Shown piece by piece: positions 1-64,000 of a stretch of DNA of 64,000 nt. Position numbers and translations under genes: made by a program. Position 1 is the stretch's first letter. Each line of letters opens with the position of its first letter. The stretch comes from Polaromonas sp. (lineage in GTDB: Bacteria > Pseudomonadota > Gammaproteobacteria > Burkholderiales > Burkholderiaceae_C): NCBI RefSeq assembly GCF_012927455.1, contig NZ_JABBPE010000002.1:620001-684000 (forward strand), read 5' to 3'. Under the pieces are notes generated by a model. That model ran no database searches. It saw only the letters and a program-made list of their open reading frames with translations, and was not told the origin of the DNA.

Positions 1-296
1 GTCAGCCACGCCACCGCCTTGGGCAAGTCGTCAATCCACAGGCCGACATGGTTGAGCGGCGTGGTGTGGACGGCGGGCTTTTTGTCGATATCCACCGGCT
101 GCATCAGGTCCACCTCGACCTTGAACGGACCACTGCCAATGACGCAAATGTCTTCATCGACATTCTCGCGCTCGCTGACAAAATTGCCAGTGACTTCAAG
201 CCCCAGCATGTCGACCCACAAGGTACGCAGACGGTCCTTGCTGGTGGCGCCAATGGCGATTTGCTGGATACCGAGGACTTTGAAGGGACGTGTCAT
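1..296 (-). CDS. VOC-family protein, possible methylmalonyl-CoA epimerase (partial)
   Basis: The 5' end of a gene running leftward off the window; about 98 codons are visible from the ATG at 296. The N-terminus shows a glyoxalase/VOC fold half: strand IQQIAIGA, helix [17 protein letters not shown], then [10 protein letters not shown] and a second-module start [11 protein letters not shown]. It is the last gene visible of the propionyl-CoA/methylmalonyl-CoA operon, so methylmalonyl-CoA epimerase is the attractive guess. Against a firm call, the first metal-ligand position of epimerases is usually His (DHIAIA-like) and is Gln here, and a glyoxalase I-like or other VOC enzyme would look the same over this length. 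The family call is solid; the reaction is inferred from context. Confidence 0.6.
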
Positions 297-370
297 TTTA
301 TTTTCCTAGACGAACAATCAACTGCTGCAAGGCAGCCCAAAGTGACAAGCGTGAGGGTTTTCTACAAGCA

Positions 371-460
371 GGGGCCGCGGAACCGGCTTTGCCGGGCCGC
401 AGGCGCAGCGGCCCCCTCGGGGGGGCAAGAAGCTACGCGAAGCGAGCGACCGTGGGGGCC
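371..460. repeat. REP-like intergenic palindromic element
   Basis: GC-rich block between pccA and the VOC gene made of nested inverted repeats: GGGGCCGC (371-378) pairs with GCGGCCCC (408-415), with a small CCGG...CCGG hairpin inside, then CCCCC-tc-GGGGGG, then AGCTACGCGAAGCGAGCGAC. I recognise this arrangement as a common intergenic repeat in Comamonadaceae; only one copy is in this window. It may act as a transcript-processing or attenuation signal within the operon. Confidence 0.6.
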
Positions 461-464
461 ATAT

Positions 465-2513
465 TCATGCAAACTCCACAATCGGCTGGTCCACGCTCAG
501 GCTTTCGCCTTTTTGCGCCAGCACCTTGTCGACCACGCCATCGGCCGTGGCAAACAGCACGTTTTCCATTTTCATGGCTTCAATCACGGCCACGCGTTCA
601 CCGGCCTGGACTTTTTGCCCCACCTGCACCGCCACTTCAACCAGCAGGCCGGGCATGGGCGACAACACGAAGCGGCTCAGATCCGGCGGCGCCTTGAACG
701 GCATCAAGGCATGAAGCTCGGCGGCGCGCGGCCCCAGCACCATCGCATCGAGTTGCGTCCCGTTGTGAATAATGCGCACGGCCAGAGGATTTCTGCCCAC
801 GCCACGTTCGACCTGCGCCGCAAAAGGCTGGCCATTCACCGTGCCGCGAATACGCGCGCCACCCAAATGCCAGTTGCTACAAATTTCATAGCGCTTTCCG
901 CCCGTTTCTATTGAGCTAGCGCCCGAAATAGCTTGAAAATCCCGGAGGATTGCGGGATGTGGCGTATTTACGCCGCCGGCACCCAGGCCAATCACCACGT
1001 ATTCCTTGCCCACCGTCACGCCATGGCCCGGCATCTGGCCGCTGATGCCCGCGGCCCGGACCCGAATGCGGCGGTACACATAGGCGGCCAATGCCACCAG
1101 AAAACCGGGATCATCATGCGGCACATCTTCGGCACGGAAACCCTGGCTGTAATTTTCGGCAATAAACCCGGTGTTGAAGTCACCAGCTACAAACTTGGGG
1201 TGCGCCAGCAAAGCCGCCTGAAACGGAATGTTGCTGCTGACGCCGCGAATCACAAAGCGGTTGAGCGCATCACGCATCTTGGCAATCGCATCGTTTCTGT
1301 CGCTGCCATGAACGATCAGCTTGGCAATCATCGAGTCGTAAAACATCGAAATTTCGCCGCCGTCCTGCACACCGGTATCGACCCGCACGCCAAAAAGATG
1401 CTCGGTGTCGGCCGCAAACATGGTTTCTTTGGGCGGCTGAAAGTGCACCAGCCGGCCGATGGATGGCAAGAAGCCGCGAAACGGATCTTCGGCATTGATG
1501 CGGCATTCCATCGCCCAGCCATTGCGCTTGACCTGATCTTGCGTGAGCGGCAGCTTTTCGCCGGCGGCCACGCGAATCATTAGTTCCACCAAATCCAGCC
1601 CGGTAATGCATTCCGTCACCGGATGCTCAACCTGCAGACGGGTGTTCATTTCAAGAAAGTAAAAGCTTTGGTCCTTGCCGACAACAAACTCCACGGTGCC
1701 AGCGGATTGGTAGTTCACGGCTTTGGCCAGCAGCACCGCCTGCTCGCCCATGGCCTTGCGCGTCTCGCCGCTGATGAAGGGCGATGGCGCCTCTTCAATC
1801 ACTTTCTGGTGACGGCGCTGGATCGAGCATTCGCGCTCATTCAAGTAGATAACATTGCCGTGGCTATCGCCCAGCAACTGGATTTCGATGTGGCGTGGTT
1901 CTTCAACAAATTTCTCGATGAACACCCGGTCGTCGCCAAAGCTGCTCTTCGCCTCGTTGCGGCAGCTGGTAAAGCCTTCCAGCGCTTCCTTGTCATTGAA
2001 GGCGACGCGCAAGCCTTTGCCGCCGCCCCCCGCGCTGGCCTTGATCATCACCGGGTAGCCAATGCCCTGGGCAATTTCAACCGCTCTTTCAGCCGTTTCA
2101 ATGGCGTCGTTCACGCCCGGAATGCAGTTCACACCGGCCGCACCGGCCAGCTTTTTGGACTCGATCTTGTCGCCCATCGCCGCGATGGAGTGGTGCTTGG
2201 GACCGATGAAGACAATGCCCTCTTCTTCCACCCGCTTGGCAAAGCCGGCGTTCTCGCTCAGAAAACCGTAGCCTGGGTGAACGGCCTGTGCGCCCGTCTG
2301 CTTGCAGGCGGCAATGATTTTCTCGGCCTGCAAATAGCTGTCCCGGCTAGGCGCCGGGCCGATGTTGACGGCTTCGTCCGCCAGTTCGACATGGCGCGCG
2401 TACTTGTCGGCGTCGGAATAAACCGCGACGGTTTTGATGCCCATTTTGCGGGCGGTACGAATGACGCGGCAGGCGATCTCGCCCCGGTTGGCAATCAGAA
2501 TTTTGGTAAACAT
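465..2513 (-). CDS. pccA: Propionyl-CoA carboxylase alpha subunit (biotin carboxylase + BCCP)
   Basis: A 682-residue biotin-dependent carboxylase alpha chain. It carboxylates its own biotin with ATP and bicarbonate and passes CO2 to PccB to make methylmalonyl-CoA. The biotin carboxylase domain fills about residues 1-450 (start MFTKILIANRGEIACRVI; glycine-rich ATP loop ASAGGGGKGLR; EMNTRLQVEHPVTE). A linker/BT-like region follows, then a C-terminal biotinyl domain with EAMKM, the biotinylated Lys being K648. The propionyl assignment rests on the neighbouring mutase and MeaB. Residues about 526-545 (AISGASSIETGGKRYEICS) are encoded by a dispersed repeat copy inserted in frame. A small ORF (2515-2742) separates it from pccB. 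Confidence 0.93.
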   Translation of the reverse strand: MFTKILIANRGEIACRVIRTARKMGIKTVAVYSDADKYARHVELADEAVNIGPAPSRDSYLQAEKIIAACKQTGAQAVHPGYGFLSENAGFAKRVEEEGIVFIGPKHHSIAAMGDKIESKKLAGAAGVNCIPGVNDAIETAERAVEIAQGIGYPVMIKASAGGGGKGLRVAFNDKEALEGFTSCRNEAKSSFGDDRVFIEKFVEEPRHIEIQLLGDSHGNVIYLNERECSIQRRHQKVIEEAPSPFISGETRKAMGEQAVLLAKAVNYQSAGTVEFVVGKDQSFYFLEMNTRLQVEHPVTECITGLDLVELMIRVAAGEKLPLTQDQVKRNGWAMECRINAEDPFRGFLPSIGRLVHFQPPKETMFAADTEHLFGVRVDTGVQDGGEISMFYDSMIAKLIVHGSDRNDAIAKMRDALNRFVIRGVSSNIPFQAALLAHPKFVAGDFNTGFIAENYSQGFRAEDVPHDDPGFLVALAAYVYRRIRVRAAGISGQMPGHGVTVGKEYVVIGLGAGGVNTPHPAILRDFQAISGASSIETGGKRYEICSNWHLGGARIRGTVNGQPFAAQVERGVGRNPLAVRIIHNGTQLDAMVLGPRAAELHALMPFKAPPDLSRFVLSPMPGLLVEVAVQVGQKVQAGERVAVIEAMKMENVLFATADGVVDKVLAQKGESLSVDQPIVEFA
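879..938. repeat. Dispersed GCCC-N9-GGGC repeat, copy 1 (inside pccA)
   Basis: Plus strand reads TCATAGCGCTTTCCGCCC, nine bases, GAGCTAGCGCCCG, then AATAGCTTGAAAA. It aligns with the copies at 24793, 31855 and 51325 (ATAGCtGCTTgCGCCC-N9-GGGCTA). It lies wholly in the pccA frame on the other strand and supplies about 20 residues. It is the most diverged of the clear copies. Confidence 0.6.
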
Positions 2514-2514
2514 T

Positions 2515-2742
2515 TCAGAACCCGTTTTCTTGAATGATTCGTTTCAGCTGTTGAATAGCTTCTTTACTAAAACGCAGACTCTGGCTTTTTTTCCCCGGAA
2601 TTGCACGCCCTGTAGACCCATACGTGTCGAGTTGCAGAAGTTTTTCATCATCCAGAGTGATGATGGTGTAGCTGCATTCCACCGCTGAGTGTTGGGAAAT
2701 CGTTTGAAGCGGCTTCAATTGAATGTTGGTAATTAATGCCAT
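2515..2742 (-). CDS. Small conserved-looking hypothetical protein in pcc operon
   Basis: A 75-residue ORF between pccB and pccA, transcribed with them; its stop is one base from the pccA start, which suggests translational coupling. The sequence is mixed polar (MALITNIQLKPLQTISQHSA...), with a central TIITLDDEKLLQLDTYGS and a basic C-terminal helix (SLRFSKEAIQQLKRIIQENG). No signal peptide, membrane segment or cysteine motif. The ordered codons and tight packing favour a real gene. I do not recognise a family; it could be a small DNA-binding or accessory protein. Confidence 0.6.
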   Translation of the reverse strand: MALITNIQLKPLQTISQHSAVECSYTIITLDDEKLLQLDTYGSTGRAIPGKKSQSLRFSKEAIQQLKRIIQENGF

Positions 2743-2751
2743 CTCAATCCT

Positions 2752-4284
2752 TCACAGCGGAATATTGCCGTGCTTGCGCCACGGGTTTTCTATTTTCTTG
2801 TCGCGCAGCATTACCAGCGAGCGGCAGATGCGTTTGCGCGTTTCATGCGGCAGGATCACATCGTCGATAAAGCCGCGGGCACCGGCAACGAACGGGTTGG
2901 CGAATCTAGCCTTGTATTCGGCTTCCCGGGCGGCCAGCTTGATCGGGTCGCCCTTGTCTTCGCGAAAGATGATTTCGACCGCGCCCTTGGCACCCATCAC
3001 GGCAATCTCGGCATTCGGCCAGGCAAAGTTGACATCGCCGCGCAGGTGCTTTGAAGACATCACGTCGTAGGCGCCGCCGTAGGCCTTGCGGGTAATCACA
3101 GTAATTTTCGGCACGGTGCACTCGGCGTAAGCGTAGAGCAGCTTGGCGCCATGCTTGATGATGCCGCCGTATTCCTGTGAGGTGCCTGGCATGAAACCTG
3201 GCACATCGACAAAGGTGATGACGGGAATGTTGAATGCATCGCAAAAGCGCACAAAGCGCGCCGCCTTGATGGAGCTCTTGATGTCCAGGCAACCGGCCAG
3301 CACCAGCGGCTGATTGGCGACGATACCGACCGACTGGCCTTCCATGCGGCCAAAACCGATGATGATGTTCTTCGCGTACTCAGGCTGAATTTCGAAGAAA
3401 TCGCCATCGTCAACCGTTTTGGCGATCAGCTCCTTCATGTCATAGGGCTTGTTCGGGCTCTCGGGCACCAGCGTGTCCAGGCTCATGTCCATGCGACTGG
3501 CCGGGTCGGCGCTGGGGCGAGCCGGTGCTTTTTCGCGGTTGTTCAGCGGCAGGTAGTTGTACAGCCGGCGCAGCATCACCAGGGCTTCAACATCGTTTTC
3601 AAACGCCAGATCGGCGACGCCGCTGCGGGTGGTGTGGGTAATGGCGCCGCCTAGTTCCTCGGCGGTTACTTCCTCGTGGGTCACGGTCCTGACCACTTCG
3701 GGGCCAGTCACGAACATGTAGGAGCTGTCTTTGACCATGAAAATAAAGTCGGTCATGGCCGGTGAATACACTGCGCCCCCCGCGCTCGGCCCCATGATCA
3801 GGCTGATCTGCGGAATCACGCCGCTGGCCATCACGTTGCGCTGGAACACGTCGGCATAGCCGCCGAGCGAGGCGACACCTTCCTGAATGCGTGCGCCGCC
3901 CGAGTCGTTCAGGCCAATTACTGGCGCGCCAACTTTCATGGCCTGGTCCATCACCTTGCAGATTTTCTCGGCATGGGCTTCAGACAGCGCACCGCCAAAC
4001 ACCGTGAAGTCCTGGCTGAAGACGAACACCAGCCGGCCATTGATCATGCCGTAGCCGGTCACCACACCGTCACCCGGAATCTTGTTGTCCTGCATGCCAA
4101 AGTCACTGCAGCGGTGCTCGACAAACATGTCCCATTCCTCAAACGTGTCCGCGTCCAGCAACACGTCCAGACGCTCGCGCGCCGTCAGCTTGCCCTTGCC
4201 ATGCTGCGCATCGATGCGCTTTTGGCCACCGCCCAAGCGAGCCGCAGCGCGCTTTTTTTCCAGTTGTCGAAGAATTTCCTGCAT
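2752..4284 (-). CDS. pccB: Propionyl-CoA carboxylase beta subunit
   Basis: A 510-residue carboxyltransferase of the acyl-CoA carboxylase beta family, which moves the carboxyl group from biotin on PccA to propionyl-CoA. N- and C-terminal crotonase-fold halves are complete. Typical motifs are [14 protein letters not shown] near the N-terminus, the oxyanion-loop region [19 protein letters not shown], and the second-half [19 protein letters not shown] and [12 protein letters not shown]. The end [17 protein letters not shown] is the usual PccB C-terminus. Full length; starts [20 protein letters not shown]. Transcribed leftward after meaB. Confidence 0.95.
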
Positions 4285-4330
4285 GCTTGGCTTTCATTAG
4301 TCTCTGTAACCGCTATAAAACTCTGTTTGC

Positions 4331-4370
4331 TATCTATTTAATAGCTGCTTGCGCCCGTCCTGATTGCGCT
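4331..4370. repeat. Dispersed GCCC-N9-GGGC repeat, copy 2 (3' end of meaB)
   Basis: Core TTAATAGCTGCTTGCGCCC, GTCCTGATT, GCGC. It overlaps the last codons and the stop of meaB on the opposite strand, encoding the tail SGRAQAAIK. The same peptide is encoded by the copy inside pgeF, showing that both were read in the same frame and orientation. Confidence 0.85.
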
Positions 4371-5371
4371 GCAAGCAGATTTCGTGCTGCAGTTGAGGCT
4401 GGAAGCTGGCCGCTCTCCACCTGCGCAACCAGCGTTGGCAGCAAGGCACTGACCGCCGGGTCGTGCCGGAATGCCTGCTTCAGGCCCGCGTCAATGCGCT
4501 CCCACATCCAGCTGAGTGCCTGGTGCTGGCGGCGCGCGGCCAGTTTGCCGTTGGCGGTTTGCAGGCTTCTGAACTGCGTTACGACGGCCCAGAAGGCATC
4601 GACGCCTTTGTTATGCAGTGCGCTAAGCTGAATCACCTGGGGATGCCAGAAGTTGTCGTAGCTGGCTGCTTGTGCGGTGCCCATCGCGTTGTTGACCAGG
4701 CCAAACAAACGCATGGCAGACTTGATTTGCGCCTCGGCGCGCATGGCGGCGTTCGCGTCAATGTCGGCCTTGTTGATGATCACCAGGTCGGCCAGCTCCA
4801 TTACGCCTTTCTTGATCGCCTGCAAATCGTCACCGGCGTTGGGCAGCTGCATCAGCACAAACATATCAGTCATGTTGGCAACCGCTGTTTCGCTTTGGCC
4901 GACGCCGACGGTTTCAACAATCACCACGTCGTAGCCGGCCGCTTCGCAAACCAGCATGGCTTCGCGCGTTTTTTCTGCGACGCCGCCCAGCGTGCCGCTT
5001 GACGGGCTGGGGCGAATGTAGGCTTGGCTTTGCACCGAGAGCTTTTCCATGCGCGTCTTGTCGCCCAAAATCGAGCCGCCCGACACGCTGGACGAGGGGT
5101 CTATGGTGAGCACCGCGACGCGTTGCCCCTGCGCGATGAGATAGAGTCCCAGCACTTCAATAAAGGTCGATTTACCGACGCCAGGGACGCCGCTGATACC
5201 TAGGCGGAAGGCCTGGCCGGTGTGCGGCAGCAGCGTTGTCAGCAGCTCGTCGGCTTGAGCGCGGTGATCGGCGCGGGTCGATTCGAGCAGCGTGATGGCT
5301 TTGGCGATGGCGCGGCGCTGCACGGCGGGCGCGCCGTCTAGTACAGCTTCCTCCAATAGGCGTGGGGTCAC
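4334..5371 (-). CDS. meaB: Methylmalonyl-CoA mutase-associated GTPase MeaB
   Basis: A 345-residue G3E-family GTPase that loads and protects adenosylcobalamin on methylmalonyl-CoA mutase. Walker [10 protein letters not shown] is at residues 61-69; the second motif region [20 protein letters not shown] and the guanine-specificity motif NKAD are present. The start overlaps the mutase stop by four bases (ATGA), so the two are translationally coupled. The last about nine residues (SGRAQAAIK) come from a dispersed repeat that also provides the TAG stop, so the native C-terminus has probably been replaced or extended. Confidence 0.94.
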
Positions 5372-7536
5372 TTCAAGGCAGCCCGGATCTGCTCCAGCAC
5401 ATCCTTGGCACTCGCCGGAATTGGCGTGCCGGGTCCGTAAATGCCTTTGACGCCGGCTTCGTAGAGCATCTCGTAGTCTTGCCGCGGAATTACGCCCCCA
5501 ACGAAAACGATGATGTCATCGGCACCCTGCTTTTTAAGCTCTTCAATGATTGCTGGAACGAGGGTTTTATGCCCTGCTGCCAGCGTTGAAACACCGACCG
5601 CGTGCACGTCATTTTCAATCGCCTGGCGCGCGCATTCTTCAGGCGTCTGAAACAGCGGCCCCATGTCCACGTCAAAGCCAAGGTCGGCAAACGCCGTGGC
5701 CACGACTTTGGCGCCACGGTCATGGCCGTCCTGGCCGAGTTTTGAAATCATCACGCGGGGGCGGCGGCCCTGGCTTTCGGCAAAAGCGTTGATTTCAGCC
5801 TTGAGGGTGTCCCAGCCTTCAGCCGAGTCATAAGCCGCGGCATACACACCAGTCACCTTTTGCGTATCGGCGCGGTGGCGCCCGTAAACTTTTTCCAGCG
5901 CATCGCTGACCTCGCCCACCGTGGCGCGCAGGCGTATGGCCTGGATGGTCAGGTCCAACAAATTTCCGGAGTTGTCTTCTGCTGCAAAAGTGATAGCAGA
6001 CAACGCCCGTTCTACCTTGGCCGAGTCACGTTTTGATCGAATTTCGTGGAGCCGGGCGATCTGCCCGTCGCGCACGGCCACGTTGTCGATGTCGCGCGTC
6101 TCAATGGCGTCTTCAGTCTTCAGCTTGTACTTGTTGACGCCGACGATCACGTCCTTACCGCTGTCGATGCGAGCCTGCTTTTCGGCCGCAGCGGCTTCGA
6201 TCTTGAGCTTGGCCCAGCCGCTGTCGACGGCTTTGGTCATTCCGCCCATGGCTTCTACTTCTTCGATGATGGCCCAGGCGGCATCGGCCATGTCCTGGGT
6301 GAGTTTTTCCATCATGTAGCTGCCGGCCCAGGGGTCAATCACGCTGGTGATGTGAGTTTCCTCCTGGATGATGAGCTGGGTGTTGCGGGCAATGCGTGAG
6401 CTGAATTCTGTGGGCAGCGCGATCGCTTCGTCAAAGCTGTTGGTGTGCAAACTTTGCGTGCCGCCAAATACCGCCGCCATGGCTTCGATGGTGGTGCGCA
6501 CCACATTGTTGTACGGGTCCTGCTCGGTCAGGCTCCAGCCGCTGGTCTGGCAATGAGTGCGCAGCATCAGGCTCTTGGGGTTCTTCGCGTCAAAACTTTT
6601 CATGATGCGGCACCAGAGCAGACGGGCGGCGCGCATCTTGGCGACTTCCAGGTAGAAGTTCATGCCGATGGCCCAGAAAAAACTCAGGCGTCCGGCAAAG
6701 CCATCAACATCGAGCCCCTTGCCCAGTGCAGTTTTGACATATTCCTTGCCGTCTGCCAATGTAAAGGCCAATTCGAGCGCCTGGTTCGCGCCGGCTTCCT
6801 GCATGTGATAACCCGAGATCGAGATCGAGTTGAACTTCGGCATCTTCTGCGCCGTGTACTCGATGATGTCGCCAATGATGCGAATGCTGGGCAGCGGCGG
6901 GTAAATATAGGTGTTGCGAACCATGAACTCCTTGAGGATGTCGTTCTGGATCGTTCCGCTTAGTTGGTCCTGGCTCACACCCTGCTCTTCGGCCGCCACC
7001 ACATAGCCCGCCAACACTGGCAGCACCGCGCCGTTCATGGTCATGGAAACACTGACCTTGTCGAGCGGGATCTGTTTGAAGAGGATTTTCATGTCCTCAA
7101 CGCTGTCGATAGCTACGCCGGCCTTGCCCACATCGCCGGTCACGCGCGGGTGGTCGCTGTCGTAGCCGCGGTGCGTCGCCAGATCAAACGCGACAGACAC
7201 GCCCTGTCCACCTGCGGCGAGCGCCTTGCGGTAAAACGCATTGGATTCTTCAGCAGTCGAAAAGCCGGCGTATTGGCGAATCGTCCATGGCCTGACGGAG
7301 TACATCGTGGCCTGCGGGCCGCGAATAAAGGGCTCAAACCCTGGCAATGTATTGGTGTACGCCAGGTCCTTGGTGTCCTCAGCCGTATACAGAGGCTTGA
7401 CACTGATGCCGTCTGGCGTTTGCCAGTTCAAGGCATTCACATCACCGCCGGGGGCTGATTTGGCCGCCGCCTTGGCCCAGTCGTCCAGGTTGCTGGCGTT
7501 GAAAAAAGTAGACGGCGAAGTTTTTTTGGGGCTCAT
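5368..7536 (-). CDS. scpA: Methylmalonyl-CoA mutase, single-chain
   Basis: A 722-residue adenosylcobalamin enzyme interconverting methylmalonyl-CoA and succinyl-CoA. The N-terminal TIM barrel includes [20 protein letters not shown], typical of the substrate channel. The C-terminal B12-binding domain has GQDGHDRG with the base-off ligand His at 605, then GVSTLAAGH and VGGVIPRQD. Length and order match the single-chain (large subunit-like) mutases. It is the first gene of the leftward operon and faces the divergent GntR gene. No separate small MutA subunit is seen here. Confidence 0.95.
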
Positions 7537-7605
7537 AGCAGGTTTTGCGGCAAGAAATGAAGCTGGCTGCCAAGCCTTTTTACTCGCTTTTTTGACAGTT
7601 GGGCA

Positions 7606-7655
7606 AGTTTACATCATTTATAATTATTGATGCAAAATTAGGTTTGATGTAAACT
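7606..7655. promoter_or_regulatory. Candidate GntR operator, 11-bp perfect inverted repeat
   Basis: AGTTTACATCA (7606-7616) and TGATGTAAACT (7645-7655) are exact reverse complements in the AT-rich divergent spacer between the mutase and the GntR gene. A related half-site, TGATGCAAA, lies between them at about 7628. Arms of this kind fit FadR-type GntR operators, so autoregulation plus control of the propionate operon is inferred. Confidence 0.55.
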
Positions 7656-7743
7656 TTCGCCACTTTTGACCCGATTTCTGTTGGCTGTTGAATATTCCCG
7701 CAGTGCTGCGCTTAACCGCCGAAACCATTGAATTAACTCATAC

Positions 7744-8379
7744 ATGGCCGTAGTTTCCCTTACCCCCCGGGCGCTTTACGTAGAAGTGGCGGAGCTGTTG
7801 CGCGAGCGCATTTTCAGCCGCGAACTGGCACCGGGCAGTTGGATTGACGAGCTCAAGCTGGCCGAGGAATACGGCATCAGCCGCACGCCCCTTCGGGAAG
7901 CCCTGAAGGTGCTGGCGACCGAGGGACTGGTCACCATGAAAGTGCGGCGCGGCGCCTACGTGACAGAGGTGTCTGAGCGCGACTTGACCGATGTTTACCA
8001 CTTGCTGGCCCTGCTTGAAAGCGATGCCGCCGGAGTGGTTGCGACCCAGGCAAGTGAATCGCAGCTCCATGAACTGCAGGACTTGCACCGCGAACTGGAA
8101 AAGGCGACGGGCAACCGGGAACGCTTTTTTGAAATCAACGAAGCATTTCACACGCGCCTGCTGGAAATTGCCAACAACCGCTGGCGCGACCAGATGGTGG
8201 CGGACCTGCGAAAAGTGATGAAGCTGAACCGCCACAACTCACTACTCAAAAGCGGACGCATTGAGGAATCGCTGGCCGAGCACCGCGCCATCATGGCGGC
8301 GCTGAGCGCGCGCGACGCCGAGGCGACAGCACTGCGCATGCGCGAACATTTCAGAAGCGGGCTGGAAGCGGCGAATTAA
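7744..8379 (+). CDS. GntR-family (FadR/FCD) transcriptional regulator
   Basis: A 211-residue regulator with an N-terminal winged helix-turn-helix (KLAEEYGISRTPLREALKVLATEGLVT, about residues 38-65) and an all-helical FCD ligand domain (FHTRLLEIANNRWRDQMV; AEHRAIMAALSARDAEAT). The FCD domain usually binds an acyl-CoA or small carboxylate, often with a metal held by His residues. It is divergent from the methylmalonyl-CoA operon and the spacer holds a perfect inverted repeat, so it probably represses that operon and itself. The inducer, perhaps a propionyl- or methylmalonyl-derived molecule, is a guess. Confidence 0.87.
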   Translation: MAVVSLTPRALYVEVAELLRERIFSRELAPGSWIDELKLAEEYGISRTPLREALKVLATEGLVTMKVRRGAYVTEVSERDLTDVYHLLALLESDAAGVVATQASESQLHELQDLHRELEKATGNRERFFEINEAFHTRLLEIANNRWRDQMVADLRKVMKLNRHNSLLKSGRIEESLAEHRAIMAALSARDAEATALRMREHFRSGLEAAN

Positions 8380-8404
8380 TGCTGAAAGCCCTGATCCTTG
8401 GCAG

Positions 8405-8842
8405 CTATTTATTAGAGCCTGCCGCCGCAGGCCAGCGGTAGCCCAGCACGCACTCCAGCGGATAAAAATGCTCACGTACCTGCTCAAGCTGATTACCGCC
8501 GAGTAGATAAATATATTGCGCATCAGCGCGCAGATAGAAACCGACATGACCTTTCCAACTGCCTGGATCGTCGCGGTACAACACCACCAGGCAACCAGAC
8601 ACCGGTTTTTCCAGCGCCTGGCCCCACGCAAGCCATGAGCGCGCAAGCGCTGAGCCGGTACCCGCTATACCCACTTGGGCCAGACACCAATTCACAAACG
8701 AGGAACACCACGATGCCTTGTCGTCATAACCACGAAGGTTTGTCACTTCGTGGTATTGCCTGATGCGCGGGTTGCTCTGCCCGGCCGGGTATTGGGCCAC
8801 GCCGACTTCAGCCGTGGCAACTGGCAGCCAATGTGGCTTCAT
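8405..8842 (-). CDS. TIGR02594-type NlpC/P60-like hydrolase
   Basis: A 145-residue protein with the signature of TIGR02594 proteins, which are CHAP/NlpC-like peptidoglycan amidases often from phage. Visible motifs: AEVGVAQYPAGQSNPRI at the N-terminus, DDKASWCSSFVNWCL holding the likely catalytic Cys, GTGSALARSWLAWG, and GHVGFYL with the catalytic His. No signal peptide. It stands alone, with no holin, endolysin cassette or other phage gene nearby, so it may be a domesticated remnant or an effector-like enzyme. The substrate is inferred from the family. Confidence 0.75.
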   Translation of the reverse strand: MKPHWLPVATAEVGVAQYPAGQSNPRIRQYHEVTNLRGYDDKASWCSSFVNWCLAQVGIAGTGSALARSWLAWGQALEKPVSGCLVVLYRDDPGSWKGHVGFYLRADAQYIYLLGGNQLEQVREHFYPLECVLGYRWPAAAGSNK

Positions 8843-8946
8843 GAGACTTTAGGATTTGACATAAATGGGGAAGCCCGATGCGCGAGATTGCAAAAGTCGG
8901 CGCGAAACAGGCCGGGCCATCACTAAGGCCTGCGGCCCGGTGAACA

Positions 8947-10530
8947 TCACACCACCGCGCCCGGATGCGGCGTCGGCGCCACCTTCCACTGCTTGATTAT
9001 TTTTCCGTGCTGGTCAACACTTTCAAGCCGTACCAAAAAGCCCCACAAACGCCCAACATGCTTGATGACTTCCTGCGCATCATCGTTGAGCGGGCGGTTA
9101 TTGTGCTGCGTGTGGCGCAAGGTTAATGAACGGTCGCCGCGAACATCGACGTTCCATACCTGGATGTTGGGCTCGCGGAAGCTCAAGTCGTTCTGGCGCG
9201 CCAACGCCTCGCGCACGTGCCGGTAACCGCTGTCATCGTGAATGGCAGAGACTTCAAGGTCGGCCTCGGTGTCGTCGTCAACGATGGAAAACAGCCGGAA
9301 CTCGCGTATTAGCCGGGGGGACAGGTATTGGCCGATAAAACTCTCGTCCCGAAAATGCCGCATGGCGTAATCAAGCGTCTCGCGCCAATCGGAGCCCGCC
9401 ACATCCGGAAACCAGCGTTTGTCTTCGTCGGTAGGGCTTTCGCACATCCGCCTAAGGTCGCTGAACATGGCAAAGCCAAGCGCGTAGGGATTGATCCCGC
9501 TGTAACCGGGATGGTTTGGCGGCGGCTGGTAAACCACATTGGTATGGGAGCGCAGGCACTCAATCATGAAACCGTCGCTTAACAGTCCGTCGTCATACAT
9601 GGCATTGAGCAAGGTGTAATGCCAGAACGTTGCCCAGCCCTCATTCATGATCTGAGTCTGACGCTGCGGATAGAAGTACTGCGCGATCTTGCGCACGATC
9701 CGTATCACCTCGCGCTGCCAGGGTTCGAGCAAAGGCGCGTTCTTTTCGATGAAGTACAGAATATTTTCCTGCGGCTCCGCCGGAAATCGGCGGTTGGTCT
9801 TTTCAGCCGGCTTGTCGGCCGCCTTTGGCAGCGTACGCCACAAGTCATTGATCTGCTGCTGCAAGTAGACTTCGCGGTCCTTGCGGCGCATTTCTTCTTC
9901 GGCAAGCGACAGCTTTTGCGAACGCTGGTAGCGATCAACGCCGTGGCTCATCAGCACGTGACAGCTGTCCAGCAGTTCTTCGACCGCATCGACCCCATGG
10001 CGCTCCTCGCACTCGGCGATATAGGTTCTGGCATACACCAGGTAATCGATGATCGAGCTTGCATCGGTCCACATCCGGAAGAGGTAGTTGCCCTTGAAGA
10101 ACGAGTTGTGACCGTAGCAGGCGTGGGCCATCACCAGCGCCTGCATCGGCAAAGTGTTTTCCTCCATCAAGTAGGCAATGCAGGGATCCGAATTGATGAC
10201 GATCTCATAGGCCAGTCCCATATGGCCGCGACGGTAGCTTTTTTCGGTGGTGATGTACTGCTTGCCGAACGACCAGTGCCGGTAGTTGACCGGCATGCCG
10301 ACCGAGGCATACGCATCAATCATCTGACCCGCAGTGATCACTTCGAGTTGCACCGGGTAGGTCTTCAGCCCAAAGCGCTTTGCCATGCGCTCGATCTCGG
10401 TATGGTAAGTCGTGATCAGCTCAAAGGTCCAGTCGGACGGGCTGGGCAACGGGGTGCGACCCTGCCCCCGCCCTGGCGCCGGTACATCCTTGGGACCGTC
10501 AGCGTCCGCAGAGGTTAGAGGGGTACTCAT
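8947..10530 (-). CDS. spoVR: SpoVR-family protein (YcgB)
   Basis: A 527-residue SpoVR/YcgB protein; the molecular function in Gram-negatives is unsettled, with links to stationary-phase stress. Recognisable stretches include PSDWTFELITTYHTEIERMA, AHACYGHNSFFKGNYLF, NEGWATFWHYTLLNAMYDDG and a C-terminal domain with LTLRHTQHNNRPL. Length is typical. It is the third gene of the prkA-yeaH-spoVR operon and overlaps yeaH by four bases (ATGA). This triad is conserved in many proteobacteria and is normally induced under nutrient or stationary stress. Confidence 0.92.
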   Translation of the reverse strand: MSTPLTSADADGPKDVPAPGRGQGRTPLPSPSDWTFELITTYHTEIERMAKRFGLKTYPVQLEVITAGQMIDAYASVGMPVNYRHWSFGKQYITTEKSYRRGHMGLAYEIVINSDPCIAYLMEENTLPMQALVMAHACYGHNSFFKGNYLFRMWTDASSIIDYLVYARTYIAECEERHGVDAVEELLDSCHVLMSHGVDRYQRSQKLSLAEEEMRRKDREVYLQQQINDLWRTLPKAADKPAEKTNRRFPAEPQENILYFIEKNAPLLEPWQREVIRIVRKIAQYFYPQRQTQIMNEGWATFWHYTLLNAMYDDGLLSDGFMIECLRSHTNVVYQPPPNHPGYSGINPYALGFAMFSDLRRMCESPTDEDKRWFPDVAGSDWRETLDYAMRHFRDESFIGQYLSPRLIREFRLFSIVDDDTEADLEVSAIHDDSGYRHVREALARQNDLSFREPNIQVWNVDVRGDRSLTLRHTQHNNRPLNDDAQEVIKHVGRLWGFLVRLESVDQHGKIIKQWKVAPTPHPGAVV

Positions 10531-11798
10531 GCAGGCTGCCCTTTCTTGAAAAGCTCACGGAACACCGGATAAATCTCGGACGCGTCGGTGATTTTTTGCA
10601 TGGCAAAGTTTGGGTGAGCTTCGCGCACCTGGGAATACACCTCCCACAGGTTCTGACGTTCTTCAGCCACCTGAATATAAGCAAAGTAGCGCGATGCCGG
10701 CAGCAGTTTTTCAACCAGCAGTTCCCGGCATTTGGCCGAGTCCTGGTGCCAGTTGTCGCCATCGGAAGCCTGAGCTCCGTAGATGTTCCATTCGGTTGGG
10801 GAGTAGCGGGCCTGGATGATCTGGTGCATCAACGTTAAGGCACTGGACACCACGGTTCCCCCGCTTTCCGTTGATTGAAAAAACTCTTGTTCCGAGACTT
10901 CGGAGGCCTGGGTGTGGTGGCGAATAAAAACGACATCCGTCTTCTGGTAATGCCGCATCAGGAAGAGGTACAGCAGAATGAAAAATCGTTTGGCCAGATC
11001 CTTGCGCGCCTCGTCCATCGACCCCGAAACATCCATCAAACAGAACATCACAGCTTTGGAAGCCGGCAAAGGCACTCTGACCCGGTTACGAAAACGCAGA
11101 TCAAAAGGGTCGAGAAACGGAATTCTCATGAGCCGGCGTCCCAAGGCCTCAATCTGGGCTTTCAGCGCAAGTATCTCGCTGCGTGGCGTGAGCGCATCAC
11201 GCTGCATCGCGACCAGCAACGCTTGCAATTCCCTCATTTGTTTTCGGGCATCACCGCCCATGGCGATACGCCGGCTAAGCGCGATGCGCATTGATCGCAC
11301 GACATGCAGGTTGGTCGGCGTACCTTCTGAAATAAAACCAGCACGCTGCATTTTCCATTCCAGCGCATCGGGCAGCAGCTGTGTACGCACCAGATGCGGT
11401 AGAGCCAGATCATCGAAGAAATACTGCATGAACTCTTCACGCGTGATGCGAAACACAAAGTCATCTTCGCTGACGCCGTCCGGACTGGCACCCGGACCCT
11501 GTCCGCCACCCCCGCCCTTTTTCGGCCGGGAAATATGATCGCCACGCACGAATTCCTCGTTACCGGGGTGCACCCGCTCCTGCGTGCCTCCCGGCCCGTG
11601 GCCAAACACTGGCTCTGACACATCCCGACGCGGCAAGGTGATGTCTTCGCCCTGCTCTATGTCGCGGATACCCCGACCCGCGACGGCTTTGCGAACAGCG
11701 TCCCGAATCTGATCGCGGTAGCGCCGCAGGAACCGTTCTCGGTTGCCTATCGATTTGTTCTTGCCCGACAAGCGCCTATCGATGACTTGCTGGAGCAT
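10527..11798 (-). CDS. yeaH: YeaH/YhbH family (DUF444) protein
   Basis: A 423-residue DUF444 protein. The N-terminus is very basic (RRLSGKNKSIGNRERFLRRY), followed by a glycine-rich linker (PKKGGGGGQGPG) and a C-terminal von Willebrand A-like domain with a MIDAS-type motif DVSGSMDE. It functions with the PrkA kinase in the stress operon; the biochemical role is not established. It lies between prkA (51-bp gap) and spoVR (ATGA overlap). No truncation seen. Confidence 0.9.
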   Translation of the reverse strand: MLQQVIDRRLSGKNKSIGNRERFLRRYRDQIRDAVRKAVAGRGIRDIEQGEDITLPRRDVSEPVFGHGPGGTQERVHPGNEEFVRGDHISRPKKGGGGGQGPGASPDGVSEDDFVFRITREEFMQYFFDDLALPHLVRTQLLPDALEWKMQRAGFISEGTPTNLHVVRSMRIALSRRIAMGGDARKQMRELQALLVAMQRDALTPRSEILALKAQIEALGRRLMRIPFLDPFDLRFRNRVRVPLPASKAVMFCLMDVSGSMDEARKDLAKRFFILLYLFLMRHYQKTDVVFIRHHTQASEVSEQEFFQSTESGGTVVSSALTLMHQIIQARYSPTEWNIYGAQASDGDNWHQDSAKCRELLVEKLLPASRYFAYIQVAEERQNLWEVYSQVREAHPNFAMQKITDASEIYPVFRELFKKGQPA

Positions 11799-11849
11799 CC
11801 TGATCCCCGGTTGGTCTGTAAAGGCGCGCGCAGTACATCACTGCGGGCT

Positions 11850-13772
11850 TCAGGAACTCTTGCGAACTCTGAGGTACCACTCGCACAGCAAGCGCACCTG
11901 ACGGGCGCTATACCCCTTGGCCACCATGCGGTTGAGGAAGTCTTCGTGCTTTTGCTTCTCTTCCGCGCTCGCCTTGGCGTTGAATGAAATGACAGGCAAC
12001 AGGTCTTCCGTATTCGAAAACATTTTCTTTTCGATCACCGCGCGCAGCTTCTCGTAACTGGTCCAGGCCGGATTCTTGCCGGCGTTGTTAGCGCGTGCGC
12101 GCAGCACGAAGTTGACGATCTCGTTACGGAAATCCTTCGGGTTACTGATGCCAGCCGGTTTTTCTATTTTCTCCAACTCGGCATTGAGCGCCGAACGGTC
12201 AAAGATCTCGCCTGTATCGGTATCCCGGTACTCCTGGTCCTGAATCCAGAAATCTGCGTAGGTCACGTAGCGGTCGAAAATGTTTTGTCCGTATTCCGAG
12301 TACGACTCTAGATAGGCAGTCTGAATTTCCTTGCCGATGAATTCTGCGTAGCGCACCGCCAGATTTTCCTTGATGAACGCGAGGTAGCGCTGCTCGATCT
12401 CGGGCGTGAATTGCTCACGCTCGATTTGCTGCTCCAACACGTACATCAGATGTACCGGGTTGGCGGCGATTTCGGTGGAATCAAAATTGAAAACCTTGGA
12501 GATGATCTTGAAAGCGAAGCGGGTCGAGACACCGCTCATGCCTTCGTCCACCCCGGCGTAGTCACGATACTCCTGGTAGCTTTTGGCTTTCGGGTCGGTG
12601 TCTTTCAGATTTTCACCGTCGTACACCTGCATCTTGCTGAAGATGCTGGAGTTTTCAGGCTCTTTGAGGCGCGTCAGCACGGCAAACTGCGCCATCATCT
12701 TCAGCGTGCCGGGTGCGCAGATCGCGCCGGCCAACGAAGAGTTGCGAATCAGTTTTTCGTAGATCTTGACCTCCTCTGACGAGCGCAGACAATACGGCAC
12801 TTTGACGATGTAAATCCGGTCCAGAAAAGCCTCGTTATTTTTGTTGTTTTTAAATGCTTTCCATTCGCTTTCATTGGAGTGCGCCATCACAATGCCGTCG
12901 AAAGGAATCGCACCAAACCCTTCCGTTCCCTTAAAATTTCCCTCCTGGGTTGCTGTCAACAAGGGGTGCAGCACCTTGATCGGCGCCTTGAACATCTCGA
13001 CGAACTCGAGCAGGCCTTGATTGGCCAGGCACAAGCCACCGGAATAGCTGTAGGCGTCCGGATCGTCCTGGGCGAAAGTTTCCAGCTTGCGAATATCAAT
13101 CTTGCCGACCAACGAGGAAATATCTTGATTGTTTTCATCGCCGGGTTCGGTCTTGGCGATCGCGCACTGCCGCAGGACGGACGGGAAACGCTTGACGACC
13201 CGGAATTTTCGGATGTCGCCGCCGAACTCTTCCAGACGCTTAACCGCCCAAGGCGACATGATGCGCTGAAGGTAGCGCGGAGCAATGCCGTATTGAGATT
13301 GAAGCACCGGAGCATCTTCGGCGCTGTTGAACAGGCCTAGCGGCGACTCATTAACAGGCGAGTCTTTCAACGCATAAAACGGCACCTGCTCCATCATCTG
13401 TTTGAGCCGCTCTGCTATCGAAGACTTGCCGCCACCGACCGGTCCTAACAGGTAAAGAATCTGCTTCTTTTCCTCCAGTCCCTGCGCCGCATGGCGAAAG
13501 TAAGACACCACCTGTTCGATCGGGTCTTCCAGCCCATAGAAATCGCGGAAGGCCGGGTAGATCTTGATCACCTTGTTGCCAAAGATGCGCGACAAGCGCT
13601 GATCATGGTGGGTGTCAAATATCTCCGGCTCACCGATTGCCGCAAGAATACGTTCGGCCGCAGTTGCATAAACAAGCGGGGTTTTTTTGCAAAGCTCGAG
13701 GTACCCCTCAAGCGACAATTCTTCTTCCCGCGTCTGTTCATAACGCGTCAGAAAGTTACGGACAACATCCAT
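11850..13772 (-). CDS. prkA: PrkA-family AAA serine kinase (YeaG)
   Basis: A 640-residue PrkA/YeaG protein: N-terminal AAA+ domain with Walker A GPVGGGKSS at residues 110-118, and a C-terminal kinase-like domain (LRARANNAGKNPAWTSYEKL and onward). It is a cytoplasmic stress kinase first described as a serine kinase; some members are reported to behave as AAA proteases. It opens the leftward prkA-yeaH-spoVR operon. The start is supported by a strong ribosome site (AGGAGG) just upstream on the minus strand. No unusual feature. Confidence 0.93.
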   Translation of the reverse strand: MDVVRNFLTRYEQTREEELSLEGYLELCKKTPLVYATAAERILAAIGEPEIFDTHHDQRLSRIFGNKVIKIYPAFRDFYGLEDPIEQVVSYFRHAAQGLEEKKQILYLLGPVGGGKSSIAERLKQMMEQVPFYALKDSPVNESPLGLFNSAEDAPVLQSQYGIAPRYLQRIMSPWAVKRLEEFGGDIRKFRVVKRFPSVLRQCAIAKTEPGDENNQDISSLVGKIDIRKLETFAQDDPDAYSYSGGLCLANQGLLEFVEMFKAPIKVLHPLLTATQEGNFKGTEGFGAIPFDGIVMAHSNESEWKAFKNNKNNEAFLDRIYIVKVPYCLRSSEEVKIYEKLIRNSSLAGAICAPGTLKMMAQFAVLTRLKEPENSSIFSKMQVYDGENLKDTDPKAKSYQEYRDYAGVDEGMSGVSTRFAFKIISKVFNFDSTEIAANPVHLMYVLEQQIEREQFTPEIEQRYLAFIKENLAVRYAEFIGKEIQTAYLESYSEYGQNIFDRYVTYADFWIQDQEYRDTDTGEIFDRSALNAELEKIEKPAGISNPKDFRNEIVNFVLRARANNAGKNPAWTSYEKLRAVIEKKMFSNTEDLLPVISFNAKASAEEKQKHEDFLNRMVAKGYSARQVRLLCEWYLRVRKSS

Positions 13773-13975
13773 AAAACCTCCTTCTCAGGCGGGGCCTGTG
13801 AACCACATCAAGTTGAGAAACTATCAACACCACTTTACCGTATACCTGACCTGAATGTATACCCTGACTCGGGTGAAGGATAGAGTGCAAATACGACAAA
13901 AAGTTCTACATCAGCAGGTCAACATCAAAGGCATCTCATTGAAGACCTGATTTTTGCCACTGTTGAATTATTTGT

Positions 13976-14977
13976 TCAAGCCGTTTTTTGCACTTCGCTG
14001 TGCGATAGCAGCATTACGTCACGCGGCTGCAGATCTTTAAGCTTGTGATCGCTCCACACTTGGCGCCAGCGTCGCGCTCCAGGCAGACCGTGGCGCAACC
14101 CCAGCATATGCCGTGCAATTGAACTCCAGGGCGTGCCATGCGCGGCTGCCTCTTGGGCCATGTAATGCACCATCTGCTCTTCGACAGTTTCGCGGGTCAG
14201 TTCGGCGATCGGCTCCGCTCCGTAAAACGCTGCATCCCACGACGCCAGCCACCACGGATTGTGATAAGCCTCGCGGCCCACCATGACACCATCGAGCCCG
14301 CGGAGTTGCTCGGCAACTTGTTCAGGGGTGGTGATTCCCCCATTTACGACGATGTTGAGGCCGGGAAATTCAGCCTTGAGGCGCTGTACCAGTTCGTAGC
14401 GCAGTGGCGGCACCTCGCGGTTTTCCTTTGGACTAAGACCCTTTAGCCAAGCGTTTCGCGCATGCACGATGAAGGTTGGGCAGCCGGCCTCACTCACAGC
14501 CCCCACAAAGTCGCGCACAAACTCATAACTCTCGTTTTTGTCAATGCCAATCCGGTGTTTGACGGTGATTGGCACTGCCACCACATCGACCATGGCTTTG
14601 ACGCAGTCGGCCACCAGTTGAGGCTCGGCCATCAGACAGGCGCCAAACGCGCCGCGCTGCACGCGCTCGCTAGGGCATCCACAATTGAGGTTGATTTCGT
14701 CATACTCCCACAACTCACCTAGCTTGGCGCAGCGCGCCAGATCGGCCGGCTCGCTGCCTCCAAGCTGCAGCGCCACGGGATGCTCTTGGGCATTGAAGCG
14801 CAGGTGACGCGCGACATCGCCATGAAGCAGCGCCCCAGTGGTCACCATCTCGGTGTAAAGCAAGACGTTTTTGCTGAGCAGCCGGTGAAAGTAACGGCAG
14901 TGGCGGTCAGTCCAATCCATCATCGGGGCGACGGACAACTTCCAGTGACTGGCGGGAACCGGGGTAAGACTTGGCAT
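13976..14977 (-). CDS. dusA: tRNA-dihydrouridine synthase A
   Basis: A 333-residue flavoenzyme that reduces U20/U20a in tRNA D-loops. The N-terminus SVAPMMDWTDRHCRYFHRLL and the catalytic loop NCGCPSERVQRGAFG with its active Cys are diagnostic of DusA; VKHRIGID and VNGGITTPEQV are FMN-barrel strands. I place the start at the ATG at 14977 (MPSLTPVPASHWKLSVAP). The frame stays open for another 110 codons upstream, but that part shows no family similarity and would give an abnormally long protein. Transcribed leftward toward prkA, with a 203-bp gap. Confidence 0.93.
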   Translation of the reverse strand: MPSLTPVPASHWKLSVAPMMDWTDRHCRYFHRLLSKNVLLYTEMVTTGALLHGDVARHLRFNAQEHPVALQLGGSEPADLARCAKLGELWEYDEINLNCGCPSERVQRGAFGACLMAEPQLVADCVKAMVDVVAVPITVKHRIGIDKNESYEFVRDFVGAVSEAGCPTFIVHARNAWLKGLSPKENREVPPLRYELVQRLKAEFPGLNIVVNGGITTPEQVAEQLRGLDGVMVGREAYHNPWWLASWDAAFYGAEPIAELTRETVEEQMVHYMAQEAAAHGTPWSSIARHMLGLRHGLPGARRWRQVWSDHKLKDLQPRDVMLLSHSEVQKTA

Positions 14978-15583
14978 GCACCGATTATCCCAGCCCGTTT
15001 TGGCGCCTGGCGCCTTTGAGACTTTGCCCTCAAGCCACGCCTCCAATACCGCTACGACCAGTTGATCAATTTTGCCCATGAACTGCTCGTAACTGCGAGT
15101 CTTGACGAAGGCGAAAGCCCAAGCGGTCGCGGATATCCTGGCTGAGGGCGGCGTGCCCGGCCACACAAGGCGCAGCTTAAAGCTACTCGGGCAATATCGG
15201 ACAGAATTCGAATCCAGCTTTATGACCAAGGCGCATCGGCCGTATTGGCTTATTTTTTTTGCTGCCACTGGGTAGCTGCTGGAGTGCGGTCGGGATAAGC
15301 AGAGCACTGTGACCCCGCCCGCAACTCGCGCAGCGTAATTGAAACAAAAATCCGGCTCTTGCGGCTATCTGGCCCAGCGCACGAGGATGCTAGCGATATC
15401 AATCGCCCCTCTTAAACAACAGCCTTATTTTCACGCCGTTTAAATTGATCACCCAATCCAGGAACCCGTTGAAATGACACCGCACCGACCATGGCATCCG
15501 ATGCGCAGTCGCCTGGCAGTGGCGGCACACTTTCGCGCACGGGATGCCTTGGAGGATGCTGCTGTCGACAATTTCAGACCATC
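14978..15583. other. Spacer without a recognised gene
   Basis: About 600 bp between dusA and the hemerythrin gene. An open frame continues upstream of dusA to 15307 but has no family features. The stretch holds the dusA promoter region and the 3' flank of the hemerythrin gene. I see no RNA gene or clear terminator. Confidence 0.5.
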
Positions 15584-16066
15584 TCAGGCCTCTGATTTGT
15601 ATTCTTCCATCAACTCCATTTTTCGTTGGCTGAGTTCATCGGCCATGAACACCAGGTCCAACTTTGACTTACGCGCCTTCACAAAAATTTCTTCGCGTTC
15701 TTCCTTGACATGGTGGTCGATATATTCGCCCAGCACCGTAACTCTGGCGTCGTACAAATCGTCTTCGGGGCTCATCCCCGAAATCTGCGCAATCAGGTCT
15801 TTGGCGGTACCGTGTTCCACTTCGGCTTCATCAAACAAGAAATCATCGTCGATGGCATCGCGGAGTTGGGGATAGAAAATTTCCTCTTCAATTTGCGCAT
15901 GTACAGTCAATTCCTGGCAAATCTGCTCAGCGATGCCCAGTTTTTCTTCTGAGGGTGCGTCGGCATTACAAAGCTTCTTGTAGTCGTTGAAAAGTTTCTT
16001 GACTGCCACATGATCGGCGTCCAGCAGGTCTACGGCATCATTTTTCTTGGCGAGTGCTTTAGGCAT
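15584..16066 (-). CDS. Hemerythrin HHE-domain protein
   Basis: A 160-residue four-helix-bundle protein of the HHE cation-binding family. Candidate di-iron ligands are in DADHVAVKKLF, HAQIEEEIFYP (the HxxxE pair) and YIDHHVKEEREEIF. The N-terminus MPKALAKKNDAVDLL is typical of small cytoplasmic HHE proteins. The role is probably O2, NO or metal binding, or stress protection; the sequence cannot say which. It is monocistronic, flanked by spacers of several hundred bases on both sides. Confidence 0.85.
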   Translation of the reverse strand: MPKALAKKNDAVDLLDADHVAVKKLFNDYKKLCNADAPSEEKLGIAEQICQELTVHAQIEEEIFYPQLRDAIDDDFLFDEAEVEHGTAKDLIAQISGMSPEDDLYDARVTVLGEYIDHHVKEEREEIFVKARKSKLDLVFMADELSQRKMELMEEYKSEA

Positions 16067-16401
16067 GACGAGTCCTCTTTCATGTTAAGAAATTGTGGAT
16101 GGGATAGCAGCAGGCCCACCAGTCCGCAAACCTGCCGCTCAGTAAATTTAGGCAGGCACTAGCGACTAACCTGTCGGACACCCCTGAGGAAGCATGTAGG
16201 AGAAAATGAACTCGCCACACACACTTACCGCAGGCAGTCGCTGGGCCAAAAAATGCGTTTTTCTCAAGCGCAACTGCCTGCCGCCTATGTTCTCAGGACG
16301 GGTACTATAAGTGGTCACGCAAGCGCAGCATGGTTGCGTAACCGGTGAGCAACGCCTAATCAATGACCAACGAGCCCATGCTCAGGGCCCAGGAAAAAAC
16401 G
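16067..16401. other. Divergent spacer, no gene seen
   Basis: About 335 bp between the hemerythrin and M14 peptidase genes, which are divergent. It holds one weak inverted repeat (CCTGCC at 16131, GGCAGG at 16151). No ORF is convincing. It presumably carries both promoters. Confidence 0.5.
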
Positions 16402-18225
16402 ATGCAACCCATGCCGCTCTCCCTACGCACAACCCCTGCTGATGGTCCGCTCTGGTGGATTCACAAGCGCAGGCTGGCCATGCTCCTGCCGCCAGCGCTG
16501 GTTACTCTTTTGATTGCCTGTACTTCTGTGCCGCTGCCCCCCTGGACGCCGGCTAATGCGCCCGCCACAAGCGCGCCCGGCGGCGCTGAGACAAGCAAGC
16601 CGCCCCCACCCGTTGCCGTAGAGACATTCCCGGTGGCGCCGCCTGCGACCTTTGGACCACCCACCGCGCCCGCCAATCAGCCGGCACCGTATAGCGAAGC
16701 AGTGGCTGCCCGCTTTGCAGCACCATCGGTGAGTTACAGCACCCCCGGCCTGCAAAGCGGCCGCATTGCCTTCACCAGCCAGTCCGAAATTCAGGCTTGG
16801 TTGCGCGACCAGGCGGCGTCTGCGTCACGATCAGGCATCAAAGCCGCCGTACTTCCCTTTGGCAAATCTCAGCGCGGCGAAACATTGGAGGCGCTGGTCC
16901 TGACCCGCGGCAGCGCCACAGACCCAGCGGCATTGATGGCGACCGGACGGCCGACCGTTCTGCTGATTGGTCAGCAGCATGGGGACGAACCTGCCGGCAG
17001 CGAGGCACTGCTGGTGATTGCAAGGGAATTGGCGCAAGGTCTGCTCCAAGCGACGCTTGAACGCATCAACGTGGTGATAGTTGCGCGTGCCAATCCCGAT
17101 GGCGCTGACCAAAACCAGCGCGGCACCACGGGCGGGCTGGACATGAACCGCGACCACTTGCTGCTCAACACGCCGGAGGCACAGGCGCTGGCCGCGCTTA
17201 CGCGCGACTATCTCCCCACGGTGGTAGTAAATGCCCATGAATACAGCCCCGTAAACCTTTTCCTGGAAAAATTTGGCGCAGTCCAGAAATTCGACGCGTT
17301 GTTGCAGTACGCCACCAATGCCAATACCTCAGAATTTCTAACCAAGGCCGCCGAAGAATGGTACCGCCGCCCGCTGCTTGCCGCGCTCAAGGGCCAGGGT
17401 CTTACAACAGAGTGGTACTACACCACCTCGTCCGATCTGGCCGATAGAAAAGTTTCTATGGGTGATTTACGGCCCGATTCCGGCCGCAATGTGGGCGGGT
17501 TGAAAAATGCTGTCAGCCTGCTGGTCCAAAGCCGCGGCACGGGCTTGGGCCGATTGCATATCCAGCGGCGTGTGCACACCCATGTCACGGCTCTCAGCAG
17601 CGTGCTGGCCAGCACGGCACAGCGCGCCGTCGAACTCAGCCAGTTGCGCCCGTATATTGACAAGGCCATCAGTGCCCAAGCCTGCAAAGGTGAGGCCATC
17701 GTGCAAGCCGCTCCCACCGAGGCCCAGTACGATCTGGTTATGCTGGACCCGGTCAGCGGGACCGACAAGGCCGTCACGGTCGATTGGGACTCGGCGCTGG
17801 CACTGCGCAGCCTCAAGACACGCGCACGTCCGTGCGGTTACTGGTTATCGGCGGCATCCAGCACAGCGGTCGAGCGGCTACGCTTGCACGGCGTGAAGGT
17901 TCTTCGCATCACCGAGCCCGGCTCTCTGCTTGGCGACAGCTACCGGGAGATCTCGCGCTCGGAGGGCGAGCGCCAGGATGGGCGCGAGCCTGTCCCAGGC
18001 GCCAGCCCTATCGTTCTGGCGCAGGTCAGCCTGACGCGCAGCGTGGTCGATGTAGCGCGCGGCAGTTATTATGTGCCGCTCAATCAGCCTTTGGGCAACC
18101 TGGTGCTCGCGGCGCTGGAACCCGACACCCAGAGCAGCTACTTTGCCAACCGGATTCTTGACGGCCTACAAAGCACAGTGCGCGTGATGGTGGAGCCCAA
18201 CCTCAAGCTCGAAGAATTGCTCTAA
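16402..18225 (+). CDS. M14-family zinc carboxypeptidase lipoprotein
   Basis: A predicted outer-envelope metallopeptidase. After a basic stretch (HKRRLAML) comes a hydrophobic core ending LLIAC, a lipobox, so it is likely lipid-anchored. A Pro/Ala-rich linker follows. The M14 catalytic domain starts near VLLIGQQHGDEPAG (zinc HxxE), continues through ANPDGADQNQRG and DMNRDH, and has the third ligand in VVNAHEY. A C-terminal domain of about 200 residues is unassigned. I chose the ATG at 16402 because AGGAAA precedes it; an in-frame ATG at 16363 would add 13 residues without a ribosome site. The substrate, peptide or peptidoglycan, is unknown. Confidence 0.78.
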   Translation: MQPMPLSLRTTPADGPLWWIHKRRLAMLLPPALVTLLIACTSVPLPPWTPANAPATSAPGGAETSKPPPPVAVETFPVAPPATFGPPTAPANQPAPYSEAVAARFAAPSVSYSTPGLQSGRIAFTSQSEIQAWLRDQAASASRSGIKAAVLPFGKSQRGETLEALVLTRGSATDPAALMATGRPTVLLIGQQHGDEPAGSEALLVIARELAQGLLQATLERINVVIVARANPDGADQNQRGTTGGLDMNRDHLLLNTPEAQALAALTRDYLPTVVVNAHEYSPVNLFLEKFGAVQKFDALLQYATNANTSEFLTKAAEEWYRRPLLAALKGQGLTTEWYYTTSSDLADRKVSMGDLRPDSGRNVGGLKNAVSLLVQSRGTGLGRLHIQRRVHTHVTALSSVLASTAQRAVELSQLRPYIDKAISAQACKGEAIVQAAPTEAQYDLVMLDPVSGTDKAVTVDWDSALALRSLKTRARPCGYWLSAASSTAVERLRLHGVKVLRITEPGSLLGDSYREISRSEGERQDGREPVPGASPIVLAQVSLTRSVVDVARGSYYVPLNQPLGNLVLAALEPDTQSSYFANRILDGLQSTVRVMVEPNLKLEELL

Positions 18226-18335
18226 GTTTGCGGAGGCAAGTACCTTACAGACGATAAAGGCCGCATCCGATTGCGCTCAATCTCTTTTTGCTGGTTAATG
18301 CGGGAAGTAATTAGCTGATTCATAAGGAGGTTTGC

Positions 18336-18731
18336 ATGAAAAACTTTGAACTCACCCAAAAAATGTTGAGCTTAGGCGGCGTTTTTTACCCTACGGGTTA
18401 TGCCTTCATCATGTTTCCATCCGTTGAAGATGCAATGCAGGTGGCCCGCGAACTGGAAACAAGCACTGACGGCATCATGCTGCTGACACCGACGACCATC
18501 CTGTCTCAAATCGGCAAGGCAGATGACCATTCGGATGTGGCGCTACCCAGTGTGGGAACTGAAGGCACCACCGTCCGCAAATACGTGGACTTGGCCCGGG
18601 AAGGCCACCACGCACTTATGATTCCAACTCACTCCGAGAAAACCACGGAGCAGGTAATGTCAGTGGTACGCAAGCTGCCTTTTTCATATGCACAAAGGTA
18701 CCACCTGCTGGCAATTGAAGATTTGGAGTAG
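18336..18731 (+). CDS. Hypothetical soluble protein
   Basis: A 131-residue protein behind a strong ribosome site (AAGGAGG, 18324-18330). It is mixed alpha/beta with no signal peptide or membrane segment; the fragments MFPSVEDAMQVARELETS and HALMIPTHSEKTTEQVMS suggest a ferredoxin-like or DUF fold handling a small ligand. I do not recognise the family. Probably monocistronic; the next gene starts 107 bp later on the same strand and could be co-transcribed. Confidence 0.7.
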   Translation: MKNFELTQKMLSLGGVFYPTGYAFIMFPSVEDAMQVARELETSTDGIMLLTPTTILSQIGKADDHSDVALPSVGTEGTTVRKYVDLAREGHHALMIPTHSEKTTEQVMSVVRKLPFSYAQRYHLLAIEDLE

Positions 18732-18838
18732 GCCTTCTGCCGGCCCCATCAGAGCAGCCAGCTCGGACAGGAACACCCTCGCAATCTTCGTTAAGGCGCA
18801 AGAGTCAACTCAACACGTCAAACGCCGGAGAACTTTTG

Positions 18839-19558
18839 ATGATTGACCTGCATTACTGGCCCACACCCAACGGATGGAAAATTTCCATCATGCTGGAAGA
18901 ATGCGGACTGCCCTACCGCTTTGTGCCTGTCAACATTGGCAAAGGGGCACAGTTTTCAGATGATTTTCTGGCCATAAGCCCGAACAACCGCATGCCGGCC
19001 CTCGTCGACCGCGCACCCGAAGGCGGGGGTGCGCCCGTGGCGGTGTTTGAAAGCGGTGCCATTTTGCTGTACCTGGCAGAGAAAACCGGGTGCTTCCTGT
19101 CCGCTGAGCTGCGGGAGCGTTACCAGACACTGCAGTGGTTAATGTGGCAGATGGGCGGACTGGGGCCGATGGCCGGGCAAAACGGCCATTTCCTGTTGTA
19201 CGCGCCTGAAAAGATTCCTTATGCCATAGACCGTTACGGCCAGGAGGTGGACCGGCTTTACGGCGTTCTCAACGCACAGCTGGCGCGTACCGGCGCTTAT
19301 GTTGCTGGCCCAGACTATGGTATCGCCGATATGGCTATTTTCCCCTGGGTACGCACGCACAAGGCGCAGCAGGTTGATCTGCAAAAATTTCCACAGGTGC
19401 AGCGCTGGTACGACACGCTGTTCCAGCGACCCGCCGTCAGACGCGGGCTGGACCTGGGCAAAGAACTGCGCGCCCCGGCCCTGACGGATGAAGCACGCAA
19501 AGCCCTGTTTGGCCAGACCGCGCAAAGCGTGCAACAGGGAGAACACAAAAGTGTTTAA
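18839..19558 (+). CDS. Glutathione S-transferase, YfcG/Nu-like
   Basis: A 239-residue GST. The thioredoxin-fold half is at residues 1-85 (DLHYWPTPNGWKISIMLEE; ISPNNRMPALVD; FESGAILLYLAEK) and the all-alpha half runs from about 95 (YQTLQWLMWQMGGLGPM AGQ). The TPNGWK start and the QMGGLGPM helix resemble the disulfide-bond oxidoreductase group (YfcG/YghU). The ATG at 18839 is preceded by GGAG nine bases upstream. A DsbA-fold isomerase follows 21 bp downstream, so the pair probably forms a two-gene operon in thiol or xenobiotic metabolism. Confidence 0.85.
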   Translation: MIDLHYWPTPNGWKISIMLEECGLPYRFVPVNIGKGAQFSDDFLAISPNNRMPALVDRAPEGGGAPVAVFESGAILLYLAEKTGCFLSAELRERYQTLQWLMWQMGGLGPMAGQNGHFLLYAPEKIPYAIDRYGQEVDRLYGVLNAQLARTGAYVAGPDYGIADMAIFPWVRTHKAQQVDLQKFPQVQRWYDTLFQRPAVRRGLDLGKELRAPALTDEARKALFGQTAQSVQQGEHKSV

Positions 19559-19579
19559 CCTCAAAAAAGCGAGACCCGA

Positions 19580-20215
19580 ATGATTGAATTTTTCTTTGAC
19601 TGCTCCAGTCCCTGGACCTACCTGGCCTTTCGCAACCTTCAGCCGCTGGCGGCCGAACTCAAAGAGCCGATCAGCTGGCGGCCGGTGCTGGTGGGCGGCA
19701 TTTTCAACAGCGTCAATCAAGGCATTTATACGGCACGCGAAGACATGAACGCGCCCAAGAATCGCTACATACTCAAAGACGTGCAAGACAGCGCACGCGA
19801 GGCAGGGCTAAAGATCAGATTTCCGCCCCAGGTTTTTCCGGTCAACAGCGTCAAGGCGATGCGCGGCTGCCTGTGGATTGCCCAGGACCCGCAGGCGCGG
19901 GGTCGTTTCGTCGACTTTGTTGAGGCCGTGTTTGCAGCCTATTTTGGCCAAGACGAAGACATCTCCCAAGACGAGGTGCTCGCCAAAATCTGTCGCAAGG
20001 TCGGCCTTGACGAGCAGGCATTTTTCGCAGGCATTGTCATGCCAAACATCAAGGAACAGCTGAAAGCCAACACCGACGAAGCCGTCCGGCGCGGCGCTTT
20101 TGGCTCCCCCACTTTCTTCGTCGGCGATGACATGTATTTCGGCAATGACCGCTTGTCACTGGTGCGGTCGGCCGTGCTGCGCGCGCGGGGTAACGCCCCG
20201 CCGTCACCGCCATAA
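19580..20215 (+). CDS. 2-hydroxychromene-2-carboxylate isomerase family (DsbA-fold) protein
   Basis: A 211-residue DsbA-like kappa-GST fold protein. It opens MIEFFFDCSSPWTYLAFRNL, with Ser in the active-site loop as in HCCA isomerases, and has FPVNSVKAMRGCLW and GAFGSPTFFVGDDMYFGNDR near the C-terminus, as in the family. HCCA isomerases use glutathione in naphthalene catabolism, but no naphthalene dioxygenase cluster is here, so the substrate is open. Same operon as the GST upstream. Followed by a strong bidirectional terminator. Confidence 0.85.
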   Translation: MIEFFFDCSSPWTYLAFRNLQPLAAELKEPISWRPVLVGGIFNSVNQGIYTAREDMNAPKNRYILKDVQDSAREAGLKIRFPPQVFPVNSVKAMRGCLWIAQDPQARGRFVDFVEAVFAAYFGQDEDISQDEVLAKICRKVGLDEQAFFAGIVMPNIKEQLKANTDEAVRRGAFGSPTFFVGDDMYFGNDRLSLVRSAVLRARGNAPPSPP

Positions 20216-20241
20216 AAAAACCCGCCGAAGCGGGTTTTTTT
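20214..20241. terminator. Bidirectional rho-independent terminator
   Basis: A7 - CCCGC - cgaa - GCGGG - T7 between two convergent genes. It has runs on both sides, so it can stop the isomerase transcript rightward and the phaB transcript leftward. Confidence 0.9.
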
Positions 20242-20258
20242 ATGGCGCGTGAGCGCAC

Positions 20259-20996
20259 TCAGCCCATGTGCAGGCCGCCGTTGAGCGAGAAATCCGCACC
20301 GGTGGCATAGCCGCCTTCGTCCGATGCAATCCAGGAAATGATGGATGCAATCTCTTCGGGCTGGCCCAGCCGCTTGGCCGGTACGCCCGCGACAATTTTC
20401 TCCAGCACCTCGGGGCGTATAGCCTTGACCATGTCGGTGCCGATGTAACCCGGACTCACGGTGTTGACGGTCACACCCTTGCTGGCCACTTCCTGGGCCA
20501 GCGCCATGGTGAAGCCGTGCAGGCCAGCCTTGGCGGTTGAATAATTCACCTGGCCAAATTGGCCTTTCTGGCCGTTGACCGACGATATGTTGACGACGCG
20601 ACCAAAACCGGCCTGAACCATGTCTTCAATGACCTGCTTGGTCACATTGAACATGCTGTCAAGGTTGGTCGAAATAACGGCATCCCAATCGGACTTGCTC
20701 ATTTTTCGAAACTGTCCGTCGCGCGTAATGCCAGCGTTGTTCACCAGCACCGTGACCGGGCCATGGTCGGCCTTGACTTTGTCGAAGGCCGCCACCGTGG
20801 AATCCCAATCGCCCACGTTGCCCACGGATGCGTGAAAGGTGTAGCCCAGGGCCTTTTGCTCGTCCAGCCATTTGGTGAAATCACGCGTTGGCCCGCAGCC
20901 CGCCACCACCGTGAAGCCATCTTTGGCCAGCCTCTGGCAGATGGCGGTTCCGATACCGCCCATACCACCCGTGACGTAAGCTACTCGTGTTGTCAT
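20259..20996 (-). CDS. phaB: Acetoacetyl-CoA reductase
   Basis: A 245-residue short-chain dehydrogenase that makes (R)-3-hydroxybutyryl-CoA with NADPH for PHB synthesis. N-terminal nucleotide loop TGGMGGIGTAIC; VNNAGITRDGQF; catalytic Ser-Tyr-Lys in NISSVNGQKGQFGQVNYSTAKAG; C-terminal GADFSLNGGLHMG is the PhaB ending. Last gene of the leftward phaC-phaA-phaB set. A dispersed repeat copy lies in the 103-bp phaA-phaB gap. Confidence 0.95.
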   Translation of the reverse strand: MTTRVAYVTGGMGGIGTAICQRLAKDGFTVVAGCGPTRDFTKWLDEQKALGYTFHASVGNVGDWDSTVAAFDKVKADHGPVTVLVNNAGITRDGQFRKMSKSDWDAVISTNLDSMFNVTKQVIEDMVQAGFGRVVNISSVNGQKGQFGQVNYSTAKAGLHGFTMALAQEVASKGVTVNTVSPGYIGTDMVKAIRPEVLEKIVAGVPAKRLGQPEEIASIISWIASDEGGYATGADFSLNGGLHMG

Positions 20997-21040
20997 TGCC
21001 TTCTCCTTGATTTTGTAACTGTTGCGAAATTATTTTGCTA

Positions 21041-21085
21041 TTAAATTAATAGCTGACTACGCCCGTTCTTATTGGGCGTAAGCTT
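21041..21085. repeat. Dispersed GCCC-N9-GGGC repeat, copy 3 (phaA-phaB gap)
   Basis: TTAATAGCTGACTACGCCC, GTTCTTATT, GGGCGTAAGCTTG. Intergenic copy within the PHB operon. It could fold in the mRNA and affect expression of phaB. Confidence 0.8.
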
Positions 21086-21099
21086 GTTTTAGCTGATAT

Positions 21100-22278
21100 T
21101 CAGCGTTCCACACAGAGGGCAACCCCCATACCGCCACCAATGCACAGACTGGCAATGCCTTTTTTGGCGTCGCGGCGCACCATTTCGTGCAGCAGCGTTA
21201 CCAGGATGCGGCAACCGGACGCGCCAATCGGGTGACCAATGGCAATAGCGCCGCCGTTGACGTTGACCTTGCTGGTGTCCCAGCCCATCTCATTGTTCAC
21301 CGCACAGGCCTGCGCCGCAAAAGCTTCGTTGATTTCGAGCAGGTCCAGCTCTTGCGCCTTCCAACCGGCCCGGGCCAGCGCCTTGGTCGATGCCGGCACC
21401 GGCCCCATACCCATGAAGGCCGGATCCAGTCCCGTGGTGGCGTAGCTGGCAATGCGCGCCAGCGGCTTCAAACCCAGCGCCGCAGCCTTTTTGGCGGTCA
21501 TGACCATGACGGCGGCCGCGCCATCGTTCAGGCCCGACGCGTTGCCAGCGGTGACACTACCGGCCTTGTCAAACGCCGGGCGCAAACCGGCCAGCACATC
21601 AGCATTGGTTTTGCGGTTGATGAACTCATCGGCAGCAAACAGCATCGGTTCGCCTTTTTTCTGCGGTAGGGAAATAGGAATGATCTCGTCCTTGAAACGG
21701 CCGGCATCCTGCGCGGCTGCGGCCTTGGTCTGGCTGGCCAGCGCCAGCGCGTCCTGCGCTTCACGGCCTATGCTGTATTTTTTGGCAACGTTTTCTGCCG
21801 TGATGCCCATGTGGTACTGGTTGTAGACGTCCCAGAGACCGTCAACGATCATGGTGTCAACCATCTTCCAGTCGCCCATGCGCTGGCCTTCGCGCGAACC
21901 GTTCAGGACGTGCGGCGAGGCACTCATGTTTTCCTGGCCCCCGGCAATCACGATTTCGCTGTCACCGGTTGCCACGGCTTGCGCGGCCAGCATGACGGAC
22001 TTCAGCCCCGAGCCGCAGACCGCGTTGATCGTCAGGCCCGGAATACCGTGCGGGAAACCGGCCTTGATGACCGCCTGGCGCGCCGGATTTTGGCCGACAC
22101 CGGCCGCCAGAACCTGGCCCATGATGACTTCACCGACCTGTTCGGCGCTCAAACCGGAGCGCTCCAGCACCGCCTTGATGACGGCGGCGCCCAACTCGGT
22201 TGCCGGCATTTTTGCCAGCGAGCCACCAAATTTTCCGACTGCGCTGCGGCCGGCTGAAACGATAACGATGTCTTCCAT
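21100..22278 (-). CDS. phaA: Acetyl-CoA acetyltransferase (beta-ketothiolase)
   Basis: A 392-residue thiolase that condenses two acetyl-CoA to acetoacetyl-CoA. The acylated Cys is in NAVCGSGLKSVMLA; the C-terminal NEAFAAQACAVN, NVNGGAIAIGHPIGASG and CIGGGMGVAL carry the His and second Cys. Full length for a biosynthetic thiolase. Between phaC and phaB in the canonical CAB order. Its leader (on the minus strand) carries a hexamer repeat at 22305-22346. Confidence 0.95.
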   Translation of the reverse strand: MEDIVIVSAGRSAVGKFGGSLAKMPATELGAAVIKAVLERSGLSAEQVGEVIMGQVLAAGVGQNPARQAVIKAGFPHGIPGLTINAVCGSGLKSVMLAAQAVATGDSEIVIAGGQENMSASPHVLNGSREGQRMGDWKMVDTMIVDGLWDVYNQYHMGITAENVAKKYSIGREAQDALALASQTKAAAAQDAGRFKDEIIPISLPQKKGEPMLFAADEFINRKTNADVLAGLRPAFDKAGSVTAGNASGLNDGAAAVMVMTAKKAAALGLKPLARIASYATTGLDPAFMGMGPVPASTKALARAGWKAQELDLLEINEAFAAQACAVNNEMGWDTSKVNVNGGAIAIGHPIGASGCRILVTLLHEMVRRDAKKGIASLCIGGGMGVALCVER

Positions 22279-22304
22279 GATGCTGATCCCGTTGTGAAGT
22301 GATG

Positions 22305-22346
22305 AGTGAATGTAAATGTGAATGTGAATGTAATTGTCAGAGTGAA
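22305..22346. repeat. Hexanucleotide tandem repeat in the phaC-phaA gap
   Basis: Units of GTGAAT, GTAAAT, GTGAAT, GTGAAT, GTAATT run through the spacer, in the upstream region of phaA. A short imperfect microsatellite. Confidence 0.6.
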
Positions 22347-22363
22347 ATTAGCCTGGTCGCGCT

Positions 22364-24127
22364 TCAGGCCTTGACCTTGACATAGCTTCCCGGCGCAGCC
22401 TCAATAACCCTGTGCTTGCGGCTGCCGTAGCCTTTGGGCGCAGCCACCTGCTTGCCGGCATGCCCTTGGAGCCAGTCGGCCCAGTCTGGCCACCAGCTGC
22501 CGGGGTGCTCGGTCGAGCCCTTGAGCCAGTCGGCCTGCGCCACGGGAAATTTGCCGTGTGGCAGCTTGTCATGGGTCCAGTAGCTGCGCTTGTTTTTGGT
22601 GGGCGGATTGATGACGCCGGCAATATGGCCCGAAGCGCCCATCACAAAACGCTTTTTGCCGGGGAGAACCTGCGTCGACGCATAGGCACCGCCAATCGGC
22701 ACGATATGGTCCTCACGCGAACCGTAGATATAGACCGGCATATCGAGCTGGCTCAAATCGACTTTCTCGCCACACACCACGGTTTTGCCCGGCTTGATCA
22801 GGTTGTTTTCGAAATAGGTGTTGCGCAAATACCAGGCGTAAAACGGGCCGGGCAGATTGGTCGAATCACTGTTCCAGTAAAGCAAGTCAAACGGCGGCGG
22901 TGTTTCGCCTTTGAGGTAATTGCCGACCACGTAATTCCACACCAGGTCGTTGGGACGCAGAAAACTGAATGTGGATGCCAGCTCCTGCCCCTTGAGCAGC
23001 CCGCCCTTGCCCATCTCTGACTCGCGCTGGCTGACGGAAGCTTCGTCAATAAAAATGTCCAGAATGCCGGTATCGCCAAAGTCAAGCATTGAGGTCAGCA
23101 GCGTGACACTGGCCACCGGCTTTTCACCGCGCGCTGCCAGCACCGCCAGCGCGGTTCCCAAAATGGTGCCGCCCACGCAGAAACCCAGGGCATTGATGGT
23201 TTTGGCACCGGTTATTTCTTGCACCACCTCGATGGCCTTGATGGCGGCGTGCTCGATGTAGTCGTCCCAGCTCTTGCCGGCCATCGACTCATCGGGGTTG
23301 CGCCAGCTCACCACGAAAGTGCGGTGGCCTTGCGCCACCGCATAGCGGATCAGTGAGTTCTCGGGCTGCAGATCAAGAATGTAAAACTTGTTGATGCAGG
23401 GCGGCACGAACAGGAAAGGCTTTTCGTGGACCTTGGCGGTCAGCGCCTTGTATTCAAGCAGCTGGAAGAATTCGTTTTCAAACACCACCGCGCCCTCGGT
23501 CGTGGCAACGTTTTTGCCAACCTCAAAAACGCTCTCGTCGGTCATCGACACATGGCCCTGCTTCATGTCGTGCATCAGGTTTTGCAGGCCCTTGGCGATG
23601 CTTTCCCCCTTGCTGTCTATGGCTTTTTGCTGGGCTTCGGCATTCAGGGCCAGAAAATTGCTGGGTGCGCAAGCCGCCATCCACTGCTCGACCGCGAAGC
23701 GAATCCGTGCCCGGGTTTTGGCATCGCCTTCCACCGCCTCGGCCAGTCCCATCAGCGCACTGGCGTTGATCAAATAGGTGGAAGCAGCAAACCCCGAAAC
23801 CGGATTGGCCTTCCACGCCTCAGAGGAAAAGCGTCGATCAGGCGGAGCTTGTGCCGCCCCATCGGCGCTGGCCAGCAGGCCCTTGTTCCATAGCGCCGAG
23901 GCATCTTCAAGGTAGCGCTGCTGCAGCGCCTGCAGCTTGAGTGGATCGAAGTGTATGGGTGGCTGAGCCTGGCTCGGCTGAGGCAGCTTGAATTGAGACA
24001 GGTCCATGGGAGGAAAACCTGCCGGCATGCCGACCGGCGCCAAAGCGCCCATGGCCTGCTGCAGGCCCGCACCAAAGGTTTCTTGCATCTGTTGGGCCAG
24101 CTGGGCCCAGTTTGCGTCAGAATTCAT
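22364..24127 (-). CDS. phaC: Class I poly(3-hydroxyalkanoate) synthase
   Basis: A 587-residue synthase polymerising (R)-3-hydroxybutyryl-CoA on the PHB granule. The lipase-like box GFCVGG has the nucleophile C317; the catalytic Asp is in YGSREDHIVP and the His in ASGHIAGVINPP. The N-terminal 100 residues are variable and Gln/Pro-rich, as in class I enzymes. First gene of the phaCAB operon, transcribed leftward; divergent from a small membrane-protein gene 98 bp away. Confidence 0.96.
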   Translation of the reverse strand: MNSDANWAQLAQQMQETFGAGLQQAMGALAPVGMPAGFPPMDLSQFKLPQPSQAQPPIHFDPLKLQALQQRYLEDASALWNKGLLASADGAAQAPPDRRFSSEAWKANPVSGFAASTYLINASALMGLAEAVEGDAKTRARIRFAVEQWMAACAPSNFLALNAEAQQKAIDSKGESIAKGLQNLMHDMKQGHVSMTDESVFEVGKNVATTEGAVVFENEFFQLLEYKALTAKVHEKPFLFVPPCINKFYILDLQPENSLIRYAVAQGHRTFVVSWRNPDESMAGKSWDDYIEHAAIKAIEVVQEITGAKTINALGFCVGGTILGTALAVLAARGEKPVASVTLLTSMLDFGDTGILDIFIDEASVSQRESEMGKGGLLKGQELASTFSFLRPNDLVWNYVVGNYLKGETPPPFDLLYWNSDSTNLPGPFYAWYLRNTYFENNLIKPGKTVVCGEKVDLSQLDMPVYIYGSREDHIVPIGGAYASTQVLPGKKRFVMGASGHIAGVINPPTKNKRSYWTHDKLPHGKFPVAQADWLKGSTEHPGSWWPDWADWLQGHAGKQVAAPKGYGSRKHRVIEAAPGSYVKVKA

Positions 24128-24225
24128 CGTGTCTCCTTGCTGGTTGGGGTCTTGCTGACCCTTTTTATATCCCCTTTCAGTATCGTGTTATTTGCTTCTG
24201 AATTCCTGACAAAACTGGGAGTTTT

Positions 24226-24549
24226 ATGTATTTGATCGTTATCGCCTGGATCTATGTCGTGCTCATGATGAGTGTGGCCGAAGCCACCAACAGCACCGGT
24301 ACTTTGCTGGGCGCATTGATTACATTTGTACTTTATGGGCTGGTACCGGTGGCGCTGGTGATTTACCTGATGGGCGCGCCGGCACGCAGCAAGGCGATCA
24401 AGAAACGTGAGGCGGACGAACGGGCACGTCGCAGCGCGGCCGAATCGGCTGGATCTGGCGCGGCGTCAGTCCAGCCAGATGCAGGCGGCCATGCGCCCGG
24501 TAGTTCCGAAGCCGCTGCTGGCGTCGCGCCGGTGCGAAAAGAACCTTAA
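24226..24549 (+). CDS. Small membrane protein, hypothetical
   Basis: A 107-residue protein with two predicted transmembrane helices (YLIVIAWIYVVLMMSVAEA and LLGALITFVLYGLVPVALV) and a charged, Ala/Gly/Ser-rich cytoplasmic tail. GGGAG sits just before the ATG. I recognise no family. Its last 84 bp (24466-24549) overlap the 3' end of pgeF in antisense; both reading frames look real there, because PgeF keeps its normal C-terminal motif. Confidence 0.65.
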   Translation: MYLIVIAWIYVVLMMSVAEATNSTGTLLGALITFVLYGLVPVALVIYLMGAPARSKAIKKREADERARRSAAESAGSGAASVQPDAGGHAPGSSEAAAGVAPVRKEP

Positions 24550-25323
24550 GGGGTTGCTCACGGTGCACCAGGGCGCGCTGCCGTCGTTGCCATAAATCTG
24601 TGTAACGCCCAACGCCTGCAAGCGCAGGCGCGCCAGGCCTTGCAGATCGGCCAAATACTTGCATTCCCCGCTTGCATCGGCTGGCGCCAGGGCGACAAAA
24701 CAGCGGCTGGCTTTGGGCTGCGCCGCGACAAACGCCGCCCTCACTTCAGCTCCCACCTCAAAGGCCGAAGGTCCAATGCACGGGCCCAGCCATGCTATTG
24801 TTTTAATAGCTGCTTGCGCCCGTCCTGATTGGGCTAGAGCCCTAAATGATGCATAAACGGCCTCCAGAACGCCGTTTTGACCGGCTTCAAGGCCGCCCCC
24901 CGCCAGACCGCGCCAGCCGGCATGCGCGGCAGCCACCACATCGCCCACCTCGGTACTCAGCAGCACCGGCAGGCAGTCGGCCACCATGACGGTGCAAGCC
25001 AGTTGGCGCTGCGTCGTCACGCAGGCGTCCGCCTGCAGTCCATCGCTGCTGGCGCTGTCCAGCGTCAGCACCGCGCTGCCATGAACCTGCTTGAGAAATA
25101 CTGCCCGAGTGCCGCTGGCGCGTTGCAGCAGCGCGCGGTTGGCCTGGACCTGCGCCGGCTGGTCGCCCACATGGTCGCCCAGGTTCATGCTGGCATAAGG
25201 CGCGGAAGAAACCCCGCCGGCACGCGTGGTAAACAGCGCCCGGACATTGCCAGGCGCTGGCCAGTCGGGCACTACCCAGTCGACGGGCCAGGCGCCGGGC
25301 GCCGCAGGCAGGCTTTGCATCAA
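24466..25323 (-). CDS. pgeF: PgeF/YfiH-family purine nucleoside phosphorylase (laccase-domain)
   Basis: A 285-residue Cu/Zn oxidoreductase-fold enzyme of the YfiH group, reported to act on purine nucleosides and sometimes on peptidoglycan editing. Zn ligands are H81 (KQVHG), C117 (VADCLP) and H134 (AAHAGWRG); PCIGPSAFEVG follows. The C-terminus TGRMAACIWL is the family end. Residues about 158-177 ([20 protein letters not shown]) are extra compared with usual members and are encoded by an in-frame dispersed repeat, just before the WLGPC loop. Starts in an ATGA overlap with the isomerase gene upstream. Confidence 0.9.
   Translation of the reverse strand: MMQSLPAAPGAWPVDWVVPDWPAPGNVRALFTTRAGGVSSAPYASMNLGDHVGDQPAQVQANRALLQRASGTRAVFLKQVHGSAVLTLDSASSDGLQADACVTTQRQLACTVMVADCLPVLLSTEVGDVVAAAHAGWRGLAGGGLEAGQNGVLEAVYASFRALAQSGRAQAAIKTIAWLGPCIGPSAFEVGAEVRAAFVAAQPKASRCFVALAPADASGECKYLADLQGLARLRLQALGVTQIYGNDGSAPWCTVSNPLRFFSHRRDASSGFGTTGRMAACIWLD
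24793..24850. repeat. Dispersed GCCC-N9-GGGC repeat, copy 4 (inside pgeF)
   Basis: TTTTAATAGCTGCTTGCGCCC, GTCCTGATT, GGGCTAGAGCCC. Best-preserved copy. Read antisense in the pgeF frame without stops, giving [10 protein letters not shown], the same peptide as at the MeaB tail. Confidence 0.9.
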
Positions 25324-25967
25324 GCCTCGAAGTCGGGACAGGCCGACGGTTGCGCCTTCTGAAAAGCCGGCAATGCCATGCAGGCCTCGAAGGCCGCCAT
25401 GGTGCGCGGCAAGCCGTCAAGGTTCACGTCAAAACGCCTGGCATTAAAGATTTGCGGCACCAGGCAGCAGTCGGCCAGCGTAGGCGTGTCGCCGTAGCAA
25501 AATCGGAAATGGCGGGCGGCCGGCAACTGGCTGAGCTGCCGCTCGAAAGCTTCCAGCCCGTCACGACACCAATGCCGGTACCAGCTGTTCTTGGCCTCGT
25601 CCACCACCTTCAGCTCCTTCACCAAATACTTGAGCACGCGCAGGTTGTTCAGCGGATGAATTTCGCAGGCAATTGACTGCGCCAGCGCGCGCACCTTGGT
25701 GCGGCCCAGGGCATCGACGGGCAGCAGCGCTGGCGCGGGATGCTTCTCGTCAAGGTATTCAATGATGGCCATCGATTGCGACAACCTTTCGCCATCTACC
25801 TCCAGCATGGGCACCAGCGTGTCAGCCGACAGCGCCGCATAAGGTTCATTCCTGTGGTCCCCCTTGGCAATATGGACCGCAACGTATTCGTGGGGCAGCC
25901 CCTTGAGTTCAAGCGCAATACGCACGCGAAAGGAGGCGGACGAGCGGAAATAGCTGTAAAGTTTCAT
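25320..25967 (-). CDS. maiA: Zeta-class GST: maleylacetoacetate or maleylpyruvate isomerase
   Basis: A 215-residue zeta GST. The N-terminal motif YSYFRSSASFRVRIALELKG has the SSxSxRVR glutathione-binding signature, with MAIIEYLDEKHPAP and a C-terminal QIFNARRFDVNLD. The family includes maleylacetoacetate isomerase (tyrosine route) and maleylpyruvate isomerase (gentisate route, NagL). Since gentisate dioxygenase and fumarylpyruvate hydrolase lie 9 kb away and no other isomerase is seen, it may serve that route; this is inference. I use the ATG at 25967; the long upstream open frame has no domain. Overlaps pgeF by four bases. Confidence 0.85.
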   Translation of the reverse strand: MKLYSYFRSSASFRVRIALELKGLPHEYVAVHIAKGDHRNEPYAALSADTLVPMLEVDGERLSQSMAIIEYLDEKHPAPALLPVDALGRTKVRALAQSIACEIHPLNNLRVLKYLVKELKVVDEAKNSWYRHWCRDGLEAFERQLSQLPAARHFRFCYGDTPTLADCCLVPQIFNARRFDVNLDGLPRTMAAFEACMALPAFQKAQPSACPDFEA

Positions 25968-26114
25968 GGAGAAAGCATAAACCGAAACAGTCCGTGGAGG
26001 CATTCCGCAGCCCGCCTGGTTGGCCCGGGAAGAATCGCCTGCGCGACTGAACGGCGGGACCGGCGCCACTACCATCACCCCTCCTGCAACAACCCGATAA
26101 ACCTGGAGACACCC

Positions 26115-27158
26115 ATGAGCGCCATCGCCGCCCTTGCTGACTTGACCAACCACCAGGTCTGCCTGGCCAGCCGCCCGGTCGGCCTGCCGACCCGCGCCAA
26201 TTGGACCTTTTCCAGCGAGCCGGTGGCAGCACCCGGCCCCGGCGGCGTGCTGGTCAAGACGCTGTACCTGTCGCTCGACCCGGCCATGCGCGGCTGGATG
26301 AACGAAGGCAAAAGTTATATCGCGCCGGTGGAGCTTGGCGCCGTCATGCGCGCCGGCGGCGTGGGCCAGGTGATCGCCTCGCAAAACCCGGCGTTTGCCG
26401 TGGGCGACTATGTCAATGCCGGGCTGGATGTGCAGGAATACTGCCTGATTGCGCAGGACCAATTAAAGCGCAGCGGCATGTTCAGGATAGACCCGCGCCT
26501 GGGGCTGACGCCCTGGCTCAATGTGTTGGGCATGCCCGGCATGACCGGCTACTTTGGCCTGTTTGACGTTGGCCAGCCCAAAGCTGGCGACACCCTGGTG
26601 GTGTCCGGCGCGGCCGGCGCGGTAGGCCAGACGGTGGGGCAACTTGCCAAGCTCAAGGGTTGCCGCGTGGTGGGCATCGCTGGCGGCCAGGCCAAGTGCG
26701 ACTGGGTCGTCAACGAGCTGGGCTTTGACGCCTGCATCGACTACAAGAACGGCGATGTAAAGGCCGGCCTGAAAGAGCACTGCCCCAAAGGCGTAGACAT
26801 CTATTTTGACAATGTAGGCGGCGAGATTCTCGACACCGTGCTGACCCGCATTAGCCGCGGTGCCCGCATCATCATTTGCGGCGCCATCAGCCAGTACAAC
26901 AACACCACGCCCGTCAAAGGCCCGGCCAATTACCTTTCGCTACTGGTGAACCGCGCCCGCATGGAAGGCATTGTGGTGTTTGACTATGCCGACCGTTACC
27001 CGCAGGCGGTGGCCGAATTGGCGGGCTACCTGAAAGCCGGCACGATGAAAAGCAGGGAAGACGTGGTGCAGGGCCTGGACAATTTCCCAGAGGCCCTGCT
27101 CAAGCTGTTCAACGGCGAGAACTTTGGCAAGCTGGTGTTGCAGGTGGCATCAGAGTAA
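26115..27158 (+). CDS. NADPH-dependent MDR-family oxidoreductase (zinc-free)
   Basis: A 347-residue medium-chain reductase of the CurA/leukotriene B4 dehydrogenase type. N-terminal LYLSLDPAMRGWMNEGKSY is diagnostic, then GMPGMTGYFGLFDVGQPKAGDT, the nucleotide loop SGAAGAVGQTVGQLAKL, and DIYFDNVGGEILD. No zinc-ligand cysteines. These enzymes reduce alkenals and enones. Ribosome site GGAG precedes the ATG at 26115. Monocistronic; its 3' end overlaps by nine bases the convergent hypothetical gene. Confidence 0.9.
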   Translation: MSAIAALADLTNHQVCLASRPVGLPTRANWTFSSEPVAAPGPGGVLVKTLYLSLDPAMRGWMNEGKSYIAPVELGAVMRAGGVGQVIASQNPAFAVGDYVNAGLDVQEYCLIAQDQLKRSGMFRIDPRLGLTPWLNVLGMPGMTGYFGLFDVGQPKAGDTLVVSGAAGAVGQTVGQLAKLKGCRVVGIAGGQAKCDWVVNELGFDACIDYKNGDVKAGLKEHCPKGVDIYFDNVGGEILDTVLTRISRGARIIICGAISQYNNTTPVKGPANYLSLLVNRARMEGIVVFDYADRYPQAVAELAGYLKAGTMKSREDVVQGLDNFPEALLKLFNGENFGKLVLQVASE

Positions 27159-27857
27159 GCCGCCCAGTGCCGGGTGTACCGGGTGTGCCGGACCTACCGG
27201 GCCAGCGGGCGTTTGCGTCTTGCCGGCCGCACCGAAGCGGTTTCCCGCCTGCTTGATAGCCCAGAACAGCTCGAGCAGTGCCGGGTTGTTCAGCCGCGGC
27301 TCTCCCATAATAATTAGCCAGTAGCCGGCACCGTCGACCCAGAACGGCACAAACGAACAGCTCGGTTGCAAGAACGGAGCGCCGCCATGAAAGGCCACGC
27401 AACGGGTGGCACCATCCCAGCCACGCCGCGCCTGGCGCGCAGCAAATTCCGAATAGTCGGCGGCGGCAGCGCTCACAATCTCGGCCTGGTCCTGCGCCAT
27501 GCCGGCCCGCCCCAGGCAGAAGCCCCCCTCCGACGCCAGCACCGCGCGGCACTCACCCGACAGCGAAGCGATCACCCTCGGCAAGAAGTCGTCCAGCCGC
27601 GCCTTCGGGCTCTGCACCGGGCGGCGCAAGGGCTGTACCCAGCCGTTGACTACGGCGCTTGAGAAAACGGCCGGTGCCTGCACATGGGCGCTGGTCCAGT
27701 CCACCATGTCCAGCGTCCACTCGCCGGCCAGCAGGGCTTGCAAGGCCAGTTCGGTCTCACCCGGCGTCTTGCAGGCAAACGCGTGCAGGGCGCCCGCCGG
27801 CGTCAGCGCGAACCATTGAGCGGCCGGGCTGCGCGTGCTTTTAGTGTTGTTAGTCAA
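27150..27857 (-). CDS. Hypothetical, possibly roadblock-like C-terminal domain
   Basis: A 235-residue protein, last gene of a four-gene operon. Residues about 105-195 (AVLASEGGFCLGRAGM..., then a Trp-rich strand VPFWVDGAGYWLIIMGEP and an amphipathic helix) have the shape of a roadblock/LC7 domain with the usual order of strand-turn-helix; this is inference from pattern. The C-terminus is Pro/Gly-rich and short. The N-terminal 100 residues match nothing I know. It overlaps the PhnD-like gene by eight bases and shares the leftward operon. Confidence 0.6.
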   Translation of the reverse strand: MTNNTKSTRSPAAQWFALTPAGALHAFACKTPGETELALQALLAGEWTLDMVDWTSAHVQAPAVFSSAVVNGWVQPLRRPVQSPKARLDDFLPRVIASLSGECRAVLASEGGFCLGRAGMAQDQAEIVSAAAADYSEFAARQARRGWDGATRCVAFHGGAPFLQPSCSFVPFWVDGAGYWLIIMGEPRLNNPALLELFWAIKQAGNRFGAAGKTQTPAGPVGPAHPVHPALGGLL

Positions 27858-28599
27858 GCAGCGCGTCCATCAGATCCATCATGACCTCGGCATCTTCCGG
27901 TGTCATGGCCTCGAAACCCTTGGGCAGACCCAGCGCGTCGAGCACTGCGTCGTCCCCCTTCTCGTGACCGATGCCGAGCAGCGCCTCGCGCAAGAAGGGT
28001 AAATTGCTAAGCATCCGAGGATGCGCCAACATGACGTGAGAAATATCACTAATCTGGCTTTCAATCAACACGCGCATCTGGCTGCGCGTGGTCTGCGTCA
28101 GCGAGGCATAGACCTCGGCCAGGAAGAACGCGGCCTGCACCTTGCCGCTGATCGCCAGTCGGGCGGCGGCCTGGAAGCTGTCCACGACGACCCATTCGAT
28201 CATGGGTTCGATCAGGTCGGCCGGCTCCAGCAGACGCAAACCGATCAGCTTGATGTCCTGGTGCTCGGTCAACGCGATACGGTTGCCCGGCTTGATGTCC
28301 TCGACCCTGTGCAGAGCGGATTCAACCTCGGTTGCGATCACCATCTCGTCGAAGCACTGGGCCGGCCGCGCGAACGGGACATAGCCTTGGTCGCGAATCA
28401 TGCGGGTGGCATCAAAGGGGTTGGCATACACCAGGTCGGCTTTGTCCTGCGCCAGCAAGGCGGCCTGCTCGGTCGGGCTGGCCGGCGTCAGCAGGTGCAG
28501 GCGCAGCCCGGATCGGCGCTGCAGCGTCGTGTTGAGCATGTGCCAACCGGCGAAACGCTGCGGCGCGAAGTCGGGGGCGATCAGAAAATTGAGGGTCAT
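27850..28599 (-). CDS. PhnD-like substrate-binding protein without signal peptide
   Basis: A 249-residue protein of the PhnD/SsuA periplasmic-binding type II fold. Visible features: MTLNFLIAPDFAPQRFAGWH, DKADLVYANPFDATRMIRDQGY, RIALTEHQDIKLIGLRLLEPADLI and AARLAISGKVQAAFFLAE, which is the ligand-clamp pattern. It starts straight at the fold with no signal peptide, so it is probably cytoplasmic and acts as a sensor rather than a transporter component; no ABC permease or ATPase is near. A longer open frame upstream to 28890 lies over the PAS gene and is not used. ATGA overlap with the PAS gene. Confidence 0.7.
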   Translation of the reverse strand: MTLNFLIAPDFAPQRFAGWHMLNTTLQRRSGLRLHLLTPASPTEQAALLAQDKADLVYANPFDATRMIRDQGYVPFARPAQCFDEMVIATEVESALHRVEDIKPGNRIALTEHQDIKLIGLRLLEPADLIEPMIEWVVVDSFQAAARLAISGKVQAAFFLAEVYASLTQTTRSQMRVLIESQISDISHVMLAHPRMLSNLPFLREALLGIGHEKGDDAVLDALGLPKGFEAMTPEDAEVMMDLMDALLD

Positions 28600-29102
28600 G
28601 AGGCAGCCTTCTCTTGCTCCAGCCATTGACGGTAAAGCGGGATCAGTACGGCGATGCAGGTACGCGAGGGCTTGCGGCGCACCGAGGTATAGCCGGTGCA
28701 TTGGCCGTTGCGTATATTGGGTACAGTCGTAGCGTAGACCCAATAGTAGGCGCCGTCGCGCCGCAAATTCTTCACGTAGCCATGCCATTTCCGGCCTTGC
28801 GCGACGGTTTCCCACAAATCCTGAAAGACCCGCTTGGGCATGTCGGGATGGCGAAGGATGTGGTGCGAGGCGCCTATCAGTTCCTCGCACGTCCAGCCGC
28901 TGGTTTCGACAAAAGCGTCATTGGCATGCGTGATGAGGCCGGCCAGGTCGGCGCGGGAAACGATCAGGCGCCCGTTCGGAAACGGCACTTCAACATTGGT
29001 AGGGAAGACGGTGCGCGACTGGCCATCTGCGTAGTTCAGGCGCACCGCCACTGCGTCGGCGGACAGAGCCGTCATGTCGGAGAGCGGCATGCTGATCACC
29101 AT
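28596..29102 (-). CDS. Single Aer-type PAS-domain protein
   Basis: A 168-residue protein containing one PAS domain of the aerotaxis-receptor kind: ITHANDAFVETSGW, ILRHPDMPKRVFQDLWETV, GRKWHGYVKNLRRDGAYYWV, GYTSVRRKPSR. In Aer this domain binds FAD and senses redox state. No transducer, HAMP or kinase domain follows, so the protein must signal through partners. Overlaps its neighbours: one base with the roadblock gene and four with the PhnD-like gene, so it is tightly co-translated. Confidence 0.75.
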   Translation of the reverse strand: MVISMPLSDMTALSADAVAVRLNYADGQSRTVFPTNVEVPFPNGRLIVSRADLAGLITHANDAFVETSGWTCEELIGASHHILRHPDMPKRVFQDLWETVAQGRKWHGYVKNLRRDGAYYWVYATTVPNIRNGQCTGYTSVRRKPSRTCIAVLIPLYRQWLEQEKAAS

Positions 29103-29464
29103 CAGAGCAGATGCGACAGCGTTTCGGCTGCGCGCTTGATATCGAGGAAGATCAGACCCAGCTTGGCGTCGGACTTGGCCAGCACCGTCAGCACGGCCTC
29201 GGGGCCGACGGCACTCATGATCACATAACCGCGCTCGCCCTGGATCAGCACGCGCTCCAGCGAACCGCGCGTCAGCTCATGCGCGGCACGGTCGCCCAGC
29301 GACAGCAGGGCTGCGGACATTGCGCCCATGCGGTCCTCGTCCATGCCACGCGGCAGCGCCGAGGCCATCATCAGGCCGTCAATGGAAATCAGCGCCGACG
29401 CCTCGATATCGGCCGTTGAGCCATTCAGTTCTTTCAGCGCCTGCTGAAACTTGTCTGTGCGCAT
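29102..29464 (-). CDS. Roadblock/LC7-domain protein
   Basis: A 120-residue roadblock/LC7 (MglB-like) protein. Motifs: ALISIDGLMMASALP, MSAALLSLGDRAAHEL, ERVLIQGERGYVIMSAVG and LAKSDAKLGLIFLDIKRAA, the standard strand-helix-strand order. Such proteins dimerise and often regulate small Ras-like GTPases; no GTPase gene is in this operon. First gene of the leftward set roadblock, PAS, PhnD-like, hypothetical. Confidence 0.85.
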   Translation of the reverse strand: MRTDKFQQALKELNGSTADIEASALISIDGLMMASALPRGMDEDRMGAMSAALLSLGDRAAHELTRGSLERVLIQGERGYVIMSAVGPEAVLTVLAKSDAKLGLIFLDIKRAAETLSHLL

Positions 29465-29717
29465 CCTCTTCCACTCCTTGACGTCGACCGAAACACCAGC
29501 CGTACATTAGATGGAATTGACGTCTTGTTACCTTTGACATAAATCAAACTTATTAGTAACAAAGTCTGCGGGGGCAGTAGACAACCTATGGCGATGCAAA
29601 ATCGACGCCCACGGGCGCAGTATGCGCACAGACGCGCCTGACGGTTTGAGGTGAAGAGACCTCTGTTGCGCAACCAACCCGCTATGACCAGCCTATGAAA
29701 CTAAAACAGGAGACTCC

Positions 29718-30020
29718 ATGATTCTCGAACTCGCCGACATCCGCATTCAGCCCGGCCAGCAGGACGCTTTTGACGAAGCCATTCAGCGCGCCATCCGCAC
29801 CGTGGTTGGCAAAGCCAAGGGATTTCAGGGCTACAAGGTCAACAAAGGCATCGAAAGCCCCGAGCGCTACCTGCTGCAGATTTTTTGGGAAACGCTGGAA
29901 AACCACACCGTGGACTTTCGCGGCTCTCCAGCGTTTACGGAGTGGCGCGCCATTGTGGGACCGTTTTTTGCCGGCCCGCCCACGGTGGAGCATTTCGAGC
30001 TGCTGGCCAAATCGGACTGA
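29718..30020 (+). CDS. ABM-domain (antibiotic biosynthesis monooxygenase) family protein
   Basis: A 100-residue ferredoxin-like dimeric-alpha-beta protein: MILELADIRIQPGQQDAFDE, GFQGYKVNKGIESPERYLLQ, LENHTVDFRGSPAFTEWRA. Members include quinol monooxygenases and heme-degrading enzymes; without conserved catalytic residues the activity is open. Good ribosome site (CAGGAGACT). It precedes the MarR gene tail-to-tail, so it may belong to the aromatic region, but there is no proof. Confidence 0.8.
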   Translation: MILELADIRIQPGQQDAFDEAIQRAIRTVVGKAKGFQGYKVNKGIESPERYLLQIFWETLENHTVDFRGSPAFTEWRAIVGPFFAGPPTVEHFELLAKSD

Positions 30021-30052
30021 GTTGAACCTTTCGGTGGTGCAGCACCGGCTTA

Positions 30053-30493
30053 TTAACTGTCCGCTTCGTGCCCGGCAATCAGCTTGCCAAGCAGCAAGCC
30101 AAATTGGGCTCGTTCGTCTTCGTCGAGCGGGCCGACGATACGTTGCTGGGCACGGCTCACCGCGCGCTGCATTTGTAAGGCGATCTGCTCGCCTTGCGGA
30201 GCGATCCAGAGAAGTTTGCGGCGTTTGTCAGCCGGATCAGCCACCCGCTTCACCCATTCCTTGGCTTCGAGCCGGCCAATCACCGAGCCAAGTGTTGCCG
30301 GATCAAACACAACCCGCCCCGCCAACGTGATCTGATCCTCGCCGGGGCGGTCTATCAGCGCATTCAGAATGGCAAACTGCACCGGCGTCGCATCAAAAGC
30401 GGCGGTCTCTTCCATGAAGATGGCCACCGCCAGCTGATGCGCCCGCCGAATCAAATGCCCGGGCGCTGCGGTGAAGTTAAAGCTTTTTGTCAT
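30053..30493 (-). CDS. MarR-family regulator of the gentisate cluster
   Basis: A 146-residue winged-helix repressor. Recognition region TLAGRVVFDPATLGSVIGRLEAKEWVKRV followed by the basic wing ADPADKRRKLLW; dimer helices at both ends. I use the ATG at 30493; a TTG seven codons upstream is also possible. It is divergent from the 3-hydroxybenzoate hydroxylase gene and the spacer carries a palindrome, so autoregulated repression of the aromatic operon, relieved by an aromatic acid, is the likely role. Confidence 0.87.
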   Translation of the reverse strand: MTKSFNFTAAPGHLIRRAHQLAVAIFMEETAAFDATPVQFAILNALIDRPGEDQITLAGRVVFDPATLGSVIGRLEAKEWVKRVADPADKRRKLLWIAPQGEQIALQMQRAVSRAQQRIVGPLDEDERAQFGLLLGKLIAGHEADS

Positions 30494-30542
30494 GGTTTCA
30501 AGTTTAAATCTCAAGGGTAATCACCCAGACAACCCACCGTCA

Positions 30543-30560
30543 TAGTAAGCATACTTATTA
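30543..30560. promoter_or_regulatory. Candidate MarR operator
   Basis: TAGTAAGCATACTTATTA, an imperfect palindrome centred on TAAG-CATA-CTTA, in the 95-bp divergent spacer. Size and AT-rich arms fit MarR-type operators. Confidence 0.5.
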
Positions 30561-30588
30561 TTAATCCAGCCCGCTACAGGCATCCAAC

Positions 30589-31782
30589 ATGGCACAAACA
30601 ACTTCCTTCATTATTTCGGGCGGCGGCATTGGCGGCCTGGCAGCCGCGCTGGTGCTGGCGCAGGATGGCCATGCGGTGAGCGTGCTGGAACAGGCTGACG
30701 CCTTCAGCGAAATTGGCGCCGGCATCCAGCTCGGCCCCAATACCTTTCGGATGTTCGACTACATGGGCCTGACGGAAGCCGTCAACCGGGTGGCATTTTT
30801 CCCGCCCGGGCTGGGCATGAACGACGTGCGCACCGGCGAAAAAATCGTGCGCGTCAAGCTTGGCGACCTGGCCCGCGCTACTTACGGCTTTCCTTATGGT
30901 GTGATTTACCGAGCCGACCTGCACCAGCTGCTGCTGCAGGCCTGTCAGACGCGGCCCGGCATCACCCTGCGCACGCTGGCCAAGGTCGAATCCTTTGAGC
31001 AATCGGCCGACGGCGTGCGCGTGCAGCTGGCCGGTGGCGAAAGCGTGCAGGGCAGCGCCTTGATTGGCGCCGACGGCCTGTGGAGCAAGATCCGTGAAGT
31101 GATCGTGGGCGACGGCAAACCCCGCGTGTCGGGCCAGGTGGCCTATCGCGCGGTGCTCAGGCGCGAACAGGTTCCGGCCCACTTGTGGAATGACGACGTG
31201 ACCCTGTGGGGCGGCGAAAAAACCCATCTGGTGCATTACCCGCTGCGCCGCGGGGAGCTGTTCAACCTGGTGGCGGTGTTTCACAGCGATAAATACGACG
31301 AAGGCTGGAACACCTTCGGCGACAGCGCCGAGCTGACTGAGCGTTTCGCCCAGGCCTGCCCGCAGGTCAGGGAATTGCTGGACAAGATCGACACCTGGAA
31401 GATGTGGCTGCTGGGCGACCGCGAACCGGTGAAAAACTGGACCGACCGGCGCGTGACGCTGCTGGGCGACGCCGCCCACCCCATGCTGCAGTACCTGGCC
31501 CAGGGTGCCGGCCAGGCGATTGAAGACGCCGTGGTGCTGCGCGAAGCCTTGCGCTTCACGCGTGGCGACGTGCCGCGTGCCTTTCAGAAGTACCAGCAGG
31601 CCCGGTATTTGCGCACTGGCCGGGTGCAGCTGACGGCGCGTTTTTACGGCGACATTTACCACGCGGCGGGGGTTCAGCGCGAGCTGCGCAACCAGTTGTT
31701 CCAGAGCGGAACCGAAAGCGCCGGCTTTGCCGGACTGAAGTGGATGTATGACGGAATCGAGCCATCAAAGCTGTTCCAATGA
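30589..31782 (+). CDS. nagX: 3-hydroxybenzoate 6-hydroxylase (FAD monooxygenase)
   Basis: A 397-residue class A flavoprotein hydroxylase. FAD loop GGGIGGLAAALVLAQDGHAV, the second motif IGADGLWSKIR, and TLLGDAAHPMLQYLAQGAGQ. It most likely converts 3-hydroxybenzoate to gentisate with NADH and O2, because gentisate 1,2-dioxygenase and fumarylpyruvate hydrolase genes follow in the same direction. Salicylate-type hydroxylases are close relatives, so substrate rests on context. First gene of the rightward aromatic operon. Confidence 0.85.
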   Translation: MAQTTSFIISGGGIGGLAAALVLAQDGHAVSVLEQADAFSEIGAGIQLGPNTFRMFDYMGLTEAVNRVAFFPPGLGMNDVRTGEKIVRVKLGDLARATYGFPYGVIYRADLHQLLLQACQTRPGITLRTLAKVESFEQSADGVRVQLAGGESVQGSALIGADGLWSKIREVIVGDGKPRVSGQVAYRAVLRREQVPAHLWNDDVTLWGGEKTHLVHYPLRRGELFNLVAVFHSDKYDEGWNTFGDSAELTERFAQACPQVRELLDKIDTWKMWLLGDREPVKNWTDRRVTLLGDAAHPMLQYLAQGAGQAIEDAVVLREALRFTRGDVPRAFQKYQQARYLRTGRVQLTARFYGDIYHAAGVQRELRNQLFQSGTESAGFAGLKWMYDGIEPSKLFQ

Positions 31783-31807
31783 AGAATTCAAGGCCTTCGG
31801 AGAACCC

Positions 31808-32824
31808 ATGAGACTGCTTGCCGCGTACTTCGCGTACATCGCGTATTTGCGCGCTACATTTTTGATAGCTGCTTGCGCCCTACCCATATGGGCTACAGCC
31901 CAAAATGACATGCAAAATGGCAAAACCGGGGCAGTCTGGCCGACGCGCGCCGTGCGCATCCTGGTGGGTTTCCCCGGTGGCTCGACACCCGACATGGCGG
32001 CACGCACCCTGGCCGAGCCGCTGGCCAAAGCGCTAGGCCAGCCGGTCATCATTGAAAACCGGCCAGGCGCGTCCGGCAACATTGCCGCTGACCAGGTTGC
32101 CAAGGCCAATGACGGCCACACGCTGGGCGTCGTCATCAATGGCAACCTGACTTCGGCCAAGCTGCTTTTCCCCAAGCTGCCTTACGACCCGGCCAAAGAC
32201 TTCGCCCCGATCTCGCTGCTGGCCACCGCGCCGCTGCTGCTGGTGGCGCCCGCCAGCCAGCCGGGCGGCGCCGCATTCTTCGCGGCCGCGCGGCGCGGTG
32301 GCAGTCAATGGAACTACGGCTCGGTCGGCAATGGCTCGGTGGCGCATCTGGGCATGGAGCTGCTGAAAAGCCGCGCCCCGGGCGTGGCGCCGCTGCATGT
32401 GCCCTATCCGGGCAACCCGCAGGTCGTCACCGCCATGCTGGGTGGGCAGATCCAGATGGCGCTGATGCCACCGGGCGTGGCGATGCCGCATGTGCGCTCG
32501 GGCAAGCTGCGCGCGATTGGCCTGGCCGGTGGCCGCAGTGCGCTGGTGCCGGATGTGCCGCCGCTGGCCGACGCCGGTCTGCGCAACGTTAACCTGGAAG
32601 TGTGGACGGCGCTGGTCGGCCCGGTCAGCCTGTCCAAGGCTGCCCAGACGCGGCTGGCCCAAGAAGTACCGCGCATCCTGCGTGAGGCGGACACCCGGCA
32701 AAAACTGTTCGACCAGGGTTGGCAGGCGGTGGGCAGCTCGCCCGAAGGCTTGAAGCGTCGCATCCAGGACGAAGCCGCGATGCTGGGCAGCATCATCCAG
32801 ACGCGCGGCATCAAAATTGAATAA
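31808..32824 (+). CDS. Orphan TctC/Bug-family solute-binding protein
   Basis: A 338-residue tripartite tricarboxylate transporter receptor (Bug family): WPTRAVRILVGFPGGSTPDM, VIIENRPGASGNIAADQVAK, DFAPISLLATAPLLLV, LHVPYPGNPQVVTAMLGGQIQ. No TctA/TctB membrane partners nearby. I choose the ATG at 31808 (CGGAGAACCC before it). The signal peptide is odd: residues 16-37, including the core TFLIAACALPIW and cleavage region ATAQ, come from a dispersed repeat copy. It may bind an aromatic acid for this catabolic cluster. Confidence 0.85.
   Translation: MRLLAAYFAYIAYLRATFLIAACALPIWATAQNDMQNGKTGAVWPTRAVRILVGFPGGSTPDMAARTLAEPLAKALGQPVIIENRPGASGNIAADQVAKANDGHTLGVVINGNLTSAKLLFPKLPYDPAKDFAPISLLATAPLLLVAPASQPGGAAFFAAARRGGSQWNYGSVGNGSVAHLGMELLKSRAPGVAPLHVPYPGNPQVVTAMLGGQIQMALMPPGVAMPHVRSGKLRAIGLAGGRSALVPDVPPLADAGLRNVNLEVWTALVGPVSLSKAAQTRLAQEVPRILREADTRQKLFDQGWQAVGSSPEGLKRRIQDEAAMLGSIIQTRGIKIE
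31855..31918. repeat. Dispersed GCCC-N9-GGGC repeat, copy 5 (signal peptide of TctC)
   Basis: TTTTTGATAGCTGCTTGCGCCC, TACCCATAT, GGGCTACAGCCC, then AAAATGACATGCAAAA. Here the repeat is in the sense orientation and encodes a hydrophobic stretch. A 9-bp near-repeat (GCGTACTTC, GCGTACATC, GCGTATTTG) lies just upstream. Confidence 0.85.
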
Positions 32825-32870
32825 TCCAAATAATCGCTGAAAAACCGGATAAGTAGCCGCTCACGCAGCC

Positions 32871-34238
32871 ATGTCATTCATCACCGAACCCGCCCGCAGC
32901 CTGCCCGTTTACGGCGAGTTCGACGTGGTCGTGCTCGGTGGCGGGCCGGCCGGCCTGGCCGCCAGCGTGAGTGCGGCGCGCCGCGGCGCACGCACCTTGC
33001 TGGTCGAGCGCTACGGTTTTCTGGGCGGCATGGGCACGGCCGGTGGCGTCACCAACTTTGCCGGCCTGTATGGCAAAAAAAATGGCGAGATGCGGCAGGT
33101 CGTGCATGGCGTGGTCGACGAGCTGCTGCAACGCATCGCTGCGCTAGGCGGGCTGAATGAGCCGCAGGACGGCATGCAGGGCCGCATCCGCGTGCGCTCC
33201 TACGATGTCTCGGCCTACAAATGCGCGGCCGACCAGCTGCTGCTGGCCGCCGGGGTGCAGTTGCTGTTTCACGCCTGGGCCGGCGCCGTCGTCATGCAGG
33301 GCCGCCACATCAGCGCGCTGCTGGTGGAAACCAAATCGGGCCGTCAGGCGATTCGCGCCCAGCGCTTCATCGACTGCTCGGGCGATGCGGACCTGGCGCA
33401 TTTCGCCGGCGTGCCGTTTGAGCTGGGCGACGGCCAGGGCAGCGCGCTGTTTCCCTCGACCATGTTCCGCGTCGGCCATGTCGATGGCGCGCGCGCGCTG
33501 GCGGCGGTCGGTGAGTTCAAGGCCATCAACGCCCTGATGGCGCAAAGCCAGGCGAGCCAGCCCGGCCGCTACCAATTTCCCCGTGAAGGCGCGATTCTCA
33601 GGCCCCAGAAAAACCCCAGCGAATGGCGCGCCAATGTCACGCAGATACGCAACGCGGCCGGCAGCGCCATGGACGCCACCGACGCACGCCAGCTAAGCGA
33701 GGGCGAGTTGGAAGGGCGGCGCCAGATCACCGAATACTTCCGTTTTTTGCGCGCTGAAGTACCGGGCTTTGAGCAGTCGGCCATCGTCGACATTGCGGCG
33801 CAGGTCGGCATCCGCGAAACCCGGCGTATTCAGGGTGCCTATGCGCTGAGCGGCGAAGACATCCTGTCGTCGGCGCGCTTCGATGACGCCATCGGCATCA
33901 ACGCCTGGCCGATGGAGCTGCATGCCGAGGGCCGGGTCGATTGGCAATTTCCGCGCACTATCGACGCGGCGCAAGGACGCGCCTTCAACGACTTGCCCTG
34001 GCGCATGCTGCTGCCTACCGGCGTCAACAACCTGCTGGTGGCCGGGCGTTGCGCCTCGATGACGCACGAAGGCCAGTCCGCCGCGCGGGCCAGCGGCGCC
34101 TGCTTTGTGATGGGCCAGGCGGCGGGCACGGCGGCGGCGCAGTTGCCAGCCGGTCAAAGCTTTAGTGAGACCGACGTGCCGCAGCTGAAACAGCAGCTGT
34201 TGCAGGACGGCGTGTATTTCGACGATGGCGATGCGTGA
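32871..34238 (+). CDS. FAD-dependent oxidoreductase (FAD_oxidored family)
   Basis: A 455-residue flavoprotein. N-terminal FAD loop VVLGGGPAGLAASVSAARRG, then YGFLGGMGTAGGVTNF; middle IDCSGDADLAHFAGVPFE; C-terminal NLLVAGRCASMTHEGQSAARA. This family often oxidises or dehydrogenates small substrates but is poorly assigned. Sits in the gentisate operon between TctC and the dioxygenase; no step of the known 3-hydroxybenzoate route needs it, so it may process a related substrate. Confidence 0.8.
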   Translation: MSFITEPARSLPVYGEFDVVVLGGGPAGLAASVSAARRGARTLLVERYGFLGGMGTAGGVTNFAGLYGKKNGEMRQVVHGVVDELLQRIAALGGLNEPQDGMQGRIRVRSYDVSAYKCAADQLLLAAGVQLLFHAWAGAVVMQGRHISALLVETKSGRQAIRAQRFIDCSGDADLAHFAGVPFELGDGQGSALFPSTMFRVGHVDGARALAAVGEFKAINALMAQSQASQPGRYQFPREGAILRPQKNPSEWRANVTQIRNAAGSAMDATDARQLSEGELEGRRQITEYFRFLRAEVPGFEQSAIVDIAAQVGIRETRRIQGAYALSGEDILSSARFDDAIGINAWPMELHAEGRVDWQFPRTIDAAQGRAFNDLPWRMLLPTGVNNLLVAGRCASMTHEGQSAARASGACFVMGQAAGTAAAQLPAGQSFSETDVPQLKQQLLQDGVYFDDGDA

Positions 34239-34283
34239 CGCGCCGTTCGAGCAGCAAACCATCAATAAAAACTGGACCTCACC

Positions 34284-35357
34284 ATGGACATGACAGATCC
34301 TGCCAGCCTTGCCACGGAGCGCAAGGCGTTTTACGAAGCCATTGCCTCTTACAGCATGACGCCGCTATGGGAGGTGCTGCACGCGCTGGTGCCGCCCTCG
34401 CCCGCCACGCCCTGCCAGCCGGCGCTCTGGAAATACGCCGACGTGCGGCCTTACCTGATGCGCGCGGGCCAGCTCATCACGGCCGAAGAAGCCGTGCGGC
34501 GGGTGCTGATTCTGGAAAATCCCGCCTTGCGCGGACAGTCGTGCATCACCCAATCGCTGTATGCCGGCCTGCAACTGATACTGCCCGGCGAGGTGGCGCC
34601 CAGTCACCGACATACGCAAAGCGCACTGCGCTTTGTGGTGGAAGGCAACGGGGCATACACCGCGGTAGACGGTGAACGCACGCACATGGCGCCGGGCGAC
34701 TTCATCATCACCCCGAGCTGGACCTGGCACGACCATGGCCACCAAGGCGCTGTTGAAGCCGATGCGCCCGTGGTCTGGCTCGATGGTCTGGACATTCCCA
34801 TGCTGCGCTTCTTCGATGCCGGTTTTGCGGAAAACGGCACTGCCAAACAGCAGGTCGTGACCAAAGCTGAAGGCCTGAGCCGCCACCGCTACGGCGCCAA
34901 CATGCTGCCGGTGCGCTATGACGCGCCTTTCGGCCAGACCTCCCCGATCTTCAGCTACCCCTACGAACGCACGCGCGAGGCCCTGTTTGAGCTGGAAACA
35001 CATGCCGAAATCGATGCCTGGGACGGCGCCAAGCTGCGTTATGTGAACCCGGCCAGCGGCGGCTCACCGATGCCGACCATGGCCACCTTCATGCAGCGGC
35101 TGCCAGCGGGCTTTGCCGGCAAACCCTATCGCCAGACCGATGGTGCGGTGTTCAGCGTGGTCGAGGGCTCAGGCAGCGTGACCCTAAGCCGCAATGATCA
35201 GCTTTGGACCTTTGAATTCGGCCCGCGCGACCACTTTGTGATTCCATCGTGGCACACTGCGCAACTGCATTCGATGCAAGGTTGTGTGCTGTTCAGTTTT
35301 TCAGATCGCCCGGTGCATCAGGCCTTGGGCATACATAAAGAGGATAGGCTGCCATGA
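34284..35357 (+). CDS. nagI: Gentisate 1,2-dioxygenase
   Basis: A 357-residue bicupin Fe(II) ring-cleavage enzyme converting gentisate to maleylpyruvate. First cupin metal motif SHRHTQSALRFVVEG with H and the later W-H-D-H-G-H; second cupin near YRQTDGAVFSVVEGSG and IPSWHTAQLHSM. Length and the N-terminal helix (FYEAIASYSMTPLWEVLHAL) fit the family. Ends in an ATGA overlap with the hydrolase gene. Confidence 0.92.
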   Translation: MDMTDPASLATERKAFYEAIASYSMTPLWEVLHALVPPSPATPCQPALWKYADVRPYLMRAGQLITAEEAVRRVLILENPALRGQSCITQSLYAGLQLILPGEVAPSHRHTQSALRFVVEGNGAYTAVDGERTHMAPGDFIITPSWTWHDHGHQGAVEADAPVVWLDGLDIPMLRFFDAGFAENGTAKQQVVTKAEGLSRHRYGANMLPVRYDAPFGQTSPIFSYPYERTREALFELETHAEIDAWDGAKLRYVNPASGGSPMPTMATFMQRLPAGFAGKPYRQTDGAVFSVVEGSGSVTLSRNDQLWTFEFGPRDHFVIPSWHTAQLHSMQGCVLFSFSDRPVHQALGIHKEDRLP

Positions 35358-36049
35358 GTTTTGTATTTACACCACCCGCCATGGTCTCCGTGCCTGTTGT
35401 GGGTTCCGAAAATCGTTTTCCGGTTCACCGCATTTACTGTGTCGGCCGCAACTACGAAGAGCACGCCAAGGAAATGGGTTTCACGGGCCGCGAGCCGCCC
35501 TTCTTCTTCATGAAACCAGCCGACGCCCTGGTCGTCGTCGAAGCGGACAGCACCGGCACCATGCCCTACCCCAGCCTGACCAAAAACTTTCACCACGAAA
35601 TTGAACTGGTGGTGGCCATTGGCACCGGGGGAAAAAACATCAAGGCCGCTGACGCCCACAAGCATATTTATGGCTACGCCGTTGGCCTGGACATGACACG
35701 CCGCGATCTGCAGGGCGAGATGAAAAAACAAGGTCGCCCCTGGTGCATCGGAAAGGCCTTTGACCACTCCGCACCGATTGGCCCGATCACGCCGGTCGCG
35801 CAAGCCGGCGACGCCCAGAACGCCGAAATCTCCCTGCAGGTGAACGGCCAGGAGCGCCAGCGCAGCCATGTGTCCAAGCTGATCTGGAATATTGGCGAAA
35901 CCATAGAGCACTTGTCGGCCGCCTGGGAATTGCAGCCGGGCGACCTGATTTACAGCGGCACCCCCGAAGGCGTGGCGGCCGTGGTGTCGGGCGACACCCT
36001 GGTCGGCAAGGTGGCAGGCCTGAGCACGCTGACCATCCAGGTCGCGTAG
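35354..36049 (+). CDS. nagK: Fumarylpyruvate hydrolase (FAA hydrolase family)
   Basis: A 231-residue FAH-fold enzyme: HRIYCVGRNYEEHAKEMG, FHHEIELVVAIGTGGKNI, GYAVGLDMTRRDLQ, IGKAFDHSAPIGPI, the Mg-binding and catalytic segments. Hydrolyses fumarylpyruvate to fumarate and pyruvate, the last step of the gentisate path. Coupled to the dioxygenase by a four-base overlap. Confidence 0.92.
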   Translation: MSFVFTPPAMVSVPVVGSENRFPVHRIYCVGRNYEEHAKEMGFTGREPPFFFMKPADALVVVEADSTGTMPYPSLTKNFHHEIELVVAIGTGGKNIKAADAHKHIYGYAVGLDMTRRDLQGEMKKQGRPWCIGKAFDHSAPIGPITPVAQAGDAQNAEISLQVNGQERQRSHVSKLIWNIGETIEHLSAAWELQPGDLIYSGTPEGVAAVVSGDTLVGKVAGLSTLTIQVA

Positions 36050-36288
36050 GCCTGACTGCCCGCGAAAAATTTCCTTGCACGCCCGTTGTGCTTCGACGTT
36101 CGCGGGTAGCTTGCGCAATGCACGCGCGGCCGTTTAGACCATCGCGCAAATACCCGACCCGCTCGGGGAAACCCGCCTGACCCGCTGCGGCGGGCTTCTT
36201 CATAATTAGCCTGAGGCAAGGCGCCGGGTGGTGCGGCCTTCACCTCAACGCCTAGATCAACCCATGAACCCACCGGCTGGAGACAAGT

Positions 36289-36777
36289 TTGAAAATTCTT
36301 GAAAACCTCGCAAAACTGTGCGCCATCATCGCGGGCGTGCTGTTGACCGGCATCACCTTGATGACCTGCGCCAGCCTGATAGGCCGCAACACCACCGGCG
36401 ACTCCATCGTCGGCGCCTTCGAGCTAACGGGTGTCGCCGCCGGTGCTGCTATTGCGCTCTTCATGCCGCTGTGCCAGCTGCGCCGCGGAAACATCATTGT
36501 TGATTTTTTCACGGCGAACATGAGCGCCGCCGTCAATGACAAACTCGACCGCTTCGGCACCCTGCTGCTGGTGCTGATTTTTGGCCTGCTGGCCTGGCGC
36601 ACCACGCTGGGCGGCCTGAATGTCTACTCGGCCAATTCCGAAACCCAGATCATGGGGTTTCCCGAGTGGATCGTCTACGCCATGATGGTGCCGCCTTTTG
36701 TCCTGACAGGGTTGATTGCCCTGCGCCAGACGCTGTTTGGTTTTGGCTCCGAAGAAGCTGCAGAGACCCCGATATGA
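36289..36777 (+). CDS. dctQ: TRAP transporter small membrane subunit (DctQ)
   Basis: A 162-residue four-helix membrane protein: LAKLCAIIAGVLLTGITLMT, ELTGVAAGAAIALFMPLCQL, the short loop RRGNIIVDFFTANMS typical of DctQ, LGTLLLVLIFGLLAWRTTL and a last helix near YAMMVPPFVLTGLIAL. It begins with TTG, placed by GGAGACAAG just before it. Overlaps dctM by four bases. Located downstream of the gentisate genes after a 239-bp gap, so it could import an aromatic acid. Confidence 0.88.
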   Translation: MKILENLAKLCAIIAGVLLTGITLMTCASLIGRNTTGDSIVGAFELTGVAAGAAIALFMPLCQLRRGNIIVDFFTANMSAAVNDKLDRFGTLLLVLIFGLLAWRTTLGGLNVYSANSETQIMGFPEWIVYAMMVPPFVLTGLIALRQTLFGFGSEEAAETPI

Positions 36778-38093
36778 GTTCATTGAGTTTGACGCTGCTG
36801 ATCTTTGGCAGCATGCTGGCCCTGATGGCCGTGCGCGTGCCCATCGCGGCCAGCATGTTCGCCGCCGGGGCCATCGGCTATGTGACGCAAACAGGTTGGG
36901 CGCCGTTTGCCAGCTTCCTCAATGCCCAGGCGTTTGCCCGCTTCGCCGGCTACGACCTTTCGGTCATTCCGCTGTTCATTTTGATGGGGCACTTTGCCAC
37001 CAAAGGCGGTATCAGCAAATCGTTGTTTGAGTTTGCCGCCGGCGTGATGGGCCGCTTCAAGGGCGGGTTGGCCATGGCCTCGCTGCTGGCCTGCGCGGCC
37101 TTCGGCGCGATCAGCGGCTCTTCGGTAGCAACTGCGGCCACCATCACCGGTGTCGCCTTGCCTGAAATGCAGCGCCACGGTTACTCGGGCCGGCTGGCCA
37201 CGGGAACGCTGGCGGCAGGCGGCACGCTGGGCATCCAGTTGCCGCCTTCTATCGTGCTGGTGATTTACGCGATTCTTACCGAACAGAACATCAGCAAGCT
37301 GTTTGCTGCTGCGGTGATTCCCGGCATTATCGCCATGTGCGGCTACATGATCGCGGTGGCGATTTATGTGCGCGTTGTGCCTGGCCATGCGCCAGAAGTC
37401 CAGGCAGACCGTCAGGGCGTGACGCTGCACTCCCTGATTGGCGTGGCCCCCATCGTTGTCATTTTCCTGCTGGTTTTCGGTGGCATCTACGGCGGTTTCT
37501 TCACCCCTACCGAGGGCGCGGCCGTGGGGGCGGCTTCGACATTTCTGACCGCCCTGCTCAAGGGCGAGATGACCCTGGGAAAATTCAAGGAGTGTTTCTA
37601 CGGCACGGCGGTAAGTGCCTCCATGATTTTCCTGATTTTCATTGGCGCTGACCTGATGAACTCGGCGTTGGCGCTTACGCAGGTTCCTAACCAACTGGCC
37701 GCGCTGGTGGGTGGCTGGGGGCTCTCGCCATTGGTTGTAGTCGTGGCGATCCTGCTCTTCTATGTGCTGCTTGGAGCCGTCATGGACGAGCTTTCCATGC
37801 TGTTGCTGACCATTCCGATCTTTTTCCCCATGGTGATGGCGCTCGACTTTGGTATGGCCAAAGAATCGGTCGCCATCTGGTTTGGCATCATGGTGCTGAT
37901 GACAGTGGGTTTCGGCCTGATTGCGCCGCCGGTCGGGCTGAATGTTTACATCGTCAATGGTCTGGCCAAAAATATCCCCATGGGCGAAACCTACCGGGGG
38001 GTGATGCCTTTCCTGATCAGCGACGTGCTGCGCACCATGCTGTTCCTGTTCTTCCCCATCATTCCACTCTGGCTTGTGGGGTTTATCAGGTGA
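36774..38093 (+). CDS. dctM: TRAP transporter large membrane subunit (DctM)
   Basis: A 439-residue permease with about twelve membrane helices. DctM signatures: VPIAASMFAAGAIGYV, ISGSSVATAATITGVALPEM, AAGGTLGIQLPPSIVLVIYA, EGAAVGAASTFLTALLKGEM, GLIAPPVGLNVYIVNGLAK. Na+-driven import with the periplasmic DctP. Uses the ATG at 36774 in an ATGA overlap with dctQ; the longer upstream frame lies over dctQ. Confidence 0.93.
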   Translation: MSSLSLTLLIFGSMLALMAVRVPIAASMFAAGAIGYVTQTGWAPFASFLNAQAFARFAGYDLSVIPLFILMGHFATKGGISKSLFEFAAGVMGRFKGGLAMASLLACAAFGAISGSSVATAATITGVALPEMQRHGYSGRLATGTLAAGGTLGIQLPPSIVLVIYAILTEQNISKLFAAAVIPGIIAMCGYMIAVAIYVRVVPGHAPEVQADRQGVTLHSLIGVAPIVVIFLLVFGGIYGGFFTPTEGAAVGAASTFLTALLKGEMTLGKFKECFYGTAVSASMIFLIFIGADLMNSALALTQVPNQLAALVGGWGLSPLVVVVAILLFYVLLGAVMDELSMLLLTIPIFFPMVMALDFGMAKESVAIWFGIMVLMTVGFGLIAPPVGLNVYIVNGLAKNIPMGETYRGVMPFLISDVLRTMLFLFFPIIPLWLVGFIR

Positions 38094-38196
38094 ACGAGCG
38101 CGCGACTTTCGGGCTTCGATGCCGTGCTACGGGTAAGCACCAAAAGCGGCTGACTGCTTTTACCGTTAATTTCAATACACAGGAGACTTTTTAATC

Positions 38197-39249
38197 ATGA
38201 TTCAACGTCGTATCCTTTTGAAATCCGGCGCTGCCGTCGCCCTTGGTGTACCGGCTTTGAGTGGCCGGGCCCAGCAAGTGGTCACACTCAAATTCCACAC
38301 CTTCATGGCGCCGCAGTCCAATGTCTGGCTGGCCATGCACAAACCTTGGATGGAAAAGGTCGAGAAGGAATCGGGCGGCCGCATCAAATTTGAAGCCTAT
38401 CCCGCCATGCAGTTGGGCGGCACGCCGGTGCAGCTGTACGACCAGGTAAAAGATGGTGTGGTTGACGTAGTGTGGACGCTGCCGGGCAATACGGCCGGAC
38501 GTTTCCCGCGCATTGAGGCCTTTGAGCTGCCTTTCATGATGACCAACGCTGAAGCTACTTCCAAGGCCTATTGGGAGTATGTACAGACCGTGGCGGTTGA
38601 CGAATTCAAGGACACACAGGTGCTGGCGCTGCAGGTTCATGGGCCCGGCGTCATTCACACCGTCGACAAGCCGGTCAAATCCATCGCCGACATGCGCGGC
38701 CTCAAGCTGCGCGCGCCGACCCGCCAGGTCACCAAACTGATGGGTGTGCTGGGCGCCACGCCGGTGGGCATGCCGCTGCCGCAGATTCCCGACGCGCTGA
38801 GCAAGGGCACCATCAATGGTTGCGTGATTCCCTGGGAAGTCGTGCCTTCGGTCAAAGTCAACGAACTGACCAAGTTCCACGCCGAATTTGATCCCGCCGG
38901 TGGCAGCCTGTACACCACCACCTTCGTGATGGCCATGAACAAAGCCAAATACAACGCCCTTCCACCTGATCTGAAAAAGGTCATCGACAACAATTCCGGT
39001 ATGGCCACCTCGGCCCACCTGGGCAAGATCCAGCAGGGCAACGACGTGCCGGGGCGCAAGAGCGCTAGCGACCGCGGCAACACCATTTACACCATCAACG
39101 CGGCGGAAGCGCAGGAATTCCGCCGCAAATCGCGCACCGTCGAAGTCGAGTGGATCGAAGACATGAACAAGAAAGGCTTCGACGGCAAGAAACTTCTGGA
39201 CACGGCGCGCAGCCTGATAGAAAAGCACAGCAAAACCAGCAAAGCCTGA
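38197..39249 (+). CDS. dctP: TRAP transporter substrate-binding protein (DctP)
   Basis: A 350-residue periplasmic receptor. Signal sequence MIQRRILLKSGAAVALGVPALSGRA has a twin-arginine (RRILLK) motif and may be Tat-exported. Mature fold: VTLKFHTFMAPQSNVW, RIKFEAYPAMQLGGTPVQLY, GLKLRAPTRQVTKLMGVLGA with the conserved Arg that binds carboxylates. Unlike most systems the receptor is last. Spacer to dctM is 103 bp. Substrate unknown, an aromatic acid plausible. Confidence 0.9.
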   Translation: MIQRRILLKSGAAVALGVPALSGRAQQVVTLKFHTFMAPQSNVWLAMHKPWMEKVEKESGGRIKFEAYPAMQLGGTPVQLYDQVKDGVVDVVWTLPGNTAGRFPRIEAFELPFMMTNAEATSKAYWEYVQTVAVDEFKDTQVLALQVHGPGVIHTVDKPVKSIADMRGLKLRAPTRQVTKLMGVLGATPVGMPLPQIPDALSKGTINGCVIPWEVVPSVKVNELTKFHAEFDPAGGSLYTTTFVMAMNKAKYNALPPDLKKVIDNNSGMATSAHLGKIQQGNDVPGRKSASDRGNTIYTINAAEAQEFRRKSRTVEVEWIEDMNKKGFDGKKLLDTARSLIEKHSKTSKA

Positions 39250-39311
39250 GTGGCTGGCAGGCCTAATGCTGGCATTCTTTGAAAAAACCGTGTTTTGACC
39301 CGTTTTTTTTG

Positions 39312-39366
39312 TATCATTTAGGCCTCTAGTCCAATGAATACGGGCGTAAGCAGCTATTTATTTAAT
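39312..39366. repeat. Dispersed GCCC-N9-GGGC repeat, copy 6 (upstream of NUDIX)
   Basis: Reverse orientation: on the minus strand AAATAGCTGCTTACGCCC, GTATTCATT, GGACTAGAGGCCTAAATGAT. Intergenic, between dctP and the NUDIX gene. Confidence 0.85.
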
Positions 39367-39435
39367 AGCACCTCGATGGTGCTATGCGCTTTCAGGCAGG
39401 TGACTCGCCGCCGGCAAAATCGCTACACTTATTTG

Positions 39436-39990
39436 ATGCACCGCCCACCCTTGAAACACTGCCGCGTTTGCGGCACCGCCGTGGCCTACCGCCTGCCCGA
39501 CGACGGCGACACCAAAGAGCGCGCCGTCTGCCCCGCCTGCCACACCGTCCACTATGAAAATCCGCTCAACGTGGTGGGCACCGTGCCGGTGTGGGGTGAT
39601 GATGGCGCGCAGGTGCTGCTCTGCAAACGCAGTATCGAGCCGCGCCGGGGCAAGTGGACGCTGCCGGCCGGTTTCATGGAAATGGGCGAAACCACCTCGG
39701 AAGGCGCGGCCCGCGAGACCGACGAGGAAGCCGGCGCGCAGTTTGAAATGCAGGGCCTGTTTTCCATCATGAATGTCGTGCGCGTCGGGCAGTTGCACCT
39801 GTTTTACCGCGCCCGGCTGCTCAGCGCCGAGTTCAATCCCGGCCATGAAACGCTGGAAGCCAGGCTGTTTACCGAGTCAGAAATCCCGTGGGACGAGCTA
39901 GCCTTCAGAACCGTCAAGGAGACGCTGGAGCATTACTTTGCCGACCGCCGCAAGGGAAGTTACGGCATTCATGTAGTCGATATTGCCTAA
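39436..39990 (+). CDS. NUDIX hydrolase with zinc ribbon
   Basis: A 184-residue NUDIX hydrolase. A N-terminal CxxC...CxxC zinc ribbon (CRVCG and CPAC) is followed by the Nudix box GFMEMGETTSEGAARETDEEAG, which matches G-x5-E-x7-REx2EExG. The zinc ribbon plus Nudix arrangement is found in NADH or nucleotide pyrophosphatases and ADP-ribose enzymes; the substrate is not determined. Start at 39436 because the upstream open frame is repeat sequence. Confidence 0.88.
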   Translation: MHRPPLKHCRVCGTAVAYRLPDDGDTKERAVCPACHTVHYENPLNVVGTVPVWGDDGAQVLLCKRSIEPRRGKWTLPAGFMEMGETTSEGAARETDEEAGAQFEMQGLFSIMNVVRVGQLHLFYRARLLSAEFNPGHETLEARLFTESEIPWDELAFRTVKETLEHYFADRRKGSYGIHVVDIA

Positions 39991-40177
39991 GCCAGAAGCC
40001 CCGCCAACATGTAAGCAAGTGCAGTGCGCGTCTTAACTGTCACTTAGAATTTCGGGTGTCGGGCGCATCGCCCGCTGCGCCCTTCTCTCACCCTTCGCCC
40101 GTTCTCTTTCTCGCCAGGTCAGCAGCCGGTTTCGCCGCTCGCTGCCCCACCACCGCCACCCAACACCCCGGAATTTC

Positions 40178-41161
40178 ATGTTCAAATCCGCTTCCTATTT
40201 CCGTATCGCCGACGACTTCGTACTGCCTCCCCTGGATGCCCTTGAAGAAGCGCTGCAAGCGACCCGCTTCATGCCCTGCGGCGCCACCCAGCCGGAGTCC
40301 AGCGGCTGGGTCGCGCCTCGCGGCAACAAGAGCATTGCTTTGGTCGAAGTTATTGATCATCAGGTCATCCTGCAACTGTGCACAGAGCGCCGCCCGCTGC
40401 CGGCGTCTGCCGTGAAGGCCGCGATCGACGAATGCATTGAAAAATACAAGCAGGAAACCGGCCGCGAGCGCGTCAGCGCCAAGATCAAGAAAGAGTTCAA
40501 GGAAGAAGCCATCCAGAGTCTGTTGCCCCGCGCCTTCACCAAACGCTCCTCGACCACGCTGTGGATAGACCCGGTCAACAAATTCCTGGTGGTGGACTCC
40601 GGCAGCCTGGCCGGCGCTGACAAGGTGGTCAGCCACCTGGTTGAGGTGCTGGGAGACATTGCGGGCTCCCGTCCCGGCCTCATGGCCAGGCCGGTGCAGA
40701 CGACGATGTCGGCCGCCGCCGCCATGGCGCACTGGCTCGCCAGCCGCGAGGGGCCGGTAGGCTTCACGGTTGATCGCGACTGCGAACTCAAGATGCCTGA
40801 CGACCAGAAGGCGGCGGTGCGCTACTCGCGCCACACGCTGGAAATTGACGAGGTCGCCGAACATATCGCGGCCGGCAAGGTACCAACCCAGCTGGCCATG
40901 ACGTGGAACGACCGCGTGTCTTTCGTGCTCACCGATACCGCCCAGGTGAAGAAAATCAAACTGCTAGACGTCGTGCTCGACGGTGTGCAGGAAGGTGGCA
41001 AGGACGACGACGGCTTCGACACCGACGCTGCCATCGTGACCGGAGAACTGTCGGCCCTGATCCCCGATCTGCTGGAAGCGCTGGGCGGCGAGCTGTCAAG
41101 TGATGACGCGGTAGCTCCAGCCGAAACCACGACGGCGCCGCGCGAGCTCGCGGGCGCTTAA
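40178..41161 (+). CDS. rdgC: Recombination-associated protein RdgC
   Basis: A 327-residue RdgC homologue, a ring-forming DNA-binding protein that limits RecA activity. Diagnostic segments: MFKSASYFRIADDFVLPPL, GWVAPRGNKSIALVEVIDH, VIDECIEKYKQETGRERVSAK-like region around residues 86-110, TTLWIDPVNKFLVVDSGS and NDRVSFVLTDTAQVKKIKLLD. A long acidic C-terminal tail (SSDDAVAPAETT). Monocistronic, just upstream of the tRNA gene. Confidence 0.94.
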   Translation: MFKSASYFRIADDFVLPPLDALEEALQATRFMPCGATQPESSGWVAPRGNKSIALVEVIDHQVILQLCTERRPLPASAVKAAIDECIEKYKQETGRERVSAKIKKEFKEEAIQSLLPRAFTKRSSTTLWIDPVNKFLVVDSGSLAGADKVVSHLVEVLGDIAGSRPGLMARPVQTTMSAAAAMAHWLASREGPVGFTVDRDCELKMPDDQKAAVRYSRHTLEIDEVAEHIAAGKVPTQLAMTWNDRVSFVLTDTAQVKKIKLLDVVLDGVQEGGKDDDGFDTDAAIVTGELSALIPDLLEALGGELSSDDAVAPAETTTAPRELAGA

Positions 41162-41193
41162 AACCTGTTCCATTTCCGATCTGCAATAAGCGC

Positions 41194-41223
41194 TTGCCCC
41201 CGCCCCCGCTTTATTGCTAGACT
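41194..41223 (+). promoter_or_regulatory. Candidate tRNA-Ala promoter
   Basis: TTGCCC (41194-41199), then an extended -10 TGCTAGACT (41215-41223; hexamer TAGACT) with an 18-bp spacer. The -10 ends ten bases before the tRNA 5' end. Confidence 0.4.
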
Positions 41224-41233
41224 GACAACCGTA

Positions 41234-41309
41234 GGGGGGGTAGCTCAGCTGGGAGAGCGCTGCGTTCGCAATGCAGAGGTCGTGAGTTCGATCCTCATCC
41301 TCTCCACCA
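41234..41309 (+). tRNA. tRNA-Ala (anticodon CGC)
   Basis: A full 76-base cloverleaf including CCA. Acceptor GGGGGGG pairs with CCTCTCC through two G-T wobbles; D arm TAGCTCAGCTGGGAGAGCGC; anticodon arm CTGCG-TTCGCAA-TGCAG with CGC; T arm GTGAG-TTCGATC-CTCAT. It reads GCG codons. Its 3' end is repeated at 45392, suggesting an integration site. Confidence 0.93.
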
Positions 41310-41315
41310 CTTTTC

Positions 41316-41341
41316 AAAGCCAACTGTTCTCAGTTGGCTTT
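41316..41341. terminator. tRNA terminator hairpin
   Basis: AAAGCCAACTG (41316-41326), loop TTCT, CAGTTGGCTTT (41331-41341): perfect 11-bp stem seven bases after the tRNA CCA. It ends in only three Ts. Confidence 0.75.
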
Positions 41342-42139
41342 GTCGTTTCTGGGCTTCCCCCGCGCCACGCGGGGTTCCGGCCGCCTCTGCGTGTGCCACC
41401 CAGCGCAGGGTGACCTCTCACAACGGCCTCGTTGCGCCGCCGTTCGATTCTTTTCTGTTCTCTGTTCTTTAAAAATATTGGAGAGCCCTGTCGATTTGGC
41501 ACGCGGAAAACTGCTTAGCGTTCAACAAGTTGCGCGTGTGCCACTGAGGGAGGTTCGAGGGGGCAAAGTGGTTATCGGATGCGAATAGGCTCGCTGATTG
41601 CGCCAGCATTCACCTGCTGGAGTAGGGCGACCGGTGCGTGAAAGCTCGGCTCGACGGCTGGTTGGGCGTCAGGAACTGCAAAGGCATCGGCGAACGGTGC
41701 TCCACTCGGGAATCCGAGCTGACGCGACTTTAGACAGAACGGCAAGACCCAGAGTCGCAGTCCGTCCAACTTCGGGAATTCGAAGACGGGCAGCGGCTGG
41801 TCGAAGGTAGCTGTCTTCGGGAAAAGCGAGGACCTACGCAAGGAGCTGGAAGCGTTGTTCGAGAACCAGAACAAGGGCCAGACCGCCAGCGCCACTTCAA
41901 TTCCGGCGACTTTCCTCCGCGTGACGGTTCATGTCCGGTAGCTGCGGTTTTTATATAGCAAAGGCCTCCTGCATCGGGCCACGTTTAAGCCGCGCGTAAA
42001 CCGGCAGCGAGGCGGTTGCCTGCTGTAGCGACCAATACCGGCTTGCCCGGGTCTCTCTGGGGAGTTAATGGCAAGGTCCTTTGCATTTCTGCGACCAGTG
42101 CTTCGCACAACCTGTTGAATGACGGCTGGGGCGTCATTT
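41342..42139. other. No intact gene; possible gene debris
   Basis: About 800 bp. One plus-strand stretch (about 41810-41940) reads LRKELEALFENQN then SIPATFLRVTVHV before a stop, like the C-terminus of a SAM-dependent methyltransferase, but the upstream part is not readable as one. This is a weak resemblance. Otherwise I see no RNA, repeat or promoter. Confidence 0.3.
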
Positions 42140-42775
42140 CTAATACAGGCGTGTCGCGGCATCGTTGTCGACTATTGCCTGCATTTCTTCAACCGACTGT
42201 CGCAACTTGCCAGCTGAAACCATCGTTTCCGCGAGAGACGGAAGACCAGACAAAGTGGGCCAGAACTCCGGCTTCCAGAGGTTTGACCGAATAATGCACT
42301 TGGCGCAGTGGAAAAACATCTGATTGACTTCGACAATGATTGCGAACTCTGGAAGCCTGTCCCCGACCGCCATTTGTTCGCGAATTTCTAGGTCACGAAC
42401 GATGATGGCGCGACCACTGACGCGCAATGTCTCCTGCTTTCCGGGCACGAAAAAGATCAGACCAATCTGGTCGTTGACAACAAGATTTACGAAGGTATCT
42501 GCTCGATGGTTTCCGAGTCGATCCGGAATCGCAAGAGTCTTCTCATCAAGCACGCGTACGAATCCCGGGGGGTCACCCTTGGGGGACATGTCCATTCGCC
42601 CGTCAGCGCCGCTCGTACCAATCAGAAGAAACGGAGATCTTCCAATAAATTCTCGGGCATGAGAGTCGAGTTCGTTCAACTCTTTCCGAATCACCAGGGC
42701 TGAGGGGCTCCCCATAACGGATCTGAACTGCTCTTCAGTGGTGACGACCTCGCGAAACCTAGATTGCAGATCCAT
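42140..42775 (-). CDS. Pyridoxamine 5'-phosphate oxidase-fold (FMN-binding) protein
   Basis: A 211-residue split-barrel flavin-binding protein of the PNPOx-like MSMEG_1061 type. Motifs: FIGRSPFLLIGTSGADGRMDMSPKG, GFVRVLDEKTLAIPDRLGNHR, VNDQIGLIFFVPGKQETLRVSGRA, NQMFFHCAKCIIRSNLW. FMN or F420 binding is expected; the substrate is unknown. The start at 42775 is fixed by AAGGAG six bases upstream. It looks intact although it sits in the debris-rich island, and may be the only working gene there besides the AraC gene. Confidence 0.82.
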   Translation of the reverse strand: MDLQSRFREVVTTEEQFRSVMGSPSALVIRKELNELDSHAREFIGRSPFLLIGTSGADGRMDMSPKGDPPGFVRVLDEKTLAIPDRLGNHRADTFVNLVVNDQIGLIFFVPGKQETLRVSGRAIIVRDLEIREQMAVGDRLPEFAIIVEVNQMFFHCAKCIIRSNLWKPEFWPTLSGLPSLAETMVSAGKLRQSVEEMQAIVDNDAATRLY

Positions 42776-42831
42776 TGCGAACTCCTTTTTTATGACAGGT
42801 TGGATGACGGCCAACGTGGAGAAATCTTGCA

Positions 42832-43284
42832 TCACTGTGAAGCTCCCATAGGTTTCGTGTGCCGGAACAAATTGTCCGGATCGAACTTGCGTTTAAGCGC
42901 TGCCATACGCGTCAGGTTCGGGCGGCCGTACGTGGCTTCGATACGATCCGACCCCTCTTCTTCCGTCAAAAGGTTGACGTAAACGCCACCGGTGAAACAA
43001 GTCCGGCTGGCTTCTAAGCAATCGCGTGCAAGCGCGGCGCAAAGCAGGTCGCCGGGTACCGGTGCGGCGTGCGTTCCACCAATCGCCCGGTGCACGCCGT
43101 ATTCGATGCTCGCTGTCGCGTGGCTGCCGAAGTGCACTCGGCCCGACATCGGATCGAGGCTGTCGCCTCCTGCGGTCCACGCGTTGTCAACCAAGGCGGC
43201 CTGGTTAGGGTCTCGCGCATAGGTGGTACGCAACGGCGCCTGCAGCGCCCGCACGGCATGGTGCGCATTGCCGGTATTGGTCAT
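42832..43284 (-). pseudogene. Chimeric remnant: OsmC-like N-part and BBE C-terminal domain
   Basis: A 150-residue frame joined from two families. Residues about 1-95 (HHAVRALQAPLRTTYARDP; GVHRAIGGTHAAPVPGDLLCAALA) resemble an OsmC-type peroxiredoxin, but stop before its second half. Then TCFTGGVYVNLLTEEEGSDRI, YGRPNLTRMAALKRKFDPDNLFR is the berberine-bridge (BBE) end of an FAD-linked oxidase whose FAD domain is missing. A deletion fused the two; function is unlikely. Confidence 0.55.
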
Positions 43285-43739
43285 GAAAGCAGTATGGTCG
43301 ACGGGCTTGAACTGTCGTTACCTGCGACACCGGAACTCTTATCCGGAACTCGCATTTCAACCGTGAATGAACTAGGGCCAATCCGCAGCACCGGTTTTTT
43401 GTCCGAGGCTCCGGCGCGAGTCGACATCGCCGGTGAAGCAGCAGACAATGGAATCTTCGCCCATCACCATCCGGAGTCTCAGCATGACGACGAACGCACA
43501 CGTTGGGGCTTGCCTCTCGCGGGCTTGCGACGCATTCGAGCTACGACCTTCCGCCCCGGTTCAGGAGGACTCGCCCGCTGTTGCGGTGTGGGACGGCGCG
43601 CTCGGTACGAAATTGATGCACCCAGCGTTGGGTGACCTCGTGGAAGCGGCGCACTCCCTTGCGCCGCTCTCGGGCGCATTGCGGCAACCGACCGACATCG
43701 CACTCGATCTTCGGCTCGCGGCAACCGCCGGCGCCTGAA
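43285..43739. other. Spacer without a supported gene
   Basis: About 450 bp between the remnant and the AraC gene. Open frames exist on both strands but match nothing and have no ribosome site. It may contain scrambled parts of the deleted OsmC/FAD-oxidase genes. Confidence 0.4.
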
Positions 43740-44732
43740 ATGGATGCACTGTCCGAGGTGCTTCGCGTTGTCCGCCTGAACAGCGCGGTGTTCTTCAATG
43801 CGAGGTTCAGTGCCCCGTGGTGCTTTTCCTCCCCCGAGGCGAGCAGTGTGATGCAGATCCTGCATCCGGGGGCGGAGCGGCTGGTGATCTTTCACCTTCT
43901 GACCGAGGGCGAGTGCAGGGTGGAGGTGGAGGGCTCGCCACCCGGTGTACTCCGTGCGGGCGAAATCATCGTGTTTCCGCACGGCGACGCCCACGTCATG
44001 GCGTCCGCGCCGGATGTCCACCCTGCGCCGCCCGCGGACCTGCCGTCGCTCCTCCGCAGGGGGCCGCGCGAGCTGCGGTTCGGAGGAGGTGGAGCCGCGA
44101 CGAAATTCATCTGCGGCTATCTCTCCTGCGACCCGCGCTTGTGTCGCCCGATCCTGAACGCGCTTCCGCGCGTGCTGACAGTGAGCCTGCGCGGGCAAGG
44201 CGAGCCCGGCTGGCTGGAAAGCTCGATCCGTTACGCAGTGGCCGAGGCCGCGTCCTCACGCCCCGGCGGCGCCGGCGTGCTCGCAAAACTGTCCGAAGTT
44301 CTCTTTATCGAGACATTGCGCCGGCACATGGAACGACTGCCGCCGGAGCACACGGGCTGGCTCGCCGGTGTCCGCGACCGGGTTGTCGGCCGGGCGTTGG
44401 CGTCGATGCACGCGCGACCTGCGCATCCCTGGACGGTGGAAACGCTGGCCGGTGAATGCAGCATTTCCAGGTCGGTGCTTGCCGAGCGGTTTACGCACTA
44501 CGTCGGGCAGTCGCCGATGCACTACCTCACCCGGTGGCGGATGGCCCTCGCCGCGGGAATGTTGCAGACCAGCTCGCTGAGCATCACGCATGTGGCGCAG
44601 GACGTGGGCTACGAGACGGACCCTGCATTCAGCCGCGCTTTCCGGCGCGAGTTCGGCATGCCGCCGGCTGCCTGGCGCGGCGCCAACGGTATCAGGGGCC
44701 TGGGGAGCGCTCAGCAAGGGGGCAGCGAATAA
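43740..44732 (+). CDS. AraC-family transcriptional regulator
   Basis: A 330-residue regulator. N-terminal cupin (about residues 1-170) opens LSEVLRVVRLNSAVFFNARF and has PHGDAHVMA; C-terminal double helix-turn-helix: WTVETLAGECSISRSVLAERF and TSSLSITHVAQDVGYETDPAFSRAFRREFG. This cupin-plus-AraC form often controls neighbouring oxidoreductase genes, here the PNPOx and lost oxidase. Start ATG at 43740. Its 3' end is directly joined to a truncated gene on the other strand. Confidence 0.85.
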   Translation: MDALSEVLRVVRLNSAVFFNARFSAPWCFSSPEASSVMQILHPGAERLVIFHLLTEGECRVEVEGSPPGVLRAGEIIVFPHGDAHVMASAPDVHPAPPADLPSLLRRGPRELRFGGGGAATKFICGYLSCDPRLCRPILNALPRVLTVSLRGQGEPGWLESSIRYAVAEAASSRPGGAGVLAKLSEVLFIETLRRHMERLPPEHTGWLAGVRDRVVGRALASMHARPAHPWTVETLAGECSISRSVLAERFTHYVGQSPMHYLTRWRMALAAGMLQTSSLSITHVAQDVGYETDPAFSRAFRREFGMPPAAWRGANGIRGLGSAQQGGSE

Positions 44733-45218
44733 ATCAACTTCGGGAATATGCAACACTTTGACGCCCGCTTTCTCTGCGTCAAGATGAAAATCTTTATTCT
44801 GAAGAGTTGACCCAATTTCATGATTTATAGCTTTGTTGTTGCTCCACAAGTGCAACGGCCACCACTCGGTATTAGGGTCACTTTGATTGACTGCTCGGGA
44901 CAAAAGGGCCCAAACATCGTTTTCAGCTTTCTTGCAGCTAATAATTAGTGTGGTGTATACGCTGAACCCATTCACACTGCTCACTTTGTAGGCTATCAAA
45001 TCCATCTCTCGCGGAGTTTGCGTGAGGTCGTCCAGGTAATACTTGCTGCTAATCACAGTCCAGCCAGCGGACTTTAATGTGCGAGATGTTTGGTATTCCA
45101 GGGGAAAACCCGTTTTCAGAATCTCCTTGGTAAACAGGGAAAGATCGGTAACGGCTTGCTTCGGTGGTTTTTTAGGTGGCTTCATCGGGATTTGTTGCAG
45201 CTGGGTTAGTCCGTACAT
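44728..45218 (-). pseudogene. Truncated PD-(D/E)XK-like nuclease domain protein
   Basis: The first about 163 codons read as a real protein: EILKTGFPLEYQTSRTLKSAGW, YYLDDLTQTPREMDLIAYK and TLIISCKKAENDVW, with the acidic-x-Lys layout of restriction-like nucleases, and a distinctly AT-richer sequence than neighbours. Beyond 44728 the same frame continues only because it runs antisense through the AraC gene, so the true 3' part was lost at the junction. Function unknown; a defence or restriction role is a guess. Confidence 0.55.
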
Positions 45219-45391
45219 AAGCCCTAGATAGCTAAAGCCCTATTCGATGAGGGCTTACTTCTGAACTGAGCGGGGCTGGAGAGACGGTCTTCCAAGACTC
45301 TGCTGCGTCCGTTTGGGGTACACCCATGCTGTACGGTCAGGGATGATGGGAATAGTGTCCAACTTGACTGGGTTTCTTATTTATCGCCTTC

Positions 45392-45403
45392 TCCTCTCCA
45401 CCA
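45392..45403. repeat. Right att-like copy of the tRNA-Ala 3' end
   Basis: TCCTCTCCACCA, identical to bases 41298-41309 in the tRNA acceptor end. It marks the right edge of the degenerate segment, directly before the cbbR terminator. Confidence 0.45.
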
Positions 45404-45409
45404 GATGGT

Positions 45410-45459
45410 AAAAACCTGAAAATCCAGTCGATCAACGGCTTGCCATTTTCAGGTTTTTT
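45410..45459. terminator. Terminator after cbbR
   Basis: AAAACCTGAAAAT (about 45411-45423) pairs with ATTTTCAGGTTTT (45445-45457) over a 21-base loop, with T-runs on both strands. It lies 24 bases beyond the cbbR stop. Confidence 0.75.
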
Positions 45460-45482
45460 GCTTTCACCGGCCCCCCAAAATT

Positions 45483-46412
45483 TCATGCCCGTGCTGTCTC
45501 TGAGCCGAACATCGCTGCTAAATGTGCCTCGCCGCGCTCCAGAATCAAATAGCGGAAAGCTTCGGCCGCCGGCGACAGCATCTTGGCCGCAGCATTCACC
45601 AGGTGCCAGCGTCGCATCAGCGGCAGCCCCTCTACATGCGGCGCAGCGATCAGCCCGCTGCGCAATTCCAACCCGATGGTATGCAGCGAGACCATGCTCA
45701 CACCCAAGCCGGCCATCACCGCCTGCTTGATGGCCTCGTTGCTCGACATTTCCATGATGAACATAGGTTGGAGGCGGTGTGAGGCGAGATACTCTTCCAG
45801 CGCCGCGCGGGTGCCGGAGCCCGGCTCGCGCACGATGAAACCTTCCCGCGCTAACGCTACGGCAGGCACGCCCTCCAATTGGGCGAAGGGGTGATTCGGC
45901 GCCGTTACCAGGACATGCGGGTGCATCGCAAAAGGTTCGGCGCGATTGGGCCATTCCTTGGGCGCCCTACCCATCACCGATATGTCCACCTCGTTGTTTT
46001 GCATCAGCGCCACCAACTGTTCGCGATTGCCCAAGCGCAGCCGCACCTCAACGGAGGGGTGCTCGCCATGGAACTGCGCCAGTAACTGCGGTAAGAAGTA
46101 TTTGGCTGAGCTAACCATGCCGATCGTCAGCAAGCCTGATTCGACGCCCGTGAAGCGGGCCATGGCGTCCTCGGTTTCCTTAAGCGTGGCCAGCAGGCGC
46201 CGCGCATAGACGACGAAGTACTCGCCGGCAGTGGATAGCGACAGCTGGCGCCCGGCGCGGTCGAACAGTGGCAATCCGACCTGCGACTCGATGTCCTTTA
46301 TTGACATCGAGACCGCGGGTGGCGTGAGGTGCAAAGCCTCTGCAGCGCGCTGCATGCTGCCCTGGCGCGCCACCTCAGCAAATACCCGCAATTGACGAAA
46401 GGTAATATTCAT
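45483..46412 (-). CDS. cbbR: LysR-type activator CbbR
   Basis: A 309-residue LysR regulator: HTH in TFRQLRVFAEVARQGSMQRA, TPPAVSMSIKDIESQVGLPL, and an effector domain with LTIGMVSSAKYFLPQLLAQF, typical of CbbR. It is divergent from cbbL, 106 bp away, and would activate the Calvin operon in response to reduced-carbon or Calvin-cycle metabolites. Full length. Ends near the right boundary of the decayed island. Confidence 0.92.
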   Translation of the reverse strand: MNITFRQLRVFAEVARQGSMQRAAEALHLTPPAVSMSIKDIESQVGLPLFDRAGRQLSLSTAGEYFVVYARRLLATLKETEDAMARFTGVESGLLTIGMVSSAKYFLPQLLAQFHGEHPSVEVRLRLGNREQLVALMQNNEVDISVMGRAPKEWPNRAEPFAMHPHVLVTAPNHPFAQLEGVPAVALAREGFIVREPGSGTRAALEEYLASHRLQPMFIMEMSSNEAIKQAVMAGLGVSMVSLHTIGLELRSGLIAAPHVEGLPLMRRWHLVNAAAKMLSPAAEAFRYLILERGEAHLAAMFGSETARA

Positions 46413-46413
46413 A

Positions 46414-48000
<1,587 letters not shown>

Positions 48001-48012
48001 AGGATCAACATC

Positions 48013-48453
48013 ATGATGACCAACCCCACCGCCCGCATCACGCAAGGCCAGTTCAGCTTCCTGCCCGAACTGACAGACGCCGAGATCACGCTTCAAATCG
48101 AGTACGGCCTCAAAAAGGGCTACGCCTGGAGCGTTGAATACACCGACGACCCGCATCCGCGCAACACCTACTGGGAAATGTATGGCATGCCGATGTTCGA
48201 CCTGCACGATGCGGCGGGCGTCATGCAGGAGCTGCAGGCCTGCCGCAAGACTTTCCCCAACCACTACATCCGCCTGATGGCCTTCGACTCCACGCGTGGC
48301 GTTGAAACCATCGCGATGAGCTTCATCGTCAACCGGCCCGCCAGCGAGCCCGGTTTCGGCCTGGTGCGGCAGGAGGTCAATGGCCGCTCGATGCGCTACA
48401 CCGTGCACAGTTACGCCACCGATAGCGCCGAGGCCCAGCGCTACGGCGCCTGA
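48013..48453 (+). CDS. cbbS: RuBisCO small subunit, form IC
   Basis: A 146-residue small subunit: [40 protein letters not shown] and [13 protein letters not shown]. The extra C-terminal stretch ([21 protein letters not shown]) is the hairpin extension of red-type small subunits that lines the L8S8 channel. AAGGA precedes the start; two ATG codons (48013, 48016) are possible. Twelve bases after cbbL. Confidence 0.96.
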
Positions 48454-48484
48454 GAGTAACTTCAACGCACACCGGACGCTTGCC

Positions 48485-49441
48485 ATGACCGCACCGCTGT
48501 ACTCCATTCCCGGCGCGCCGGCCGGCACGTCGTTGGTCACGCCCGCGGCGCTGGCCGAGCCGGCGCGCACGGTGGCCGACATCCTGGCGCAAAGCCAGGT
48601 CGAGTCGGTGATGGACGAGCTTGACCGTGATTTGATCGGCCTGGCGCCGGTGAAGACCCGCATCCGCGACGTCGCCGCGCTGCTGGTGATCGACAAGCTG
48701 CGTGCCCAGCACGGGCTGGCCGCGCAGGCGCCCTCGCTGCACATGTGCTTCACGGGCAACCCCGGCACCGGCAAAACCACGGTGGCGTTGCGTATGGCCG
48801 AGATTTTGCACCGCCTGGGCTACATACGAAAAGGCCATGTGGTTAGCGTCACGCGCGACGACCTGGTGGGCCAGTACATCGGCCACACCGCACCCAAAAC
48901 GAAAGAAGTACTGAAGAAGGCGATGGGCGGCGTGCTCTTCATCGACGAGGCGTACTACCTGTACCGCCCAGAGAACGAACGCGACTACGGTCAGGAAGCG
49001 ATCGAGATCCTGCTGCAGGGGATGGAGAACCAGCGCGACGACCTGGTGGTGATCCTCGCCGGCTACAAGGACCGGATGGACACCTTCTTCCAGTCCAATC
49101 CCGGCATGAGCTCGCGCATCGCGCACCATCTGGTCTTCCCCGACTACGACGTGGTCGAACTGCTGCAGATAGCCGACCGCATGCTGGCATCCACGCACTA
49201 CCAGTTCGGCGTCGGTGCCCGTGAGGCCTTCGACGCCTACCTGCAACGGCGCACCGTGCAACCACATTTCGCCAACGCACGCAGCGTGCGCAACGCGCTC
49301 GACCGTGCCCGCCTGCGCCAGGCCAGCCGGCTTTATGCCGATCGCGAGTCCGCCCTGAGTGCCGAGGACCTTAGCACCATTGCCGCCAGCGACATCCTCG
49401 CCAGCCGGGTTTTTGCCAACATCGAAGGGGACGCACCGTGA
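48485..49441 (+). CDS. cbbX: Red-type RuBisCO activase CbbX
   Basis: A 318-residue AAA+ remodelling ATPase that frees inhibited RuBisCO by pulling on the large-subunit C-terminus. Walker [10 protein letters not shown] at 91-99, Walker B VLFIDEA at 150-156, pore-loop region YIGHTAPKT, arginine finger region [11 protein letters not shown]. The 5' region up to 48485 belongs to cbbS. Stops in an overlap with cbbY (GTGA). Confidence 0.95.
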
Positions 49442-50178
49442 CGCCTGTTCCATTGCGTGCCTTGATCTTTGACGTTGACGGCACGCTCGCCGACACCGAA
49501 AGCGCCCACCGCGCCGCCTTCAACCAGGCTTTTGCCGCGGCTGGCCGCGACTGGGTCTGGGACGAGGCCCGTTACACCAAGCTGCTGGAGGTTTCGGGTG
49601 GCAAGGAGCGCATCCTGCATTACTGGCAGCAGGTGCAACCCGACATCCGGCCCATCAACGGCTCGGCGGTGCCCGACACGGTGCAGCACCTGCACGACTT
49701 GAAAACCGCTGCCTATGAGCAGGCGGTGCAGGACGGCGCGGTGCGCTTGCGCCCCGGCGTGCTGCAACTGATTGAGTCGGCCTATCGCGAAGGCCTGCGC
49801 CTGGCCATTGCCACAACCACCTCGCCCGTCAACATCGCAGCGCTGCTGCGTGCCACGCTGGGCCCGGACTGGTCGCGTTATTTCATGGTGATTGAGGACG
49901 CGTCCACCGCGCCCCTTAAAAAACCCCATCCGCAGGTGTATCTGCAAACCCTCAAGCGCCTGCAATTGCCTGCCAGCGCGTGTCTGGCCTTTGAGGATTC
50001 GGCCAACGGGCTGCAGGCCGCGCTCGGCGCCGGTTTGGCAACCCTGATCACGCCCAACCACTTCACGGCGGATCACGATTTCACTGGGGCGCTACGCATC
50101 CTGCCCGATCTGCTGGGCGCCAGTGTGGCCGATTTGCGCGCCTGGCATGCGGCGGCTCCGGCGTCTGACCCATCGTAA
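49438..50178 (+). CDS. cbbY: Xylulose-1,5-bisphosphate phosphatase CbbY
   Basis: A 246-residue HAD phosphatase: nucleophile D12 and D14 in [11 protein letters not shown], cap domain with the substrate helices, [12 protein letters not shown] and [14 protein letters not shown] for motifs II-IV. CbbY removes the misfire product xylulose-1,5-bisphosphate that blocks RuBisCO. Starts with GTG overlapping the cbbX stop by four bases. Confidence 0.92.
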
Positions 50179-50210
50179 GACAACAAGATCAACTTCCAGG
50201 AGACTTCACC

Positions 50211-51314
50211 ATGCCCTTGACCAAACGCTTCACGCTGACGCGTTACCTGATTGAGGAGCGCCGCCGCTTTCCCGGCGCCGGTGGCGATTTCAACGCCTTG
50301 ATTCTCGATGTGGCACTGGCGTGCAAGGCCATCGCCCGCGCGGTGGCCTTTGGGGAACTGGGCGGCACGCCAGGCCAGCCTGCGGCCAAAGTGGGCGATG
50401 TGGGCGGCGCTGTCAATGTGCAGGGCGAGACGCAAAAGCCCCTGGACGTCATCAGCAACCAGTATTTCACCGGCATGAATGAATGGGGCGGGCACCTGGC
50501 GGGCATGGTGTCCGAAGAAATGGAGGGCGCCTACCAGATCCCCAAGGCCTATCCGCGCGGCAAGTATCTGCTGGCGTTTGATCCACTGGACGGCTCCAGC
50601 AACATCGACGTAAACGTGTCGGTGGGCAGCATTTTTTCCATCTTGCGCGCGCCCCAAGAGGTGATTGACAGCGGCCGCGACGTGGTCGAGTCTGATTTTT
50701 TACAGCTCGGCTTAACCCAAGCGGCGGCCGGTTACGCGCTCTATGGCCCCACCACCATGCTGGTGCTCAGTGTGGGCAACGGCGTGGCCGGCTTCACGCT
50801 GGACCCTAGCCTGGGCGAGTTCATGCTGACGCACCCCAACCTAAAGGTACCCGCCGACACGCAGGAATTTGCCATCAACGCGTCGAACAGCCGCTTCTGG
50901 GAGCCGCCGGTCACGCGCTATGTCGACGAATGCCTGGCCGGCAAGACCGGCCCGCGCGACAAGGATTTCAACATGCGCTGGATTGCCAGCATGGTGGCCG
51001 AGGCGCACCGCATCCTGATGCGCGGCGGCGTCTTCCTGTACCCGCGCGACAGCAAAGACGCCTCCAAACCTGGGCGGCTGCGCCTGCTGTACGAGGCCAA
51101 CCCGATTGGCTTCATCATCGAGCAGGCCGGCGGGCGCGCCAGCACCGGGCGCGAACCCATGCTGGGTGTGCAGCCGACCAGCCTGCACCAGCGCATTGGC
51201 CTGGTGTTCGGCTCCAGGCATGAGGTCGAGCGCATCGAGCGCTACCATGCCGAGCCCTTCAAGCCGCTGGAAACGACGCCGCTGTTTACCGAGCGCAGCT
51301 TGTTCCGGGTTTGA
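50211..51314 (+). CDS. cbbF: Fructose-1,6-bisphosphatase class I
   Basis: A 367-residue FBPase; the signature [11 protein letters not shown] at 123-133 with the metal-binding [23 protein letters not shown] and [11 protein letters not shown] near the C-terminus. Regenerates fructose-6-phosphate in the Calvin cycle; the paralogue also serves gluconeogenesis. Preceded by CCAGGAGAC. A dispersed repeat copy lies before the next gene. Confidence 0.95.
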
Positions 51315-51324
51315 TATGCTCACT

Positions 51325-51380
51325 AATTGATAGCTGCTTGCGCCCGTACTGTATGGGCTATAGCCTGATTTGACCACTTT
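51325..51380. repeat. Dispersed GCCC-N9-GGGC repeat, copy 7 (cbbF-cbbP gap)
   Basis: TTGATAGCTGCTTGCGCCC, GTACTGTAT, GGGCTATAGCC, then TGATTTGACC. Inside the Calvin operon, 20 bases before the cbbP start. Confidence 0.88.
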
Positions 51381-51400
51381 TTTTGACTCAGGAGCCGCCC

Positions 51401-52276
51401 ATGTCAGAACGCCACCCCATCATTGCCATCACAGGATCGAGCGGCGCCGGCACCACGTCGGTCACGCGCACCTTCAGCAACATCTTCAGGCGCGAAGGGG
51501 TCAACGCAGCCATCATCGAGGGCGACAGCTTTCACCGTTATGACCGCCTGGAAATGAAAAGCAGAGCCGCCGAAGCAGAAAAAGCGGGAAACAATAACTT
51601 CAGCCACTTCGGTCCCGAGAACAACCTGTTTGCCGAACTCGAAACCCTGTTTGCCCGCTACGCGGCAAGCGGCACCGGCAAATGCCGCAAGTATCTTCAT
51701 GACAGCGAGGAAGCTGCACCCTACCAACAAAACCCCGGCACCTTCACGACCTGGGAAGACGTGCCCGGGCAGACCGACTTGCTGTTTTACGAAGGCCTGC
51801 ACGGCGCCGTGGTCACGCCCGAGGTCAACATCGCCCAGCACCCCGATTTGCTGATTGGCGTCGTGCCGGTCATCAACCTGGAGTGGATTCAAAAGCTCTG
51901 GCGCGACAAGTCCCAGCGCGGCTACAGCACCGAGGCCGTCACCGACACCATCCTGCGCCGTATGCCCGATTATGTGAATTACATCTGCCCGCAGTTCATG
52001 CACACGCACGTCAACTTTCAGCGCGTCCCCATGGTGGACACTTCCAATCCCTTCATTGCCCGGGATATCCCCTCGCCCTCCGAGAGCATGGTGGTGATCC
52101 GGTTTGCCCAGCCCAAGGGCATTGATTTTCAGTATTTGCTCAGCATGATTGATGCGTCCTTCATGAGCCGGGCCAACACCATCGTGGTGCCCGGCGGCAA
52201 GATGGAACTCGCCATGCAGCTGATCTTTACGCCCTTCGTCTGGCGAATGATGGAGCGCAAGAAAAAGGCCTCTTGA
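51401..52276 (+). CDS. cbbP: Phosphoribulokinase
   Basis: A 291-residue PRK making ribulose-1,5-bisphosphate from ribulose-5-phosphate and ATP. P-loop ITGSSGAGTTS at 10-20; DSFHRYDRLEMK, YEGLHGAVVTP and VPVINLEWIQKLWRD are bacterial PRK hallmarks. ATG at 51401 with GGAG eight bases upstream. With RuBisCO it completes the Calvin-specific enzymes. Confidence 0.96.
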   Translation: MSERHPIIAITGSSGAGTTSVTRTFSNIFRREGVNAAIIEGDSFHRYDRLEMKSRAAEAEKAGNNNFSHFGPENNLFAELETLFARYAASGTGKCRKYLHDSEEAAPYQQNPGTFTTWEDVPGQTDLLFYEGLHGAVVTPEVNIAQHPDLLIGVVPVINLEWIQKLWRDKSQRGYSTEAVTDTILRRMPDYVNYICPQFMHTHVNFQRVPMVDTSNPFIARDIPSPSESMVVIRFAQPKGIDFQYLLSMIDASFMSRANTIVVPGGKMELAMQLIFTPFVWRMMERKKKAS

Positions 52277-52342
52277 TACTTTATTGGACAGACTGCGGCT
52301 ACCCGCACTGCGCCAGTTTCATCCCCAACCGATCAAAAAACC

Positions 52343-54469
52343 ATGACCCATCCCACACCTCCCACACCTGAATTCGCTCGCCAGATGGCCAACGCCATCC
52401 GCATGCTGGCCGTCGATGCGGTTGAAAAAGCCAGGTCCGGCCACCCCGGCGCCCCCATGGGCATGGCCGATATCGCCGAGGTACTGTGGAATCGGCACCT
52501 GCGGCACAACCCGGTCAATCCTCACTGGCCCGAGCGCGACCGCTTTGTACTGAGCAACGGCCACGGCTCCATGCTGCTGTATGCGCTGCTGCACCTCACC
52601 GGCTACAACCTCCCCATGAGCGAGCTGAAAAACTTCCGCCAGCTGCATAGCCAAACGCCGGGCCATCCTGAAGTCGGCTTGACTCCTGGTGTGGAAACCA
52701 CCACCGGCCCGCTCGGCCAGGGCCTGGCCAACGCGGTCGGCATGGCGCTGGCCGAGAAGCTGCTCGCCAGCGAATTCAACCGGCCCGAGCACGCCATCGT
52801 CGACCACTTCACCTACGTTTTCATGGGCGACGGCTGCCTGATGGAAGGCATCAGCCACGAGGCCTGCTCACTGGCCGGCACGCTGCGCCTGTCCAAACTG
52901 GTAGCGCTTTACGACGACAACGGCATTTCGATCGACGGCCACGTCGAAGCCTGGTTCACCGACGACACACCCAGGCGCTTTGAGGCCTACGGCTGGCATG
53001 TGATTCCTGACGTGGACGGGCACGAGCCGGCGGCTGTGGACGCCGCGATCCGCGCCGCCAAGGCGCAGGCCGGCCAGCTAGATGGCAAGCCCACGCTGAT
53101 CTGCTGCAAGACCGTGATTGGCATGGGTTCGCCCAACAAGGCCGGCACGCACGACGTGCACGGCGCAGCACTGGGCGCAGCCGAGGTTGCTGCCACCCGC
53201 GAAGCTTTGGGCTGGAGCGCTCCGCCTTTCGAAATCCCCGCCGACATCGCCACCGCCTGGAATGCCGTAGAGCGCGGGCAGACGGCGGAAAAAGTCTGGC
53301 GCCTGCGCTTTGAGGCCTACCGCAAGCGCTACCCGCTGGAGGCGGCAGAGTTTGAACGCCGCATGGCTGGAGACCTACTGCCTGCCTTGGCCGAGCAGCT
53401 GCCCGAGTTGCTTGCCGGCATAGCCGCGCAGCGCGCTGCGCTGGCCACGCGCAAAGCCAGCCAGAACGCGCTGGACGTGCTGGCCCCGCTGCTGCCCGAG
53501 TTCTTTGGCGGCAGCGCGGACCTGACCAGTTCGAACCTCACCAACTTCAAGGGCTGCGTCAAGGCCGGCCGGGATGCCTGGGGCAACCACCTGAGCTACG
53601 GCGTGCGCGAGTTCGGCATGGCCGCAGTCATGAATGGCATCGCCTTGCATGGCGGCTACCTTCCCTATGGCGGCACCTTTTTAACCTTCAGCGACTACAG
53701 CCGCAACGCCATCCGCATGGCGGCCCTCATGAAGCTGCGCGTGATTCATGTGTTCACGCACGACAGCATTGGCCTGGGCGAAGATGGCCCGACCCACCAG
53801 AGCGTGGAGCACATCCCGTCCCTGCGCATCATTCCGAATCTGGACGTATGGCGCCCAGCCGATGGGCTGGAAACAGCCGTGGCCTGGGCCAGCGCGGTGG
53901 CGCGCCAGGGCGGCCCCAGCGCGCTGTGCCTGTCGCGCCAGAACGTGGCGTGTCTGACCGATGCAGGCATGGTTGCGTCCATTCGCCGCGGCGGCTATGT
54001 GCTGTCGGACATGGCGGCTGCGCAGGTGGTAATTGTCTCAACCGGCTCCGAGCTGGAATTGGCCATGCAGGCGCAGGCCATGCTGGCGGCCGAGGGCCTG
54101 GCGACCCGGGTGGTGTCCATGCCGTGTACCAATTTGTTTGACCGTCAGACCGAGGCCTACCGGGAAGCGGTGCTGCCGATGAGTCTGCCCGCCGTGGCGA
54201 TCGAGGCGGCGCAGCCCGACTTCTGGCGCAAGTACGTAGGGCGCAGCGGCGTGGTGGTGGGCATGGCCGGCTTTGGTGAATCGGCCCCGGCCAGGGATTT
54301 GTACAGCCACTTTGGCATCACCGCACAGCGCGTGGTGGAGGCTGCGCGCACGCTGGCGCAGCGCCGCAAAGCTGGTTCAGCTGGTTCAGCTGGTTCAGCT
54401 GGTTCAGCTGGTTCAGCTGGTTCAGCAGGCGCTGCCCGGGCAGAAACTTCGGTTCACGAAACCGCCTAA
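52343..54469 (+). CDS. cbbT: Transketolase
   Basis: A 708-residue thiamine-diphosphate enzyme: [40 protein letters not shown] (TPP motif), [17 protein letters not shown]. The C-terminal domain has [13 protein letters not shown]. The last residues carry six S-A-G units encoded by a 9-bp tandem repeat (54371-54424), an oddity not seen in typical transketolases. Reverses to shuffle C2 units in the Calvin cycle. Confidence 0.95.
54371..54424. repeat. 9-bp minisatellite in cbbT (6 copies)
   Basis: Six exact tandem GCTGGTTCA units in frame, coding for (AGS)n near the transketolase C-terminus. The length is a multiple of three, so copy-number changes keep the frame and give a variable flexible tail. 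Confidence 0.95.
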
Positions 54470-54487
54470 GCACCGAATGAGCACCAC

Positions 54488-55162
54488 ATGAACCATTCCT
54501 TCGACCTCATCGTGTTTGACCTGGACGGCACGCTGATTGAAACCGCCCCGGAAATTGCCGATGCCGTCAATGACACGCTGCGCCACTTCGACTTGCCCGA
54601 GGTGACCCAGCAGCAGGTGAACGACTGGATTGGTCACGGCACGCGTGAATTGCTGATTCAGGCGCTGGCGCAAAGCGGCCAGCTTGACGCCGCCGCCGTG
54701 CGCGCCAGCGAGCGACTGGCGCTGATCGCGGCCGACTTTGACAAGCGCTATCAAGCCCGCTGCGGCACGCGCAGCCAGCTTTACCCCCAAGTGCGCGAAA
54801 CGCTGCTTGCCCTGCGCGAGCGCGGTGTCAAGCTGGCCGTGGTGACCAACAAGGAGAGCCGCTACACCCGCACCGTGCTGGACGCGCACCAGCTGGCCCC
54901 GCTGTTTGATCTCGTGGTGAGCGGCGACACTTTGAGCAGCAAAAAGCCCGACCCGGCCGGCATAACAAGCTGCCTGACGCAATTCGGCGTGCCGCGCCAG
55001 CGCGCGCTGTTTGTAGGCGACTCGTCCATCGACGTGAACACCGCGCGCAACGCCGGGGTAACGGTGTGGGCGCTGCCTTATGGCTACAACATGGGACAGC
55101 CGATTGAGGCCAGCGCACCGGACCGGGTTATTGCAGATTGTTCTGCGCTATTGAATTTATAG
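54488..55162 (+). CDS. cbbZ: Phosphoglycolate phosphatase
   Basis: A 224-residue HAD phosphatase that removes 2-phosphoglycolate made by RuBisCO oxygenation. Nucleophile D11 in FDLDGTLIETAPEI, VTNKESRYT for motif II, SSKKPDPAGI for Lys, and FVGDSSIDVNTARNAG for motif IV. Last clear gene of the Calvin operon. The end (DCSALLNL) may overlap a degenerate repeat. Confidence 0.92.
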   Translation: MNHSFDLIVFDLDGTLIETAPEIADAVNDTLRHFDLPEVTQQQVNDWIGHGTRELLIQALAQSGQLDAAAVRASERLALIAADFDKRYQARCGTRSQLYPQVRETLLALRERGVKLAVVTNKESRYTRTVLDAHQLAPLFDLVVSGDTLSSKKPDPAGITSCLTQFGVPRQRALFVGDSSIDVNTARNAGVTVWALPYGYNMGQPIEASAPDRVIADCSALLNL

Positions 55163-55263
55163 CGGATTGCGCATAGTTGACGAGGGCCACAGCGATTTTT
55201 TTTAATGATGAGGCTATTTCAATGGCAGCGAACGGCCGCCACACTCATGCTGCGCTGGCCATC

Positions 55264-55731
55264 TCATTCGAGTGCCTTTTTTGACCCAAGTGCGACGATG
55301 TAAAAGATCACTGGCGGAAGAATGAGCATCTGCAAAAGCGGGGTGAGGCCGATATTGACGCCCGTTATCACCGCTATCACCGGCATGTCCGCCGTGTAAG
55401 TCCAACGCTGCAGGACATGGACGGCTAGCCACTCGAGCGCGACGGCAATGATGAGGCCCGTCATCAGCATCACGCCATAGCCTTTTAGTTGCGGCGCAAT
55501 AAACCAGTCCGACCGCCTGAAAATAATCCAGCCTGCCGCATGGATAGTCCACACGATGAGGCCATCCCCCAGACTTGCGACGAAGCAGTGCCACCAGATA
55601 TTTTCCCAGCTGCCCATTCCGACAAAGAGAAAAGCTTGTCCGATCTCCCAAAAATAATTCAGCACGACTGACACGACAAACAAGCCTGCCATGGTGCGCA
55701 GCGGGCCGGCGCGAGCGGGTTGCGCTTTCAT
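55264..55731 (-). CDS. Hypothetical four-helix membrane protein
   Basis: A 155-residue integral membrane protein with about four helices (GLFVVSVVLNYFWEIGQAFLF, ASLGDGLIVWTIHAAGWIIF, GVMLMTGLIIAVALEWLAVHV, LLQMLILPPVIFYIVAL). Its start overlaps the histidine kinase stop by one base (TAATG), so it belongs to the two-component operon, perhaps as an accessory. Family not recognised. Confidence 0.72.
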   Translation of the reverse strand: MKAQPARAGPLRTMAGLFVVSVVLNYFWEIGQAFLFVGMGSWENIWWHCFVASLGDGLIVWTIHAAGWIIFRRSDWFIAPQLKGYGVMLMTGLIIAVALEWLAVHVLQRWTYTADMPVIAVITGVNIGLTPLLQMLILPPVIFYIVALGSKKALE

Positions 55732-57080
55732 TAGAGTGAATTCTCCTGGGTGGTTATCGTCAGTAGTAGGCCGATCGACGTTCGACCTTCGACTGATCGC
55801 GCGAAAGGCTGTCCGCCATGCATGCGGGCAATCGTCGCGACTATCGCCAGTCCCAGCCCATGATGGCTCTCGGCCTGAGCGCGGGACGGGTCGGCACGGT
55901 AGAAGCGATCGAACAGGCGCGGCAGATGCTCTGCCGCGATGGTTTGCCCGCGATTGGTTACTGCCAACTCTGCAAAGCCCCCATCACGCAGCGCCAACTC
56001 AATACGAACCAAGCTGCCGCGTTCGGCATAGCGCGTGGCGTTGCCCAAGAGGTTGGAAATTGCCCGCTTGACAAGCGGCACATCGAAATCGCCCGCGATG
56101 TCGCCGGCGATTTCTATTTGCAATGCCGCGTCCGACAAGGCGGCCTCATGGAAGTCAGCCACGTCAAACGCGACTGCCGCCAAACTGGGCACATGTGTGC
56201 GGCGCGCGCTCGCCCCGCGCTCGGATTGCGAGAGGAACAGCATGTCCTTGATGATGCCTGACATGCGGTGCAGGTCTTCCAGATTGGAACCCAGCGTGTC
56301 GCGCAAGGCCTCAGGGTGTCGCGCTTTGCGCAGCGCCAACTCGGTGCTGGTAATGATGATGGACAACGGCGTATTCAACTCGTGCGCGACATCGGAATTG
56401 AAGCCCTCCAGCTGCGCATAGGCACGTTCAAGACGCTCAAGCAGCGCATTGAACTGTTTAACCAGCGGTTGCAGCTCTCCAGGTTGCGCCGAACCATCAA
56501 GTCGCCTACCCAGTGTGTTGGCGGCCAGGTCGCGGGTCTGGTCTACCAGATGCTGTACTGGCGCATGCCCCAGGCGGACCAGCAGAAAACCGCCTACCGA
56601 CACCACGAAAGAGCCCAGCAGTGCGGCCGCCGCGAGCGTCACGGCAAGCCGCTGCAACAAATCGTCATCGGCGCGTGTGTTCAGCGACAACTGGGCGATC
56701 ACGCTGCCAAAGAGGCTCTCCGGTGATGCCAGCGTGAACGTCACTGCGTGTGCGTGCTTGACGTCAGCGCTTTGCGGCGCGCTGCGGTAAACGCGAGCGC
56801 CATCCTGACCGCGCAGCTCAAGCAGCAGATCGTCATGACCGGTGAAATAGTCGTCGAGTTTGTGTTTTAGGCTGGGCAGATCGCCCTCATGCTCGGCCTC
56901 GTTGAGAAAATGGGTGACAACATCTTGCTTTTGCGCGAGCGAGTCAGCCTGTCTGGCTGCCAGGGTGAATGCCGTCGCGGTGTAGACCGCCACTGAGACC
57001 AGCGCCAGCCCTACGAAGGTCTGAATCGCCAGCCAGGTCGAGAGCCGCCTATCGAGGGACCAGATTGCACCGTGCTTCAC
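55731..57080 (-). CDS. Sensor histidine kinase (heavy-metal, CusS/CopS-like)
   Basis: A 449-residue kinase: membrane helices about 17-40 and 148-170 around a periplasmic sensor, HAMP, phosphoacceptor H233 in VAHELNTPLS, ATP-binding N box ISNLLGNATRYAERG and G box HHGLGLAIVATIARMHGG. Asn replaces the more common Arg after HEL. Organisation and context (metal efflux genes) suggest a copper/silver or zinc sensor. Overlaps the response regulator by ATGA. Confidence 0.9.
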   Translation of the reverse strand: MKHGAIWSLDRRLSTWLAIQTFVGLALVSVAVYTATAFTLAARQADSLAQKQDVVTHFLNEAEHEGDLPSLKHKLDDYFTGHDDLLLELRGQDGARVYRSAPQSADVKHAHAVTFTLASPESLFGSVIAQLSLNTRADDDLLQRLAVTLAAAALLGSFVVSVGGFLLVRLGHAPVQHLVDQTRDLAANTLGRRLDGSAQPGELQPLVKQFNALLERLERAYAQLEGFNSDVAHELNTPLSIIITSTELALRKARHPEALRDTLGSNLEDLHRMSGIIKDMLFLSQSERGASARRTHVPSLAAVAFDVADFHEAALSDAALQIEIAGDIAGDFDVPLVKRAISNLLGNATRYAERGSLVRIELALRDGGFAELAVTNRGQTIAAEHLPRLFDRFYRADPSRAQAESHHGLGLAIVATIARMHGGQPFARSVEGRTSIGLLLTITTQENSL

Positions 57081-57763
57081 GAACGCCGATCCTCAAGTAC
57101 ATAGCCCATGCCGCGCATCGTATGGAGCAGCGGGCGGCCGAAGGGCAGGTCAAGTTTGCTGCGCAGTCTGCGGATCGCGACCTCGATCACGTTGGTCTCG
57201 CTGTCAAAGTTCATGTCCCACACTTGCTCGGCAATCTCGGTGCGTGACAGTACCTCACCCTGGCGCCGCAGCAGCAGGGTGAGCAAATTGAATTCCTTGG
57301 CGGTAAGGTCGAGGCGCTGGCCCGCACGAGTAGCTTTGCGACGCAGGAGGTCAAGTTCCAGATCAGCCAATTTGAGCACGCTTGCCTCGGCTAAAGTCTG
57401 CCCGGGCGTGAAGCGTCGCATGAGTACCTGAATGCGCGCCACCAGCTCGGAGAACGCGAAGGGCTTGACCAGGTAATCGTCGGCGCCGCTTTGCAGGCCG
57501 CTGACGCGGTCCTCGACGCGGCTCAGGGCAGTCAGCATCAGCACGGGCGTCGGCTTGCTCTGTCTTAGCGCGACCAGGACCCCCAGGCCATCGATACCCG
57601 GAAGCATCCGGTCAAGGACGATCACGTCGTACTGACCTTCGACCGCCAGGTGCAGGCCATCGATGCCATTGTGGGCCACATCAACAACATAGCCTTCTTC
57701 TGTCAAGCCCTTGCGCAAATACTCGGCCAGTTTGACTTCATCTTCGATGACCAGGATTTTCAT
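57077..57763 (-). CDS. OmpR-type response regulator (CusR/CopR-like)
   Basis: A 228-residue regulator: receiver phosphoacceptor D51 (VLDRMLPGIDG), T and K switch (MLTALS, LVKPFAF), and a winged-helix output with LDLTAKEFNLLTLLLRRQGEVLSR. Heavy-metal family by the DSETNVIEVAIRRLRSKLD helix. Start at 57763 (MKILVIEDE). A CopR-like box lies just upstream. Confidence 0.9.
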   Translation of the reverse strand: MKILVIEDEVKLAEYLRKGLTEEGYVVDVAHNGIDGLHLAVEGQYDVIVLDRMLPGIDGLGVLVALRQSKPTPVLMLTALSRVEDRVSGLQSGADDYLVKPFAFSELVARIQVLMRRFTPGQTLAEASVLKLADLELDLLRRKATRAGQRLDLTAKEFNLLTLLLRRQGEVLSRTEIAEQVWDMNFDSETNVIEVAIRRLRSKLDLPFGRPLLHTMRGMGYVLEDRRS

Positions 57764-57797
57764 GCCTGCATTTTCACGCAAGGCGTGGCTCGGCCAC

Positions 57798-57813
57798 ATT
57801 ACAAAAATGTCAT
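57798..57813. promoter_or_regulatory. Candidate Cop/Cus-box operator
   Basis: ATTACA-AAAA-TGTCAT, a near-perfect palindrome of the ATKACA-N4-TGTMAT kind bound by CopR/CusR regulators. It lies 35 bp from the regulator start, in the divergent spacer with the 57923 gene. Confidence 0.5.
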
Positions 57814-57922
57814 CCGGCTGTTGGCGTCCTGTTGGCATCGCTTCTTTAAAGTTCATTCCATGCCCTCAGGCATTAGCCGCAGCAAGTCGCTTCGGACTGA
57901 ACTGAACCCAAAGGACGTCATC

Positions 57923-58270
57923 ATGAACATTCGCAAAACCATTCTTCTGTCAACAGTCGCCATCGCGTTCGCTGCACCCGGCCTGTCATCCGCTACGTCG
58001 TTGTGGCAGCCGGCGAAAGGTGAGTCTGGCGGGGAATTCCTCGCTGACCATTTCCAGAGCAGCAAAACCCGCGAAGAAGTCGCGCAGGCAGTGCAGGCCA
58101 CCCCCAAAGACGCAGACTCCCTCGCGACGAACGAGCGGAACCGAACATCAAAAGTGGCCGCAAAAACGGGGCAAAGCAAAACCCGCGCTGAAGTCCAGCA
58201 AGAGTTGCTCAACATGTCGGCCGAAGAAAAGCAGCGCATGCGCGAGCTGTACAGTGGTGGTAATCGCTAA
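57923..58270 (+). CDS. DUF4148-type small periplasmic protein
   Basis: A 115-residue secreted protein: signal peptide NIRKTILLSTVAIAFAAPGLSSA, then a repeat-like pattern SKTREEVAQAVQA and SKTRAEVQQELLNM, as in DUF4148 proteins common in Burkholderiales. AAGGA ribosome site. Divergent from the response regulator, with a Cop-box between them, so it is probably metal-responsive. Function unknown. Confidence 0.8.
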   Translation: MNIRKTILLSTVAIAFAAPGLSSATSLWQPAKGESGGEFLADHFQSSKTREEVAQAVQATPKDADSLATNERNRTSKVAAKTGQSKTRAEVQQELLNMSAEEKQRMRELYSGGNR

Positions 58271-58505
58271 ATACTGTTTGGTGGCTTGTTGAAGCACCCA
58301 AAATCGCATTAAAAATTGGACAAGAATCGGGATGATCCCGGCCGGCGAACAAAGATCCAGGCGCAAAACTGATAGCCATGGGCCTGGATATTTACAACTC
58401 CCCTCGCTTTATGCCCAGGCAGTTGTCGCTGACGGGCCGGGGCTCGCTTCGTACTAACCTGCATCTTTGTCCCCCTTTTTAGTCCCACAACACGTTAAGA
58501 AACCC

Positions 58506-58871
58506 ATGAAAACCCTCAAGACCGCGCTAGTTATTTCAACTCTGCTGCTTGGCGCCGCCCACGCTCAAACCGCAGCCAAACCCGGCATGGACGGCATGAA
58601 CATGGAGGCTACTCAGAAAGGCGCCCCCATGGGCACGATGAACATGGCGAACATGGTGGATGGCGAAGTGCGCAAGGTCGACAAAACGGCCAAAAAGATA
58701 ACCTTGAAGCACGGCGAAATCAAGAACCTGCAAATGGCCGGCATGACCATGGCGTACCAAGTCAAGGACGCGGCAATGCTCGACAAATTGAAAGCCGGCG
58801 ACAAGGTTCGCTTCATGGCCGAGAAGGTTGGCGGCGCCATTGTCGTCACAGCGATCGAGCAGGCTAAATAA
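58506..58871 (+). CDS. CusF-like periplasmic metal-binding protein
   Basis: A 121-residue protein: signal peptide ending AAHAQ; a Met/His-rich region (MDGMNMEATQKGAPMGTMNM); a CusF OB-fold with DGEVRKVDKTAKKITLKHGE, IKNLQMAGMTMAYQVKD, and KVRFMAEKV. In CusF the His and two Met residues bind Cu(I)/Ag(I); here H in KHGE and the MxM motif AGMTM are conserved. Argues for monovalent copper or silver. Confidence 0.88.
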   Translation: MKTLKTALVISTLLLGAAHAQTAAKPGMDGMNMEATQKGAPMGTMNMANMVDGEVRKVDKTAKKITLKHGEIKNLQMAGMTMAYQVKDAAMLDKLKAGDKVRFMAEKVGGAIVVTAIEQAK

Positions 58872-59109
58872 GGCTAAGGCGGGCAACGCCTGGATCATGA
58901 AACCGAAGGGACGCCAGCGCCATGGAAAAGCACATTGCGGCCGAACCAAGGTCTCATGCTCTGACAGCGCCGCCTTTTGCTTGGATTTGAGGGTGTAATG
59001 CGGTGTCATTGTCCTGAGCAATCACGGCAACGGACGCTAATCCCCAGGCCCTGCCCGGCTAAAGCCGCCAAGCCCACCCAGTCAATAGACAGTAACTATA
59101 ATTTTCGCA

Positions 59110-59466
59110 ATGCGTTTGCTGGTCACGATTTTTCTTTTGGTGCTTATGCCAATGCAGCTCACTTGGGCTGCATTGAGCGTCTATTGCCCACACGAAACAA
59201 GCTCGCCTGCGCGGCAGGTCGAAAACCACGATCACCAGCACCAGACTGCTGTTGATCTGGAAGACGGCGGCGACCCACACGCTACCGGGAACGTGAATGC
59301 CGATTCGGGCGCATGCCATGCGGGGCATGGCACGGCACTATTTGGCTCGCAGCGTTTGCCGGCTGTTAGCGTCTCGTCCGAGATCTACACCACCTATCAG
59401 ATTCAGGTTCCTTCCCCTCCTCATTTGCCCGTGCCCGAACGTCCCAACTGGGCTTACCTCGCCTGA
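59110..59466 (+). CDS. czcI: CzcI-like periplasmic protein
   Basis: A 118-residue secreted protein: signal MRLLVTIFLLVLMPMQLTWA then a CPHETSS start and a His-rich stretch (NHDHQHQ, HAGHG) and PHLPVPERPNWAYLA end. Such short proteins precede czc-type efflux operons and are thought to modulate induction. Lies upstream of the TolC-like and RND genes. Confidence 0.7.
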   Translation: MRLLVTIFLLVLMPMQLTWAALSVYCPHETSSPARQVENHDHQHQTAVDLEDGGDPHATGNVNADSGACHAGHGTALFGSQRLPAVSVSSEIYTTYQIQVPSPPHLPVPERPNWAYLA

Positions 59467-59600
59467 TCGGCGAGGTGGGGCTTCTTCTATCCTCTCGTGC
59501 CTTTGGCATGCCGCCTTGCGTGGCGTGCACGAGTGCACGGCGATCCTGTTGATCGCACTTCGCCGATTCCCCAAGTGTCTTTTAATCACTGGAGAGTCGG

Positions 59601-60938
59601 ATGTTCCAAAGAAATCGAAAAGATGGGTTGACCTGTACCTTGCTGGTGCTGGCCGCCTGCAGCGCCTGGGCGCAACCAGCGCAGCCAAACCCACTTGGCG
59701 GCTTGCCCGCGCCCACCCCCGCGCTGACAGCGCCTTCTTCCCCCGGGGGTGTCAGCCCTCCATTGACGCTGAGGCAGGCGTTCGACGCGGCCTGGCTACG
59801 CCAACCAGAAGCTCAGTCACGGGAGGCACGCCAGCAGGCTGCCAGCGCCCGCAGGCAGGCAGCTGACAGTTGGACGCCCGAGCCTGCCGCCCTTGAGTTG
59901 TCGGTCAAGAGCGACCGCCTGAACCAGAATCAAGGCAGTCGCGAGATCGAGGCAGGCGTGGCCATCCCGCTGTGGCTGCCGGGCGAGCGATCACGCACTG
60001 GCGCTTTGGCCGATGCGGAAGGACGTGCGACAGCAAGTCGGGTCGTGGCGGCCCAACTGCGCACCGCAGCCAGCGTGCGGGAGTTCTATTGGCTTTGGCA
60101 GCGCGCCCGCGTGGAGCATGATTTGTCTCAGGAACGCCTGAGCAATGCGCAAGCGCTTGTTGCGGACGTCACCAAACGGGTCAAGGCAGGCGATCTGGCG
60201 CGGGCGGATCAGCATCAGGCCGACGGGGCTGTGGCGACCGCCGAGGCGGGATTAGCCGAAGCAGCCAGCACGCTGGCCGGTGCATCCCATCAATTGCGAA
60301 CTCTGACCGGCACCCCACCGGAACCTAACGGCCTTGCCGGACTCAACGCGGGCGCTGTGGCCGAACCTGTCCCGGCAATACCTCCAGATTTCGCGTCCCT
60401 GGATAGTCGCCACCCAGCTGTCGCTGAACTCCTGGCCCGTGCGGACGTTGCGCGCCGCTCAACCGAGCTGGCTGGTGTGCAGACGCGCAGCAACCCCGAA
60501 TTGACCCTGGCAACGACCAGAGCCCGGGGTTTATACGGCGAGCCATCCCAGCAAAGCCTCACCTTGGGCATCCGCATCCCCTTCGGCTCGGACAGTCGCA
60601 GCCGGGCCAAACTGGCAAGCGCGCAGGCCGAGGGCATCGAAGCGGAGGTGCAGCTTGCGTTGGAGCGGGAGCGTTTGCTGTCTGAACTCGACGCTGCCCG
60701 CATTCGCCTTGAATCTGCGCGCAGCCAGGTCAGCGCTGCGGACAAGGGCTCGCAACTTGCCCGTGAGTCCCGGGGCTTCTTCCAAAAGTCGTTTCGCATG
60801 GGCGAAACCGACCTGCCGACACGATCGCGCATCGAGCTTGAGGCCATCGCCGCCGAACGCCAGGCCGCCCGGGCGCGCATTGATCTCGCCGCGGCGGTAT
60901 CGAGCTTGCGCCAGGTTCTGGGACTTTTACCTGAATAA
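59601..60938 (+). CDS. Outer-membrane efflux protein (CzcC/TolC family)
   Basis: A 445-residue TolC-family channel; signal CTLLVLAACSAWAQ (possible lipid Cys), long helical hairpins such as LTLRQAFDAAWLRQPEAQSRE and the second repeat LASAQAEGIEAEVQLALERER. It is the outer-membrane part of the tripartite metal efflux pump whose MFP and RND genes follow. GGAGAG ribosome site before the ATG. Confidence 0.9.
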   Translation: MFQRNRKDGLTCTLLVLAACSAWAQPAQPNPLGGLPAPTPALTAPSSPGGVSPPLTLRQAFDAAWLRQPEAQSREARQQAASARRQAADSWTPEPAALELSVKSDRLNQNQGSREIEAGVAIPLWLPGERSRTGALADAEGRATASRVVAAQLRTAASVREFYWLWQRARVEHDLSQERLSNAQALVADVTKRVKAGDLARADQHQADGAVATAEAGLAEAASTLAGASHQLRTLTGTPPEPNGLAGLNAGAVAEPVPAIPPDFASLDSRHPAVAELLARADVARRSTELAGVQTRSNPELTLATTRARGLYGEPSQQSLTLGIRIPFGSDSRSRAKLASAQAEGIEAEVQLALERERLLSELDAARIRLESARSQVSAADKGSQLARESRGFFQKSFRMGETDLPTRSRIELEAIAAERQAARARIDLAAAVSSLRQVLGLLPE

Positions 60939-60977
60939 CCCCCCTTAAATATCAGAGCGAACTTGAGAACTCCAAAC

Positions 60978-61538
60978 ATGACCATCCAAAAAAGGCTGAA
61001 CGCCTTCTGCCTGGCGGCGTTCATTGCCGTCACACCGTTCACTGTATTTGCTGACGCGGGCCACGATCACGGCGCCGCGTCCTCGGCTGCGGCCGGATCA
61101 GGCCAGCCACGCTTTACCGCCATATCCGAGACCTTTGAGCTCGTCGGCGTGCTGAGCGGCAAATTACTCACCCTTTACCTGGACCGCGCTGACGACAACA
61201 GCCCGGTCAAGGACGCCAAGCTAGAGCTCGAATTGGGGGGTGTGAAGCTGGACGTCAAACCGCGTGGCGAGGGCGAATTTGAAGCGGCGCTCGCGCAAGA
61301 GCTCAAACCGGGCATGACTGCTGTGACGGTGACGGTGGTCGCGGGCCAGGAGACCGATCTGCTGGCCGGTGAGCTGGACTTGCGCGAAGGCGCTCAAACC
61401 GATGTATCGGTGGGCAGCCGGCCATGGAAAAAGTACGCCACCTGGCTTATTGCCGGGCTGCTCACGCTGGCGCTGCTGGCCTGGGGCCTGCGCCGCATGC
61501 GCGCTTATCGAATCAACCGGCTTGGGGGTAAAAAATGA
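60978..61538 (+). CDS. Efflux-operon accessory periplasmic/membrane protein
   Basis: A 186-residue protein with a signal peptide (FCLAAFIAVTPFTVFADA), a His-poor AGHDHGA start, a beta-sandwich middle (LTLYLDRADDNSPVKDAKL; TVVAGQETDLLAGEL) and a C-terminal helix (ATWLIAGLLTLALLAWGL) with basic tail. Found in some czc-like operons between the TolC and MFP genes; role unknown. Uses the ATG at 60978; overlaps the MFP gene by four bases. Confidence 0.75.
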   Translation: MTIQKRLNAFCLAAFIAVTPFTVFADAGHDHGAASSAAAGSGQPRFTAISETFELVGVLSGKLLTLYLDRADDNSPVKDAKLELELGGVKLDVKPRGEGEFEAALAQELKPGMTAVTVTVVAGQETDLLAGELDLREGAQTDVSVGSRPWKKYATWLIAGLLTLALLAWGLRRMRAYRINRLGGKK

Positions 61539-62668
61539 AGAAACGTTTTCTGACATCCGCGGTATGCGCCGCCTTGTGTGCGTCGCTGCTGGCATTGACG
61601 GCCCCAGTTTGGGCGGCAGGAGACCACGAAGGGGGCCACGGCCCTGCTGGCGCCGATCCTGCAGCCACCGGCAGTGGGCCGAAACGACTGCCCGATGGCA
61701 GCGTCTTTCTGCCCAAGCCGGCCCAGCGCCAGATGGGCGTGCGTACACTGGTCGGCGAGGTGAAACAGTTGCCGCGTTCGACCGAGCTGTCAGGCAAGGT
61801 CGTGATGGACCCGAATGCGGGCGGCAAGGTGCAGTCCCTGGTAGCCGGCCGGTTGCAGGCCGGTCCGCGCGGCTTGCCCTCGGTCGGGCAAACCGTTCGC
61901 AAAGGCGAGGTGCTGGCCTATGTGCTGCCCGCCGCAGCGGCAATCGAACGTTCGAACCAGTCGGCGCAACTGGCCGAACTGGGAGCCAGCCGCAGCCTGG
62001 CCAACAAGCGCCTGGCGCGTTTGCAGGAACTGGCCGATACGGTGCCGCGCAAAGAGATCGAGGCTGCGGAAAGTGAAGTCGCCAGCCTGGGCGCGCGCGC
62101 TGCAGCGGTGGGTGCCGGACTGTCCGCGCGTGACGCGCTGGTCGCGCCCGTGTCGGGTGTCATCGCTTCGGCCAACGCCGTGGCCGGCCAGGTGGTCGAT
62201 GCGCGCGAACTGCTGTTCGAGGTGATTGATCCCTCGCGTTTGCGCATTGAAGCACTGGCCTTCGACGCCGCGCTGGCGGCTGACGTGGGGGGCGCTTTCC
62301 TGGCCGTGGGCGGCCAAAAAGTACCGCTCATTTTCGTGGGCGCATCGCGCTCGCTGCGCGACCAGGCGCTGCCTCTGGCCTTTCGTGCCGAAGGCCAGTC
62401 GCTCAGCCAGCTTGCCGTCGGCCAGCCTGTGGCCGTGGTGGTGCAAAGCCGAAGCCAGGTGAGCGGAGTCCCTGTGCCGGCCGGGTCCTTGACGAAGAAC
62501 CCCGCCAACCAGACCGTCGTGTGGGTCAAGACCGCGCCCGAACGTTTTGAGGCGCGCGTAGTCACTGTGGAGCCGCTTGACGGCGCGACGATGGCGGTGA
62601 CCTCGGGCCTGAAGGCCGGCGACCGTGTGGCCACCCAAGGTGCCACGCTGATCAACCAGGTGCGCTGA
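61535..62668 (+). CDS. RND efflux periplasmic adaptor (MFP, CzcB/CusB-like)
   Basis: A 377-residue membrane-fusion protein: signal peptide LCASLLALTAPVWAAG, His-rich DHEGGHG, lipoyl/hairpin (GRLQAGPRGLPSVGQTVRKGEVLAYV, then a coiled-coil with LARLQELADTVPRKEIEAAESE), beta-barrel SRLRIEALAFDAAL, and QTVVWVKTAPERFEARVV. Joins the RND pump to the outer-membrane channel. ATGA overlaps with the upstream gene; the pump starts one base after its stop. Confidence 0.92.
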   Translation: MKKRFLTSAVCAALCASLLALTAPVWAAGDHEGGHGPAGADPAATGSGPKRLPDGSVFLPKPAQRQMGVRTLVGEVKQLPRSTELSGKVVMDPNAGGKVQSLVAGRLQAGPRGLPSVGQTVRKGEVLAYVLPAAAAIERSNQSAQLAELGASRSLANKRLARLQELADTVPRKEIEAAESEVASLGARAAAVGAGLSARDALVAPVSGVIASANAVAGQVVDARELLFEVIDPSRLRIEALAFDAALAADVGGAFLAVGGQKVPLIFVGASRSLRDQALPLAFRAEGQSLSQLAVGQPVAVVVQSRSQVSGVPVPAGSLTKNPANQTVVWVKTAPERFEARVVTVEPLDGATMAVTSGLKAGDRVATQGATLINQVR

Positions 62669-62669
62669 C

Positions 62670-64000
62670 ATGTTCAAGTGGTTACTCGACAGCAGCCTTG
62701 CCAACCGATTGCTGGTGATCATCGCCAGCCTGGTGCTGATGGCCTATGGCGCCTTTACGCTAACACGCACACCGGTTGACGTGTTTCCTGACCTTAACAA
62801 ACCGACCGTGACCATCATCACGGAAGCCGGCGGCATGGCCTCCGAAGAAGTCGAGCAGCTCATCACCTTCCCGCTGGAAACAGCCATGAACGGGTTGCCC
62901 GGCGTCGAGACGGTGCGTTCCGCCTCGAGCGCCGGCCTGTCGTTTCTGTACGTGACTTTCAACTGGAGCACCGAGATCTTTCGCGCCCGTCAGATGGTGG
63001 GCGAGCGCCTGTCGTCGATGGAAGAAGGTCTGCCGCAAGGCACGGTGCCGCGCATGGGACCGATCAGCTCGATCATGGGCGAGATCATGCAGATCGCGAT
63101 TCCGATCGATACGGCAAAAATTTCGTCAATGGCGGTGCGCGAATACGCCGACTGGGTGCTGCGCCCGCGTCTGCTGGCGATTGCCGGCGTGGCGCAGGTG
63201 GTGCCTATCGGTGGCGAGGTGCGCCAGTTTCAAGTTCAGCCCAACACCGTGCGTATGGCCGAGCTGGGCATCACCCATGAGCAGCTCGAAGGCGCGCTCA
63301 AAGGTTACTCCAGCAACACCTCGGGGGGCTTTCTGGAGCTCAATGGGCGTGAATACCTGATCCGCAACCTGGGGCGCACCTCCAGTCTGGATGACCTGAG
63401 AAACCTGGCGCTCACCGCGCGTGAGGGTCAACCCATCTTGATGCGGCAGATCGCCGACGTGACCTTTGCTGCGGCCATCAAGCGCGGCGACGCGGGTTTT
63501 GAAGGCAAGCCGGCGGTAATCCTGAGCATTCAGAAGCAACCCGCCGCCGACACCATAGCCTTGACCCGCGCCATCGAGACCGCACTGACGGAGATGCAGC
63601 GCGCGCTCCCGGCCGGCATGACCCAGCCTATCGTGACCTTTCGCCAGGCCAGCTTCATCGAGTCGTCGATCACCACGCTACAAGGCAAGCTGATCGCGGC
63701 CTCGGGCTTCGTCGCGGTGATCCTCTTCCTGTTTCTCGGCAATGTGCGCACCACCGTCATTGCGCTGGTGGCCATTCCGGTTTCGATCTTCATCACCGCC
63801 CTGGTGTTTCGCTACTTCGGCCTCTCAATCAACACCATGACACTGGGCGGACTGGCGATTGCCATCGGCGGGCTGGTCGATGACGCCGTGGTTGGGATCG
63901 AGAACGTGATGCGACGGCTCAAGGAAGACCGACTCAAACACCCCGAACACCGGATTCACCCGATCGAGGTAGTGGCACGCGCCACCATGGAAGTGCGCTC
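62670..64000 (+). CDS. Heavy-metal RND efflux pump, CusA/CzcA family (partial)
   Basis: First 443 residues of a heavy-metal RND permease cut by the window end. N-terminal helix LLDSSLANRLLVIIASLVLMAYGAF, then PVDVFPDLNKPTVTIITEAGG. The proton-relay helix (about residues 393-417) reads GGLAIAIGGLVDDAVVGIENV, without the DFG of CzcA, more like CusA. With a CusF-like protein and CusRS-like genes nearby, copper or silver export is favoured, but the CzcI-like gene points to divalent metals. Third member of the tripartite pump. Confidence 0.93.
   Translation, partial: MFKWLLDSSLANRLLVIIASLVLMAYGAFTLTRTPVDVFPDLNKPTVTIITEAGGMASEEVEQLITFPLETAMNGLPGVETVRSASSAGLSFLYVTFNWSTEIFRARQMVGERLSSMEEGLPQGTVPRMGPISSIMGEIMQIAIPIDTAKISSMAVREYADWVLRPRLLAIAGVAQVVPIGGEVRQFQVQPNTVRMAELGITHEQLEGALKGYSSNTSGGFLELNGREYLIRNLGRTSSLDDLRNLALTAREGQPILMRQIADVTFAAAIKRGDAGFEGKPAVILSIQKQPAADTIALTRAIETALTEMQRALPAGMTQPIVTFRQASFIESSITTLQGKLIAASGFVAVILFLFLGNVRTTVIALVAIPVSIFITALVFRYFGLSINTMTLGGLAIAIGGLVDDAVVGIENVMRRLKEDRLKHPEHRIHPIEVVARATMEVR

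Follow-up and report, generated by a model that had tools for sequence, protein, structure and literature searches.

REP elements and BIMEs with RAYT are short hairpins present in hundreds of copies, mainly intergenic and in both orientations, and in the REP/RAYT system a guide tetranucleotide of the GTAG/GGAG type adjoins the hairpin. The Rickettsia palindromic elements have a unit of about 150 bp, according to the review PMC10969869; the same paper cites the MITE of Polaromonas sp. JS666, a miniature repeat from the genus studied here. The Betaproteobacterial repeat element (BRE), as characterized in PMC3110155, is reported in Polaromonas and other Comamonadaceae on chromosomes only, and is usually intergenic with some copies within coding sequences. 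In Bordetella it is 75-91 bp long with an average GC content of 69% and is often tandem, and 4 copies were reported in P. naphthalenivorans CJ2 (PMC3110155). The open-licence literature that we searched gave no account of the repeat described below, BRE and the cited JS666 MITE being the nearest entries.

The Polaromonas repeat resembles REP elements and BIMEs in its short hairpins, its hundreds of copies, its extragenic majority, and its presence in both orientations. Unlike in the REP/RAYT system, 30% of the sampled copies lie within called genes, and the Y1 transposase gene does not track the element. Going by the description of BRE, the two repeats are alike in being dispersed in Polaromonas, mainly intergenic, and partly coding, but ours is set apart by a unit of ~66 bp, an average GC content of 44% in strong copies, a dispersed arrangement, and 350 pattern matches in CJ2. 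The original prediction had likened the repeat to the Rickettsia palindromic elements. By their description, this likeness holds in effect, in that both are dispersed, have palindromic parts, and include some in-frame copies that are tolerated in conserved genes. It fails for unit size, and the Polaromonas repeat is further distinguished from the described Rickettsia elements by its two small hairpins, mainly intergenic placement, different bacterial class, and lineage dialects. The MITE criterion of terminal inverted repeats also separates it, as by inspection these are absent from the consensus (TTGCTAT... at one end, ...TAAAA at the other).

We analysed a 64-kb window, which is the whole stretch of DNA under study. 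All seven copies originally reported are present, and a search of the window with the core pattern, allowing up to 3 mismatches, gave 6 matches compared with 0.01 expected in shuffles. The seventh copy, at 872-943, is more diverged, yet still scores well with the covariance model, and an eighth adds to the first list. The copies and the genes that they touch are as follows.

872..943, plus strand: copy in pccA, 50.7 bits (covariance model, as for the scores below), antisense to the gene, stop-free, residues about 523-547
465-2513, minus strand: pccA (PDB 3n6r, 6ybp)
4325..4396, plus strand: copy at the 3' end of meaB, 62.1 bits, encoding ...SGRAQAAIK plus the stop codon
4334-5371, minus strand: meaB (NCBIfam NF006958 and PDB matches)
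21033..21104, plus strand: intergenic copy touching the stop of the thiolase gene, 62.6 bits
21100-22278, minus strand: thiolase gene (Pfam PF00108, PF02803)
24790..24861, plus strand: copy in pgeF, 77.8 bits, antisense, in frame
24466-25323, minus strand: pgeF (Pfam PF02578)
31849..31920, plus strand: copy in the TctC-family gene, 59.3 bits, in-frame N-terminal signal region (FLIAACALPIW)
31748-32824, plus strand: TctC-family gene (Pfam PF03401)
39302..39373, minus strand: intergenic copy, 71.3 bits, between called genes 38278-39249 and 39481-39990
51314..51385, plus strand: intergenic copy, 63.3 bits, between a called gene that ends at 51314 and one that starts at 51401
55143..55214, plus strand: eighth, degraded copy, 28.8 bits, E 8e-6, over the 3' end of gene 54488-55162 (plus)

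Translation bore out that four copies (PccA, MeaB tail, PgeF, and TctC signal region) are read without stops and that PgeF and MeaB have the peptide SGRAQAAIK in common; the MeaB stop codon itself comes from the element. PccA homologues have small gaps within and just before the element site, the pgeF copy has orthologous copies in relatives, and the TctC site is element-like in some relatives and not in others. At the gathering score, an Rfam search of the window matched a tRNA alone.

Alignment of the copies gives a unit of ~66 bp, with information spanning TTGCTAT to TAAAA, which is longer than first described. What had been taken for a single palindrome is a core of two separate small hairpins (GCTATT..AATAGC and GCCC..GGGC) followed by an A/T-rich tail, and the whole is strand-polar. 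The nine middle bases, originally thought free, are variable but not wholly so; their 3' part is biased toward ATT, and copies share the same six-base loop more often than expected (43 pairs versus 5.3). The GC content of strong copies ranges from 36 to 57%. Covariation as evidence of an RNA function was considered and dropped, as it was absent from the stems within the G000 set and weak between genera, where it was no better than one slid control; halves swapped among copies of one genome also fold as well as real copies. A terminator or other oriented role was likewise dropped, because intergenic copies in tandem gene pairs are equally divided by orientation (13 versus 13), and the excess between convergent genes (12/44, p 0.18) and the deficit between divergent ones (6/44, p 0.21) both fall short of significance.

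As a dispersed family, the repeat stands far above chance by copy number and controls, as originally proposed. The covariance model found 80 copies in 464 kb, which extrapolates to ~770 per genome, and the 16-mer core within 1 mismatch matched 287 times genome-wide, compared with once for the reversed pattern. Across 400 kb from two element-free family members, covariance-model scores never exceeded 11.3 bits and a PWM at a score of at least 12 gave 0 matches. At that same threshold there were 24 matches in real genes, three synonymous shuffles gave 0, 3, and 3, and the reversed PWM gave 0 on the same DNA. Within the window's family, 56 of 150 genomes have the element, and an order-level sample of 120 genomes gave 2 matches, both within that family. 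A low-sensitivity query of plasmid and phage collections with one 72-bp copy returned no match.

The count of in-gene and intergenic copies went against the idea that the repeat habitually inserts into genes in frame. Called genes contain 24 of 80 copies versus 61 expected, and 44 copies are intergenic versus 12 expected. The open-frame count took the 53 non-gene copies of 72 bp and omitted the 3 of 80 copies of other length. All 24 in-gene copies translate stop-free, in unrelated protein genes, and true in-frame additions do exist in DapE, PgeF, and MoeA. DapE has 23 extra residues relative to that of the element-free Polaromonas G013. Among 80 dapE loci surveyed, four without the motif were dropped; of the 76 readable loci, 36 have element sequence, with a loop of 37-46 residues in 31 and 28-32 in 5, and 40 lack it, with a loop of 20-28 residues. 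The sole segment of the DapE structure model below pLDDT 50 (residues 66-83) overlaps the element region. At least one coding copy arose as an in-frame addition, in a loop. For PgeF, the Escherichia coli homolog YfiH has an 8-residue gap at the element site, and MoeA has ~23 residues more than its E. coli counterpart.

Other coding copies left protein length as it was. In LigA and PrmB the element region (39.5 and 45.2 bits) is as long as in element-free orthologues, except for one residue near the element edge in one genome, and repeat-free orthologues therefore partly carry homologous residues. The original prediction had held that such residues would speak against insertion, which is partly the situation at LigA and PrmB, and simple insertion is not supported for every copy. 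The benzoate-CoA ligase copy and a weak MoeA copy also show no length change relative to element-free or distant homologues, and these four copies span 28 to 50 bits.

Copies occupy fixed orthologous positions in both species pairs compared. Between CJ2 and G242 (~95% identity), 18 of 18 copies are at orthologous positions and 0 are polymorphic; aligned blocks did not cover 3 of the 21 copies in CJ2 and 5 of the 22 in G242. Recent mobility is therefore not supported, as there is no presence/absence difference among these 18 copies. Target duplications were sought in this pair, where no copy was polymorphic, and the boundaries of coding copies are eroded. Between G000 and P. jejuensis G225 (~82% identity), 17 of 19 copies are at orthologous positions (9 of 11 in-gene and 8 of 8 intergenic). 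Copies are also rare in the sampled CJ2 small replicons, with 1 per 236 kb of small contigs versus 29 per 240 kb of chromosome by PWM, and 1 versus 26 by the covariance model, which was trained on G000. One contig of the CJ2 assembly (G023) matches a CJ2 plasmid at 100%.

In the ~95% pair, the core is held tighter than the flanks, and change is faster at loop and tail positions. Substitutions number 8/336 in core columns, 216/4178 in flanks, and 40/294 in variable columns (Fisher test, p 0.019 for core versus flanks and 9e-8 for core versus variable). This test started from 18 CJ2 copies in aligned blocks, of which 16 were used (two were not 72 bp) and 14 projected cleanly; one genome of the tested pair served to define the core columns, and some of the flanking sequence is coding. 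For G000 and G225 (18 pairs), core columns were slower than variable ones but not slower than flanks (96/569 versus 986/5254, p 0.28), so the core-versus-flank constraint comes from one pair and 14 copies.

The core type at the same site differs between lineages at three genes. At LigA, DapE, and PgeF, 9 of 9 copies from CJ2, G242, G201, G210, and G018, which may form one clade, are CJ2-type, with dialect score differences of -18.9 to -36.2 as against +17 to +23 for G000 copies; other relatives are intermediate (-19 to +14). In CJ2 and G201 the copy at LigA is weak. Of the four G000 sites in this test, three (all except LigA) belonged to the training set; TctC, in both CJ2 and G242, and several further loci are omitted for want of a projection. 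Across all copies, training copies included, the mean is +8.4 for G000 (19/77 negative) and -26.3 for the CJ2 lineage. Among the 70 of 90 copies scoring above 45, the best pair of strong copies is 83% identical (in column shuffles, 95% fall below 81%, with a maximum of 85%), the tail and the neighbouring bases are weakly linked (r 0.08 and 0.11), and most variable-region pairs are unlinked. With the repeated loop six-mers, the 83% pair, and the weak linkage in view, some copying between elements may have occurred.

We lean, by a little, toward an ancient inserted REP-like repeat that is now maintained as a candidate chromosomal recognition site. Its core would be a putative site that a chromosomal protein recognises either as duplex DNA or as an extruded hairpin. 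Selection, or short-patch recombination that overwrites sites locally again and again, may retain the copies whose core is good, and the original spread could have gone through a hairpin intermediate of single-stranded DNA that an enzyme produced. Our searches found no binding protein or mobilising enzyme for the element. An active MITE or transposon like the Rickettsia palindromic elements, still entering genes, is a very improbable alternative and already disfavoured. High copy number, in-frame copies in conserved genes, the DapE addition, and the repeated loop six-mers are what such a transposon would leave, but strong copies never exceed 83% pairwise identity, none was polymorphic at ~95% genome identity, terminal inverted repeats are not visible, small replicons of CJ2 are nearly free of copies, and genes hold fewer than random expectation. 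It also seems doubtful that the Y1 transposase, usually encoded once per Polaromonas genome, mobilises the element as a REP in single-stranded form. Y1_Tnp (PF01797) occurs in 79 of 81 genus genomes, exactly once and RAYT-like in 65, a weak element lies 3' of the gene in G000, CJ2, G242, G129, and G201, and hairpin form, copy number, and intergenic preference agree with REP. However, the gene is also found in genus members with 0-1 pattern matches (G013, G022, G007, and G021), and the covariance model places an element near it in only 1 of 20 loci. A very permissive PWM finds one within about 700 bp in 7 of 21 Y1 loci, none strong, which by estimate is about the average element density, and strong copies flank the gene on both sides in 0 of the loci examined. 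The Y1 transposase is not supported as a co-distributed factor.

A further alternative needs no transposition. Much as with DNA uptake sequences, a protein-recognised motif could arise site by site through substitution and be spread by biased recombination; pre-sites would be chance sequences, coding ones included, and dialects would track changes in the protein. The four coding copies without length change, the mostly unlinked variable regions of strong copies, the dialects at orthologous sites, and the rarity on CJ2 small replicons are all consistent with this, but a 60-bp motif is long for an origin by substitution and the insertions in DapE and MoeA add length, and we regard it as rather unlikely. 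Similarly speculative is the idea that an overwriting drive, whether short-patch, templated by a single strand, or transformation-mediated, preserves a chromosome-specific recognition motif of ~60 bp at hundreds of loci. Such a drive would rewrite even the coding part of essential genes such as ligA at constant length, and all sites would switch dialect with a change in the lineage's recognition factor.

Should the core indeed be maintained, hundreds of like sites would imply a new chromosomal DNA-binding or -processing factor in a large bacterial family. Because pattern matches per genome range from none to over 500 inside one genus, this factor should be findable by gene-content comparison; 31 genomes of the genus have at least 100 matches and 20 have none. 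The copies in dapE, pgeF, purL, moeA, ligA, and pccA are examples in which a repeat adds to or rewrites enzymes in frame, a question raised by the Rickettsia palindromic elements, and dialects at orthologous sites let selection, gene conversion, and drive be distinguished. We also observed two overlapping head-to-head pairs of copies in the G000 sample.

The repeat is a real and old family whose copies are held in place. The window belongs to a Polaromonas-like genome: Polaromonas proteins are the closest named relatives of its DapE, and P. jejuensis and P. naphthalenivorans CJ2 are grouped with it in one genus. All seven copies reported in the original prediction are present in the window, along with an eighth, degraded copy (55143-55214). 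Alignment of 36 copies yielded a gapless, strand-polar element of ~66 bp, with TTGCTATTAAATTAATAGC, the spacer TGCTTGC, GCCCGT-loop-ATTGGGC, TAGAGGCC, and an A/T-rich tail to near TAAAA in that order, and two predicted hairpins totaling 8 pairs. The 16-mer core, with one mismatch at most, matched the window's own genome (G000) 287 times, compared to once for the reversed control. A covariance model trained on G000 copies detected 80 copies in 464 kb, which extrapolates to ~770 per genome, and at least 150 matches in a whole-genome search. In 400 kb from two element-free family members, this model produced no match above 11.3 bits and a position-weight matrix (PWM) produced none at or above 12. 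The PWM matched 24 times in real genes versus 0, 3, and 3 times in synonymous gene shuffles, and the reversed PWM had no matches on the same DNA. Chance origin of the element matches is thus excluded.

Copies occupy the same positions in related genomes. Between Polaromonas naphthalenivorans CJ2 (G023) and its ~95% identical partner G242, all 18 CJ2 copies in aligned blocks were found at the same places in G242, as were all 17 G242 copies in the reverse comparison; 3 of 21 CJ2 copies and 5 of 22 G242 copies lay outside these blocks. For G000 and P. jejuensis (G225), the model detected a copy at 17 of 19 orthologous sites; at the remaining two, the sequence was similar and its length the same or almost so.

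The core also changed slowly in the close pair, with 8 of 336 sites differing across 14 copies, versus 216 of 4,178 in the flanks and 40 of 294 in variable columns. In the wider pair (G000 and G225), the core (96/569) changed less than the variable columns (105/275), but its rate was no lower than that of the flanks (986/5,254). The second hairpin occurs as a CJ2 type, TTGCGC..GCGCAAAAGG, and a G000 type, GCGCCC..GGGCTAGAGG. At LigA, DapE, and PgeF, nine copies from CJ2, G242, and three further genomes (G201, G210, and G018), none of them in the training set, were of the CJ2 type; G000 copies were of the G000 type, and those of other relatives fell between the two. CJ2 and G201 had weak LigA copies. 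The most similar two of 70 strong copies shared 83% identity, compared with a mean of 78%, a 95% point of 81%, and a maximum of 85% in column shuffles. Linkage between element regions was absent in 13 of 15 region pairs and weak in the mid-tail and tail-downstream pairs. Loop six-mer repeats were in excess in these copies (43 versus 5.3 expected).

Within the window's family, at least 56 of 150 genomes and at least 49 of 126 genera had element matches, although 10 of these 56 genomes had only one or two. Among the matches listed, none came from 16 genomes of the order that lie outside this family, and two genomes were matched in a 120-genome order sample, both from the window's own family. An architecture pattern gave no match in 20 of 81 genus genomes, 1 to 9 in 10, 10 to 99 in 20, and at least 100 in 31, with a top count of 546; as the reversed pattern gave 0 to 11 per strand, counts below ~10 may be due to chance. 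Genus members with 0 or 1 match included G013, G022, G007, and G021. In CJ2, a CJ2-trained PWM found 1 copy in 236 kb of small contigs (sampled from about 956 kb) versus 29 in 240 kb of chromosome, and the G000-trained model found 1 versus 26 in the chromosome sample. One small contig is plasmid NC_008763.1 (100% by sequence), and we take the other seven to be plasmids from their sizes. One 72-bp copy had no match in plasmid and phage collections, a test of low sensitivity.

Using a simple custom gene finder, which called 81% of bases coding and so probably under-calls genes, we placed 44 of 80 copies between genes (12.2 expected), 10 across gene 3' ends (3.3 expected), 2 across 5' ends (3.5 expected), and 24 inside genes (60.9 expected). 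The proposal that the element inserts into genes is supported for in-frame addition at some copies, as in DapE below, but not as a preference for genes. Intergenic copies in tandem gene pairs were split 13/13, with no orientation bias. The 24 in-gene copies used four of six frames (anti-2, 10; sense-1, 9; anti-1, 3; sense-2, 2). In 53 non-gene copies, the open frames were anti-1 (24), sense-1 (23), anti-2 (13), and sense-0 (10), and the remaining two were open in none; two in-gene copies thus use a frame closed in all 53. A few host genes matched no family; those that could be named include an error-prone polymerase (dnaE2 type), cysN, nadE, selO, purL, ligA, dapE, prmB, pcm, moeA, dnaX, boxC, a benzoate-CoA ligase, and urtD.

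For DapE, the insertion step is established: 23 consecutive residues of the G000 protein are absent from that of G013, an element-free Polaromonas. Among 80 DapE loci surveyed (76 readable), the loop spanned 37 to 46 residues in 31 and 28 to 32 in five of the 36 with element sequence, and 20 to 28 in the 40 without. The AlphaFold model (mean pLDDT, 86.5) has its sole segment below 50 at residues 66 to 83, within the element region. In four loci not labeled Polaromonas (L275, L281, L289, and L292), this loop contains a short, incomplete stretch resembling the element, which represents either eroded old copies or repeated insertion there.

Insertion is likely for some other coding copies. Relative to solved homologs, where small differences at a distance are uncertain and comparisons to G013 are the firm ones, MoeA was longer by ~23 residues, PurL by 11, PgeF by 8, and NadE by 3, while PccA had three extra residues inside the element and four just before it; asparaginase exceeded a family member by six. 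In contrast, length over the element was unchanged in LigA versus E. coli and seven of eight Polaromonas relatives (the eighth, G013, differs by one residue near the element edge), PrmB versus G013 (one residue differs just outside), benzoate-CoA ligase versus 4rm3 (two residues just before), and a weak MoeA copy versus E. coli. Part of the coding copies thus added no length.

Our best explanation, which we consider moderately probable, is an ancient REP-like repeat now kept as a putative chromosomal recognition site, and we infer a candidate maintaining factor. The element works like REP and RPE in different respects, and we assign it to neither. Polaromonas has a RAYT-like Y1-family (Y1_Tnp) gene, found in 79 of 81 genus genomes (one match in 65). 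Its product is a weak candidate for the mobilizer: the gene also occurs in members lacking the element, and no strong element adjoined it in 21 loci. The G000 protein has 235 aa (L031:1168-1875), with GGGGTCAG-like sequences around the gene.

Two overlapping head-to-head element pairs, L137:1072-1190 and L147:19627-19750 (one element weak in the latter), have the first hairpin common to both members, a likeness to BIME-type pairs. A second, different repeat family, with inverted CCCGCGAAGGCGGG / CCCGCCTTCGCGGG, is polymorphic between G242 and CJ2: it directly abuts the 3' side of one element copy in G242 (next to the copy that spans 110191-110262 in the joined G023 stretch), and CJ2 lacks it at that site. 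Window positions 54361-54441, toward the 3' end of the 52385-54469 gene, hold about six tandem repeats (AGCTGGTTC) of 9 bp, a multiple of three.
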